Shown in pieces: positions 1 through 64,000 of a DNA stretch of 64,000 bases. The stretch's first letter is position 1. The number at the start of each line of letters is the position of its first letter. Made by a program: the position numbers and the translations under genes. Below the pieces are notes generated by a model. The model searched no databases. It saw nothing but the letters and a program-made list of their open reading frames with translations, and was not told the DNA's origin. This DNA comes from Asterochloris sp. CNOR1 (lineage: Eukaryota; Chlorophyta; Trebouxiophyceae; Trebouxiales; Trebouxiaceae): NCBI GenBank assembly GCA_963969365.1, contig OZ017754.1:806001-870000 (forward strand), written 5' to 3'.

Positions 1-521
1 AGATCAGATACTGCAAAGCTTGTTGGCTGCGCATGGTTTCTAGATGAAAGACAAGAAAGGTGCAGTGGGCTGATTGCTATGGGTCACTGTTGTGGGCTGT
101 GCAGGTGGGCAGCAGGGGATTGAAAGTGCTCAATGTGGTACTAAGTGCTGGCCTTGGTTGCAGCGTGTCAGTGCCCTTCAGCCCGCTTAGCCATCAAATG
201 TGATTCGAGAAGCTGGCAGTATGTGTGGGCTTGGCATGTGTTGGCCCGTGCTTACTTGACCCTGCACTTGCTAATGCAGAAAGCGTGAAGCTGCGCCTGC
301 ACATTATGCTGCTGCCAAAGGTCGCTGACGTCTCTGCAGGTCCTTTGTCTGACCACAAAGTGACTTGGCAGGAGAGGCAGGGCAGCAGACAAGGGCAGCT
401 TGTGCGGCACACATGGGCAGGCGTGAACTCTGCACTATTTTTCCTTTAAGGGCAGACGCGGAACAGGAAGGAACTCGCCCAGACGTGCTCAAACCTTAAT
501 GGCCATGTGTTTGATTTGCAG
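1..521. other. Left edge, no exon assigned
   Basis: This stretch precedes the first NOP14 exon that I can recognise. It ends in a TTTGCAG acceptor at 515-521. A short open stretch near 274-340 lies between an AG and a possible donor, but its translation does not resemble the NOP14 region expected just before the conserved C-terminal tail. I therefore treat the segment as intron of the same gene. Confidence 0.4.
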
Positions 522-1019
522 GGATCGGGCTGAGAAGCGGCGCCTGCAGCGGCAGCTGAACAAAGAGCGGCGGGGAGCCATGCGCGAGCTGCGCAAGGAC
601 GCAGTGTTCATCTCCGAGGAGAGAGACCGTGAGAAGTCGCAGGCTGCAGCTGAGCGAGCACAGGTGGGTGTGGCCTGCTGCAGGTGGCAACAAGCTGTGG
701 GGCTGAGCAGGCTTGAGTGCTCACAGGACTGCTGCACTTGCTGGGCAGCAGCACTCTTCAAACTATCTCCTGCAGAGGCAGGCTGCTGTTGTCAGGCCGT
801 CCATGGGGCTGGTGCATTGGTGTCTCTTGATCTCTGCAGCTGAAGGGCCAGCATGATCTGCAGCTTGCCCACAGGCCCTCCTGGACGCAGCCTGCCAAAA
901 TTGTAGGACGCTGACTGCAGGCGTACCGCAAGGCAGTGTCCTTTTTGGAGCAGCAAGAGGCAGACTTCAAGAGTGGCGGCCAGGGCGGCATGTGGAAGGG
1001 CAAGAAGGGCAAAAGATAA
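522..1019 (+). CDS. NOP14: NOP14-like nucleolar protein, 3' end only (5' partial)
   Basis: Two exons, 522-663 and 921-1019, encode the C-terminal tail of Nop14, a nucleolar factor of the small-subunit processome needed for 18S rRNA maturation and 40S assembly. The first exon reads EKRRLQRQLNKERRGAMREL followed by RKDAVFI, the basic helix with the GAxRELRKD signature near the Nop14 C-terminus. The second ends in FKSGGQGGMWKGKKGKR and a TAA stop; the SGGQGGMW ending is a family hallmark. Intron 664-920 has a GTGGGT donor and a CTGCAG acceptor, with matching phase. Most of the gene lies beyond the left edge. It converges on the histone deacetylase gene. Identification rests on recognised C-terminal motifs only. 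Confidence 0.85.
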
Positions 1020-1958
1020 GCTCAGGCTTGCATCACAAGGCCAACCTATCTCATCAGTCTCTAGATTTCATCATTGAAATTTTAGCATTGTCCAAGCACA
1101 CCCCTTTTTGCCGGCCAGCTCCTTGAGGCATTGGCGAGGCAGGCACCAAATTTACTGTTCTATTCATCTGCAAGGCAGTTAGTGGGGGCATACAGCCTCT
1201 CAGGATACTTTTGTCACAGGCCAATGAATTCTGTCAGCGTTTAATGCATCTTGTGCTCCCTCAGCAGATGTCCCAGGCCGCTACTCTGTACCCCACCCCA
1301 ACAATGCATGTTCTTAGTACATCTCATGGCAATGGGCTTGCAAAGTGTACACATGCCATCCCTTCTTAGCGACCTTGAAGGGCACCCTGTGCAAGGCAGT
1401 GACATTGGCTTGGCCCTAAATCCTCCTGGCCTTCAGCAAATTGGTGTTGTTGTCTGTGGCCTTTGTGTCCTTCGTTTTCTTCACCATACTGTCTGCAAGG
1501 CAATCTGAAAGAGGGTGGGCAGGCAGGCGCGGTTTATCCTTGAAATTTATTGATGCGAGCAGCGCCCATCGGACGTGGGGGAGATGGAGGTGCCTTGGGG
1601 AAGCTAGTAAAGGTTAAGTATGGACAGATTGCTTTCAGACTCATTTTGTCTTATGTCAAGCATTTACCGCAGGTAACGCACACATTCCTGACAAGCTCTG
1701 GTAGTCATGACCATTCTCAATGGGCCAGCAATAAGTCACTGTAACTTAGTCCACACTCCATTATCAAACAAACTGCTTACACAGAGTCTTCAAACGAAAT
1801 CATGAACATGTCTCAGGTTGCCAATATCACAGGGCAGAGGCAGTGCTGGTGTAGCAAAGTTGAGAAGCAGAATGGGTGGTTAAAAGCTCTCGATGCGGTC
1901 ACTGACTGGACTTATCAAGTTATGAACCTTTGTGGCACTCTACTGCTGCACCCCAACT
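1020..1958. other. Convergent intergenic region (NOP14 / HDAC 3' ends)
   Basis: About 940 bases between two convergent stop codons. The open frames here (for example 1251-1508) have no recognisable motifs and look like chance. The reverse strand has TGTAA, the usual green-algal polyadenylation signal, near 1775-1779, about 180 bases past the HDAC stop. I see no gene. Confidence 0.5.
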
Positions 1959-4900
1959 TCACAAGAACCTGTCGGGTCCAAAGCGTGGGGTCTGCTCTGC
2001 CTCATGGTCTGCCATGATCCTGTGGTCTATGGCATAATCTGTGAGAACCTGCTTCTCAGCCACATTGTACTGATACTCCTCCAACAGCCTTTCTGGCAGT
2101 GCATCGTCAAACTGCACGCCTGCATCCGGGTGGAAGGCACGCTAAAAGAAATGACGCAGCCAAAGCAGTGGCCAGGCAGCAGTTTTGACATGCGTGACAG
2201 ATGCCTGGCACCAAGCCACAGATAAAAACAAGTAAGTGTAGCTGGAGCCCCTGAGCAGGCAGCACACCGGGTGCGTGTGAAAGGTGCCTGAGGTTCTCCA
2301 GCACGGTCTCCTTTATCTTGTCCAGGTACTCTCTGGTATTCAGATTGGGGAAGGAGGGGTGCCCCGATTTGTTCTCAAGAGCAGTCAGTTTGATGTTTTC
2401 CTGCATGCCACATGTGCTATGTTTAAATTAAGCGCAGGGACGCAAGGCAGCCTACTGAAACAGGCTGATCTGGCTCTGGAGGGCGCACAGCGTGCTGCAT
2501 GCGCGGTGGCCAGCGGGGGCTCACATCGCAGGAGGTGATCTGGCCCCGCCTCACATGCAAAAAGTTGGGTTGCTGTCAGATGAGGTGGCACCCCAGCACA
2601 GGTAAGGCCCGAACCCTTGATGAATGAGCAGGCTAAAGCAACCATACAGCAAGAGCAAGGCAGAGCAGATCCACACAAGGGTCTGAGACAGCAAGGCTTG
2701 CCTGGTGGCTGATGTAGCGATTGGGGGGAATGGGCTCTGCCACATCTTCCTCCCTGCCCAGGAGGACAGCAGTCTCATAGGTCCAGCAGCGTGCCACATT
2801 CTTCTTTGTGTAGCCTCCGCCTGTACAGCAAGCGAGCTCAAGGGTTGCAAGGTTGCGGCGTCCAGGCTGTGGTGCCCACTGTGCAATGCCTCTTTACAGA
2901 CAGAGCCACGCTGTTGGGCACAGCGGCAAGCAGTGAGTGCTGCAGCTGAGGGCTGAGCATGGCTGCGCCCCGGCAATGGTCAAAATCTGCGGGCAGCTGG
3001 AGCTCTGGGGGACCTTTGGCCCTTGGGATGACTTGAGCGCGCCCTGTTAATGGAGCCAGCTTCGAAAGCCGCAAAGTCAGCCTCCACCCGCAAAGTAGCC
3101 AGGTGGAGGCTGCCACTGTTCAACCGCCTCTCCAGCCCCATCAGCCAGTGTGGGCTGAAGAGAAGCCAGGGGCTCCCTCAGGCAGAAGCAGGTGCACTGA
3201 GCTGCAGCTGAGCAAGTGCCCATACCGACTGACCAGCTTGCCAAGGCCCAATGCTTCAGAAGAACACAGCAAGATGCGACAGATGTAGGGGAGCTGCAGG
3301 CAGCAGCATGCCAACCTCCAGTGACCAGCATGGGGACGCCAAACTGCTTCATGAAGCGCACAGCCTCTGCATGCCCTCCCTCAATGCTCATCATGAAAGA
3401 GCCCAGCTTGTCGCCGCGAAGGGAGTCCGCCCCTGCAGCCAGGGATGGGCTGGGGTGGGCCATGGGCTCAACACCGTGCCAGAGGCTGATAGATGTCCCA
3501 TAGGCCAGACGGTGAGCCATATGCTGAAGGGTGTACCATAGGCTACAGGTTCAACAATGCCTCATTTCTTGGCTCATGATTCACAGGGTGATCTGCAGGG
3601 AGCTCTGTACGGATGTGCAGCAGGCTGTGCCTCAGCTTGTGCTGCTCGCAAACGAGGAGAGCGAACACTGCTGTGTGAGGGCCAGCTTGCATACAGCACA
3701 GCCGTGCCTGTTAGCATGGCCCTGTCTGCTGCGCACATGATGGCAAGGCAGCTTCCGGACATCTTTTCAGAAGATCTCCTGCAGAGGGAGTGACTGTCTG
3801 GTAGAAAGCAGGGAGACCACATGCAGGGGGTCATGGCTGTGCCAGGGCAGAGTGCTCTTTGCAGCACAGCAGGATGGTGTGCAGGTGGTGTGCAGTGACC
3901 TCCGCATTGTTGCACAGCATGGCGTTGCCAGACGGATGGCATGGAAGTACTGAATCAGAACAACCACTCCCCTTACTCACCGAACTGCAGCCTGTTTGTC
4001 CAACCTTGCATGCACCACAGCATCCAAACCACTTGTGAACAGTCTTGATGCCTGCTCAGCACATGACAATACAACAACCCCAGGGTAAAGTGCCGCAGCA
4101 GCCTGATCATGGCAGCAGCCAACACCTTGGTAGCAAAGGCTGTGGGCATCAGGAGCTGAACAGTTCTGGGGTGCCCCATGGCTGCTCAACACACTGCAGC
4201 ACAGTCCCCCTGGCCTGTGCTGTAGCAGCCTGATCATGGCAGCAGCTGACAAGAAGCAGATTGTATGCATGCAGCAGCTCACCGCATTGCAGCACAATGG
4301 CCCCCGGCTTGTAACGCTGCATGACCTCTGTCATCACGGGCTTGAACAGGGAGTGGAATGTGGGGTCGTCCACCCCCTGACTGAAGGGCACATTGAGGCT
4401 ACACAAGCGCCCACGGCCCAAGCCCGTCTCATCCACTGCGCCTGCAGGTCCAGAGGGCGGGGGTGGTCAGCACTAGTGCTGGGGGTAGCTGTGCTCCCTG
4501 GCGCATGCCGGGGCCGCCAGGCGTCAGGCCACCTGGTGGCTGGGCTGAGCTGTGCTGGTCAGGCAATGATCTGTGCCAGATTGTGCTGCCCAATGCATGC
4601 AGTTTTGCTGGGTCCTTGACCTTGTCATGTGAAAGTGCGCCTACATGGCCACCACAGTCAAGGCACACCGGTGCATTTTCCAGGAATCGCTTCAGACACC
4701 GTCTTCCCTGATGCTCAGTGCAAGCCCTTGCAGAGAAGGCCAGGCAGGGCATGCAGTTTTGTATACTGAAGAGCATCAGCTGTGACCCCTGACAAACCCC
4801 ACACAGAGAACTCATACGGTCGCACAGAAGCTGCAGCATGCCCCGCACACCATGCTGCAATTGTGAGGTTGCACCTGTGTCAGGGAAGCAGGTGAATAGG

Positions 4901-7900
4901 CCGCTGCAGCAGCTGCAGGATGAAGCAGCGCACAAGATGGCGACCAGCGATCAGGCGCCAGCTGAGTGCTGCACCTGCCAACCTGCACCTGTGCCGGGGA
5001 AGAAGGGGTAGCCATAGATGGTGTCCGTCTTCCCGTAGCTGTGGAAGCTCACAGTCATCACCCTGCAGCGCAAGCAGCTCCCTAGATGCAGTCACTGAGG
5101 GCACCATGTCGAGTGATTCCTGCAAGGGATTACCTCTGGCAACCTGCCAAGGCGCTCGCCCTAGGTCTGTAAACGTATGAGTTTAATTCGTGCAGGCGGT
5201 GGCCGCTGGGTGCCCTTCAACAGCTTCTGTCTTCTGCAGGGAGGAGGCATTGACTGCTTTTGCTGGCAGAGGCGGCCCGCACACAGCGCTTGACATGCCC
5301 ACCTGTGGGCCCTGTCTGACAACCTACCAGCAGAGCATTGGGTTCCCCAAGACACAGTCCTGATGATTAGGCAGCATGACCATCGACCCCTTGCACTGTC
5401 ACAGCAGGTCATCACCAGGCAGCACCATCATCAAGCCCTGCACACCTGTCAGCAACAAGCAGCACAGGCTGCAATTGCGACCAGGCGGTCTCTCAGGCAG
5501 CCGCAACAGCCAAGCTCATTCTCCCCCCTGCGCCTCCCCACCTGATGATGGGGTAGAATGCTGCAGGCAGCAACGAGTTCCCTTACAGAAGGTCCCTTAC
5601 AATATGCACGCCAGTATGACACCCCCCCCTCGGCCCCCCGCCGGCAACGCTGTAGATGCCTCTGCTGCAGATGTCGCCCCACAACCAATGACATTCACCC
5701 CTTTCCCCCGCCGCCTCTGCTGATCATGTACACTTCCACAGCTGCAGCCAGATGAGGCGTCATTGCCATGCCCGCTTCCCTGCAGCCCACTGCAGCCCCA
5801 CCTGTCTGTGGTGTAGAATGCCTCCTCCACGCCGTCCCCGTGATGAATGTCAATGTCCACATACAAGACGCGGGCATGGGTCTTCAGCAGCTCCAGGATG
5901 GCTAGCACCAGGTCGTTCACATAGCAGAAGCCTGCAGGGGCCTGGGCAACACATCACCCATCTGTGAAGTGTAACAGCCACAGCAGAAGCCTGCAGAACC
6001 ACATTTGTGTGGGAGATGCGGCTGGGTGGCCAGACCCAATCGAGCATGCAGAGGGACGCTTTTGGTGAATCTGTAGGCACCCCAACGGCAGTCTAAAGTG
6101 CCATCGCAGCCCATGTCAGGGCAGGAAGCCGGCAGCAGCCACGCAGCAGGTGAGAGACCAAAAGGGCTTGTGTGCTTGGCACACTGTGCAGCATCAGTGG
6201 CAGCTTGCTGGTTTTGCCACCCCTGGCACATCTGATGTGTATAGCCCACCTGACGCCTCTGCCTTGCGGGCATGGTGGAGGCCCCCAGCCCAGTTGATCA
6301 CAATGTCATAGTCGCCCTGAGCCAGCTGTTTGGCGCCATGAATGGAGCCTCCTGCAGCAGCACACACTGCCTATGAGGTTCTGGGCAAAGGCAGGCTTTC
6401 ATGCCAGGTGCACGTGCTTCTGCACAAGTGTGCAGGAGCCAGGCATGGACATGCTTGGGTCTGGAGCAGGTCTACGTAGACAAGGTCAGCCTTAGGCAAG
6501 ACAGGCAAGGATGAGGACCCTAACCATCCCAGTCTGCAGAGCTCTTCCAGCTGCTGGCACGCATTGTTGCCTGCCCACCATCTCAATTGCTGAACTGCAT
6601 ACAGCTTGCAGGACTTGAACAGACAGTGCTAGGGGCGGCCTTCTGGCATACTGGGCCTCATCCAGGCAGTGCCCAGCTGCCTGGCCACCTGCTAAGCGCA
6701 GGTGCCCCATGAGCAGGAGCTCACCTGCAGCCCCCGCTAATGTGAGACACCTGAGCCCATATCGAAGCCAGCACCCGGGGCCCACTGCCCACCCACCTGC
6801 GTGGAGCTGGCTGGAGCTTGAACCAGGTCAGCTCAACAACCCCACAACAATGAATGTGCCCACCTGCATACAGCTGGCAGAAACTGAACAGCCCATCAAA
6901 GGCGGGGCAGTCTTCCCCAAAATTGAACCGCTTGTGGTCCGGGTGGGCCTGGCTGGTGGTTTGGTCGTCCCAGTTCTTGGGGTTGTGATCCGTCCGTGCC
7001 TGGCGTAGGTATGCCACATACTCGGGGATGTGGTAGGCCTGCAGCTGCTGCTCTGTTGCGCGGCAGGGGCGCTGCAGCAGCACAAGGCCAGGGCTCAGTG
7101 CCCTTTGGATGCACACCTGCTCAGGCAGGCCGCTGGCTGCGGTGTCCATGACAGAGGGACAACACCCTAGGTCACACCCTGGGGCGACCCAGGGTCGACT
7201 TTGATGCAGCTGCCACTCCGTTGCGCAGCAGGAGCATTGCAAGCGACACCAGGGGCTACAACAGCCTGCTGCAGCACAACAGGATCAGGTAGGGCTGCCT
7301 GTGTGTTAGCAGACGGGCTGCAGCAGCAGAGGCCCAGCGTTTGCAGGGTGTTGCTGCTGCTCAGGCACAGGGTGGAGGTGGAGGGTTCTACCGCCCTGCA
7401 GCTGCTGCTCTGTTACGCAGTTGGGGCACTGCAGCAGCAGAAGCACATCGTCAGGCTGTGTGTGCCGGCTTGGGTGGCTGCAGACAGTGCCCTGGCTGGT
7501 TGTCAGCAGGCATGCTGCAGGACCTGAGCAGGGCCGAGCTTGGTGGAGGCAGTTGCGAGAGCAAGGCAACATCTGATGCATAGCAGGGGGTAAAGACAGG
7601 GCAGGCCAGGGATGAAGAGCAAATGTGGCCAGTGTGGGGTTGCCAACTGGGCTGTTGAAACCTTGTTGAACTTCAAGAGGCAAGCGACAGGGCGTCAAGC
7701 TCACATAGACGTCCATCCACTTGTCCAACTCATAGGCCTTGATGAGCTCATGGGTCATGCGCATGCGCTGGGGCTTCATGGGGTGCTTCTCCCCCGGGTA
7801 GTATGATGCGGCTGTCTCCGCTGCAGCACAACTTCAGGGATATGGCAAAGTGTTCTGGAAGCATGCTCAGTTCTCACGCTGAAGTGAGCATGGAGCTGAC

Positions 7901-7960
7901 ACCTGCAGCCTGCAGTGCCTCACCATCGTACATGTAGGAGACTTTCTTCCTCTGGCTCAT
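1959..7960 (-). CDS. Class I histone deacetylase (RPD3/HDA9-like)
   Basis: Zn-dependent lysine deacetylase that removes acetyl groups from histone tails in nuclear corepressor complexes. Eleven exons on the minus strand: 7960-7924, 7820-7705, 7071-6864, 6351-6250, 5931-5802, 5062-4989, 4441-4283, 3432-3316, 2820-2702, 2400-2266, 2141-1959; 1380 nt, about 459 aa, all phases consistent. Recognisable blocks: start [12 protein letters not shown], then [35 protein letters not shown] (catalytic His pair), [15 protein letters not shown] (metal ligands), FFPGTG, QCGADSL and TGGGGYT (catalytic Tyr). The C-terminal [11 protein letters not shown] most resembles plant HDA9. Oddities: a seven-residue insertion between SFHSYG and FFPGTG, inside one exon; intron 2701-2401 uses a GC donor; introns 2, 5 and 7 carry echoes of neighbouring exon edges. 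The donor at 2265 (alternative about 2242) is the least certain junction. It starts head-to-head with psbR. Confidence 0.9.
4030..4310 (-). repeat. Echo array of HDAC exon 7 end
   Basis: On the minus strand the end of the exon and its GTGAGC donor (4310-4271) are followed in the intron by two decayed copies at about 4228-4160 and 4115-4030. Shared words include GGCTGCTGCCATGATCAGGC, a GGGG-xx-TGTGCTGCA-like exon end, and TGAGCAG at the donor position. A GAACTGTTCA / GACTGTTCAC block marks the end of each unit. Spacing is roughly 95-120 bases. Confidence 0.65.
5920..6000 (-). repeat. Duplicated acceptor edge of HDAC exon 5
   Basis: The exon 5 acceptor with its first coding bases (plus-strand word AGCAGAAGCCTGCAG, starting near 5923) recurs once, near 5980, about 57 bases upstream in the transcript. 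The copy lies within the preceding intron. It is a short version of the echo pattern seen in other genes of the window. Confidence 0.5.
7039..7440 (-). repeat. Echo array of HDAC exon 3 start
   Basis: The 5' edge of exon 3 (plus strand 7039-7080) recurs twice in the intron upstream of it, at about 7205-7240 and 7396-7440. All three share the plus-strand pattern GCAGCTGCxxCTCxGTTxCGC followed by a GGxGCxxTGCAG-like acceptor. Only the copy at 7071 continues into conserved HDAC coding sequence; the others are decayed. Spacing is about 165 and 190 bases. Confidence 0.7.
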
Positions 7961-8132
7961 GATCCTGCATCTGCTTGGGGACCAGGAACTTGCCAAATAG
8001 TCTACAGACCCAGATCACCGCATGTTCTACTTGCTTGCTAGTTGCCTAGGGTTACTATGCCCAAATCCTGAACTATAGCCAACTGTTGTCTGCTGTCTGC
8101 GTGTTGCCCCCCTGCCCAACCCACGGGCCAAA
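7961..8132. promoter_or_regulatory. Shared upstream region of HDAC and psbR
   Basis: Only 172 bases separate the start codons of two divergent genes, so this segment must hold both 5' leaders and at least part of both promoters. I see no clear TATA box and no element I can name. The assignment comes from gene geometry only. Confidence 0.5.
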
Positions 8133-9446
8133 ATGCAGACCGCTCTTACCCAGCAGAAGGCCTTCCTGGCAGGCAGCAGCCTCAAGGTCTCCCAGAAGAG
8201 GTGGGACACGTCTTGCAAGCGCATTGGGCGAGCAGCAGCTGCTAGCAGCCCTTCCGCCTGCTGTCACACATGTCGGGGCTGCTGTGAACAGCCTGCAGCC
8301 GACCACAACTGATCGAGCTCTGCCACGACCTCAACGTGCCTGCACCCTTGATTCCTGTCCTGTGTCCCACTGGTACAGATCAGCCTGCTTCTGGCTGAGG
8401 AGAAGGGCTGTGGTGGCAGCAGTACGCCATCCCCTATCATGTGGCGGGCTGCAGCCATGAGATTGATTCCAGATGCATGGCAAACTGCTGGTACAGGAGT
8501 TTTCATGCGTATTGTGGCTGGCTGCAGGGCTCGCACCAATGCCAACACTGCTGTTGTAGCCAGCAGCAAGAAGGTGGACATCAAAAAGCAGGGCCTGGCC
8601 AGTGTCAAGGACAAGATCGTGCAGGCTAACCTGATGGGCGTCAGCGAGAAGATGAACAAGAAGGGATGGACCGACTCACAGGGCCGCAAGGGCAAGGTCA
8701 GCATGTTGCTGCTGCGAATCTCGTGTGTTTCATGGGCAGGATGGGTGCATGTGCCTCGACTCTACACCGCATTGAGGGAGAGGGTGGGTGGGCTGCTGCT
8801 TTCCTGCAGGTTGCGCACCTCTGTTTGGGGTTTAGACAGGGATGGATGGGTGTCTTGCAGGCTGTGCTGCTTGGTGGTGGATCCATGCCAGTGGACATAC
8901 TGGCCGAGACTCTGCGGCTGCTCCAAACATCTGATAAGTGGTTGTATGGCTCCTCCAGGGCACTGCCAAAGGCGTCTGGCCTGTGTGCTCCAGTCCAGAC
9001 TGGCTGTGCTGCAGGGCTTCGGCGTGTACCGCTTTGCCAAGAAGTACGGTGCCAATGTGGACGGCTACAGCCCCATCTACACCCCCGACAGCTGGTCCGA
9101 GTCCGGCGACCAGTACTCTCTTGGCACAAAGGGGCTCATTGCATGGTAAGCAGCCCCTGCTAAGGGCCTGTCATGTGACCGGACCGCAGCAGTCCTTGTT
9201 GGCAGCAGTCCTGCAAGACTAGGCCATCTGGCAGACCTTCAGTCATTCAGCTGGTGGCCAATTTGCTGGCCTTGATCATGTGCTGTTTTGCACACTTGAC
9301 CAATATCAGGGGTGGGTTAAAAAGCCAGTGGTGTGTGGCTCAGACTGCTGATGTGGTGTAACCTTTGTTGCAGGGCTGGCCTTGTTGTGGTCCTCCTTGG
9401 CGTCGGTGCCACTCTGGTCTTCACCACCTCCCAGATTGGCCAGTGA
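8133..9446 (+). CDS. psbR: Photosystem II 10 kDa polypeptide PsbR precursor
   Basis: Nuclear-encoded thylakoid protein that helps stabilise the oxygen-evolving complex of photosystem II. Four exons, 8133-8200, 8528-8696, 9015-9145 and 9374-9446, give 441 nt and about 146 aa, the usual precursor size. The N-terminus ([20 protein letters not shown]) is rich in Ser, Gln and basic residues, as expected of a chloroplast transit peptide. Exon 3 carries the family block [13 protein letters not shown], then [11 protein letters not shown]. Exon 4 encodes the C-terminal membrane helix [20 protein letters not shown]. Phases are consistent; introns have GT donors and CTGCAG or TTGCAG acceptors. The gene is divergent from the histone deacetylase and followed by about 1.5 kb without a recognisable gene. 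The exon 2 boundaries matter only for the poorly conserved N-terminal region. Confidence 0.92.
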
Positions 9447-10939
9447 TCAGCAATGAGAAGCTGGTAGTGCCTGACATACATTTGCTTCCTCCAGAGTCCA
9501 TTGCAGCTGTTTTGAATTTTGAGATCCATTGTACCTTGAAATGTTCTGACCCTGATGGTAAAACTATTTCTGAGGCATAGAATTTTGCACAAGGAGCTTT
9601 CTGCTGCGGTTCTAGACATCAGTCAGCGGCTTCATCCCTTGACAATTTGGCAGAGCAAGGGATCAGCATCCAACAGTTGTGACCATGGTGCACAGCAAGC
9701 TGCCAGCAGCCTGCACTTGCCTGGGCAAATGCTACATCCATGGATGTGTTGCCCTAAGGCTGCCATCCCCACTGTTGTTAAGTGCTGAATGCAGCCAAGG
9801 CAGGCAGCCTCTGTGCTGCTGCCCAGAGTTGCCAAGCTGCACAGTCTGAAAGGCTGCTAGTGAAGCTAATGTGAGCTTGCTGAGGCCTGCCTGTGCAGTG
9901 GTGGCTAGGGTGCAACATTGTGGCCTCCATCAGACGCCAGAAAGTATGCCAGGGCGGCAGCAGGCAGCAGCAGCAGGACCACATGATGCCCTGCTGCCGC
10001 TGGCGCTCTTTCCATCTCCTGTGCCACTCAGGGCCTGCTTGCGGTTTGTACCAGGTGCATCTGCAACCCACAGGGCAGGCTCAGGCTTTGAAGTAGGCTG
10101 CAGACGGTGCGCCACCTCTAGAGCTATCTGTGTGGCCTGCCCTTAAAGGTGCTGGGTGGTGATCCTGACAGTTGGCTGCACGGACAATGTCTTTACGCCT
10201 CTAAGGGCGCCATGCACCTGTAGCCTTCAAACAGAAGGCGCTGAGGCACAGCAGGGCCTCGATGATCCTGCATGGGCTGCCTTTGGCAGCTGTCCTGGCT
10301 GTAAGGTCTGCAGGACAGACTGTGGAGCCAGCTGTGGCTGCTGCCACTGTTGGTGTGTAACTTTCAGGAACAATGGTGTCTGGCAGCAGCGCCAGTAAGG
10401 CTGCCTCTGGCGGCCCCACCTGCAGTAGCATAACATGAAGTACTGGCAGGCAGACCCATGGCCTGGACGGTTAGCCCCCAAATGGGTATGGCCCAACCAG
10501 TGCATACTGAACAGCTTCCCGAAGGGGTTTACAGACTGCCGCAGGCCTGGTGTGGCAGGCAAGCAAAGTCGCGGGCCACATTGTTGCTGGGTCCATATGG
10601 CCAGGTGTGGGGGGCCGCATCATGGCTGGGTGCCACAGCATGAAGCCTCCACTGCAAAGCAGTCAGGTTGAGCAAGATTGGCAAGCACAGCATCTGTGCA
10701 CCTCACAACTTTAAGCTGCACTCACAAATTCAGGAGTGACCTATAGTAAGCCATGTGACGCCCTGCAACATGGCTTGAAAACTCAAAGGCCTGCTCCGCA
10801 ACAGAGCCTATTCATCGTGCTCATGCCCACCGGAATACTTCTTGATGAAACTTTTGAGGTTTCAATGGAAAAGTAAAAGAGCTTAGTCCTGTGTGCCTAC
10901 TTAGAGGTTTTCAATCTCACCATAGGTAAGCAGGCTAGA
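9447..10939. other. Intergenic, no gene recognised
   Basis: About 1.5 kb after psbR. Open frames of 60-110 codons occur on both strands (for example 10156-10398), but none shows domain motifs or phase-consistent exons. It presumably includes the psbR 3' UTR and flanking sequence of the intronless element that starts at 10940. Confidence 0.45.
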
Positions 10940-11677
10940 ATGAAGTCTAAGCCAGGCAGTGGCAAGAGGCAAGAGCGCAACTTTGAAATTGTTGTCAACC
11001 ACATCACCACCAATGAAGACCAGCTGCCTCAGGTCTCGCGGCAGAGCATGGCTGCTCTGATGACTGTCTTTGGACACAACATAAAGAAGTACTCTGGCAC
11101 TTTTCACCACAAGCCAGGCAACGACCATGTGCATTTCCTTGTGATGTCTGAGGCTCCCAAGACTGAGAGCGCTGTCAAAGCCCATATTGCTGCCTCCATG
11201 GCACTCATCTTTGTCACAGAGACTGGATCTGTGGAGGTCAAGTTGTTCAATGAGTTGAAAGCAGATGCTGGACCTCACGGCCTGAAGGGGCTTGGCGACT
11301 ACAGGTCGCTGTACGTGAACAACAATGACCATGCGAATCACCGCCCAGAGGATCCTGAGCACAGGACAGTGGAATTCATGTGCGGTGGAGATTGGGAGAT
11401 CTCACATGGAGGTGCCAGGAATGGTTCTGGACGACAAGGGCCAGTGCAAGTGGCGATAGCGGCCATCAAGGCCGGGACTCCAGAGTTGCAGTGCAAGACG
11501 TATGAGGAGTTCGAGCGTCTGCTGGAAGCTGCTGCAGAGAGTGTGGGTGGCACCATATGTACCTTGCCGAAGGTGCCGGGCTTCTTAAACATTGTGCCCA
11601 AGCGTGTGAAGGGTGACTTCGTCCCCAACCCTGCCAATGATAAGGAGGTGTTCAAGGCCCTACCCAAACAGGAGTAA
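10940..11677 (+). CDS. Intronless ORF with HUH-like motif (candidate replication initiator, unassigned)
   Basis: A single 245-codon frame, by far the longest intronless frame in its surroundings, in a genome where other genes of this size are split into many exons. I cannot name the family. A basic N-terminus (MKSKPGSGKRQERN) leads to a strand-like FEIVVNH at about residues 14-20, then a FHHKPGNDHVHFLVM segment at about 55-69. Its His-Val-His between hydrophobic residues resembles the HUH metal-binding motif of rolling-circle Rep proteins. A later GDYRSLYVNN could hold a Tyr, but a convincing YxxK motif is not visible. The same frame stays open past the TAA for about 40 codons. It sits beside a Crypton and LINE fragments, suggesting a mobile or viral origin. 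Rep is a hypothesis only. Confidence 0.45.
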   Translation: MKSKPGSGKRQERNFEIVVNHITTNEDQLPQVSRQSMAALMTVFGHNIKKYSGTFHHKPGNDHVHFLVMSEAPKTESAVKAHIAASMALIFVTETGSVEVKLFNELKADAGPHGLKGLGDYRSLYVNNNDHANHRPEDPEHRTVEFMCGGDWEISHGGARNGSGRQGPVQVAIAAIKAGTPELQCKTYEEFERLLEAAAESVGGTICTLPKVPGFLNIVPKRVKGDFVPNPANDKEVFKALPKQE

Positions 11678-11996
11678 ACCAGCAAGCGGCAGCGCACCAT
11701 GAAGTATCTGCAGGGGCCAGACAGGAGAGAGGAGGTGGTGGTCCGCCACAACTTTCTGGAGGGACACCCTCCTGATATTTACAGATTCAGGCTCCTTGAG
11801 CCAATCAGAAAGTTGCAGTTTAACACCAAGCATGCTCACAGTTCCCAAGCTGAAGCATTACTACGAGCAGGCCTTCATTGCCCTGTTCCGCGAGCACGTA
11901 CCTCCTGGATGGATGGCTGGTCCTCCGCCACCAAGGGCACGTGTCAGTTACAATCTGCCGGCAGCTGTTATTGCTGATGTGATGAAGGCCAGATGA
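11678..11996 (+). pseudogene. Decayed continuation of the HUH-like ORF
   Basis: After the TAA at 11675-11677 the same frame remains open and reads a charged, protein-like segment (MKYLQGPDRREEVVVRHNFL, then RFRLLEPIRKL). Near 11830 the protein-like signal moves to another frame, which continues with VPKLKHYYEQAFIALFREHV and PPGWMAGPPPPRARVSYNLP, ending at 11996. One premature stop and one frameshift would explain this. A second overlapping gene is an alternative. Confidence 0.4.
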
Positions 11997-12163
11997 TGCA
12001 AGCTTATTCACAAGATCACGAAATTGTTTGAATCACTATGCCACAGCACAGGTATAGAAAGCGCATCCATTTACCCAATTTGTATGACTTTGTAACAGAT
12101 GCACAGATTGCGCGAGTGCAGCCCTTTTCAAGGGCCCAGGAGGTCCTCTTGTGCCACCAGGGA

Positions 12164-12372
12164 TTCAAGTGTAGATGCTGCCAGGTCCAAAAAGCCACCA
12201 CATGTGTTGGTCAGGCCAGCTCCCTCTGAGTAATACCTTCAAGTGTAGTTCAAGTGTAGTGGAACCTTTGTTGTGTAGTGGCAAGCCAATAGTGGTTGAT
12301 TGGCCCAGAGAAAAGGGTTACGCGGACATGCAGATCTTCAGTTCATGTAGACCAAGAGTGTTTCAAGTGTAG
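12164..12372. repeat. Four copies of TTCAAGTGTAG
   Basis: The 11-base word TTCAAGTGTAG occurs at 12164-12174, 12238-12248, 12249-12259 (directly abutting the previous copy) and 12362-12372. The cluster lies between the HUH-like element and the Crypton gene, just before a 26-base palindrome. It may be element-terminal sequence or binding sites; its function is unknown. Confidence 0.7.
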
Positions 12373-12380
12373 TCTGTTGG

Positions 12381-12406
12381 GGGGGCAAGCCTGCAGGCTT
12401 GCCCCC
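12381..12406. repeat. Perfect 26-base palindrome centred on CTGCAG
   Basis: The sequence reads identically on both strands: five G, CAAGC, CTGCAG, GCTTG, five C. It lies nine bases after the last TTCAAGTGTAG word and about 150 bases beyond the stop codon of the Crypton recombinase. It could form a hairpin or cruciform, or mark an element end. Confidence 0.8.
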
Positions 12407-12558
12407 TTGCATGAGATCTGATTCTGTGGAGTGAAATCTGACTTTTTGAGTGAAATGTTACACCGCTCAGTAAGATATGACTTTCAGCAGAGAAATGTAC
12501 CTGTGCAGGTAATTGGCGGTAGGGATTTCGATTTAGATCAGCACAATCAAAGGCTTGC

Positions 12559-15500
12559 TCAGCTGCTCTGCTTACGCTTGCCAAGCAGCTTGGAATCACT
12601 GCTGTACCTGCTGCATAGCTGCTGCAGTGAGCTGAGTGTCCTGGTGGCGGAAATTCGGTCACGTTCCATTTCTAAAGCTCCGACCACAGCAGCCATGGTG
12701 CTTCCCAAGGCCACCATGCGGTTCCTGACCTCAGCAGCGATGCCATTTTTGAATCTTGAGAAGGCCATGCTGCTGGCCCTTGCTTCTTTCTTGCTGCCAT
12801 GCCACCTGCGGAGGTCTGAAGGCACCGCTGAGATCTTGGAGAACGCCTCAAATGCTTCTGGGACTGTCTGGAAATCTGAGAGCTTCCACACCTGCAGTTC
12901 ACAAGGCGACAAGGTCTGACCAGTACTCAGGCGCTCAAGCTGAAAGGCATTCGACTGCATACCTGTTTCTCGACCAAAAAGGAGTCCCTCTCATCCCCGG
13001 GGCTCAGCGCACTGAGGGCCTGAGGCGGCAGAGTGTTGCCATTGCTGGCCTTTGAAGCCAGAGGCACCCACGGCATGGGGTTGGCGGATGCTGGAGGCTG
13101 AACACTGGAAAGAGGCACCTGGGGCAGCATCACCACAGGGGCAACTGGCATAGGCGTGGCCTCCTTTCCACTCAGCGTCTTGAAGAAAGCCTGCGACATG
13201 GCAGGGGAAAGGGTCAGAGCATGGTTGATCTAGATCTGGACACCTCAAGGCCACAGCGCTCACCATTGGGTTGGTGAAAAACTCATTTTTGTCTTTGAGA
13301 ATCCTCCCAGCGGCAATGTGTTTGTCCCATGTCTCTTGCCGCAGCTGCTTGCCTACAGCGCTCTGCAGAAGGCGGCTGGCTGCTGGCGGGATGGTGCGGA
13401 GCCACTGGTCCCCATATGACTGAATTCTCAAGCTGGCGTTCTGCACAAACACCTGCCGCAGGTGGTCGATGGCGCGTAAGGGCGCCAGCAAAGGATGTGC
13501 AGGGTGGCATCGCACGCCAGCTTGGTGCAGGAGCACTGTCAAGCCCGGGATGATGCGATCCAGCACATCCTCCTCAGCCTGCAGAACACAATCAGATCAG
13601 TCCCCCCATTCCCCAATTTTGGTGATTTGCGTGAGAAGCACTGGCACTGCAGTGACCTTACCTTGAAATCAGCCTGACCCAGATGATGGTTCTCCTTCCA
13701 GTCCCGTCCCCACCCAGCCAGCCTGTGGGCTGTGTCTGGGTCAAAGATGCAATACAGGTCTGTGGTGTCAGACTCATGCCTGCATGGCACAACACTGGTC
13801 AGCTGGAGATAATGTTGTTCAAAGTGCACAGCATGGGCTGAAGTGCCTACCTCGCCGCCATCTTGATCTCCGCTTTGTTGATGCCCACATTCTCTGCCGC
13901 CTCCACACCATGCTTCTTGAATTTGTGGCTGACTTCCCCTTTTGTTGAGTACCCATCAAGCCTGCCACAGGGCACACCTGCAGTGTAACAAGCAACAGAT
14001 GTCACCCACAGCCGTGTCCAAAATCTGAAGCATTAACGCACAGGCTCACCAGCAAGGTCAAAAGCCTGCCGAAGGTGAACGTTGAGGGTCTGCCCGCTCA
14101 TGGGCTGATTCCCCTGCATGCTAGGGGCTGCAACAATGTAGTTGGCCAGATCCTCAAGTTTGATGCCCCTGTGGAAGGTAGCGACAGCCAGGTCGGCAAG
14201 CGCTGCCTGAGGACAGATGCGATGGTCTCGATACCTGCGACAGAGGAGGCATGAAAACTGAGAACACACTGCAGCAAACTGCCCAAGTGCGTCTGACAAC
14301 ATGAATGCGCATACCTGACGACACCAGGAATATCCACCTGCCCAGGCTTCACAGTCTTCCCCTGCATGCTACCACAGAGGACTGCCACAGAGGGCGTTGG
14401 CCCCACACCATCCTGCGTCCTCAGTGCCAGGCAGCTCCAGGGAAGCTTGCGCAGGTCATCAGAGCGGCCCAGTGTGGCTGGCATGAACGTCATTGCCATC
14501 CTCAGCAGACAGGCCCACTGCCACTGCTTCTGCTGGAAAGCTTTTTGCAGGGACTGGCGAAGCTGCCCTGCGCTCAGTGCAGCATCCACCTGCACATTCA
14601 AACAGCAACTTGATGCATGAAAGTCACAAGTAGCGGCTGGGCTTGTGCCAGCCGAGCTGATGGAACGTTTCAAGACAGACAGAAAATCTCATGGAGAGAA
14701 GTGGATGAACAAAGCAGAGCTAGGAAGCATGTCAGTCATCTGTTCAGCCAACCCTGAGAACACCCAGCGCTGAGACTTCTTGGCCGATGGCAGCTTGGAA
14801 GCCATGGTCAGGGCAAAGACGCCAGCTTCGTTGATCCAGGCTGATGCCAGCCCACCACAGTCCACTGACATCGACCTCAAAACAGGGAAGCCCTCTGAGG
14901 TCCATACACACCTGAGCTGCCACCTGCGCATTGAGGTTCTCAGCCTGCATCTCCTTGCCACGTGCACGGACCAAGTCCCTAACTGCCTGAATTTCGAGGG
15001 GTGCGGGTACATCTGAGTTGATGCGGCCCTGTGAGTACTGCTCTCTGCGGACTTGCTTGAGGTGGCACAGATAATCACTGCACACACCAGGCCAAAGTTG
15101 GGAGGGCAAGACTTGGGTGCAGCTCAGACACGGCAGTGGAGTGGCCTCTCACCCCACACTGCTGAATGAGTATCGAGCACCATTCTGCTGCACTGCCTCA
15201 TCCACAAGCCATATCGAGAACTCAAGAATCTTGGCCTGGGACATGAGGTCGCCATCAGGGGACGCCTCCTGCTCACAGTATCTTTGCAAGAATGGGTGTG
15301 TGTGAGCGACATGTCCTCGTAAGCATCAAGGGCGCCATGAAGAATGGGATCAAAGGGCTACGGTGTCTACCTTCCAGAGCTTGGCAGCGGATTTTTCAGC
15401 CTGGACTGTGTTCTGTGGCTTAGCCGCACCATGACGTACATTGATGTGCTGGGTGCACCGGAGAATACGAGCTTCCTCCTCAGGAGTGTTAGGCATGGTT

Positions 15501-15781
15501 GCTGCCAAGCCAACTGCTGCGTCTGGGATTGGTGCTCCATTCTGCTGGCCCAAGGTCTCTAAACTGTGCACACCAAGGGCAGAGACCGGCACTGGCTGGA
15601 GATCATCCACCACGCCAAACAGGTGTCTGCAGGCTTGATTAATGGCCGCTCTGAGAGAAGGGGGGCTGTCTGGGGAGCAACTGCCATGCAGTTGTGCTAT
15701 GTAGTCCCCAGCCAGCCCCAGGTTGATGACATGGTTAATGTAGCTGCTGTACTGAGCAGATGGCACTTGGTAGTGCTGCAT
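12559..15781 (-). CDS. Crypton-type tyrosine recombinase (mobile element)
   Basis: DNA transposon recombinase that would cut and join DNA through a tyrosine nucleophile. Ten exons, all phase-consistent: 15781-15430, 15315-15153, 15077-14912, 14589-14315, 14234-14050, 13977-13851, 13779-13662, 13578-13264, 13190-12963, 12891-12559; 2262 nt, about 753 aa, no internal stop. Tyrosine-recombinase landmarks: box I GRSDDLRKL (Arg about 269); a CGSMQGKT hairpin followed by VVRYRDHRICPQAALA, which matches the VVRHKD..CPVGALA block I associate with Cryptons; box II SHKFKKHG (HxxK about 398-401), ARH about 424 and the likely nucleophile Tyr about 432 in DTTDLYC. A long C-terminal extension follows. The first junction (15430/15315) rests on phase only. 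No terminal repeats or target duplication were found. A LINE fragment abuts the start codon. Confidence 0.75.
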
Positions 15782-15837
15782 GAAGATGGATCTGGGGAAC
15801 TTTGGCGCGCTAGGGTTTCTGACCTAGTGCTTAGGTC

Positions 15838-16395
15838 GTGTATGACGGCGTCTGCTACCTGCCGCTGTACCGCGACCTCTCCTTGGCCCCCTTCTGTGCA
15901 CTACAGGCACATGGCAGCGCAGAGACAGCCCCTAGCACGGAACAGCATGAGCAGCGCTTCAGGGACTGCCAGGCCGCCACCGTGGCCACCTACATGCAGA
16001 TGCGGGGTCCCAACACGGCCTATGCCATGCAGACATACCTGACCAGGATCAGAGGCTTCAGGCCACGCAGAGCCTATGCCAGCATCAGGTGCAGCAGCCA
16101 CCAGCTGCGCGTACAGACTGGGCGATACCTACTGCCCCAGCTCAAGCGAGAGGACCGGACATGCCGAATCTGTGGGTCACCGCATGAGATGGAGGATGAA
16201 AGCTATATCCTGCTACACTGCCCAGGACTTGCAGACCTCCGGTCTGCTCACAGCCACCTGTTTGCGGAGCAGCAGCAGTCGTTGGCAACGCTGTTCAAAC
16301 AACCACCAAGCCGAGTGGCCACGTACATCAGGGCAGCACTGCTCCAGCACGCAAATGTGCTGGGCATCACTGGGGGCACATCTGGGCCTAAATGA
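15838..16395 (+). pseudogene. 5'-truncated LINE ORF2 C-terminal fragment (copy A)
   Basis: An open frame of about 185 codons homologous to the C-terminal end of the larger reverse-transcriptase fragment at 17016-18390. Shared blocks include ATVATYMQMRG versus STVATYKQMRG, CSSHQLRVQTGRY versus CSSHRLRVETGRY, and the Cys/His zinc-binding segment CRICGSPHEMEDESYILLHC. The whole reverse-transcriptase core is missing and there is a stop immediately upstream in frame (15832-15834), as expected of 5'-truncated target-primed insertions. The fragment begins within about 60 bases of the Crypton start codon, so the insertion may have disturbed that gene's promoter. Confidence 0.8.
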
Positions 16396-17015
16396 GGAAC
16401 AGACACCCTAGGTGACCCCTCTATGTGCCGTGGTGTATCCCCAGTTCACCAGCTGCTGATTAGAGCCCCGATTTCATAGCAATGCGCAAGACGCATCACA
16501 TGATTGTCTTCCCCTAAGGTCGCCATGCTGAGTTGTTGCTTGGGGTGTGCCGCCTTGGAGCCTGGTGCCCTGCGAGGGGAAGACTGCTGGCCACAGTCAT
16601 ACCCAAGCATAATTCTCTCATGACTGCGAAGTCTACGAGCTGAGAGGGCATGGCAAGCCAATCAGGGGGGCTGGGCCCCCCCCCTGCGCCATACAGGATC
16701 CAGGGTGTTTGCATTTCGGGCAGCAACCTCAGCTAGCAGTCCAATCTGGTGATGAAGCCCAGCACAGTGCCAAGGCCTGCCATGAGCGCCGGCTCCCTCT
16801 TTACCAGCCAAGTACAGTGACCTGCTTGATATGACTGTACTGCTTCTTTTTGTACCCCTACACCTTCAGCAAAGTTCATTGGTAGGATGAAATGATCATA
16901 GTCCTATGCCCGTGCATTGAGGCTACGGACTTTTTTCTTTTTTCCTTTTTAAAAAGAAATAGATTTAAAGTCCGGGGGCCACAATGAACGGGCATGGGAC
17001 TGACAATTCATGTAA
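16396..17015. other. LINE 3' flanks with T-rich/A-rich tract
   Basis: Sequence between the stop codons of the two oppositely oriented LINE fragments. It should include both 3' UTRs. At 16929-16965 a pyrimidine tract (T6-C-T6-CC-T5) switches directly to an A-rich tract, flanked by GGACTTT on the left and AAAGTCC on the right, an inverted repeat. On the minus strand the T tract would be an A-rich tail. No gene seen. Confidence 0.55.
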
Positions 17016-18390
17016 TCATGGTAAAAGCAGCACTGATTGATGCATAAGCAGCGCTGCACGCACATACTTAGCAAGCAAAATTGGGGGATGGTTATCAAAG
17101 AGATCTGTCAGAGTCTGTCCTGGCGTCTGGAATAGGTGGCTGTGGGCATTGCGCAGGTCATCGAGCTGGGGACAGTGCAGCAAGATGTGTTGCTCGTCTT
17201 CTATGGCGGTTGCTGATGTGCAGAGGCAGCAAGTCCTCTCGTGTCTGGCTTCTGATGTGTAGCGGCCTGTCTCAACTCTCAGCCTGTGGCTGCTGCAGCA
17301 CATCTGGGCCATTGATTTGCGCAGTCTGTAGCCTCTGATCTGCTGGATGTAAGGTTGCATGGTGTACGCTGCGCTGAAGCCGCGCATCTGCTTGTACGTT
17401 GCCACGGTGCTGTCTGAGTTCTCCGCAAAGAGCCGCTCATGGCGCTCTGTGCTGGGGGCGTTGGCAGGCCTCCCGCGGGCCTGTAAGGCAGCAAATCCAG
17501 CAGGGGTACGCAGGAGCCTAAGGTTTTCCACATTGGGTGTGCCGTCAAACATCGCCCAGAACAGTGGGTTGTCAGATGCAGTGCGAGTGACATTGCAAAT
17601 GCGCAGCCTGAACTTGTCAACTTGTTTTTGCCAATGCACAGCAAGCGGGTATCTGCCAAACTCAGCCAGGGCAATCAAGTGGTGCGTGGTGCGTTTCACT
17701 CCCAGCAGGCCACGTAAGAACTGGAGGTGGACGCCTTCCAGCACTTTGGTGACTGTGCTGCTGGCATCATGGTGCCAGAACCACACCTCACAGCCATAGC
17801 TGAGGATGGGCAGCACCAATGCATTAAACAAGTTGCACATGCGCTGGGGGTGCACATAGCCAAGCTGGAAGCATCTGCGGCGCATGGCATGCATGGCTTT
17901 GCATGCAGAAGCTGCAAGACTCCCCAGAGCAAGGCGGAAGTCCCGTTGCGTGGCGTGCAACCACAGGCCCAGATATTTGAAGCTGTCCTTGCGGGTGAGC
18001 ACTCTCCCGCCGTATGTGAAATCCCGGCAGGGGGTGTGCCGCAGCTCAAAGACCAGCACCTCAGTCTTTTCCAGGTTCACTGTGAGGCGCCTCTTCTTGC
18101 TAAAGTCCTGCAATGCATCAAGCATGTTCTGTAGCCCCTCTGCTCTGGTGCTTAGTATGGCAAGGTCATCTGCGTAGAGCAGCAGCGGCACAGGCTTTTG
18201 CATCTTCCACTCGCGGCCCGCAGCTGTGAACCAGTAATCGGCAAGGCTTGGGGCGCCATTGCCTGGCACAGCTCTCAGGACCTTGTGCAAGCAGTCAAGC
18301 AGCAGCCCGAACAGCAGGGGGCTGAGGGGACTCCCCTGCTGTGCCCCCTGAAAGCATCTGAAAGCCCCAGAGGTGCCCTGTGCAGTTCTC
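17016..18390 (-). pseudogene. 5'-truncated LINE reverse transcriptase fragment (copy B)
   Basis: A long minus-strand frame reads the second half of a non-LTR retrotransposon ORF2. From about 18360 downwards: the GAQQGSPLSPLLFGLLLDC motif of the RT palm, then PLLLYADDLAIL with the catalytic YADD box, SFKYLGLWL, LPILSYGCEVWFWHHDA and, near the C-terminus, a Cys/His segment CCLCTSATAIEDEQHILLHC. The frame ends with a TGA at 17018-17016. The endonuclease, the N-terminal part and the first RT motifs are missing, so this copy cannot move by itself. The recognisable 5' edge is near 18390-18405. I can say L1-like/RT family but cannot assign a clade. The Met often taken as a start (18290) has no meaning because the similarity continues upstream of it. 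Confidence 0.9.
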
Positions 18391-18711
18391 TTAACTTTAA
18401 ATTTAGATCAATCAATCAGTCGGGAGATAGTTTCGAGGCTTTCAAGAAACCAGTGCAAACGGCAAAACGCTGCTGCTGGTTATTTTCCTGTACCTTCAAC
18501 ATCTCTGTCATGCGATAGTCATATCACCAAGCACAGCTTGGTCACTGCCAGGAGCTGCGCAGGTGCACACATCCTGCCTTGTGTTGCAAGTATGTCCCTG
18601 AAAACATTGAGGCTCTGCCTACCGTCCGCGATGCTGGTGGCTGCAGGCATGGCTGCTGAGCAAGTGAACAGCTAGTACCCTCATCAAGGTACATCGGGAG
18701 CTTTTGACATC
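18391..18711. other. Intergenic between LINE copy B and next gene
   Basis: About 320 bases, somewhat AT-richer at its left end (near 18395-18420). It holds the insertion edge of the LINE fragment and the upstream region of the gene starting at 18712. No motif I can name. Confidence 0.4.
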
Positions 18712-21408
18712 ATGGCTGAAACTGAGCAGCAGGCACAGGTATGGTGTTCAGATTGTGCAGGCTCCTGTGACAGTGCCCTGAGCATGCTGTCCCTCTGGAA
18801 GATCACTCCCTAGGCAGACAGGCAGATAGAGCTTTCAAGCATGTCTCTGCTGTGATGCAGGACATCATCGTCACAGTGCTCAGGGGTGGCAGAGAGGTCG
18901 ACTCCCGGCGCTTCCGCAACCCCCCCAAGCAGGCATCGCGGATCATACAAGCACTGGAGGCGGCAGGGTACAAGGGGGACCTCCAGGATGCCACATACAC
19001 CTACACCACCGAGGATCTCCTCCAGCATGGGGCATACACCCTCAAGGTGTTAGAGGCAGCAACAGGCATGTCTATCAGCCGGCCAATCATGTGTTGGGTT
19101 GCCTGTGCCTGAAAGATTGTCACCAGGGCTTCACGCTGGCCTCAAGCCACAGGTGAGGTCTGCAGGTTCTGTGATCCCCAAGCCCAGGTAGCTGTTTGCA
19201 GTGTTTTGTGAGTGCAAACACTTGCAATTGATGGGCTGCATGTCAGGGTCAAGACCACTTTGGCAGTCATGTGCGGGCAGCATCACAGGGTCTGGGTGTG
19301 TAAAGGCTGACAGTGGTCTGATTACGCACGTCAATCCTGCTGAAGGGAACTGAAGGTTGCCTGCAGCGGCCACAAGACAACGGCTCAATCCATGGAAGTC
19401 TCAGGCCACTGTTGAGGCCTGCAGATGTTGTGGTCTGCCTGCCCAGTCTGGTCACTTTGTTGCAAGGCGCTGTCAGTCAGAGGGTACCTGGTCGGAGGCT
19501 CTGTCTACTGGACTGCCACCTTGGCTGTGGGACGACTCAAACCCACAGGCCACAGCGTGTTGTGTGGAGTCTATCTGCTGGTTAATTCTTGCAAACAAGT
19601 GGCATGCCTGACTTGCAGGCAGCATGGCTACCTCTGCGGCACACACGGCAGCGCTCATGGAGCTCAACCAGACAATGGTGAACTTGACGCCGACATTCCA
19701 CCAGCTGGTGGTAGCCTTGACGCCACAGCCAGAAGCACGCAAGAAATCCCTCTCTGTCGCACCCAGCACAGCAACCTCAGAGAAGGCTCGGCAGATTCAG
19801 CGCCGACTGGGATACCACTTTGACTACAACAACAAGGGGCCGCACACCGGCGGCGACCACCTGCTAGACCTTCCTATGTTTGAATGGGCAGCCTTCAGGG
19901 CAGAAGATGATGCAGCTGCCCAAGCCTGCAAATATCTGCAGGTGCACTTTGCCCCAGAGAAGTGCACCGTCATCGCAGTGCAGCGCGTCCCCTGGCTGGG
20001 GCAGGAGTGGGACTTTCCAGATGTTCACTTGCACATCAGAAGGGGCAAAACAGACTACCTCTTCATCTGGACAGGGCAAGGTGGGAACTGCAGGCTTAAG
20101 TATTGTTTTAGACTTGACGAGCTGCACACACCGGCCATGGTGCGCAGGCACAAGGCTGCAAATCCACATCACACCCAACATGTGGGCACCACAGCTGCGT
20201 TGCCACTGACCAAGTTGTGGGCATCCTCACAGCTTTGGCCTTGAGAACTGCACCTGATCAGGTACATGCAGGTGTACTTCACATCTTGGGGGCTGAGCCT
20301 GGGTGGAAACGTTTCTTTGCAGGTGCTGAGGAGCTGCTTCAGGAGATCCAGCAAAGCCAGGTACAGCTTGTGGAGTGGCAGGCGGAGAAGACAGAGGCAG
20401 AGTTGGCAAAGGAGCAGCTGGATGCTGCCCAAAAGGAGACTAGAATGGCCAAGAAGCGCAGTAGGCCCAGTCACGATATCCAGCAGGCCGGTGAAGAAGA
20501 GCAGCTGGAGCACAAGCTGCAGGCAAGTTTGCATTCAGGTGCAACCTCCTGCTGAAGGCAGGCCTCTGGCTGGAAGGTTTTGTACTGGACTGACCACAGC
20601 AAGGAGCAGTCCAGACATGCCTGGTATCATAAATGCAGCTTATGGCATGAAGGCCCGATATCAGCAGCAATTGGCCTTGTGGTCTGTTACGGATCGAAGT
20701 CTGCCTCTCAACTGGCCTGCATCTTTGTGGCTGCAGGAGAAGCAGCAGCTCATCTCACAACTTAACACAGACATAAGCAATGCATTGAGCCACCTGGAGA
20801 GTTGTGTGGGGCAGCTGACGCTGCATGCTGTGGGCTTTTATGAGGCCAAGAAGCCCAGCAACCTGTTAACTGGCAGGAGCAAACATAGGTAAGCCTGATG
20901 AAAGGCGCTGGCACATGTACACATTGTCGTCGACAGCATCCAAGGCACCTGCGAGTTCCCACAGTGCCTACTCTTGCAGCACTGTTCTTGCAGTCATGTC
21001 GCTTTTTCGCTGTGTTTTTGCAGAGCCTGCACTGTATGGGTAACCTCAATGTCAAGGGAATGTACCTCATCTTGCTGGTGCAGGATTCAGACAGAGCTCT
21101 GCTGGATAGTTCTCAACACCAAGCAGCACAATGCTGCGCCAGAGCACCCTGGAGCTGCAGCAGTGCTTGGGGATTTCAACCGCCATGACATCTACCGCCA
21201 ACCTGATAAAAATGTGGGCAACCTCTCAGAGCGGCTGTGCATTGAGATCCTTAGCTCCCGCTTCACCAACAAAGGGCGCGCAGCAGCTGCCCGTCGTGTT
21301 CGGCAGCTGCTGCAGTCATCTGTGGACGAGCTAGAGGCGCGGCAGGACTGGATATTTGAGGGTGCGTCGCACCTTCACCTTGCTAGATCCCAAGCTCATC
21401 AGTTGTGA
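18712..21408 (+). CDS. Uncharacterised coiled-coil protein
   Basis: I do not recognise this family. Six exons fit in phase: 18712-18738, 18861-19065, 19619-20080, 20323-20522, 20737-20888, 21084-21408; 1371 nt, about 456 aa. The N-terminal part (DIIVTVLRGGREVDSRRF, then DATYTYTTEDLLQHGAYTLK) looks like a small alpha/beta domain. The middle (LDLPMFEWAAFRAEDDAA, WLGQEWDFPDVHLHIRRGKT) also looks globular. About residues 232-310 form a strong coiled coil rich in E, Q, K and L, running across the 20522/20737 junction. The C-terminal exon has SERLCIEILSSRFTNKGRAA and VRQLLQSSVDELEARQD helices. The intron after 20522 uses the donor CAG|GCAAGT (GC-AG), supported by phase and by an unbroken coiled coil; the intron after 19065 may also be GC-AG. 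No signal peptide or membrane segment is visible. Confidence 0.65.
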
Positions 21409-23078
21409 CGAGACCGTTGACTTGGGCCACTGCTCCCAGGTTTGCCTGTGTGGCACCCTGCACATGGGCGTGCATGTCAGAGGGACTGCTCAGCATTTGT
21501 CATCTGAGCATGAAAAGTACTCTGCTGTGCCATGGCAGCGGGCTGGTTGATAATATCAAACCTTGAGGTCTGGCAGGCAGCGTGACATGATCCAAGTGAA
21601 AGATCTGGATTTTGCAGCAACCAGTTATGTCAGCCTGCTGTTGAGCATGGTAAACACATTGGACATGTGAGCCCCAGCAGACATCTGGCTGATGCCCTTC
21701 TACTGACAGTTGCTGCAAGCATGCCTCAAGACAGGCGCCTGAAGTGCCTGCCAGCACGCCTTCTTCAAAAAGGTCCTTGTTACTCTGCAGAACGTCCAAA
21801 CGGTGCAAGCACCCCACAGGAAGCGCAGCTGCTGGCAAATGATTCAACAAGGTACATGCCAGGTCCCAGCGGTGTGCAGGCAAGCGAATGGTCCCCAAGT
21901 CCATCCAGCCCTCAGACAGCGCCCATGACTGATCGTGAACTGCACTGCTCGGCAGATATTGCAGCAGCACTGCAGGACCACCTGTCAAAGCCCCATGTCT
22001 ATGAGGCACTTGGGCACACTGCCCCTCCCAGCATCCCAGTCAGCGCTGTGGAGGAATGGCTTGGCTCAGCATGGATAGTGGCAAGAAGCTGACTAGACTG
22101 ATTGCTGATGTGCTCTGTTGACATATGGAGCGCTGTCTTCTGTAATGAGTGTCACCCATTGCACACTGGCGAATGCATTGCTGTCGTGTCAGGAAGCCTT
22201 CACACACATGCTTCACCAGACAACATGTGCTCATGTCTCATCTCTGTAAATTGCACAATGGCTGTAGCAACACAGCATCGCAATGACTGAGGTGGTGCTT
22301 TAGTACTGGTGTCCTGCTGCTGTGTATTTTCTTGGAACACAGAGTGGCAATGGTGGCTACCTGAAGCTGGTCACACCTTGCACAGTAGCATGGCTGTTCT
22401 TTGAATGCATGCTGCTGGCCCAGAGTCTTTGAAGTGCACACCATGGGCAGAGGTTGCAGGGCGTCACCTGGCCTGCAATAACATAACATGTTGCGGGGTG
22501 TCACATGGCATGTGATGATATGACCTAACATGTGGGATCCAAGATCTGCTACAGCAAACTCGCAGTGCAAGCTCAACGCAGGCCTGTAGACTGAGGCATT
22601 TGCAGGCTGTCACATCAAAGGAGGGGGGAAGAGGAAATAGGCCTTCAAACGAGGCAAGCCAGCAAGAAGGAAAGCAACTCAGCCACCAGTCTGTATTCAC
22701 CCAGACTTTCGAGATCGAGTGCACACAGAGAATCACTGTACTGAGCGACCTTTAAAGGTCGCATGAACCAAGACCCTTCCCAAGCTACCAGGCCAGTTGC
22801 TGCTTCTTCTGCTGAGAACCGGCATGGCCCTGGCGCAGCAGGCAAGGGAGGTCTCAGGGATCAGCGTGGGCTAGGGTGAGCAACGCCTCTGCACCGCCTT
22901 AGGTCGCTCTATGAGGCTCATCATTGCTGTTGATGGCCTGCCGAGCCACTAAGCTTCTCCAACAGGCAGCGCAGCATGCTGACATTGCATCGCCTTGCTG
23001 GCTGTTGTTCCGTAGCTGCTGACAGCTGGACAAGGTGCCAAGGCACACAGATGCTTTACCTAGGTTGCTGCACTGCAG
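21409..23078. other. Intergenic / eIF4G upstream region
   Basis: About 1.7 kb. The longest plus frame (21667-22092) lacks motifs and acceptors in phase with a neighbour, so I do not call it. Some of the region must be the promoter, the 5' leader and the unrecognised first coding exon of eIF4G. Confidence 0.45.
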
Positions 23079-26000
23079 GCCGCAGAGGCGAGGGGGCAGG
23101 AGCAATGACTCCCCCTCTCAGGAGAATGCAGGTGAGAATTCCAAGGCTAGGGAACGTGCTAACTGCACCATTGGCAGCTGCCATGGCAGTTTGCTGTACC
23201 CACTGGTGTCACTACAGCGACAGGACAGCACGTGCCTTGCTGTGCAGGCTTCTTGCCACCTTCAAACCCTGCAGCAGCAGGCCTAGTGTTTACAAACAAT
23301 CCTTCGCTCAATGCAAACAGCGCACCAGCCCCGACTGGGCTGCAGACAAAGACCAGTGGAGGTGGAGGTGAGACTGCTGCAGACAGATGTCATGGGCTTG
23401 CCATGCCATCTCTGATTGCTCTGGCTCACGCAAGGCTCCAATGCGCCTGACGAGTCTGCGGCACTCTCAAGCATGCTTATGCCGTCACGCCTGCAGGCCC
23501 AGCAAGCTTCAGTTTTGGGAGCCTCCCGCCAGATGCACTGCCCAGCCCGCACCAGACCTCACAGGGCCAAGCCGTCAACAGCCACGCACCATCCCCCAGC
23601 CCACCCACAGCAGTGCCCCAACCGGGGCCACCACCTGCTGGGCTCAGCAGTGCAAGCAGCATCAGCGGGAGCGTGAGCGTGAGCAGCAGCACCAATGGGC
23701 AGGTGGGTCTGCAGCAGCGGGTTAGACCTATGCAATTAAGGGTACAGCCATGTTGTTTGCGTCCTGTGCAAGTATAAGAGGCTCCTTCGATCTTGAGTTG
23801 GGCCACCAGAGTGTGGGGCTTGTGTGCAGTCACAGCTGCATCAGGCATTGCGCAGCCAAGCAGGGTCAGGAGGGCAATGTGTCTCCTCTGTATGACTCAT
23901 GTACTGCCCATGATCTAGGTGCTGTCCGCCTACCAGGCAGTGTTGTACAGCTGCTGCTGGGCCACTGGGCCTATGTTTTCTTAGTAGTGGTTTGCTGCAC
24001 AAGAAGCATTAGTCCTCTGTGCGCGCTCTGCCTGGCATCACTGGCCAAAGCTGGGCTTGCTGCCTGAGGCGCAGGTTACTCATCGACCCCACATCTGAAA
24101 TGCTTGTGGTTTGCATGCTGCGGCTGCAGACGCTGTGTAGGGTGCAGCAGGCGGCTCTGCTCCCTTTCCGTTATTCGCAAGCAGGCGGCTTGGTCCGCTT
24201 TACCACACCCCTGCATGCACTTCATGTGCCTCAGCCTGACATGCGCGCTATGCAGGGTGCACAGGCCAGCAGCAATGACCGCGCCAGGCGGCGGCCTGCC
24301 CAGCATCAGGGCGGCGCAGGCGGAATGGGAGGCTGCCTGCCAGGAAGTGACCGCGGGCGTCCAGGGGCCAAGCAGGGGCACGTGCCGCAAGTGCACCAGG
24401 GGCACATGCAGCAGTCCCCACCTGGGCCTGGGGGAGCAATGCCCAGGGCCATGCCTGCGCAGGTGGGCCCTCCAGAGCTTGCTGTGCAGGCTGCTAGTAG
24501 TGTAGTGCATGTCAGCCTTCCAGGTGCACCAAGGTCGTATGCACCAGGCCTCATCTAGGCCTGGAGGATGATGCTCAGGATCATTATGCCTGCGCAGGTG
24601 GGCCCTTCAGCTTGCTGTACGCGCTGCTGTGCTGGTGTCAGGGCCCCTGGCAGCCATTCAGAAGGTCCTTTTGTAGGACATGTTGTCATGGGCAATGGGG
24701 CCTCTGCAAGTTGTGGCGCAGCTTGCACTCAGCAGCGCACTGTGCGCAGATGATTGGGGCATGCCTGCCCCAATCATCTGCCTTGAAAGGCATGCTGCCA
24801 TACCTGAGCTGTCCCCCGGGCAGCACCCAGCGCTAAGTCCACATGAAGTTCTGCGCTCTGCCGTAATGCAAGAGCCAGATCTTGCCGTTAACAGCTTTGC
24901 GACATCAGGCCTCGGGTGGCAGTGCAGCCCCCAGCCAGACATCACCATCCAGTGACTTCCCCTGCCAAGGACCAAGCTATCGTTGCCCTGCCTGCAGAAT
25001 CTGGTGGGCTACCCCAACCCCGCCATGATGGCACAGTATGGTGGCTACTCCGGCTTGCAGGGTGCACCTGCCTACCAAAACATGTATATGGCCAATCCCA
25101 TGTACTACCAGCTACAGCAGAACATGATGAACCAGGCCATGTACTACCAGCACACCCAGGCTGGGGTGGGGCAGCAGCAGCAGGGCAGTGCACAGATGGG
25201 CCACCAGCAGCACGGTGGGCACATGGGGCAGCAGCATGGGCCCCAGCAGGGGCGAGGGGGCCAGTTCAGGCCGCCTCATGTGGGCGGGCCCCAGGCCGGC
25301 CCTGCAGGGCAGCATGGCGGGTGGCAGCAGGCCCCCGACATGGCTCAGGGAGGGGATCGCGATCAGCGGGGCGAGCACACCATGCACGCCCAGGCACAGC
25401 AGCAGGGACAGGGGCCGGCGCACATCCGGGGTGGCGAGGGCTTCCCTCAGCAGCCCCGTGGGCAGCAGCAGCAGCCGCCCTACAACCTGCCTGGCAGCGC
25501 CACTGCTGGTGCGGGCGGTGTCTCCCCCCAGGCTGGGCCTGCGCAGCAGGCAGCGCCGCAGCAACCCTCACATGGTTTCGGCGCTGCGCATCACCAGGGG
25601 CAGCAGCAACAGCGTCCCTCCCCCCAGCAGCGTCCCCCGCAGCCCCAGCCCCAGCAGCAGCAGGCCATTTCTCAGCCAGCCTACCCCAAACGTGAGCGCA
25701 AGGTGCTGAAGATTGTCGACCCCAACACTAACAAGGCCGTTGAGTTGGGGCAGAGGGAGGCGGCTGCAGCCGCGGCCGCAGCGGCCAACGGCCCTGCCTC
25801 TGCCTCTGGCGCTGCCTCCCCGGCAGCCTCTGCTGCTGCCCACCCCGTGTCACACCACGCACGCGTGGCCAGCGACGCTGCTTCCATCCAGTCTGAGGTG
25901 CCCACGCCGCGGGCCAGTGACTCAGGGGCGGCCACCAAGGAGCCAGGGGCAGCCCCTGCTTCCAAGGCAGACAGGCAGGAGGCACTGACAGGTGCACATC

Positions 26001-29000
26001 TGGATTTTGGGAATGCTGCTCGGAAAGAGTTGGCCATGCTTTGGGCAGATGCTGCTCAGCACACAGCAGCAAGCAGGAAAGTGTTGCATCTGTGCACATC
26101 ATGAGTACTCTGGCTTGCTGCAGTGCTTGGCTTGTGAGCATGCTGTTCTGGGTGGCAGCTCATCTCTGGTGTACAGTCAGCTCATAAACCAGCTGGCTGT
26201 CTGCAGGCAAGGCTGAATCGCCTGCCAAGGTGCCAACGGCACATGAGGCTGCCAAGACAGCAGCCACAGCCCCAGAGGGCAGTGTGGAACAGGAGGCAGC
26301 CAAGCGGACTGCAGCTGCAGTGATTGCAGCTGCTGTCTCCAGTGAGCAGGGGACGCTTTTTGGAGCAGCATTGGCACACTTATATCTCATCTGTGATCAT
26401 GCAAGACTCTGTGTTGAGCGAACTGAGTTGGCCTGACCAGTGTCTGTTGAGGTGATCCAGCGGCATGTCTTGTTGAAGCGGGGTGACTATGTGTGCTGGT
26501 CAGGCAGAAGTGGGTTCAGGCATTTGCTGAATGCAGCCACTGGCTTCAGAGCATCTGCATGACTGCCCCTTCACACGGCAGTCTAAGTGTGACTCGCGCT
26601 GCCATGTTCAGGTGTCGGAGCAGCAGGCAAGGTCTCAGCGCCAGCAACGCCCGCTGGTCAGGAGGCCCCGCAAGGCACAGGGAAGCCTGCACCGGCAGCT
26701 CAGGCAGCGCCCGCTGCCCCTGCTGCCCCTGCTCCCGCGGCCAAGTCGGCTGAAGTGAAGCCTGCTGCTGCCAAGGCTGTTGAGGCCAAGCCTTCTATGG
26801 TGAAGGCGGCTGAGGCCAAGCCTGTTGCGGTGAAGGGGGCTGAGGCCAAGCCAGCTGCAGCCAAGCCTGCTGAGAAGCCAGTAGCACCAGCAGGGCAGAA
26901 GGAGGCAGCTGGCATGCCGCTGAGCTTTGCGGAGGCTGCCAAGGCACAGGCTGCAGCACAGAAGCCATCGCAGGTGAGCTGCAATGCCATCAACCCACGG
27001 CCCTTTTTCGTATACACATGTTTGTAGGTAGGGCAGGGTGACAAGGTGCTGCTGCTGCTTGACCTTGGAGTGACTCAGGGCTGCTTCTGCATGATTCTGC
27101 TGCTGTACAAAGTCTGTCAGCCGTCCCTGTGTGCTGAAGATGCAGGGGTACCCCTATGGCAGGCCAATATTGGAAGCTGGTCTCACCAGGGCACACAGCA
27201 AGCAGCATGCCTGCACCGCAAGCTGGCCTGCATTCCCTGGTAGTGTACCACTGGGAAGTCAAGCAGCATGCAACGCCAGAGCCTCACCATTATGCCCATG
27301 TATGGTTGCGCACCCATCTTGATCAAGCTGCTCCCTCCTCTGCAGGAGGCTGAAATCAGCAATGCACCACCAAGGGCTACCCCAGCAGCCCAGCCCAAAT
27401 TGGATGAGGCAGCCAAGCCTCAGCAGCAGGAGCAGGCTGCCCCAGCTGCAGACAGGAGCACGGCAGGTGCTCCTGCTTCTGCAGCAGCTGCCTCAGCGCC
27501 TGCCAAGCCTGAGGTGGCCACCTTTGCTGCGATGGCCTCTCAGGCGCCCAAGGCAGCGGCAGGTGCTGCTGCAGAGGTTGCCAAGCCGGCAGCCAAGCCC
27601 ACAGCAGAGCCAGTGGCCAAGCCAGCGGCAGCGTCCCCGAAGCAGCAGGGCAAGGATGATATTGATGCAAAGCTGCAGGCTGCAGCAGCTGCTGATGTGG
27701 CCAAGGCTGCAGCCAGCACGCAGTCTGCTGCCCCAGCTGACTCCACTGTGGAGAAGCTGCCCCAGGCCAAATCGTCTATGGACAAGCAGTCCCAGCAGCC
27801 TGCAGCCGCAGAGCCACAGCAGCAGCAGCAGGCCACCACCGTGCCTGCTGCTGCTGCTGCTGCTGCGGCGCCCTCCCAGGCACAGCCCACGAACCTGGCG
27901 GCCAACGTTGCTGATGCGCTGACCGGCAAGGCGCCAGAGGTTGCCAAGCCAGAGGCGTCTGCCAAGGAGGCTGACAGCAAGAAGGGTGAGCTGAATGTTG
28001 CCCCTCTCCTGCACTGCAGCTGGGTGCATGCGCGCCTTGTTGTTCTGGCCTGCAACAGTGCCATTCCATCACTTTGGTCACACGAGGGCTCTGTGGCATT
28101 GTATAGCCTTCCGCAGCTCATATGCAGGAGGACATGGCAGTGCTGCACCGCTGGCAGCTGCCAAGTCAGCAGGAACGCATCTGGATGACGGCAATTGACA
28201 CATTCCCTGCTTCCTGCTGCTGCAGATGTGGTGTCTGCCAAGCAGACCCGCAAGCAGATGCTGCGCAATGCAGACGCTAAAGGGGCCAGCCTGGCAGATG
28301 CTGACCCCTTTGCAGCCCCCCAGAAGCAGGCAGCAGAGGCCGTGAAGGAGCTGGAGCAGGCAGAGGAGAAGGCAGCTGAGAATGCTGCACAGCCTCAGCC
28401 GGAAAATGCAGTGGACAGGTGAGCGTACCTTCAAAGTCTCTGCAGTGCAGGCTCGTGCCCAAAGACAAACCTAGTGCCAGTTGCCAGCTTTCAAGCATGT
28501 ACTTCCATTTGACTGCATCCCTCTCTTACTCCAACCTTGGCCAAGGCAGCTGTGAAAGCTGCAGAGCCTCGGCCGGAGGGTGCAGAGAGGGTAGTTCTGA
28601 TAGCCTGGTGCTCACGTAGAGCACCCCAAGGAGGCTCATCGCAAGGGCTCAACAAGGGTGCAGATTATGCTGGCCTGATTGCTTTGGGTCAGATACCCAC
28701 TGGTGTACCAGGTGCCTGCTGGAAAGCCTTGGCCACAAGACCAGGGGGAGGTCATTCACCCACCCTCTCCCCCCCAACCCCACCACAGAGCAGGTTGTGA
28801 TAGAGGACCAGGCCTGGCCTGCGCCTCAACAACACTCCACCTGGGCTCACAGGCTGCTGCCACTACTGACCGCCAGCGATTTGGCTCCTGGACTTATCAG
28901 GCACGGCTTGGGCTGGCAAGCTGTTCAAGTCAGATCCTCTGGCTATGCAAAGGCACAGCTGTTGCTGCTGCCTGCTTGCAGTCATGGTCTTGCCAGGCGC

Positions 29001-32000
29001 TGATTGGGTTCCCTTGGCATTTGCCATGCCCGCGGATACTTTTGCTATGCAAGACTAGCCTTGTCTCAAGGATTTCACCTCGCCGCTGCCTGGCTGCAGG
29101 TCGGGGTCAATGGATGTCCCAGGTGAATGGGACGAGCAGGACGCCTCCCCCCGGCCTGTGGGGGTAGCAGCTGCTGCACCTGTAGCCACAGGCAGCTCTG
29201 AGACCAAGATGTACACTCGCGACTTCCTCCTGAACCTGCAGAAGCGGCCCCAGTGCCAGGAGCTGCCCCCCGGCTTTGAAAGAGACCCTCAGCTGCTGCG
29301 GTCAGAGCCAGCGGTGAGTTGGCTGCCGCCTCAGGGATCTTTGGAATGTAAGCCAAGCGTTTGCGCTGTAGATCTGTTGGTTCCAAGCAGATGCGTGGTC
29401 AGAACCAGCAGTGAGTGCCATGCCTACACTGTGTGTGCTGAATTTCAGGACAGCATCAGCAATGTGCTTTACCCATAGTCTTTGGGAGGTCCAGCTGCTG
29501 CACTGAAGAGCCACTTGAAGCTATTCCCTCATGTCACACAGTGTGCTGCTCACTCAATATGGCTCTGGTGCCTCGTTGAGGTGAGGAACTCCTCGTGCTG
29601 GTGCTGAACACTGAGCTTGCCTGCACTGCAGCTGGGCCGTGACATGGAGCCTCCTGCAAGGGGCGGGCGTGGGGGGCCAGGACGTGGCATGCCACCACCC
29701 GCCCAGAGAGGACCTGACAAATGGCAGCAGAGCGGGCCTCTGCCAGGTAAGGACTGCTCGCTGTGCATCATGTAATTATAGATAAGGCGGGCTGCACAGG
29801 CATGTCGGGACTGCGTCCAGCCAGACGCCGTCTGCGCTGGATAGCTGTGGCTGATGCTGCTGGTTCAGCCTGCCGAGCCTCCACGTTGCTGCTGGCAACT
29901 CCACTTCATTCATGCAGCCGATGTGGGACCCCAATGTCTGCTTTGCCCTGCTGTTGTGCTGCCCCCAATGTGCCAGTATGCAGCATATGCAGCTGTTGCT
30001 CAGTAATGCGTGCAGACAAGGCCTGGTGTGCTGACAGCCGGCTCCTGAAGCGGGATGTTGCAGGGGACGTTGACAAATAAGCTGCCTGGCTTTGCATGCA
30101 GCAATGCACAACGTGCTGTGATGATGTGAGACCCCCTGCCAGCAGGCTGGTGGGCAATACTTTGTAGTGTACTCTGGGCTTGACTTGTCTGCGTGAAGGC
30201 TGCTGCAGCACCTTCTGCCTGTTGTTGTGTGCATGGCTCAATATGCCATGGCTTCAGATCACCCTGATCGCCTGCTGCTAGACTGTGACAAAGGTGCAAC
30301 ATGCTGCTGCAGGGCCCCCTGCTGGCGGGCGTGGTGGGCGAGGGGGGCCCCCCCCAGTGGTGGAGGACCGGTGGGGCAAGAAGTCGCTGCCACCACCTCC
30401 TCCTGGCATGCAAGGAGGCGCAGGTGGCCCCGTAACCCAGCTGCACAGGAGCAAGGAGCGCTTCCAGGTAGGGATCGCTTCTCTCTGTGCTGCAGTGTTC
30501 AATGACAAGGCTCTGCGTCCTGCTTGAAGTCTTATACATGTTTGCTGAGGCATCAGGTGGTTTGGGCAGCTGCTCAAAGGTAAGGAGCGCTTCCAGGTGG
30601 CAGCGCTCAAGAGCTTTGGTGCAGTGGTGACCACTCGTAGACTTCTTGTCTTGCTCGACGTGTCAAGGCAACTTGTATCAGACCCAAACTAACCAGAAGG
30701 CAGGGCAGCTTGGCGTGAGCACATGACCGTGAGGCTTCAGAATTGCTGAGGCAGAAGGTAATTTGGGCAGCTGCGCCTAAGCAGTTATGTTGAAAGGTGG
30801 CCAGGGCATGGGGCTGTGCTTCAGAGATCATTCACCAAACTATGTGTCCAATGCGACGTCTGGGGCATGCTGAGGCATCAGACTATCTGTACAGCTGACA
30901 AGGATCGTGGGGCACTTTCAGGTGGTTTGTGCATCATTCTGCAGCAGTTGGTGGCAGGTCAGGGATGAGTGCTGATGCGCGAGACATGTATTTGCAGTTA
31001 CTGGCGCACAGAGGCATCCAGTCAACTCCATGGTGTGGTCCATGGCAAGCCTGGAAGTCCAGCTTTCACTGCTTGCTCTCATTGCACATCCAACAAATCT
31101 CTCTTGCTGCATCAGACGGAGCAATGCAGACTGTCACCATCTTACTGCCTACATCTCACTGCCTACCAAGGCAGCGCTCACTGCAGATGTGCAGCTTACA
31201 AAGGCCCTGAAGTCCAAGCTCCAGCTGACCCTTCCCCACCGCTGCAGACATCTCATCTGCAGACTGAAAGCCTTTCTGTGCCTGTTGTTAACTCTCATAG
31301 AACCTTTTCCTGCTGCCGCAGATGGGCATAGCCCCTCTGACCTCACACTGTGTTCTTTGTCAATCTCAACCATGTGTCCCCTTCTGCTCCTTTGCATTGG
31401 TCAGCTGTAGACTTGGGGTTCCCAGACAGACCTTGCTGCTGCTGCAGATGGGCCAGCTGCGTACTGACAACCCCGAGGAGGAGAAGAAGCAGAAGGCCAT
31501 CAAGGGCCTGCTCAATAAGATCACGCCTGATAAGTTTGAGAAGATCCTGGGTGACCTGGTGATGGTGGGCTATGAGAGCGAGGAGACCGAGTCTGGCCTC
31601 ATCGCTCAGGTGGGCTTTGCCTGTGGCTGCCTCCCAACTGCTGGCACGGCAGGGAAGCAGGGCTGCTGAGGGCTGCAACCTTGAGGAGGCATGGCTTCGA
31701 CCTTGTTGCTCAGACGGGCCTTTCCCTTATGCTTGCCTTCATCAGATTTGAGCGGTGCATGGCAGGACCTGGGTGACCTAGTGGCTATGGGCTAGGAGAG
31801 TGAGGAGACCAAGTCCGCTTCCATTGCGCATTGTGGGCTTTGTTTGGGGCTGCTGAGGGCTTTTGAGAGCAATGCGACACATTCCTAGCCTCTTGGCTCA
31901 GGTGGTGCTTGCCTCTGGCTACTTGCCCTTGACGGCATGCTCGGCAGCCATGGCAATGGAGCCTCTGAGTGTCAGGAGACGTTACTCAATTGGAATGACT

Positions 32001-35000
32001 CTTGGCTTGCCTTCCCACAGAAGTGGACATGTGGGGACAGCAGCCCAGGCCTGCCTGCTTGCTGCTGGCTTTGATAGCACGGCAAGGAATCCGGCCTCAT
32101 TATTCAGGTGGGCATGCTTCATACTTGCTAAGCATCTGACCAGGGTGTCCTGAGGTTAGTCCCAGCTGCAAGCTCAGCTGACTTGCCTGCCCCTGCTGTG
32201 GTCTGCAACATTTCTGTGAACGTGCTCCCCCACTGCTGCTGCAGGTCTTTGACAAAGCCCTCACTGAGACCACCTTCAGCGAGATCTATGCTGAGATGTG
32301 CCGCCAGCTTAATGCGCGGTTGCCCACCTTTGAGCCTGTCAAGGAGGGCAAGAAGCAGCAGTCCACCTTCCGCAAGCAGCTGCTGAACAAGTGCCAGGAG
32401 GAGTTTGAGAAGGGTGCAGCCGCCATGGACGCTGTGACAGCGCGTGAGAAGGCTGAGAAGGACAAGGCCAAGGATGCAGATGAGGAGGTGAGGGGCTGTG
32501 GCAGGGGTGAAGAGTGTGTGCTTCAGCAAAGGCTGGCATCTTTCTTGGGACGTCTGACATGAAAGTATGAAGGGCTGAGAAGGACAAGGGCGAGGGTGCA
32601 GACGAGGGCGAGGGCCTGTGGCGGACTTTGAGATTTGTGCTCCTGACTAGGCTGGCATGTGCGACATGAAAATGTGCAAGGCTAAAGAGGAGCAGGGCAA
32701 AGGATGCAAATGAGGGGGTAATGGCCTGTGGCAGAAGTTCAGGGTTTGTGCATACAGCTGCATGCTTATGGAAAGTTGGGAGGGCAGGGACAAAGAGGCA
32801 GAGAAGCATGTGAGGGTTTGCACACTTCAGGAGGCTGCTTGCTCAAGCAACACTTTAGATTGCTCCTGCATTCTGTTGCTGCCATGCAGCCTGCACAGCC
32901 CCAGGCCCGCTGTGCAACAGCAATGCTTCTGCAACGTTCTGTGGCAAAGCAAGCCTGCATCATTGGGTACCTTGCTGGTGTGACCTGTCCTTCTGACTTG
33001 GCTGCAAGCTTTGCCATCAGGCAGCAGCCAGCACTGCTATAGCTTAGAGCACACAGCAGCCTGCATGTCAGGGATCTTAACCAGGGCTGCCACCGCAAAC
33101 AGCACTGTGGGCATTCTACCGCAAGACATAGATGTTGTAGCAGCCCCTTGCAGGCAAGCATCCCCTCAAATGCAGCACCGTTGTTGCTCAGCCTTGACAG
33201 CAACCGGGCTGCCGCTGTAGGAGAGGAGGGCGGCGCTGTACATGAGGCAGCAGCCAGCACGTCCCCTCAAGGTAGTCAACAGCAGCCTGCCTGCCACTGC
33301 AGGAGGAGGATGACGGCGCTGCAGACCAGATTGCAGCAGCAGCAGGTGAGGATGCCCCCAAGGACCTGGAGGAGGGAGAGATTGCGCAGTCTGCTGGTGA
33401 TGAGAAGGCCACTGCGCCCCAGAAAGAGGAGAAGGACATGACTCCAGCAGAGCGGAAGGCTGCCCGCATCGCGGCCAAGAGGGCTGTCCTGCTGGCAGCC
33501 GAGGAAGAGTTGAAGGTGTGCAGCATCTGATCATGGCGGTATGTGTTTCAGGTGCCTGCCCTGCGGCCACAAGGGCGCTTCTCCGATGAGGTGGGCTGGG
33601 CTATCAGCACCCATGCACCTGTTGCGCTTTGGAGCAGCTGCTTATCACGTCAACGTGGTTGCTGTGCAATAAGGTGGGCACACTCTGGGTAGCAAGTGCC
33701 CAGACAGGGGGTCCACCTACAGTAACCATTCCCAGAACCTGTTTTGATGCAGCTGCTGAGAAGGCGCTGACCGAGGCTGGCAGATTGTTTACTTTGCACC
33801 CCACCAGGCACAATGTCAAGTTGTGCTTGTGCTGGCCATCATTGTGAGGCAGCTGTAAATTTGTGCCTTTTCAATCATTGCAGCAAGCCTGTATAGTCAC
33901 TGTGGTCCCTGAGCGGTCTTGGGCTGCTAGTCGAAAGTCAAAGCTATCCTTGGCTGTCACGTGAACTGAACTAGATGATGACACTGTTTTCGGCAGGCAG
34001 TGCTGTCAGGTGGGGTGTAGCAGATCATGGCACTGACTTTGTCAGGCAATTCTGTCAGCTACGGATCTGTCTAGGATGAGAAACGCTCAGGGTATAAGCG
34101 TTGGTGGGTGCATCTAGGCACTCAAACTGCTGCTTGACAAAGGTACTGCTTCTCTCTGCAGGGGCGGCGGCGTGCGCTGGGCAACATGCAGTTCATCGGG
34201 CACCTCTATCGTCAGAAGATGCTCACAGAGCGCATCATGCATGAGTGCATCAAGAAGCTGCTGGCAGATGTGAGTTATAATATGTGTCTTGTGTCTGCTC
34301 TGTTCACTGCACATTGGAGGTGCCGTGCCTGAGCTGCTGCCGCTGCATGCCGCTTCCCTTGCTCCATCTCTGGCAGATGTGCTTGCATTAGCTCCTCCTT
34401 GTCGTACATCACAGTGTTGCTCCTGCTGTGCTGAGGGTGCTGCATGCAGGTCTGCCATCGCGTCGATGTTTTTTCGATGTACTACCTGTGGGCTTTGTTG
34501 ATCTGCTGTGTTCAAGCTGGTCTACATGATCTACTTAGATGCAAAACCTGTGTGTCCTGCTGATGTCAGGACTCAGCCTATCAACTCCTGTACATACCAT
34601 GCTCCCCCCTGCAGGTGGCTGAGCCGCGCCCTGAGGACCTGGAGTGCCTGGCCAAGCTGCTGTCCACCATTGGCAAGCAGCTGGACGACAACCCCAACCC
34701 CACCAACCGGGAACACATGAACATGTACTTCATGCGCATCCAGCAGCTGACAAGGCACGACAAGCTGGAGTCGCGCATCCGCTTCATGCTCCAGGTGGGC
34801 ACTCCACAAGCTTTTGCCTCACAGTATGGGGGCTTCATGCTGCAGCTGACCACCTTGCTTTGCCTGATGTGCATACACTGCATGCACCTGCTAGGGATCC
34901 CCTGTATGACAGGGGACTGGCGGTGTTGTGTGCCAGGCGAAGGCACGACTTCATGAGATCACCAAGGAACTTTCTGGGTGGCATCAAGAGCGTGTATGAT

Positions 35001-38000
35001 CTTGGTTGCCATTCCAGGGTCTGTCTCGTGTTCAATCGCAGCTTATGATTGCCTGTCAGAAATTTGCATGCAGCACTTACAATATCTCTTTGCTCGCACA
35101 CTGCACCTTCCTAACTTGGCCATTCTCATGCGCCCTGCAGGGGCTGATTGAGCTGCGCCAGAACAATTATGTGGCACGGCGGCAGGTGGAGGGCCCTAAG
35201 AAGATCTCGGAGGTCCACAGCGACGCCCAGCGGGAGGCCACGCGCCAGAGGAACGCCCCCGCCCCGCGGCGAGGCCCCTCCCAGGACCTCAGCGCGTACG
35301 GCGGCCCACCCAGCAGGCAGTGAGTAGAGGACTGTATCAGGGCCGCTCTGAAAGCCTGAGCTGCAAGATCAGCCAACCGCCCATGGCGACCCCAGCCACC
35401 GCGCGACAAGTGGCAGGCTTCGGCAGCTGCTAGGGGTTGGCTGATCTGTATGTATGTTGCGGTGCCAGCTAGAGCTATCGCAAAGCTTCCTCTCCCCAGA
35501 GCAGAAACCCTATGGCGGCCCAACCAGCAATGTGTGCCTTGGGGCTGCTGACATTGCCATACTTGCAGAAGGCAGGGCTTGCTGAGCCTGTGCGGTTCTA
35601 AGTTTTGGCTGCACAGGGAAGCGTACCCGCCAGGCAAAGACATGCAGCCATGTATGGGCACACTGGGCTTGTCTGCATGTGTTTGTACTGCAGAGCAGGG
35701 CTTGTGCCGGTCTGCTGGCGAGATTGCCTGCCAGTCATGGTGTGCTGGCAGTGTACAGAGTTGACCTGCAGCAGCTACCGTGCTGCTGATCAGGGCAATG
35801 TCAGGGCCTCAGACTGCCTGCCAGGCAGTGGGCCTTGGGGGTATGTGCTGCTGGCAAGCTTGTTTCAGTGATGCTGTCTGGCTGCCTTTGCCATGATTGG
35901 GCCCTCACAACGCCCTGCACATAACCCCCACACCCCACAAGGCACCTTGTCTGCCCTTAAACACCCCCGCTCTCGTGCTGCAGGCGTGCTCCCACACGGC
36001 AGGACACCCAAATGGACCAGCCCATGCGAGCGATGCACCGCAATTCCAGCCAGGAGTTCACCTCCCTTCGGCCTGGCGGCGGCAGCCTGAGGCCTGGCGG
36101 CATGCAGCAGCGCGTCCCCTCTCAGAAGGACCTGTAAGTGCCTTTACGATATGCCATGTTAGCCGCACCTGTGAGAGCGAGCATGTCACACCTGCCCAGC
36201 GGCATGCAGCAGCTCCTGCCCTCTTAGAAGTACATGTGTGAGTGCTCGGCCATGTGCCGTGCTCACAGCTGGGCTTGTGGACCCATGGTTGCTGCATTGT
36301 CGCATCTGCCTGTGCGTGCCTCCTGACTGCTGAGCTTCTGCTTAGAGTTTCGAGGCATTGCCTGCCATCTGCATGCGTTTGACTGCTTCAGCTCCAAGTA
36401 CTGCAACAGTAGAAGGGACGTGTGACAGACTGCCCGTGCCACAACTGGTCAGCCTTTCCAGCCCAAAGTTGGACACTCCTGCAACCAGCTCCCCATCCAT
36501 TTTTGACTGCCTTGCAGGCGGCCGGCTGCCCCCGCTGCCTCAGCCAGCAAGGCGCCAGCTGCAGCAGCCGCGGTCGAGGCTGCTGCACCTGCAGCCCCTG
36601 CGCTATCCCCTGACGCCCTGCGCGCCAAGGTCAATGGCCTGCTGACCCAGTTCCTCAAGGTGGACAAGGACCTGGGGGAGGCCAGCCTGTCTTTCAAAGT
36701 GAGGCGTGCACCCGCTCAAATCTGCGTGCCCGCCAACTTTCATGCTGGGGCTCCCCCTGAGCTTGCTTCTGGGATGGTGTGCCAGCTGGCAGCAATCAAT
36801 GTGCAGGGCACTTGAATCCTCTGCCAGCGTGAATCTGTGGCTTTCAGTTGTTTTGTAGCCGCAGGCCTTGTGAGCCCTAGCCCTGTCTTGATAGCCTGAG
36901 CTGGTTTCTGCTGCCTGGCGCCAATCCGTCACTGCCCCCTTTGCAGGAGCTGCTGCAGCAGAACGCACAGCCCAGTGCCGCAGTGGAGGTGCTGCTGCTC
37001 CTTGCACTGGACCTGCGTGGCGTGAACTGGGAGGAGGTTCAGGTGAGATGCAGCCCTCACTCAGCTTCTTTTGAGCCTTTTGCTGTCAGTCTGCCACTTT
37101 CACATGCTAATGCTCTTGTCGGCTTCAAAGAAGTACTGTGTTGCTGTTGTTTGGCTGCAGTCTCCAGTAGAGTCATCAACCTGTGGAGTGTCCTCCATGC
37201 ATGCTGCCTCCTTGGCAGCATGCCAGTGCCATCTGACGCCTCTCCATTGCTGCATGCAGCAGCAAATGCTGCACTGGGCCACTGGCAGGGAGGGCTTCAA
37301 TCGCAATCGTTGCAGGGTGGCGCACAGAACAGCCTATGTTCCCTGTTGCGCTCTGACACACTCTCTGCGGCTGCCTGCAGCGGTTGATGCTGCACCTGGC
37401 CACCGGGGAGGAGGCCGTGGTGCAGGAGGACGCGCTGCAGGGGGCCATGCTCAAGCTTCTGGAGCAGATTGCCGTGCAGGACGTCTTCACAGACAGCCCC
37501 AAGGCCACTGAATGGGTGAGCACTGCCTGCTGCCTGAAAGTCGAAAAGATAAGCGGTGATGCAGATCACTTCAATGATAAGCAGCAGCCTGAACGCCCCT
37601 GAGCGGGTGAACGCCTTGTTTGCCGCCCACAAGGTGTTGTGAAATGGGCATTGACCACTATGTGGGTCTCAGTTGCCAGCTTTCCAGGCCTGGTCGTCAC
37701 AAGTCTCAGCTCTAGGCAGCATTCTTCCAACTGACCCTTGGGTGTTCTTGAGTGGGCTGTAGCAATGCAACCACACAGCACTGGCCGCCGCCATGCTGGG
37801 AGAGACAAGTGCTGCTAATTTTATAATACGCTGCTCTCCAAGCTCGCCGCCAGCCCCGTCCCATGGCAATTTGCAAAGACTCAAGGTGCCCTGCTGGTCA
37901 GTGGGGCACCGTGGGTGAGAGGGACCTGCTGCTGGAGCCGCAGGGTCACCATTTTGTGCTGCATGTAGCCATGCACCGCCTGTGTGACCTTGTGATGGGC

Positions 38001-39049
38001 AGGTTCGTGGCATTCTGGGAACTCTGCAGGCAAGGTGCGCCCTGCAGCTGCAGGCACTGGTCAATGCTGTGCTGCACAGCTTCGTGCTATAGCTGGGCGA
38101 CACTCCTTGCAACCTGCAGATCGGTGTCATCCTGGGAAATCCAGGCTGCAAGACTGCTGGTCACCTAATTTGCTGGGTGCTCAGCACCATGGTGCACCTC
38201 TTGATGACACTGTTGTGACCTGCAGATTGGTGGCATTCTGGGGGCTCTGCTGGCAGAGGATGCCCTGCAGCTGAAGCCACTCGTCCAGGCGGTGCTGCAA
38301 GCAGGGGAGGCCCCGGACATGGAGACAGACGACCCCCCTCTGGTGGACGGTGGCTGGGCCAGCAAGCTGGTTGCAGCCACCCTGCAGGTGGGGTGCTGCT
38401 TGCTGTACACAGCACTTTCAAGACGCTCTCGGGGAGGCAGACCTGCACGATACAGGTGGCCAACTGTCGGGATGCAATTGGGCTGTGCTATAGGCAGTCA
38501 AGCTGTCGCCTTAGCTGCTCCTCTGATGGCATGGCAGTGTGAGCACATCTGATGACACAGGCCAGCCACTCCCTGGCATCTTGGTCTTGGCCAAGCTGCT
38601 GGTGAATGTTGCTGTGGGCGCTGCTGGGCTGACCTGCAAACACTGCTGTGCACAACATGCCCATCGGGTCGACAACGGCTGGTGTGGGTACTTCTGCAGG
38701 CGCTTGAGCAGCACAAGGGCCCTGGCTCAGCCAGTCCCGCCTGGAAGGCGACCGGCATCAAATTCGCAGAGACCTTCCCATCAGTGAGTGCACCTGTCAT
38801 CTGACACTGCACACTGCTGTCCCTGTTGTGTTGCTTGAGACAAACCTTAGGCGTGGCTGCGCGACAAAGCGATGGCCTGCATATTGGCAATGCCTGAAAG
38901 CAGGCCCTCGGAAGAACTAGCTCAGCTGGCTTTAAGGATTCTCAAAAGGCGTGCCCAATAAATTAATGTTGCTGCTGCAGTTTGAGAGGGACGACGAAAA
39001 GGTGCAGCAGAAGCTGCTCAGCCAGTTTGGGCTGGACCTGAGCATTTAG
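23079..39049 (+). CDS. EIF4G: Translation initiation factor eIF4G (first exon not located)
   Basis: Scaffold of the cap-binding complex that bridges eIF4E, eIF4A and eIF3. Exons, phases matching: 23079-23131, 23275-23367, 23497-23702, 24256-24462, 24998-25991, 26207-26341, 26612-26973, 27346-27985, 28226-28418, 29100-29313, 29632-29746, 30313-30467, 31448-31609, 32245-32487, 33303-33515, 34162-34269, 34615-34794, 35141-35319, 35984-36133, 36518-36698, 36947-37042, 37381-37515, 38226-38387, 38700-38783, 38981-39049; about 1,775 aa. The N-terminal half is disordered: Gln/Gly/Pro-rich with FSFGSLPP, then Ala/Lys-rich. YTRDFLLNL (exon at 29100) is the eIF4E-binding YxxxxL-phi motif. MIF4G runs from about [18 protein letters not shown] to [13 protein letters not shown]; an MA3-like domain follows from [10 protein letters not shown]. 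The start codon upstream of 23079 is unresolved. Several introns carry exon echoes. Confidence 0.92.
24451..24630 (+). repeat. Echo of eIF4G exon end at 24462
   Basis: The exon end plus donor, ATGCCTGCGCAGGTGGGCCC, recurs exactly at about 24588-24607, about 137 bases later within the same intron. After it a similar GCTTGCTGT-GC-GCTGCT stretch continues in both. The second copy keeps a potential GTGGGC donor. Confidence 0.75.
24746..24781. repeat. Perfect 16-bp hairpin in an eIF4G intron
   Basis: The left arm GCAGATGATTGGGGCA (24746-24761) and the right arm TGCCCCAATCATCTGC (24766-24781) are exact reverse complements around a TGCC loop. The hairpin lies in the intron between 24462 and 24998. 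It could be a small-RNA foldback, the remnant of an inverted-repeat element or a splicing structure. Nothing else supports a choice. Confidence 0.8.
26743..26880 (+). repeat. Coding Ala/Lys/Pro repeat (AEAKP units) in eIF4G
   Basis: Within the exon 26612-26973 the protein repeats short units of the type [24 protein letters not shown], matched by a DNA period of about 30 bases (GCTGAGGCCAAGCCT-like words). It belongs to the disordered region upstream of the eIF4E-binding site and was probably expanded by slippage or unequal exchange. Confidence 0.7.
31590..32115 (+). repeat. Echo array of eIF4G exon end at 31609
   Basis: The exon end GGCCTCATCGCTCAG with its GTGGGCTTTGCC intron start has decayed copies in the following intron, near 31690-31720, 31765-31855, 31884-31915 and 32085-32115. 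The second retains GTGACCTAGTGG, GAGTGAGGAGACCAAGTC and GTGGGCTTTG, clearly derived from the exon. The last retains GAATCCGGCCTCATTATTCA and then GGTGGGC. Stops and lost frames show that they are not exons. Confidence 0.75.
32444..32750 (+). repeat. Echo array of eIF4G exon end at 32487
   Basis: The exon end GCTGAGAAGGACAAGGCCAAG, the GATGCAGATGAGGAG block and the following intron bases (GGCTGTGGCAG..., then GGC TGGCA, ACATGAAA) recur near 32572-32665 and, weaker, near 32675-32750, with spacing of about 115 bases. The functional donor is the first (GTGAGG at 32488). Confidence 0.75.
38002..38310 (+). repeat. Two decayed copies of an eIF4G MA3 exon before the real exon
   Basis: The real exon starts at 38226 (ATTGGTGGCATTCTGGGGGC...). 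A copy at 38002-38085 keeps the order GTGGCATTCTGGGAACTCTG, GCCCTGCAGCTGCAGGCACT, GGTCAATGCTGTGCTGCA. A shorter copy at 38119-38150 keeps ATCGGTGTCATCCTGGGAAA. All follow a CTGCAG- or GGCAG-like acceptor and are about 106-117 bases apart. The upstream copies have lost the frame. Confidence 0.75.
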
Positions 39050-39609
39050 TTCTCCAAGAAGACAGTGCTGCACTCGGCACCAGGCGGAGCCACTCCGCCA
39101 AGCGCTGCTGATCAGGCTTGATATTTGCCTGATCAGCAGCATCTTCTTCTTCAGCCACAGGCTGTGCCGTCAGTGACAGTCTCCCACTTTCTAACAGCCT
39201 AGCCTAGCATTGAATACCGGAGACATTCTGCATAGGGCAGGTGAATTCCCAGCAAGCCATGCAGCAACACATGAAGTCCACGTGGAAGATTAATACATTG
39301 GAGCAGACAAAAGACATGAGCATTGGGACAAACTACAACCGCCTGTGCTGGAGCTGCAGGTAGCTTATGCTGACGTCCATATCTTTCATATTGCTGCTGA
39401 CACTGGAGCAAGCCAGTATCTCAGCAGCATGGACAAGGACTCTGCCTGCAAGTGCTGAGAACGTCGCGCAGAGTACTTCCTGTGGTGTCCTCTTGGCTGT
39501 TTGCTGAAGACCACAACAAAGAGGGTCTGGATCCCACCACAGAGCTTGGTTCGCTGGTGGATTGACAGGCATTTCTTCTGTCTTGTGCCACCAGTCTCGA
39601 CTTCTGCAG
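39050..39609. other. Convergent 3' intergenic region (eIF4G / 2-PGK-like)
   Basis: About 560 bases between two convergent stop codons. Apart from the hairpin at 39104-39140 I see no feature and no gene. Confidence 0.5.
39104..39140. repeat. Perfect 14-bp hairpin just past the eIF4G stop
   Basis: The arms GCTGCTGATCAGGC (39104-39117) and GCCTGATCAGCAGC (39127-39140) are exact reverse complements around a nine-base AT-rich loop. It begins 54 bases after the eIF4G stop codon, so it probably lies in the 3' UTR. I see no TGTAA polyadenylation signal near it. Confidence 0.8.
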
Positions 39610-42600
39610 TCAGCTGCCTTGCATGGCAACTTCAATACATTTCAAAAGGTAATCATGCAGCTTATCAAGGACAGTGGGAAAACTTGCAATGCTGACATGG
39701 ACAACTGGCACATCCCGCTGAGCATATCGGCACAGCCGGTCCTGCAGACTGTGGAGGCGTTGGTACACAGATTCTGGGTAGTCTGGGCTGGAGCATCCGT
39801 TCTGCAGACAGAGAGACACCCCGGTGCTTTGCAGCAAGTGGCAGATGATGCACACCCTTTCACATAGACCAGCATCCCTCGTCTACATCTGGGCGCAGAC
39901 ATGGTGCACACCAGCACAGCAGCGCTCACCAGTTGGCGAGCATGCCACTCCTGGATGAGGACTCTGTGGTCTGACTCCTCCATGGCAAGCACTATTGGCA
40001 CAAACACTGGGGAGTTACTGTCTTTGGGGGACTCGATGCTCTTGTTTGTTGATTGGTTGCCTGTGGGTACACTGTTGTTGGCAGAGCTTAGTCGGACGTC
40101 TGTGGGCTGCTGATCAGAGGGGGCCTGGGAGGGTGCTGGTGGGCGTCTATCCTGAAAAGTGGCTGGTACGTGCTCCAGCTCTTGTTGAAGTGCCAGGAGC
40201 TGCCCAGATGAGGACTGCATGAGCGGCAGGGAGCTATGCAGCAGCTGCGGCAGACCATCCACCGGCTCTGTCTGCTGCCGCTCGGCGCATGCAGCGGCGC
40301 TGTGCACATCTGAGGTTGGCTGTGTAGCGCATGCTGGTGCAGACTGGATCTGATCAAGCTTGCGCTGAGTCTGAGCATCCTTGACAGCATGTGCCTCCAG
40401 CATAGCCGTCAGCGTAGCCACATCGGCTGTGCTGCAGGCTTCAGCCTTGCGGTCTGAAGCAGCCAAGGCTGCCAGCTCAGCTGTGATGCTACTGCCAGCA
40501 GCGGCCTCGACGGCAGCAGCTGGCTTGCTGCTGCCCTGCCTGCTGAGCTGCTCGGCCATGGCTTGGCGCAGCCACTCGGAGCCTGGGGAATGAGAGAGGG
40601 CAGGCTGCTGCTCCTGCTGAGGCACGAATGGCTGGGCCTCCTTTCTGACGGGAAACCCGGCCTGCAGCAGCCAGCGCATGAGGGTGAGTGGGGTCAGGCG
40701 AGCTGCCACTGCTGCTGCGATTGAGGCACGTTGGGCTGAGATTGTCAGCCTATAGCAGGCGACATGCCATTGAGAGGTGCAAAGCGCCTCAGTGGCCTCC
40801 TCAAACAGGCCAGCTGCCTGCAGCATGCTGGGGCTGCCATGAGGAGCAGCCTCTGTAAGAAAGGACAACACAGGCAAAAGGTAATGCTAGCGTGCACACG
40901 TGCCTCAAAATGCAGCAGCAGGGGTTGAGCAGTGAAGCATGCAGTCGCTAATACCACTAGGCAGTTGGCTGCACAGAGGCTTCAGCAGCAGGAAGCTCAC
41001 CCAGGCAGTGGTCTTTGTGGTAAGGAAGCAGTGCAGACAGAGCGCAGGCATGCAGACCGAAGTGCAGAGGTTAGCAGGGCGCATCTGGGCAGCATTCAAG
41101 TCTAGCAAAGCTCTCTTTGCTTCCGCTGAGAAGAGTGGCACAGATGTGCAACAGTCTGCACCCGTTGTGCAGACAGGGCAGCCTACAGCGCAGGGACTCC
41201 AGCGACAGGAAGCGCAGTTTGGTGCACACTCACCTCCTGGGAGTGTTGTGCAGGCTGCTGACAGTGAGGGGGCATACAAGGGGGGAGTACCTGTAGTGGG
41301 CAGCAGCTCAGGCATGGAGCTGGGCCTCCTCTGCATGGGCCCCCTGTGCTCGGTGCATGCACCCCCCACTGACAGGCAGCCTGCAGCGCAAGACCTCCGG
41401 AAGCAGGTCGTGCACCTGGGCAATTGCCTCCTCCCAGGAGGTCAGCACAGGCTGGTGCCGATCCTCGCGGGAGGTCAGCGCGAACAGCATGCGCGCGCTG
41501 GGGCGCTGCAGCGTGGCCCGCAGGTGGCGACCCCCAGGGGGCTGCAGGCTGTCATCGGCAGCCGCCTTCCTGCGGGGGCCCGCAAGCCCTGCCCCTGCAC
41601 TGAGTGCTGCCTCTGCAGCATTGGCCCGCTCAGAGGGGCATTGCTCCTGAGGCGCTCCTGCAGGGTCGGCGCCACAGGGGGCAGGGCCGCCGTCTGCTGG
41701 CTGTGCAGGGGGAGAGCTGGGTGCACGTGCCTGGGAGGCTTGTGCAGGCTGCTGCAGGTCCGCGCTGCTGACCTGCACAGCAGACACATTCACGTCATGA
41801 ACTGACTCTTGAGGGCAGACACAGCGCGCTCTGCAGTTGTGCTGCCTACAGGAGCCAGCCTGCAACAGCGACCCAGCTGGTGCTCCTTGCTGCCACCAGT
41901 ACATGGCACAAGCTGCCCAGGCCGGTCTGGCCTGGCGTGAGCATGCACGCAGGCAACTGCCCTCGCCCCTGTGAGGTGCAGGTGGGCTGCCTGGCCTCGC
42001 CTGCTTGCTGAGCGGTGTAGGGCTGCCAGCGAGGCCCTCAAAGTCGCTGCTGCCTGTCAGGTGGCCCACTCCATACTTCCCAAACTCGTACAGGTACAGG
42101 CCCGGGTCCAAGTGGAACCCCTCGATGATTATAGACTTTCCATCTTTCACAGTCTGCAGCATCAGGATTGACCAGCGTGAGACGTGCTGCGTGCAAAATC
42201 ATCATGTCTGGGAACGTCATGACGTTTGTCTCGAGGTTTTGAGACAGGTCAGCCAGCACACCCACCATTGCAGGAGGCACAGACTGCGGCATGTATCTCG
42301 ACAAGCCGACAGGCGCCTGGCAGGCCACAGTAGCTGTCCTCAGCAGAGGCATCTAAAGCACGTCGCTGCCCATAGCAGCTGCATGCAAGACTGGCATCCA
42401 CTTGTGCTGTCTAACGATGCCTCACCACCTTGTCACTGTGTATATGACTGAGCGGCCTGTGGCTGCCCCAGGTGCCAGCCCACCTGGGCCAAGATCCCCT
42501 CCAGGCCCTTGTGCACATTGTGTCACGCCTGCTGTGTCTAGGCTAACAACTTGGTACGTGCTTCGCCTCACTGTCACAGTCTGGTCCCCTTCTGATGGCA

Positions 42601-45424
42601 TGCTCCCAGCCTCAGTCGCCCTTGATTTCAACCTCACTTGTACCCAGCACTGAGGATGACACAGCTTACCTTGGCCAGATCCCCCTCCAGCCCCTTGCGC
42701 ACTACATGGCACTCCCGCTGGAATTGGGCAATCAGGGCATCGCCACTCAGACCCGCCTCGTCGCTCCACAGGGACGGGCCGTGCAGGGGGCCGTGGTGGT
42801 GGGGGTCCATGCGCAGCAGCTGCAGGCACACAGGCGGCCAGTCAGGTACCAGGCAAGGACCAGCAGTGGGTTGAGCTGTGTGCGCAGCAGCTGCAGGCAC
42901 ACACAGGCAGCCCATGCAGGGGCTTGTGGTGGGGCCCGAGGGGGTTGCTTGCAGCAGCTGCAGGCACACAGGGTCAGGCCTGAGTGCAGCAGCTGTTATA
43001 CGGTCTGCAGGCAGTGGTACACTGAGCAGGTGGCGTGAGGCAGTGCAGGTCCACCACTGCAGGCAAGGCCAGCTGGCACGAGTCCTTCCCAGATGGGGTG
43101 CAGCTGTGTGATGCACGGCAGCAGAGGCTTGCCCATATTCCTGCTGGGCACAACCTGGTGCAGAGGGGGTAGTCCAAGGATGCCTTGGCACGCGCGTGCA
43201 TCCACAGGCGCATGAGCAGTTGCACCAGGCCCACCTCGCATATGATGTCTGTCTGCAGCACGTTGGGCATGTTGAGGCGGGACGCCAGCTGCTGTGCCAT
43301 GGAGGACTTCCCTGCAGGCACGAGAACAGCAGCGTTGCTGCACAGTGCCAACGCAGCCTGTGTGCAGGTTCTGACTTAGTGCCAACACGTGAGGAGCACG
43401 CAGGGGTCTATGCTGTACGGCAAGCCGAGTGCCAGCCACATCCATGCCGTCCACTTGATGGGCAGTCTCCACAGAGGATTGACGGCTAGCTGCCAAGTCC
43501 CAACTGTAGCCTCTTGCGACAGAAGTGGACCACAATGTGCGCAGCTGCCGGGCAAGTGCGTTGCACTGATGCCACAGCTGTGTAGTGAGCCCACCCATGG
43601 GTCTTGCTGGCAGTGGCAGTCGCCTGTCACCACGCAGCACTCAGCAGGGGCCCTGCGCCACAACTCACTGACCTGTGCATGGCAAACAGCACACCAGAGC
43701 GCTGCCACAGCATCACCATGCTGGACTTGAGCAGACAGCAGCTGCTGCACACACAGTATACCACAGGGAAGAGCTGTCCTGGCATAAACAGACAGTCCTG
43801 TGTGCGAGAGCACGCCCTGGCCACAACCCTTGCAGCTGGATGTGCACTTGTGGGCTGCTGACCTGTGCAGGGCGCTCCGCACAGCAGGATGATGAGGGGT
43901 CGCCGCTGCTGGTGGAAGGCTGTGACCATCTTGTAGCGCTTGACATACTCCTCTCCATACCCCTTGTTTGACATGATGTGAAATAGAATCTCCTCAAGAT
44001 TCCCCTGCAGTCACATCTGCTGGTGAGCCCAGCTGAAAGCGCAGTGCTTGTGGGCCGTCCACCAATCAATTCATGAGGACACGGCAGATCATCAGCCCTT
44101 GTTGGCATGTGAGCCATGTAGAGCATCAAGCCGCAAAGAGCGTCAAGGCCAGAAGCACAGCTCGTTCTAGAACAGAAGTGGAGTGTTCCCCTGCAGACTT
44201 TAGTGCTTGTGAGTCGAGCCAGCAGGAACCCTGTAGGTCATCAATGGCAAAGCCTCCTTCAGCCCCTGTGTAGTTGTGGAGCTGCATGTCAGAAGTGCAG
44301 CCCTTGTTGGCCATGATGTGAGACAAATTCAATTCCAGGTTCCTGTGCAGAGGCATCAGAGCTCATGACAGTCGGCCAGTGCTGCTTCATGAGACTGACG
44401 CACGGCACCCTACATTCATCATGGAAAGGCATGGCCCCGGATCCAGGATGTGCACCCTTATCGGCACGCAGTACTGCTCATTCACAGCAAGAAGGGCTCA
44501 TTGCTGGCTTTGTCTGGTGCAGGTGGAGCCCTAGAAGCAGCTACAGGAGGGGGACATCAGATGCAAGAAAACGTCAACCATTGGCAACATGCTGCTGTGC
44601 AGTCACATTGCACTCTCAGGGTGCTCCACCGCTGGTGGCTGCTGCCGCTGGCGAGGCCAAGCTAGAAGATTTCTGCAGCAGCTAACCTGCGTGATGTCAA
44701 AGTGATTGCCGTCCACAAGGTACTTCTTGACTTCAAGGGCGATCTTCACAGCCTGCAGAGGTCACTGCCATGTAAGCCCACACAGGCAACTGGCCGTAGG
44801 CGCTGAGAAGCCTGCTCAGCAATGTGTGTTTGCTGAGGCTGCCTAGGCGGCCGGGGATTCCAGGGAGTTCACGAGATGCCTAAGCAAGTGCGCTGGTACT
44901 GGTGCCGCCTGCCAGCAAGCAGCAGGAGGGAGGCAGGGGACCTGAGGCAGCCAGACTTCTTAACCCCAGCACTGGCTCACATGCAAGCAGGCCCGCCCTC
45001 ACAGGGAACGGCGCCCGGCCCCCACCTTCATGTAGGGTATCTTGGTCACAGTGAGCATACGGCTGATGAGGAAGCGAGACAGGATGTAGTAGTGAGCCTG
45101 CGTCTCCCCTAGCCACACCTTGACCTGCAGAATAGGTGCAAGGGAGGAGTGTAGAGCAGAGCAGCATTGCCGAAGCCTACTGACTGCCCTCAACATTCTG
45201 TCTCGACACCTCACAATCCGGCAAGCAAGGCCTCTCCAAATGAACGCTGCACACTTGAAGCCCTGCAGCTCCATTCCTCAAGTGCTGCCCACCATCACTT
45301 GAACATGCTTTACCTTGATGAAGTCATACTTGCTGGCAGTGTGGCGCTTGCTGCGCTGGGCCTGTTCCCCAGCCCAGATGCCCATGGCCTGAGACTTCCT
45401 GAATGGTGCTGCAGCTGCTGACAT
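39610..45424 (-). CDS. 2-phosphoglycerate kinase-like P-loop NTPase (plant type)
   Basis: Resembles the plant P-loop proteins annotated as 2-phosphoglycerate kinase; the real substrate is not shown by the sequence. Exons on the minus strand: 45424-45314, 45124-45026, 44752-44687, 44004-43863, 43311-43235, 42819-42670, a long open stretch from 42153 to about 41300, then 40852-39930 and 39801-39610. Recognised blocks: ILSRFLISRMLTVTKIP, VKIALEVKKYLVDGN, NKGYGEEYVKRYKMVTAFHQ, Walker A GAPCTGKS (split by an intron), RLNMPNVLQTDIICELLR, ECHVVRKGLEGDLAK, DGKSIIIEGFHLDPGLYLYE, PVFVPIVLAMEESDHRVLIQ and EWHAR, and a C-terminal VPVVHVSIASFPTVLDKLHD. The region 42.1-41.3 kb stays open and encodes low-complexity sequence; its exact splicing is unresolved. 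Exons 40852-39930 and 39801-39610 are in phase. It starts head-to-head with V-ATPase c. Confidence 0.85.
42812..42972 (-). repeat. Triplicated acceptor edge of a 2-PGK-like exon
   Basis: The plus-strand word GCGCAGCAGCTGCAGGCACA, which contains the acceptor and first codons of the exon 42819-42670, occurs near 42811 and again near 42882; a third copy near 42951 is slightly changed (TTGCAGCAGCTGCAGGCACA). The period is about 70 bases. All copies keep the CTGCAG acceptor, so alternative acceptors are available upstream of the real exon. Confidence 0.8.
43957..44359 (-). repeat. Echo array of the exon starting at 44004
   Basis: The exon start (minus strand AATCTTGAGGAGATTCTATT, then CACATCATGTCAAACAAGGG) has two copies in the preceding intron. 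The one near 44350-44298 reads GGAATTGAATTTGTCTCACA and then TCATGGCCAACAAGGGCT. A weaker one near 44128-44091 keeps ACATGCCAACAAGGGCTGATG. Only the copy at 44004 continues into the conserved domain. Confidence 0.75.
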
Positions 45425-45756
45425 GGCGCCCAGCAGCGTTCAGCTAGTCCTTGGCGATGCTTGGACCATGCATGCAGGCATGGCCAAGATTCCCCATTCA
45501 GCTTCACACCAGCCTCTCCAGAGGCCCCATCTGATGCCTACGCACTGCTCTGTGGGGGCTGTCGAAGCCTTGATGCGTAGTCAGATCAGATTGCTGGGCA
45601 ATCTTTTGATGCTCAAGGCGTGCAGTGCAGTAGCACTGCCAACATCAAATCACTTGGTGCCCATTGGGGAACCAGTTTCCCATACACATACTAGGGCTTT
45701 TCGCAACCTGACAGCCCCGCACACTGCCCCTGCCCCCGATCCAGAGCGCTTTCAAA
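45425..45756. promoter_or_regulatory. Shared upstream region of 2-PGK-like and V-ATPase c genes
   Basis: 332 bases separate two divergent start codons, so both 5' leaders and core promoters should lie here or overlap the first exons. No recognised element is visible. The call is from geometry. Confidence 0.45.
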
Positions 45757-47288
45757 ATGGCTCAGTGGACAGGAGATGAGGTCGCGCCATTCTTCGGTTT
45801 CATGTAAGTGCCCTTGCTGTCCGGCGCAGCAGATCCCTGCCTGCATTGACGTGGGCCTCTTCCCGGCTCTAACGACCCTCTCCTGGCTGCAGTGGGGCAG
45901 CAGCGGCCCTCATCTTTGCATGTAAGCCTTTTGCCCTTGCCTGTTGCCATCACATTGGACCTGCGTGCCCTGCCCTTGCTGCTGATGCCACTGCTGCCCC
46001 CATGCTTGCGCTCTGGCAAGGGGCCAGGCTCCTTTGAATCAGGTGGTTGGTGTCTGGGCCCCTGCCTGGTGGGCTTCCACGTGTGTCCTCATGTTTTGCC
46101 AGGTTTTGGGGCGGCCTACGGCACAGCCAAGTCAGGTGTGGGAATTGCCTCCATGGGTGTGATGCGGCCAGAGCTGGTCATGAAGTCCATCATTCCAGTG
46201 GTCATGGCTGGAGTGCTGGGTATCTACGGCCTGATCATTGCCGTCATCATCTCTACTGGAAGTGAGTTGCTGGCTGCACATCTTTGAAAGCCTGGGTCTG
46301 CGTCCTCTGGGTCTGCTCTGCGTCGGGTCTGTCATCATCTGCACCGAAAGGGAGTGGCTGGCTGCACCAATGTTGGCAGCCTGACTCTTGTGTCCTCTGT
46401 GCCTGATCTGCGCCTGGTGTGTCATTCGATGTAAGTGGCTGGCTGCACAGTGTGGGCAGTCTGGCTCTTGCACTTTGGGCCTGGGCTGTGCCTGCACCAA
46501 TGATTTGCTGTGAAGCAAGTTTGTCCTTGTCGGCAGAGGGCTGGCCGTTGGCTAGAAGCACCGAGCTGTCTGCGCGCTGCCCCTGCTAGCATAAAAAGCT
46601 ATTCTGATGCGGGCTGCCTGCCGGTCTCTTCTTGCCTGTGCAGGGCTGGGCCTTGTGCTGGAGCACACCCTCAGCATTGGGGCTTACCGAGTTTGCCCTC
46701 TGCCTGCAGTCAACCAGACAGCTGACAAGCCATACTATCTGTTTGATGGGTATGCACACCTGGGCGCAGGCCTGGCCTGTGGCCTGTCAGGCCTGGGTGC
46801 TGGCATGGCCATTGGCATTGTGGGAGATGCAGGTGTCAGGTCAGTCCTGGCCCCCACAATACAGGACATGCTGTTGCCTGGGCCATGGCCTTTCTCACGT
46901 CCCCTGTTTCTGTACCCCAGACAGCTCAAACTGCGTTGTCTAAGTTGCCATGGGCCTGCCGCATCGCTTTCTGCAGCCCGCACCCTTATGGCTCCTAGAT
47001 AAGCTTGGCCTGGCTGGCACCGCATAGGCTCAGGCAGTGTCCAGGTCTGCACCCCTCGATCTGCTGCTGCTGCTGTAGGGCCAATGCACAGCAGCCCAAG
47101 CTATTCGTGGGCATGGTTCTGATCCTCATATTTGCTGAGGCTCTGGCTCTGTACGGTCTGATTGGTGAGCCCCCATACTGTCTTCACGAGCTGAACTCCA
47201 GCATGAAGCAAAAATTGCTGACAATGTGTCTTGCCTTGCAGTCGGTATCATTCTGGCATCCAAGGCTGGTACAGCAACCCCAGCGTAA
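45757..47288 (+). CDS. V-type H+-ATPase 16 kDa proteolipid subunit c
   Basis: Membrane rotor subunit of the vacuolar proton pump. Six exons, 45757-45803, 45893-45921, 46103-46261, 46710-46839, 47079-47164 and 47242-47288, give 498 nt and about 165 aa, the normal size of subunit c. All phases agree. Four hydrophobic helices are evident: [20 protein letters not shown], a second in [20 protein letters not shown], a third in [20 protein letters not shown], and a fourth in [20 protein letters not shown], whose Glu is the proton-carrying residue. The block [20 protein letters not shown] is essentially invariant in eukaryotes. The second exon is only 29 bases long. The intron 46262-46709 carries a decayed three-unit tandem array derived from the preceding exon end. 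The gene is divergent from the 2-PGK-like gene and 244 bases upstream of prolidase. Confidence 0.96.
46243..46515 (+). repeat. Three-unit echo array of a V-ATPase c exon end
   Basis: Unit 1 (46243-46330) contains the last 19 coding bases, the functional donor (A|GTGAGT) and the start of the intron. Unit 2 (46331-46420) begins GTCATCATCTGCACCGAAAG, followed by GGAGTGGCTGGCTGCAC. Unit 3 (from 46421) begins GTCATTCGATGTAAGTGGCT, then GGCTGCACAG. Period 88-90 bases. Unit 2 has lost its GT donor; unit 3 has GTAAGT at nearly the same place. Confidence 0.85.
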
Positions 47289-47532
47289 TCACGGTGCAAT
47301 GATTGAATGGGCGGCTGTGAGATGAGTTGGAAGATGGCCCTGTGATAGCACTTGCACGAAGACTGAGCCATGCAGCTGGCATGCTGCATATCTGCTTGAA
47401 TGGCTGAAGGCTGTGCAATCAAGCAATATCATAATCAGACAACACTCTTTGAAATCCCAGGCAGCTGGGCTCGCTCACATTTTCAAGTCTTGGAGCCAGG
47501 TCGTCTTCATACAGTTTTGGACTGCATTCACG

Positions 47533-50500
47533 ATGGCAGCAATGTCTGATGCAGCAGATGTCTTCAACATGGGCCCCCGGACATTGAGGTTCGTTCATAA
47601 TGTCGTTTAAGTGGTCAGATTACGATCTGCCTTGCGCAAAGGTCTTACATCTTGATGTGTCTGAGCATGCAGCATCAGCAGAAAGGCTCTACATGGTGGC
47701 ACAAGGGGCAAGCTCATTGCAGGCATGCAGAAGTCCCTGCCAAAGGAAGCACTAGGCATTGCCCTTATCAAGGGAGGCGGACCAGCCTTTGTGAACTCCA
47801 CAGATATGGATGCAGTATTCAGGTGCTCCTGACATCAGAACAGAAGCAGTGCAGCAGATGTTGATAACACCTGCTGTCCTTAATTTGATGAACTTGCTCT
47901 GTGCAGGCAGGAGAGCTACTTTCAGGTGAGGGGCTTCACCTTGCCCTTGGAGCCACAATGAGGAGATAGCACCACGCCGTATTCAAGTGTGGCCTTGATG
48001 TGTCTACTTGCAGTACCTCTTTGGAGTGAATGAAGAGGACTGCTATGGAGCTCTGGACCTGCACTCTCGCAAATCGTTCCTGTTTGTGCCCAAGCTGCCA
48101 GACAGCTACGCGACATGGATGGGTCCCATGGCGGTGAGTGACTCACTAGTCGCTTGCAAGCGGCTATCCTCAGAGGCTGTCGAGCAGTTGGCATGCACCT
48201 GCCCACATCATGGGAAGCACATGGGTTGGCTGCGCTGCATGCTGCGAGGGCATGCCGCCTGCTGTCTGCTTTAGTCGCCCTGTTTGCTCACTGCTGAAGG
48301 GGAGCCTGCGCCTCAAAGTTTGGCCCCAGGCAGACGCTGCCGGCCTGTACTGATGTACTGATGCCTCTCCCAGTCAGAGTGCACCTTTCTTGCAGAGTCT
48401 GGAAGAGCTCAGCGCAAAATACGCTGTGAACGAGGTGCACTATGTTGATGAGATGGCTGGAGTGCTGGCGGGCCTGAAGCCAGTGTGCCTGCACGTTCTG
48501 GAGGGCGTCAATTCTGACAGGTGGAATTGCCAGCATACTGGTCAAACGAAAGCTGATGGCAGGAGAAATTGTCTGTTGCGGTCTTGCATTCAAGCTGAAC
48601 AGCATGCGCTCTTGTCCTGGAGTTTTTGCTGCCAGATATTGGTGCTGACAGATAGCGTCTGCCTGCACCATCACTCCTGGGCTGTCTCTGAGGTCAGGAT
48701 CCGCAGCTGGAGCCTAGACGATGCTGAGCGGACCGGTGCTGTGCCTGCAGTGACCGCAATGTCGAGCCTGCCAGCTTTGAGGGAATGGAGGAGAGCTTCA
48801 CTGTGGAGCGCCAGGCTCTCTTCCCTGTCCTTCAGGAGTGCCGAGTGGTGAGTTGGGGTGGCAGGTGCGGTGCGCACACCATGCTTACATACCTGGTTCT
48901 GTGACACGCCTGCTTGACGAGTCTCAGCTGCATGAAAGACGCAGCTGTGCTGCACAGCAGTTTTCAGGGCGGGCCCTGACTTGCCTACCTCTACAATGCC
49001 CCAGGCCAGGCGGGGCGGCATGCATGCAGGCGTTCTGGCGGCGTTGCTGTCACCCTGTCCCTGCTGGCCAGGTGCCTGTCCCGTCTCGCCCCTGTGATCA
49101 GGCGGCTCAGCTGTCGGCGTGCTGCCCATGCTGCATGAAGTGGCATGCCAGGGAGCTCTGCTGTGATCTCAAAGCTGTAGCCAGCTGGCAGTGGCCTGCT
49201 GCGATGCTCCTCAGCTGGCCAGCTCCCACCAAGCAGGCAGGTCAGCTGCCATAACCACCTATGTGTGCAGATCAAGACAAAGGAGGAGCTGGCTGTTATG
49301 CGCTATGCCAACCGGGTGGCCTCTGCAGCCCATGTGCAGGTGAGCTCTGATGTGCATCGGCAACCCCTGCCGACCAGCCACCATGCCTTCCTGCAGCCTG
49401 AATGAGCTGGGGCCAGCTTGCAGATTGGCCATTTATAACATGCAGAGCCTGTGACAGCTGCAGCTTGTGCAAGGCAACCTCCCTGCTCAGCATTCAGCTG
49501 ACAGTCGGGCTTGTCAAGCCAGATGACGTGTGCTGCGCACGCAGTTGGGCAGCAAGCTGCCCTGGTTTGCTGTGTCTGGTGTCTGAGAGGTGTCCGGACT
49601 CTGCTGCAGGTGATGCGCAACATCAAGCCTGACCTCATGGAATACGTCGCAGGCAAGCTGCAGTTCTAGATCAGTATTGGCTCCTACAGCAGATGTGCTG
49701 CCTCTGCATAGCGACCGTCCATTGTCTTGTCACTCACTATGTTTGCCGTGCTGCTACAGAGGCCCAGTTTCTATCTGCCTGCTACTCCACAGGAGGCAGT
49801 CGACATGCACCTTATACCCCAATCTGTGCCAGTGGGCCCAATGGTGAGAGGCCACTCAAATCTATCTGAAGACCCTTTTTCAGCATTCAAGTCGCTTGAA
49901 GGAGGCTCGGCTCTCTGCATTGCAGGCGCCATTCTCCATTATGGCCATGCAGGGCATCCAAATGGTAGGCTGCTTGGCTGCTTCCACAGCTTGCTGACCT
50001 GCTTGATGGCACACAAGGCGGTCCTGGTGCGCAAAAAAATGATGCTGCAGATCGGCAGATACAGCAGGGGGACATGTTGCTGTTTGACATGGGTTGTGAG
50101 TACTACGGGTGAGTACTCTGACATGCAGTTGGCCAGACAATCTACTCTGGGTGGCCCAACATCCAATGCCACAGCATGCCACCCGCATGCTGTTTGCACC
50201 ACTGTTCTGAAGCACTGTGCACCTATGCACCCATGCCCTCACTTAATCATCTTCTCTACCAAGCAGACTGCAGTAACAAGCTGGAGCGGCTGAGTGGGAA
50301 CCTCCTCCATCCATGTGCAGGTATGACTCAGACATCACCTGCTCATACCCGATCAGTGGCCATTTCACTGAGGACCAGCGCACCATCTACCAGGGGGTGC
50401 TGAATGCGCACCAGGCAGTCATCAAGGCTATGAAGCCTGGCGTGGCCTGGCCGGTGAGGCCTGTGCATGGTTGTCAACCAGAACAACTGCCCCTGCCTGC

Positions 50501-52356
50501 ACGGCAGCCCGCCAGAATATCACGGAGCTGCTGAGCACATGGGCACGCCTAGTGAGGTGGGAGGTAGGAGGTATGTTGATCGTGCAGTTACAAGTGATGC
50601 GAGCTGGTGCACCCCCTGCTGGTCAGTGCATGCTGGTGCTGGGGCCGCCAGGCAGAATGGCGTCAGCTCCTACCAGGATGCTGCTCTGTGGGTGGGCAGC
50701 CTGCCCAGCCCATCCTGCCTGGATGACACAGGAGCTCTGTGCACTGCACTGCTGACCAGTAACACGAGCCAGTGGTTGCAGTGAGGGATGCACAGGGGCT
50801 ACTGTGTAAGAGCAGCTGAGGCCCTGCAAGACTCTTCCCACTATGAGGCTGGCTGCTCTGCAGAGGGCCTAATGCAGGCTGGCTGCCATCTGGCTCAGCG
50901 CTTCAAACGAGCCCCAATGCATGCCTCACCTCTTCCCTGCTGCGTGCCACCATCATCATCAACATCTCCTTGCTGGTAGTGTGTGAAGTGCTTCAGCATT
51001 GATGATGGCTCCCAGCACCTACTTCCCTCTGTGTGCAGGACATGCATCTGCTGGCTGAGCGCCAGATTCTTGCAGCGCTCACCAAGGGGGGCTGGGTGCA
51101 GGGAGATGTGGAGGACATGATGGAACACAGGCTGTGTGCCTTATTCATGCCACATGGTGAGGCAGGGAATGACACATCTCAGCCTTCAAGCACATGCATG
51201 TGACGGCTGATCACACCATGTGATGGGGGAGGCATGCAGCACTCAGCCTGTATGTGCTGCAGACCAGGCTACTTCACTTGCAAAGCAGCCATGTGTGTTC
51301 CTGGCCTGGCAGGCGGGCCGTTGTACTCTGGGAGGGCAGATGACCTCATCGGCTGTCACTATGTGTGGCTCCTCCTCTCGGCCATGCACGCGACCAATGC
51401 TGCGTTTGTTGGATCCAGCGAGCCATGCATGCATGCAAGCAGCAGCAATGCAGCTTTGAATGCCCTGCAGGGCTGGGACACCTGCTGGGCCTGGACACCC
51501 ACGATGTGGGCGGCTATACTGCCCTCACACCCAAGCGCAGCAACCAGCCAGGTCTACGATCTCTCAGGACTGCACGGTGAGTGCCTTGCATGGCATGTCT
51601 GAGCCAGTGCAATGGTCACCACAGCTGTCAGCCAGCCGCGTAAGTCTGCAGCAATGTGGGCCCCAAGGACTTGTGCCCTAGAACCTAGTGCCCTAAAATG
51701 CATACATGGCTACATCAGCGCTCTTGAGGACTGGCAGCTGCACAGTAAAGCACTGACTGATAAGGCTGAGACAGCTGTTCATTGCTGGCTGTTACTGACC
51801 TGCAGAGTGCTGGAAGAGAACATGGTGATCACAGTTGAGCCTGGGTGCTATTTCAACAGATTCCTGCTGGAGCCTGCCTTCCAGGATCCACAGCTGGCCA
51901 AATTTCTGCGGCCTGAGCGCATCAGCCAGTTCTGGGTGAGGTTCCCATGTCCCTGCACGAGTTCAGCACCTCCTTCTGTTGTGTGCAGCTGTCATGCTGC
52001 AACTGCTGCTCCAGTCTCTGCACTCAGCATGAGATGCTGAGCAAACACCAGCTGCATAGTGGCATGACTTGCGGCTGACAGTTTCCTGTGGTCTGCAAAT
52101 GTCTGTTGCAATGCAGGGCTTTGGTGGCGTCAGGTTGGAAGATGATGTCGTAGTGACGGCCCAGGGATCTGAAAGCATGACCGACGTGCCGCGCAGCATC
52201 AAGGATGTCGAAGCAGCGATGGCAGGTGGGTGGCCGGTGCAGCTGGTGCAATGGCTAAATCCCTCCCGGCATGATGCTGACACACATGTACTGTCTGCAG
52301 GGGCGCCCTGGCCTGGGGCAGATCAGCAGAAGGCAATGCTGTTGAATGGGCACTGA
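47533..52356 (+). CDS. PEPD: Prolidase (Xaa-Pro dipeptidase, M24B)
   Basis: Metallopeptidase that splits X-Pro dipeptides and frees proline. Seventeen exons, all phase-consistent: 47533-47588, 47673-47822, 47907-47925, 48014-48133, 48396-48520, 48751-48847, 49271-49339, 49610-49652, 49760-49843, 49926-49964, 50051-50108, 50321-50453, 51039-51156, 51471-51576, 51806-51935, 52117-52225, 52301-52356; 1512 nt, about 503 aa (human about 493). Start [18 protein letters not shown] fits the family N-terminus. RQESYFQYLFGV, ATWMG and HYVDEMA mark the N-terminal domain. Metal ligands are visible: [38 protein letters not shown] and RLEDDVVVT. Exon 3 is a 19-base microexon. The intron after 49652 has a GC donor (GCAG|GCAAGC), confirmed by phase and by the restored [20 protein letters not shown] segment. 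It is followed, in the same orientation, by proline dehydrogenase. No targeting peptide; probably cytosolic. Confidence 0.95.
47907..47925 (+). other. 19-base microexon of prolidase
   Basis: Bases 47907-47925 encode the conserved R-QESYFQ segment (first base completes an Arg codon). They are bordered by TGCAG on the left and GTGAGG on the right. The neighbouring exons need exactly this piece to keep the frame and the family alignment. Confidence 0.85.
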
Positions 52357-53286
52357 GGTTGGAGGTGCCCAGTCAGTAGGGGTAGCGGTCTGACCACTAT
52401 GATGCACATCACGGCCAAGTGGGCGCTCGACCTGCCTTGTGATTCTATGTACTTTTTGATGTTCAGTTATCACAACTAGACTTGTGGTCTGCTCGAAAGT
52501 CATTTAGGTGAGAAAAAGCTGCACAATGCTGTAAGCACAATAATCCTCTGTCCATGGCTTGTCCGTCTAAGACTTGACTCAGGTGCCATCTTTGACTTCA
52601 GGCAATAGAAAGCAGCACTCTGTCCTGCTGAGGACCCAGGGCAGATTGGCTGCGCAGCACGGGCTGTGGCAGCAAGATCGAGTACCCATCCTGTGAGTGG
52701 AGCACTCACACAACACCGCAAGCGGGCTGGACGTCGTCTTCCACCGAGAGCCAAGAGGTCCCCGCAAATAGAAGTCTGCACCCAAGCCAATCACCTACAG
52801 GGTGAGATTGTTGTGCGCAAGAGTCCAGTTTTGCCAGCTTGCACGATGTTGGGCCTGCGGCCCGCCTTGCTGGTGCTGACGAGCATAAGACAGCTAGACT
52901 CCCTAGGAGGTCGTTCGCGAGCACGCAGTACATAAGGCTGGGCCTCAGCTTCTGGCACTTATGAAAGTGGGGCACAGAATGGTTTTGCTGAGCCCCTGGG
53001 AGCCCTGCTGTGCGCCGCTGTCCCTCAGCACCACCTGTTCCATAGTGGGCAGCCGTTCTGAGGCTTGATCAGCATGACAGACCGCTTTGGTGATAAGGTC
53101 ACAGCTGATGTGTCCAGCCTGTACAACTCGACCTGCTGCCTGCCTGCACAATGAAGCACAGCAATTATGCTGTTCCGCTGTCCCAATCCCCCTTTTCAAT
53201 ACATGATTGTGAAGGAGATCTTGCGGAGGTATCTATCTGCAATGCTAAAGCCTTCACTCATAAAGGTTACTGACTGCCTGCAGGTA
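52357..53286. other. Prolidase 3' UTR and proline dehydrogenase upstream region
   Basis: About 930 bases between two co-oriented genes. Prolidase has a TGTAA signal at 52530-52534. Minus-strand frames such as 52500-52790 have no motif or exon context. An in-frame ATG at 53167 would extend the proline dehydrogenase start, but I prefer 53287. Confidence 0.45.
52530..52534 (+). terminator. Putative polyadenylation signal TGTAA of prolidase
   Basis: TGTAA, the usual signal in green algae, lies 174 bases after the stop codon. The motif is short and could occur by chance. Confidence 0.4.
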
Positions 53287-56200
53287 ATGGCACTGGGCCG
53301 TCAAGGCCTTGCCCAGTTCGCATCCAAGTTCAGCTCCACAGCCTACAAGAGCGCTTCTGAGCGCGTGACCCTTACACCAGTCGCGGCCGCTGCAGTCGCT
53401 GTCTGCTCAGGCGCCCCTTTCCAGCCTGCGTGGCAGTGCCTGGCTCATGCCCAGCCCTCAACTGCCCAGGTTTTTCCAGCAGGGCAGCATGCGGCCTTTG
53501 TAGCACCTTCCTACACGGTGAGCCGCTTGCAAACGCCCCCAAGGTTTAGGAAACGCACACTGCCTTGCTTGGTGGGCCAATCACATGAGTGGCCATGAGG
53601 CCTGTTTTACTCAGCAAGCATGGACACCTGGCTCCACACAGGCACCTTCAGGCGTGACTGCCCACAAACTTGCCAATTTGACTGGTTTTCTCCTTGCATG
53701 AGGGTGCCAGCAGCCTGCTTATCCCATACACATTGTGCCTCAATAGCCTGGCCAGAGCTGAAAGAAATGGCCCCTGACCAGCCTGCTTTGTGGCGTTGGT
53801 TGCTGCCCTACCGCTGAACAGGTCACCTGCCTGCCTGCCTTCGCATTGTTGGCTGCCCCCTAGGCACTTGAGGTGGTGCATGAGTTCGAGTGCACCACTT
53901 CTGCAGCCAACTAGGCTCACCAGTCAGCATGAAACTCCTCAGACCAGTGCCTGGTGGCCTGCAATCTGCAGCCTCAGCCACTGCTGGGCGGCCGAGGCGC
54001 CCATGACACCCCCAAGGCTTCTGGCCACAGCCCGAGGTCACCCAGACAGGCTGCTACAGAGTTGTATCCTGTGCCACTCTGCTTGCAGTTTGCAGCCTCG
54101 GCTGCTGCCCAGGCTGCAGAGGCGGTCTATGAGCCCCCAGAGGCCTCCGGCTTCACCCGCGACCCCTTGCAGCAGCCGGAGCTCAAGAATGAGCCCCCTC
54201 CTGACAAGCGCCAGCGCAAGCCCTTCATGCCACTGGATTTCAATGACTTCCAGGAGGCCGCAGTGTCTAAGAAGAGCTGGGAGCTGGTGCGGTCCTGGGG
54301 GGTGTTCACCGTCTGCCAGGTGAGTTGCCGTGTGCCAGAGCTGGCACCAGAAAAATGCGGTTGAGCATGCCGGCAGTCGCAGGGCAGTGTTTAGGCTGGG
54401 AGCAGGGGCAAGCCCTGGACAGGCTGCCCAGGCATCGCGGCTTTCTCAGTGCAGCTGTGGGCACAGGGGTTTCAAGCACTGAGAAAGCAGACCCAACCTC
54501 ACCATGTAGAGGGGGTATCATGTGCCTCTGCGACAGTTGAGTCCACCCTTGGCAGCCTGGTTGCACCAGGTCCCTGACCTTGGCTCCCGCCTTTGTCTGC
54601 GGCTGAGTTACCTGTGCTGGTGCTGCCTGCAGATCCAGCCACTGGTGAAGCATGCCGACTCCGTGCTCAGCCTGTCCAAGAGGATTGTGGGCTCCACCCT
54701 AGTCAACTTTGGGGTGAAGCACACCTTTTTTGCACACTTCTGCGCCGGTGAGCCCTGCATACCACCATGACTGTCTAGAGCTCTGTTCTGTTACATGCAC
54801 TCTGCAGCACATTGCTTGGGTGCCATCTGGCCTCTGGTGCAGACAGGCATTGCTGCTCCACTTAGTTGTGTGCATCGCACATCTTGTGAGCAGTCTCAAG
54901 ATGGCAATGTCACCTGGCTGCTGCCAGCTCTGGCTGCACAGCGCCTGTCTACTCTGCCCACACCACCTGGGGGGTTGCGCTCCCTGCCACAGAGCCCGCC
55001 TTATATGCCCTGCCACCCCGTTGTTGCTGGCCACACAAAGCCGGTGCTGTTGCGCACTATCTTGCTTCCTCGGGTGCAGGCGAGGATGGTGACAACATCC
55101 AGCCCAAGCTGCAGATGCTGCACTCCAATGGGATTGGTGGGATCCTGGACTACGCTGCAGAGGACGATGTGGGTGCAGAGGAAGGGCCAGCTTCGCGGTC
55201 CCAGCCCCATGACTCTGTCATTGCCAGGTATGCCAGTCATCTGAAGCACCTCTTGGACTGCAATTGGGCTCCCTGCTCCGATACTCTTAATGCTGCAGCC
55301 GGTGCGCCTGGAGCGCCCTGCGCCGCGGCACTGCCTTTGTAGCGCACTGCCTAATCCACTAGCAAGCCTGCAGTGGTGGATCCACCTGCCTGGGAGCACA
55401 GGTGCAGGCTGGCTTGTGTGCCATGGCAGTCAGAGTGTGGCTGTCAGCAAGTGTGATGCCTGCAGCCATTGCATCTGTCCCATGCAGCTTGCTCTTCTGC
55501 TGTCCTCAAGCTGCTGGACTCTGTCATTGCCAGCTTGCAGCTGCTGAGCTGCAGCCAGCTCAGTTGGCCCCCAGAAACATCTAGTTTCGGCATGCTGCTT
55601 ACTTATTGCATTGCCGTGTATGGCCCTTGTAGCCACTGGTCTGCAGGTGGCACCCTGTCAGTTATCATGCAAACTCAGGCCGCCTTGCCTGGTATCCACA
55701 CACTCCTGTCGCTGCTGCTGTGCCTCCTGTAGCAATTGCCTTACACAGCCCTCACTGACAGGCTACAGGCATGATGCATGTGGAAGAAAAGACATCACCC
55801 TCCGCCCCTATACGTGCTGCTGCCTCAGCATTCCCTTCACCTGTTGCTGCCTGACTGTGCAGGACCTTTGACTATGGCAGCGAGGCGGACTGCGATGCCC
55901 ACATGCGCATCTTCATGAAGAGCATTGAGGCAGCCGCCAACGCACCCGGCCAAGGCTTCGCTGCCATCAAGGTCAGCATGCTAGCAAGGACATAGCTGTA
56001 AGGTGGCTGCCAGTGCCTATGTCATGGTTGCAAAGCTGTGCAGATCGCTGGAGATGCACATAGGTGCCGTGCAGACTTGGTGCTGCAGTTTTCTGCCGAG
56101 CTGAAGTGATGCGCTTGGCCACTTCCAGCCAGGGCTTTGCTGCCATTGTCTCAGTCATCATGCTTTCCAGCACATGCTGCCTAGCCTCAGTACAGCAGAC

Positions 56201-59200
56201 GGCCTGGCACAAGCATGCTCCCTTGAGGCCTTCAGTCCCTGAGATGGAGCCTCTGCTACTCTATTGGGGCACAGCCCCTGTAGTGTTGCAGTGAACACTG
56301 AGCCCTGACCTGCATGTGGTCGCCTGCAGGTGACAGCACTGGGCAACCCTAAGCTGCTTGAGCGTGTATCCTCCGGCCTGGTGGCCATCCGAAACCTGTT
56401 CAGCCAGTTTGACAGTGACATGAACAACGTCATCACCCGCGAGGAGTTCAAGTCGGTGAGGCTCTGCAAAGTGGTCCCACAGTTCCTGCTGCTGTTTAAA
56501 AGGACGCCTCAACAAGCCAGCAGGCAGTCTGATCATGCAGCAGTGGTGGAGCACGCACCATTCATGGCTTCTGTCAGCAGCTGGGGAGTCTGGGTGCATG
56601 CGCCTGTGCGGCTGCTGTCCTCTGGTCCCTGGTTCCTGGCGCTGAGCTTGGATGGGCAGCTGTTGCAATGCTGGTGTACCGTCACTTTTCTGGATTGCCT
56701 GGTTTCTGAAGCTGCAGTCACAAACGCAGCTGTGTGCAGATGCGTGACCATTATGATACTGTGCAGTACCACCCTGATGGTGGGCACTTGACACGCAGGT
56801 GTATGAGCAGCTGTTTTCAGACGCCACCGAGGAGCGCATTGAGAAGCTGTTTGACTACCTGGACTGCGACCACAGCGGGTACGTTGACTACCTCTCCTGG
56901 AGCCGGGCAGTCAAGCTCGAGGTGAGTGGGTGGTGACTCAAGTGGACGGTGTTGATGCATGTGCACGAGCCGGGCAGTCAAGCTCGAGGTGAGTGGGTGG
57001 TGACTCAAGTGGACAGCGCTGGTGCATGTGCACGAGGCCTTTTAAAGCAATTGGTGCTGCAGTGTTTGAGGCACTGCCAGACTGCCTCTGCACTCTGCAG
57101 CTGTGTTCGACTGGACACCAGGCGTGGCAAGCTTTCCACCCCTGCTTCAATGATGTGGAGACTTGGCCCAGAAACTTGGCGCCGCCTGTGGCCTTCAGAT
57201 CTTGGCTTATAAGAGTGCCTGTGCCTGTAGGACATCCCCAACATCATCAAGCACTGCCGCGCTCCTGGCCCGCTGTACTTGAGCAGCCTTAGCGAGCAGG
57301 AGCTCAAGCTGCTGAGCAACATGATGCAGAGGCTGCACAATGTGGCTGAGACTGCCGCTAAGGTGATCGGGAGTACCTTGACAAATGCTGGGGCTAGCTT
57401 GGTTGACTCATGAATTGTGTGCAATCGTGTGGCGGTGCTAGCCCATAGGGTGGCCTGTGAACTTGTTGGCTGCTTCTGAGTTGTCTAGAGGCCCTCAATC
57501 TAGTCACCACACCTTGGGCAGCTTGGCTTGCTGTGCTGCACTGGCTGGTGAAATCAGCAGTGCTTAGCCCTCGCAAAATCCTGCTGCAGAAAAATGTACG
57601 TTTGATGGTGGACGCTGAGCACAGCTACTTCCAGCCGGCCATTGACCACGCAGTGGTGGAGCTGCAGCGCAAGTTCAACCACGAGGTCCCTGTCATCCTC
57701 AACACTTACCAGTGCTACCTGAGGGTGAGTGTGAGACCCTGACTTGCCACCACTGTGGGGGCTCTGATGGAGGCATGCCTAGCTAATGTGTGGAGTGCCA
57801 GGCTGCTCTCCCTCAGTCAGGTGCTATGTCAGCTCTACAGCAGCAGCTGTCGGCTGGTGTATTCCGGGTGTCTGGGGAGCAACGTGCAGCAGACCACACT
57901 GCTTGGCCATTGCTACCTTGTCCCATCCTTGAGGTCCTTGCCTCTACCCTGCAGGAGCCATGCGGAGCACTTGTGTCTGGGGCCCCTCTGACTTCCTCCT
58001 TTGCCCACAACCTGTTGGCTCTATTCTCACTTGCCACTTCAGCAGGATGTAGGGATGCTGCATCCCGGAGTCTGCAGCACAGCCCACCTCGTACTAATGT
58101 GTGCCCCGGCCGTGCTGCAGGACTCCGGCGACCGCCTGATGCTGGACATCGAGCGCAGCCGCCGTGAGCACTGGAAGTTTGGTGCCAAGCTGGTGCGGGG
58201 AGCCTACATGTACCTGGAGAAGGCTCGTGCAGATGAGCTGGGCTACCCCTCCCCCGTGTGGGACTCGCTGGAGCAGACCCACGCCAACTACAACAGGTGG
58301 GGAGTGCTGCCTCCCTTATTTGCTCCCTCAGCTGTTGTCCTGCCCAGCAGCCATGCAGGGTGCAGCCTGAGGTGTGGCAGACTCGTCCATTTGCTCTCTG
58401 GAAGCCCTTGCATGCATGCATTCCGCAGGCGTTGACCATCAGCATGGGCGGCAGCTACCCCTTCAGCAAGCTGCTCACAGGGGAAGCTCTCACACCCCCT
58501 GGCAAGCTCGCAGACTCAAGCTACCTCATGCAGGTGCACTGACAAGTTGCTGATCACATCCAAGGCTGCAGCAGCTGTCGCTCTTTAGAGCCAGAGCTCA
58601 CATACTTGGAAGGTCCCACAGACCCTCGCCTCATCTGCGCTGCATTGACGATTTGGTAACTATTACTAGCCGACGCTGAGCAAATGCTGAACGACAGCTG
58701 CTTGCAGAGAACCCCGCTCTCAATGAGCAACCTTTTAGGCATAATCTACCACCTGCAGGTGCATAGACGAGCTTGTGACCATCAGTAAGGGCGAGGGAGC
58801 GGAGGTCATGATCGCCACCCACAACCAGCGCAGCATAGAGCGTGCAGTCGCGCTCATGAACGAGCTGGATGTGGAGGCCAACCAGATTGGCGTGTACTTT
58901 GGGCAGCTGCTGGGCATGGCTGACCACCTGACCTTCATCCTCGGGCGTAACGGCTACCGGGTGAGTCCACTTGTCTGAGGCGCCGGCTGTTCTTCGAGAA
59001 GGCCAGACCAGCAGCGCTGACGTTGTGGCCTTCATCCTGAGGCACCCTAGAATGAGAGGGGTGCTGGGTCTGCCGAACTGGAAGACCAGGCCTTTGACCT
59101 GCTACTATTCATCCTGTGGGGCAGCGCCACAGTTGGGCCTGTTACCTGCACTCATACCAGGCTCCGGCTTGGCTGGTGCATTGGGGCTTGTGCTCAGTGG

Positions 59201-59559
59201 CTTTGCGCAGCATGTCCCCTTGGTTAGGGTTGATCAGGACCGGTAAGGCCGGATTTCCTTGAGCCTTGCCAGCACAAGGTGTGCCGCGTCCCTGGCACCT
59301 GTGCTGCTGATCTTAAGCACATACCTGATCAGGTTGTATGCCTCTCCTGCAGGCTTACAAGTATGTGCCCTTCGGCCCTGTGGAGGAAGTGATGCCTTAC
59401 CTGATCAGACGTGCTCAGGAGAACTCTGACATCATGACTGGCGTGACTCGCGAGAAGGCCATGATCAGGGCAGAGCTGTGGCGCCGCTTGAAGAGGATTC
59501 TGACATTTGGCATGGGCGGGCAGGTCACCCCCGCCAAGTCTGCCACCGTGTCAGAATGA
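53287..59559 (+). CDS. PRODH: Mitochondrial proline dehydrogenase with EF-hand insert
   Basis: FAD enzyme that oxidises proline to pyrroline-5-carboxylate at the inner mitochondrial membrane. Twelve phase-consistent exons: 53287-53517, 54089-54319, 54633-54747, 55080-55227, 55863-55971, 56330-56455, 56799-56921, 57231-57362, 57590-57724, 58121-58296, 58759-58960, 59353-59559; 1935 nt, about 644 aa. The start [20 protein letters not shown] looks like a mitochondrial presequence. Barrel motifs: [85 protein letters not shown] (paired Arg bind proline). An insert holds an EF-hand loop [12 protein letters not shown] with all ligands, and a second, [12 protein letters not shown], lacking the final Glu. 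Intron echoes follow exons 4, 5 and 7 and precede exon 11. It lies directly downstream of prolidase. Confidence 0.94.
55211..55534 (+). repeat. Echo of proline dehydrogenase exon 4 end
   Basis: The last 17 coding bases of exon 4, GACTCTGTCATTGCCAG (55211-55227), recur exactly at about 55518-55534 in the following intron, within GGACTCTGTCATTGCCAG. The copy lacks a GT after it (CTTGC follows), so it is not a donor. Confidence 0.7.
55953..56170 (+). repeat. Echo of proline dehydrogenase exon 5 end
   Basis: The exon end GGCCAAGGCTTCGCTGCCAT with the following GGTCAGCATGCT recurs near 56128-56166 as AGCCAGGGCTTTGCTGCCAT, then TGTCTCAGTCATCATGCT. The spacing is about 175 bases, within one intron. 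Confidence 0.7.
56900..57033 (+). repeat. Nearly exact 67-bp tandem duplication across an exon-intron boundary
   Basis: Unit 1, 56900-56966, holds the last 22 coding bases of exon 7, the donor GTGAGT and 45 intron bases. Unit 2, 56967-57033, repeats it with only a few changes (GGTGTTGATG versus AGCGCTGGTG). Both units keep GAGCCGGGCAGTCAAGCTCG and an intact GTGAGT donor. Using the second donor would add 67 bases and break the frame. This is the youngest echo seen in the window. Confidence 0.95.
58430..58790 (+). repeat. Four-copy echo array before proline dehydrogenase exon 11
   Basis: The real exon begins at 58759 with GTGCATAGACGAGCTTGTGA then CCATC. Decayed copies begin near 58644 (GCTGCATTGACGATTTGGTA), near 58534 (GTGCACTGACAAGTTGCTGA) and, weakest, near 58431 (GCGTTGACCATCAGCATGGG). 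The first two still follow a TCATGCAG- or CATCTGCG-like acceptor. Spacing is about 103-115 bases. Confidence 0.75.
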
Positions 59560-60010
59560 GTGTGGGGGATTAGGGGCAGAGTGGGGTGCTGAGAGGCTCC
59601 ATCTTTGACCCAACCTGAGCACTGCTGTACAACTGAACCTGCCACGCGTCAGCGCACAAGGCAGGTCGCAGCATGATGCACATCATCCTGGCTGCTGGGT
59701 TGGATTGTAACCCAGGCGTCTAGGCCCCATCCCTTAAAACACTGCAATGCTGCTGGGGCCAATCCCTTGTGAAAATTGGCTCAGGCTGTACAACACAGAC
59801 ACACTCTGGGCAGGTGCCCTCGACCTGGCTTTGCAGATCTCTGGCCCCCAACCACCATCCAATTGTTTTGCACTCCCTAGCGTCTGTCTGCTCATCCCCA
59901 TTGTTTTAGCTTCTGTAAGTACTGCAGTAGAGTTAACAATGGAGGCCGCCTCTGGCAACAAAAGCTTTTCCTGTAAATAAAACATAAAGACGCAGCACAG
60001 ATCTAGGGGT
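59560..60010. other. Convergent 3' intergenic region (PRODH / SAS-4)
   Basis: About 450 bases between two convergent stop codons. TGTAA occurs on the plus strand at 59706-59710 and at 59972-59976, the latter followed by AATAAA. No gene seen. Confidence 0.55.
59706..59710 (+). terminator. Putative polyadenylation signal TGTAA of proline dehydrogenase
   Basis: TGTAA lies 147 bases past the proline dehydrogenase stop codon, a normal 3' UTR distance for a green alga. The motif is short and unproven. Confidence 0.45.
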
Positions 60011-63000
60011 CTAGAATGTGGGAGTAGGCATGACTTGCTGCACAGCCTTGCTTAACTGTTCAGGCGTGACATCATGCTCCTTCCCATCTGGGAACACACG
60101 GCGTATCACATCATCTGCAGCAGGAGTCACCAGGCTGACTGTGGCCATGCTTGCTGAATCTTTAGCAATGCCTTGTTTGCAGATGGACACAGAGCCTAAG
60201 GCATATTGGGCATAGGTCAGAAAGACTCCAGCTGCATCAAGCCTCGCCTGGGAAGATGATTTCCTTCATGCCGCTGGGGTGGTGCGCCTCGGTCTGTCCT
60301 GTTGAGAAGTAGAAGACCTCCACTCCTGAGGGATGGGTGGTGTGCCAGGTGTCCACCTCTTTGTAATAGTACTCAATCAGGCCTGCAAACAGCGTGCCCC
60401 TGTCATTACTTTCTCTGGAATTCCAGGGTCCCCAGGTGGCTGTTATGTCCACCGCCTTGTGGTCAAAGTCATCCTGGAACATGGTAGGCTGCACTGACTA
60501 GCGTGCACGTAGACTGGGGTCCTGCAGCACAGCAGCCTCAAAGTTTGCAGAGATCAGTACTCAGCTTCAAAATAGTCAGGCCCTGCAGATAGCGCCCCCA
60601 GTCAGTTGTTGCCACGGCTTGCACAGGGCAGCCAAGCAGCAGAAGCAAAACAGAGCCGGCCTGTGGTGTCGTTCACTGCTGGCGCAGGGGCCGCAGCATC
60701 AACAAATGTGCAGTCTGGGAGGCCCATCACCAATGCACAAACTGACGATGCCTGCTGGCATGAGAGTCTCCAGGTCCCTGTTGGCCAGTGTTCCTCCATT
60801 GATTCAGCATACACTGCTCTTGCACTGCACTCCAGGGAGGCCCACTGTGGGACAGGGTGTTCCTGTGCATCACGGAAGCAGCCTCCCATGCCCCAAGGTG
60901 CCACCTATCTCAGCCAGGCTCCACAAGTGCACATCACTGCAATGCACAGTTCTCCTGGGGCACCCACCGCTGGGGTAGAATTTCTTCATGTCCCCATTGG
61001 TGAAGTGCACGGCCGAGCGCCCGTCCGGCAGCTGCTCCTTGCAGGTCCCATTGCTGAAGGTGACTGTGCGGCGTCCGTCCAGGAAGTGGCGCTCCACCTT
61101 GCCATCCAAGTGAGTGACCACCTGCAGGACAACAGAACACACCTTTGGAGGGAGGCATGCACAGCATGGAGCCAGGCTCCATTCTGCCATACGCATGGGT
61201 GATGAACAACCGGCATAGGGCGTGGTCAAGGCTGCATTGTAGCAGGGCAGATGAGCAATGGGGGCAGATGGCAGGGCAGAGCAGCTTAGCTGTACAAAGG
61301 GCTGTCTGCACAGACTAAACACATGCAGCCAAGTCGTCTGAGACGCAAAGCTACACAGTGCAGCCCATGATGGTGACTCCCTGCAAGGCAGTGAAGCTAG
61401 GCCTTGAGAAGCTTCTCGTGGGCAGCTTGTTGCAAGGCTGCGGGATTCAGGAGGAGACCCACTGCACAGGGCCCATGCAGACAGAATTTTGTCAAAATTA
61501 AGCATGTGCAAGATGGAGCCAAGCTTCACTCAGGCGTCCATGCGTGTGATCGCCTGCACAGAGCAGCACAGCTTGGCTGCGGACAGGTCTGTTTATAGCA
61601 CGGCCAAGCCATCTGGGAAGTGGGCCAACATTGTGGTTTGTGCACGCATTTGTGCTCTCGATGGTGTCAAAGGCAACCGTACACAGGTAACCCAGCTGTC
61701 CATCCAGAAATCTACATAAGGCTGATCCTGCACTTGGCACCTGACGTCCAGGAATCTCAAGGGGCTTCAGGAAGGCTGCCTTTTCAGACACAACCGTGTG
61801 CAGGGGCAATGAAGTGCGCACAAGCAGAATGAGCCTTCTGTGACCAGAGGCAGGGCCAGCCCACAGAGGGATCTCTGCAGGCAGCCCCAGCGTACACCGA
61901 AGCGCTGCCGGCCCAGGAGATGATCACAGTGGGCTGGAAATCCCGAGCAGGCAGTGCAATCAGTGAGTGCCACAACCTAAGCCCACCTTGGCTGGCTGGG
62001 CACAGCCGGCTCCCTTGGCACTCGCATCGGCCTGACCATCAGCCCCATTGGCGCCACCGCTCTGCAGCGGCGGCTGCTCCCAGCTTTGTGCCTGCAGGCG
62101 AAAGTCAGGTAAGGGCTTGAAGCGGCCAATACCTGTCCAAAACCCTAGCTAGATGCTCCCTGCTGCTAGCACCTGGGTCTCAGCCAAATCACAGAGTTTC
62201 ATGTGTATGAGCTCCTCGCACCTGCTGCATTGCGACCTCGCTCCCTGCTGCTTCAGCATTGTGGTAGTCTGCCGACTGAGACTGCTCCTTGCGCACAAAG
62301 CCGTTCTGCCGCCACAGGGAGTCCTGCTCCGCACTGGCCCCTGCTGCTAGCGGGTCAGCTACGCGCAGGCTGCCTGCCACCTCTGCATCTGGCTCAGAAA
62401 CGTGGCTGTAGCCATGCCAGCCCCCTCCAGCCTGAACATCAGGGCCAGCAGCATACGGCGGAGCGGCGGCCCACTCTTGCTGCTGGCTCTGCCTGTCAGA
62501 CTGCCCCAGACCCTGCCAGTCCACTGATGCCCATTCCTGGTCATGATTCTGAGGCTTGTGGGCCCTGCCATCAGGCTGCCCGAGGCCCTGCCAGTCAGTT
62601 GCCGCACGTTCCTGGCCCTGAGCCTCCTCAGCCCTGCCGTCAGGCTGCCCCAGTCCTGGCCAGTCAGCTGATGTCCCACCCTGCTGCTGTCCTTGAGGGT
62701 GGGCAGCCCTGCGGTCTGCCGCTGCCCAGGTGTGGAGGGTGGCCTCGGCCCCCAGGGCTGCGTGCGGCGTGCCCTGCCCCCGGGCCCAGCTCGAGGACAG
62801 CGCTTCTGCACCAGCCTCATGCTCACACCAAGCTGGCTGCTGGGGGCGCAAGGGCGGCTGGCCCTGCTGCCTGGTGCCCCTGCCAGAGGCCAGCGGCTGC
62901 CAGCTGAATGTGGTCGGCATTGCAGCAACGTCGGGCGACTGCCCCCCCTCTGCCAGATGTGGCTTGCCCTGCGCTGCAGGCTGCAGGTGAGCCTTAGGGC

Positions 63001-63889
63001 TGCCAGCATCTGCCTCCCAGTCCCCTGCATCCACTTGCGGGGCCCCAGCAGCTGGCCAGACGCGTCTCCCCAGGCTGGCAGGCTGCCGGGAAGCTGCGTG
63101 ACCGGGGCTCAGCCCTGCTGAGCCCCTCAGGGGTGCGGCCGGACCGTCAGGCACTGCAGCATCTGCCCGCCATCTCTTGAGGCTCTGCGACGGAGCACTT
63201 GTGGCCCATTCAGCTCCCTGACAATGCCGCACTATTCCTGCCTGGCTGAGTGTCAAGCCTTGCATGCTAGCATCTGGCTGCCGCTGCTGTTGGCTGGACA
63301 TGCTGGTGAGCGGCGTTGCATGGCTGTACAGCACCTCGTCTGCGCCCTGCTGGTTGGCTGTGAAGTCTGGGGCATCATCGTCATAACCCCTCCACTCCCC
63401 TGTTTGCCCTGCGTCAAACGCATACCCTGCCTCCGCCTCTGCAGCATCCCTTTCACCAAGGTTGCAGCCATCTCCTGCTGGCAGGCTGCTGTGCTGCACT
63501 TGTGGGGCATGGCTGGGAGCTGTTGCTTGTGACCCCCTGCCTGCGGCCTGACGCGCAGCAGCCTCAGCAGCAGCAGTCTGGCGTGCAGCTGCCTGCTGCT
63601 CGTGCTGTGGGCCGCCGCCTGATCTGGAACCTGATGCAGCCTGACCGGCTGTCTCAGGGGAGCGCCCGCGTTGGGCTGCAGGCGCAGGGGGCACGCTGGG
63701 TCCTGCAGCAGCGGTGCTGCCAGTCCGAGGCGTGGCCGAGTCCGACTTGAGCTGGGAGGCTGCTGCACAGCCTACTCTCTGGGCAGAGGGCTTGCTGCTG
63801 CTGCGCTGCTGCCCAGCAGGGGGGCCCCACTCCTCAAGGCGACGCTGCTCAAGGAAACGAACTTCCTCGCGCAGCTCAGTGTTCCTCTC
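60011..63889 (-). CDS. SAS-4/CPAP (CENPJ)-like centriole assembly protein, 5' partial
   Basis: SAS-4/CPAP proteins build the centriole or basal-body microtubule wall through a C-terminal TCP (G-box) beta-sheet domain. Minus-strand exons: 63889-62222 (556 codons, phase 0 at both ends), 62091-61987, possibly one ending at 61602, 61121-60968, 60382-60248, 60114-60011. The first starts with a short coiled coil (ERNTELREEVRFLEQRRLEE) and continues as a long disordered Gln/Ala/Gly-rich region. The last three encode the G-box repeats: KVERHFLDGRRTVTFSNGT, LPDGRSAVHFTNGDMKKFYP, EVDTWHTTHPSGVEVFYFST, HHPSGMKEIIFP, RRVFPDGKEHDV. The final intron has a GC donor (CCAG|GCGAGG), required for phase and to restore IIFPD-DVIRRV. 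The N-terminus lies beyond the right edge: 63890 is an acceptor (CTACAG). The exon ending at 61602 is tentative. Confidence 0.82.
62497..62683 (-). repeat. Three coding repeats (DWxGLGQxDxR) in the SAS-4-like protein
   Basis: The disordered exon contains three units reading DWPGLGQPDGRAEEAQ, DWQGLGQPDGRAHKPQ and DWQGLGQSDRQSQQQ, spaced by about 72 bases. Each unit ends before an EWA- or ERAA-like link. I know of no function for this motif; the even spacing points to recent tandem duplication inside the coding sequence. Confidence 0.8.
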
Positions 63890-64000
63890 CTGTAGGCACA
63901 AGAAGCAGCACTCATCGGTATCGGGAAGGAGTTACACAGACAGCCCTCTTGTGTGCCAGCTGGCACTGCAGCACTGACTGCTGCTGGCCTCGGAAGGATG

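Follow-up and report, generated by a model that had tools for sequence, protein, structure and literature searches.

The window analysed here is a stretch of 64,000 nucleotides from Asterochloris sp. CNOR1 (C9:806001-870000), taken from a genome of 56.38 Mb in 21 contigs. Eight of nine protein sequences from the window were matched in Pfam, and the families identified were HDAC, PsbR, MIF4G (eIF4G), V-ATPase c, M24 peptidase, Pro_dh together with EF-hand (PRODH) and Tcp10_C. Residues 3-52 and 89-453 of the HDAC model were aligned with PDB chain 5icn_B (Histone deacetylase 1), and for the V-ATPase c query the sole match beyond the window was found at 40%. The name of the gene designated 2-PGK-like was not confirmed, since Pfam gave AAA/P-loop families only for its product. 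In several of these genes, introns contain decayed tandem copies of the edges of the adjacent exons, referred to here as echoes.

For comparison with the rest of the genome, 18 random stretches of 10 kb were sampled, one per large contig, comprising 244 kb together with the window. The exon-intron structure was derived ab initio from a purpose-written hidden Markov gene model trained on these 244 kb, which gave 495 exons and 459 introns with a median intron length of 292 bp; neighbouring genes are fused in this model, and young echoes are sometimes taken as exons. The splice consensus learnt by the model was CTGCAG/G for the acceptor and AG/GTGAG for the donor (the slash marks the junction), with G(-4) and T(-5) of the acceptor both learnt at >0.9, starting from no prior for G(-4) and a weak pyrimidine prior for T(-5). 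Four of five sequences from the sampled stretches were matched in Pfam, as NAD kinase, coatomer beta, eIF3a and CBF/Mak21. For Asterochloris glomerata, a genome of 56 Mb with a GC content of 56-62% in 98% of the genome and 9 introns per gene has been described, with organelle genomes of 110,932 (mitochondrion) and 217,546 (plastid) (PMC6652019). In the assembly used here, rbcL sits on contig C21 (215,390 bp), and contig C20 comprises 110,056 bp.

Copies of exon edges in neighbouring introns

Local direct repeats were identified independently of any gene annotation. In the window, 151 ungapped direct-repeat segments were found, compared to 31 and 35 in two shuffled versions (distance 20-300, score at least 13), and the window and the 18 stretches together contained 277 repeats, compared to 5 per shuffle (score at least 16, distance 50-300). 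A gapped self-comparison identified 228 direct pairs versus 4 inverted ones, with 5 and 1, respectively, in one shuffle (distance 30-800, score at least 18), so that the direct orientation claimed for the copies in the original prediction was confirmed. After removal of 3 repeated rows and then of 18 low-complexity pairs among the remaining 225, a set of 207 pairs was obtained. They fall into 137 distinct loci, or 0.56 per kb, each stretch containing two or more pairs, and local direct repeats were present in all 18 random stretches. In several pairs, the length of the alignment is about equal to the period, as in true tandem units. The period was 50-200 bp for 141 of the 207 pairs; in this distribution, multiples of the unit swell the long periods, and the score cut-off works against units below 50 bp. 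Exons were touched by 141 pairs, while 41 were purely intronic, 14 were exon-exon pairs and 11 involved intergenic DNA. The detected copies cover 8.4% of the intron bases.

In a second approach, each exon edge was aligned to its own intron, using as query up to 90 exon bases together with 8 or 15 intron bases. Two controls were included, the own intron in reversed form and introns of comparable length taken from other genes, in which the same splice consensus is present. Introns below 60 bp (21 of 459) and edges with a query below 40 bp (109 of 876) were left out. A strong echo (score at least 18) was found in the own intron for 78 of 767 edges and in the reversed intron for 1 of 767, and introns of other genes reached this score in 0.11% of 15,025 comparisons. 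Other introns of the same gene did so in 7 of 1,366 cases, slightly above the rate for other genes. At a score of at least 15, echoes were observed at 16.0% of the edges versus 1.3% after permutation. The excess over controls on which the original prediction depended is thus present, and exon-edge echoes are real both in the window and in the sampled genome.

The prediction of echoes in at least a dozen introns was also right, since 24 of 116 introns in the window (111 of 438 overall) have an echo with a score of at least 15. Strong echoes were identified at 17 of 206 edges in the window and at 61 of 561 in the 18 stretches, and 15 of the 18 stretches contain at least one, in agreement with the proposed habit beyond the window. 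The two sides of the intron contribute equally, with 38 of 376 5' edges and 40 of 391 3' edges at this score. For the 78 strong echoes, the median identity is 0.785 (best 0.93) and the period ranges from 58 to 418, with a median of about 121 bp. Echoes clump, as 29 edges have two or more where about 15 were expected. Among these 29, the nearer copy was the more similar one in 17, and an age gradient with distance was not significant.

The copies located in the window are the following:

3217-3364, minus strand: HDAC, 5' junction echo, period 94, 74%
4184-4312, minus strand: HDAC, 5' junction echo, period 94, 80%
7205-7433, minus strand: HDAC, exon-head copy, period 192, 78%, short of the junction; related repeats from 7038
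24388-24628, plus strand: block 5' of the eIF4G MIF4G region, 5' junction echo, period 133, 80-81%
28369-28585, plus strand: eIF4G, copy at 28543 of an exon tail (28369-28411), period 174, 84%, short of the junction
31546-31853, plus strand: eIF4G, MIF4G exon 31448-31609, 5' junction echo at 31768, period 222, 78%, and two weaker copies
32427-32751, plus strand: eIF4G, exon tail and donor, repeated with periods 121 and 229
33209-33343, plus strand: eIF4G, 3' junction echo, intron copy 33209, exon edge 33291, period 82, 83%
36092-36237, plus strand: eIF4G, 5' junction echo at 36194, period 102, 82%
37249-37414, plus strand: eIF4G, 3' junction echo, period 121, 76%
37990-38299, plus strand: eIF4G, 3' junction of exon 38226-38387, echoes at 38107 (period 106) and 37990 (period 223)
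42476-42720, minus strand: 2-PGK-like, 5' junction echo, period 186, 79%
42769-42969, minus strand: 2-PGK-like, 3' junction echo, period 138, 81%, in a region where the exon model is weak
43668-43887, minus strand: 2-PGK-like, 5' junction echo, period 190, 80%
43961-44357, minus strand: 2-PGK-like, 3' junction echo, period 340, 72%
46243-46494, plus strand: V-ATPase c, array of 88-bp units, mainly intronic, beginning at the 5' junction (exon end 46261); below the score of at least 18 used for the edge list
53957-54156, plus strand: PRODH, 3' junction echo, intron copy about 53957-54032, exon edge 54081-54156, period 124, 72%
56900-57036, plus strand: PRODH, 5' splice site (exon end 56921), two 67-bp units, the youngest echo in the window

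For the PRODH units at 56900, which had been predicted to be nearly exact copies of 67 bp, Tandem Repeats Finder gave 94% matches. The donor GAG/GTGAGT is intact in both copies, and use of the second one would add 67 nt and shift the reading frame.

The five genes named in the original prediction all contain echoes at a score of at least 15: HDAC at 6 of 22 edges, eIF4G at 10 of 44, the 2-PGK-like gene at 5 of 19, V-ATPase c at 1 of 9 and PRODH at 4 of 23. At the same score, none was found in PsbR (0 of 10), the RT/recombinase-like gene (0 of 24), the block at 18.7-23.1 kb (0 of 14), the M24 peptidase gene (0 of 23) and the Tcp10_C gene (0 of 8); 10 of the 206 window edges belong to none of these regions. 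Grouped post hoc, this corresponds to 26 of 117 edges in the five named genes and 0 of 79 in the others. The RT/recombinase-like gene, with zero echoes, has short introns (median 86.5 bp). Over 35 groups, the density of echoes varies among genes beyond the effect of intron length (chi-square 74.7 versus 37.5 after permutation; p 0.0015). One possible reason for these differences is that some genes arrived later.

Decay of the copies and intron length

The intronic copies were predicted to be degraded, and this is the case. Mismatches between exon and echo amount to 0.205, 0.220 and 0.276 at codon positions 1, 2 and 3, and of the exon parts of the 78 strong echoes 32 are frameshifted and 36 are frameshifted or contain a stop codon, as expected for an intronic copy decaying freely beside a constrained exon. 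Stop codons in the echoes number 9 versus 18.3 by chance (P 0.016), and synonymous single changes are over-represented (152 versus 110, of 418). Changes in the exon copy itself explain part of this stop deficit and synonymous excess, and some echo copies may have been coding for a time. In the sampled stretch L005, an exon of the NAD kinase gene is present in three copies which are 76-88% alike, and the gene model joined the two that are sufficiently open.

The original prediction further stated that spare splice sites accumulate, which was not borne out. Splice dinucleotides within the echoes are intact in 37 of 59 cases, compared to a fraction of 0.611 for other dinucleotides of the same alignments. 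On the sense strand inside introns, no significant excess of splice motifs was found; the acceptor-like motif TGCAGG is depleted (180 versus 279), and GGTGAG in introns with echoes occurs 20 versus 12 times (z 1.4). Spare sites are therefore not visibly being kept.

Introns with an echo of score at least 16 have a median length of 462 bp (n=94), compared to 234 bp for those with none of score at least 12 (n=241). The rate of echoes with a score of at least 16 climbs from 3.6% of the edges in introns of 60-120 bp to 30% in those above 700 bp, with a chance level below 1.6%. Since longer introns also offer more room, this correlation is consistent with the predicted lengthening of introns, but it is no proof. 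A related case is the birth of a complete intron by duplication, in which the exon tail matches the intron tail and the period equals the length of the intron. This is clear for 1 of 438 introns, the candidate being a 143-bp intron on the minus strand of stretch L019.

Proposed origin and age of the duplications

These observations can be brought together in a model in which short segments of about 50-300 bp (median period about 120) would have been tandemly duplicated at many places in the genome. A duplication wholly within an exon would usually harm the protein and be lost, while one within an intron or across a single exon-intron junction would be tolerated. For an exon E and an intron I, the 5' site E-I would be converted to E-I-E'-I' and the 3' site to I'-E'-I-E. 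Splicing at the outer junction would then remove the inner copy E', so that junction-straddling duplications would survive because the protein is kept intact. The inner copy would decay as part of the intron, which gains one unit. Alignments of the strong echoes cross the junction in 60 of 78 cases and abut it in 4, as expected from the prediction that the tandem duplications span splice junctions. A likely source of the units would be patch repair, acting on staggered breaks or on nicks that lie next to each other. Patch repair is expected to place breakpoints at adjacent nicks, with little microhomology; the extra homology at the breakpoints was -2, 5, 6 and 3 bp in the only four young clean pairs. 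The account as a whole, with junction-straddling tandem duplication, shelter by splicing, neutral-looking decay, a likely origin by patch repair and a mostly past wave of duplication, is considered probable. Direct tandem copies, their crossing of junctions, the equal share of both edges, the neutral-looking decay and the spread over the sampled stretches were observed, and the choice of splice site, the repair mechanism and, from simulations, the wave are inferred.

Some observations lie outside this model. The remaining 14 of the 78 strong echoes stop short of the junction and are counted against junction-spanning duplication. The 14 exon-exon pairs among the 207 are forbidden by a simple splice filter, and some of them are errors of the gene model. 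In 7 of these 14, the period is a multiple of three, which gives no separation, the number being too small for a sign of selection. The differences in echo density between genes are not predicted by the model.

Regarding the age of the duplications, young copies per unit divergence should at least equal old ones in a steady process. Only 14 of the 207 pairs (6.8%; 16 if rounded to two places) are at least 0.9 identical, a number which the assembly may have reduced by collapsing young repeats. Uniform duplication with a splice filter was simulated and passed through the same detection as the real data; the fit was made by eye and the indel rate was assumed. Steady uniform simulations gave 13-31% of pairs at 0.9 or above and a ratio of exon-touching to intron-only pairs of 0.6-1.1, the first runs having too few indels, and the steady run in the final set gave 31% and 0.65. 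The real ratio is 3.4 (141 versus 41, with the 14 exon-exon and 11 intergenic pairs excluded). A simulated wave at 0.20-0.35 neutral substitutions per site resulted in a ratio of 2.85, with 3.3% of pairs at 0.9 or above and a similar identity spectrum; it yielded 112 pairs per 244 kb versus 207 real ones, the rate not being tuned. With a modest recent background added to the wave the ratio was 1.2-1.9, with a rate rising into the past it was 0.8, and when the age of the wave and the indel rate were varied it ranged from 0.85 to 13.4. The simulations thus favour a past wave over a steady process but do not prove it, and most of the duplications seem to derive from such a wave. The continuing process of the original prediction is accordingly doubtful, the steady-rate simulations giving 13-33% of young pairs, although a few young cases exist.

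These young cases, the PRODH units at 56900 (94%) and the pairs at position 2540 of stretch L015 (98%) and position 8998 of stretch L008 (90%), are what a steady uniform duplication at the same rate today and with no wave would lead one to expect, but with the observed share of young pairs and the observed ratio both far from the simulated values, this explanation is unlikely. The surplus of exon-touching over intron-only pairs might alternatively reflect duplication aimed at the junctions between exons and introns, with R-loops or breaks coupled to splicing as conceivable causes. In a steady simulation with fourfold targeting of junctions, the ratio indeed rose to 2.05, but 33% of the pairs were young; moreover, the same bias can arise after a past wave by the slower decay of exon copies, and pair densities are alike, on small numbers, in intron interiors (41 in 157.7 kb) and intergenic DNA (4 in 18.3 kb; 18,317 bp). 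Targeting is therefore regarded as distinctly unlikely.

It is also improbable that the copies are kept by selection as alternative 5' or 3' splice sites or alternative exons. The deficit of stop codons and the two open copies of the NAD kinase exon would fit such a function, but nearly half of the echo exon parts are broken, the splice dinucleotides survive no better than others and TGCAGG is depleted on the sense strand. That the introns themselves were born from tandem duplication of exon segments holding AGGT is highly improbable. Besides the intron of stretch L019, whose length equals the period, exon-head/intron-head matches are slightly over expectation at low scores (at least 6: 7 versus 3.2; at least 8: 2 versus 0.6), but the other exon-tail matches equal the permuted number (at least 6: 16 versus 16.4), and with a single clear case intron birth is out as a general cause. 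An origin of the signal in chance, similarity of the splice consensus, low complexity or errors of the gene model can hardly be credited. All junctions do share the splice consensus and the ab initio model does fuse neighbouring genes, yet the introns of other genes, with the same consensus, are nearly free of strong matches, and a like excess was found in the annotation-free counts; low-complexity pairs had been taken out of the pair set, and this reading was tested and rejected.

Relation to known systems

The individual parts of the junction-straddling mechanism are already known, and the echoes are well explained by known steps. Tandem genomic duplication is accepted as one of the ways in which introns are gained (PMC3443670), with cases described in Drosophila (PMC2891723). 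It likewise involves a short genic duplication whose harm is cancelled by splicing and a copy that becomes intronic and decays; however, there the duplication of an exonic AGGT creates a new intron, whereas in Asterochloris existing introns grow across an existing junction. With Exonize, a survey of 20 eukaryote genomes identified exon duplicates situated entirely or in part within introns, and these affected more genes than duplications of full exons did (PMC12343006). The Asterochloris echoes resemble this class in their intronic position, but the survey used tblastx and exon-coverage cut-offs, while the echoes are partial copies, seen on the DNA level, tandem, mostly anchored at junctions and found at roughly every sixth edge (score at least 15).

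In rice, tandem duplications were described as the commonest source of insertions, enriched among mutations of 50-200 bp, and their origin was attributed to patch repair (PMC7971508, citing Vaughn and Bennetzen 2014 and Schiml 2016). The unit size is alike, with the enrichment at 50-200 bp and a share falling beyond 125 bp in rice (PMC7971508); however, the rice duplications are young variants, whereas those of Asterochloris are old, decayed remains which are clearest at exon edges. Introners also create intron sequence en masse, but they are copied into many genes (PMC9860276), while in Asterochloris the copy of an exon edge lies in its own intron, and matches in the introns of other genes are very rare. 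The original statement that the phenomenon had not been described is thus right only in part. Exon duplicates that lie in introns or cross exon boundaries, and intron gain by tandem duplication, are known from the work cited above, while such a habit in a green alga was not found among the titles and abstract openings of the matches listed (in part the best 15 of 3,168 and the best 15 of 826), in which the subscription literature is thinly covered. The junction-spanning form, the density, the likely age and the differences from gene to gene look new.

On this basis, it is tentatively suggested that a genome-wide wave of short tandem duplications may have been a main cause of intron lengthening in the Asterochloris lineage. 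The introns would then constitute a datable fossil record whose originals are preserved at the exon edges, and differences between genes would reflect how severely the wave affected each of them or whether the gene had yet entered the genome. For gene finders and surveys of exon duplication, the young echoes called as exons, as for NAD kinase in stretch L005, are a warning. Intron growth by short tandem duplication can be traced here stepwise and without transposons; since the constrained exon provides a clean reference for each duplicate, mutation, tolerance by splicing and decay are seen in one genome. This makes it possible to count old tandem duplications and estimate their age, and allows one to ask whether the repair of nicks or breaks changed in this lineage of lichen algae, and whether splicing shelters such mutations.

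Echo density among genes and a gene with short introns

Among 35 gene groups, strong differences between genes in the density of echoes (decayed tandem copies of exon edges within their adjoining introns) were identified with intron length controlled for. Echo-rich examples were found in the random 10-kb stretches L019 (12 of 38 exon edges compared) and L009 (10/25), while echo-free examples were stretch L011 (0/34) and the M24 peptidase gene, whose count of 0/25 rests on the gene bounds set for this comparison. In the window, the introns of one predicted gene also contained no echoes in the exon-edge test:

12363-15626 (-), predicted gene with short introns (gene model)

Here, 9 of the 12 introns are 71-108 bp long. 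The gene product matched NDC10_II in Pfam with an E-value of 0.0097, too weakly to reach the curated cut-off, and the gene has the appearance of a tyrosine-recombinase-type mobile gene.

Tandem copies and a possible intron birth

L019, near 5939-6082 (-), intron of 143 bp (duplication period equal to intron length)
L005, 9010-9316, NAD-kinase exon in three tandem copies (self-comparison and gene model)

The L019 intron is the single clear case of such a period, which is the one predicted by the model in which an intron is born by tandem duplication of an exonic segment holding AGGT. The same arrangement could, alternatively, represent two tandem exon copies. In L005, the exon encodes GSLGFMTPFAMDRMQ; two of its three copies are sufficiently open for the gene model to have joined both, and the repeated exon may be a recent or an alternative one.

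Other sequences of the window

8528-9438 (+), PsbR gene (Pfam match)
15835-16395 (+), ORF with a Cys-rich tail (similarity judged by eye)
17016-18407 (-), reverse-transcriptase ORF (RVT_1 match)
26739-26874 (+), eIF4G region, coding repeats rich in Ala, Lys and Glu (in frame)

The Cys-rich tail resembles that of the RVT_1 ORF, and the two ORFs are probably the remains of two retroelements, presumably of the non-LTR type. PsbR was fused by the gene model with an ORF at 10934-11677, for which no Pfam match was found. The eIF4G repeats have in-frame units of 15, 30 and 45 bp.

Possible selection against decoy acceptors within introns

When the interior sequence of 438 introns was counted, TGCAGG proved scarcer in the sense orientation, with 180 occurrences versus 279 on the antisense strand. 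This scarcity suggests that decoy acceptors within introns are selected against.
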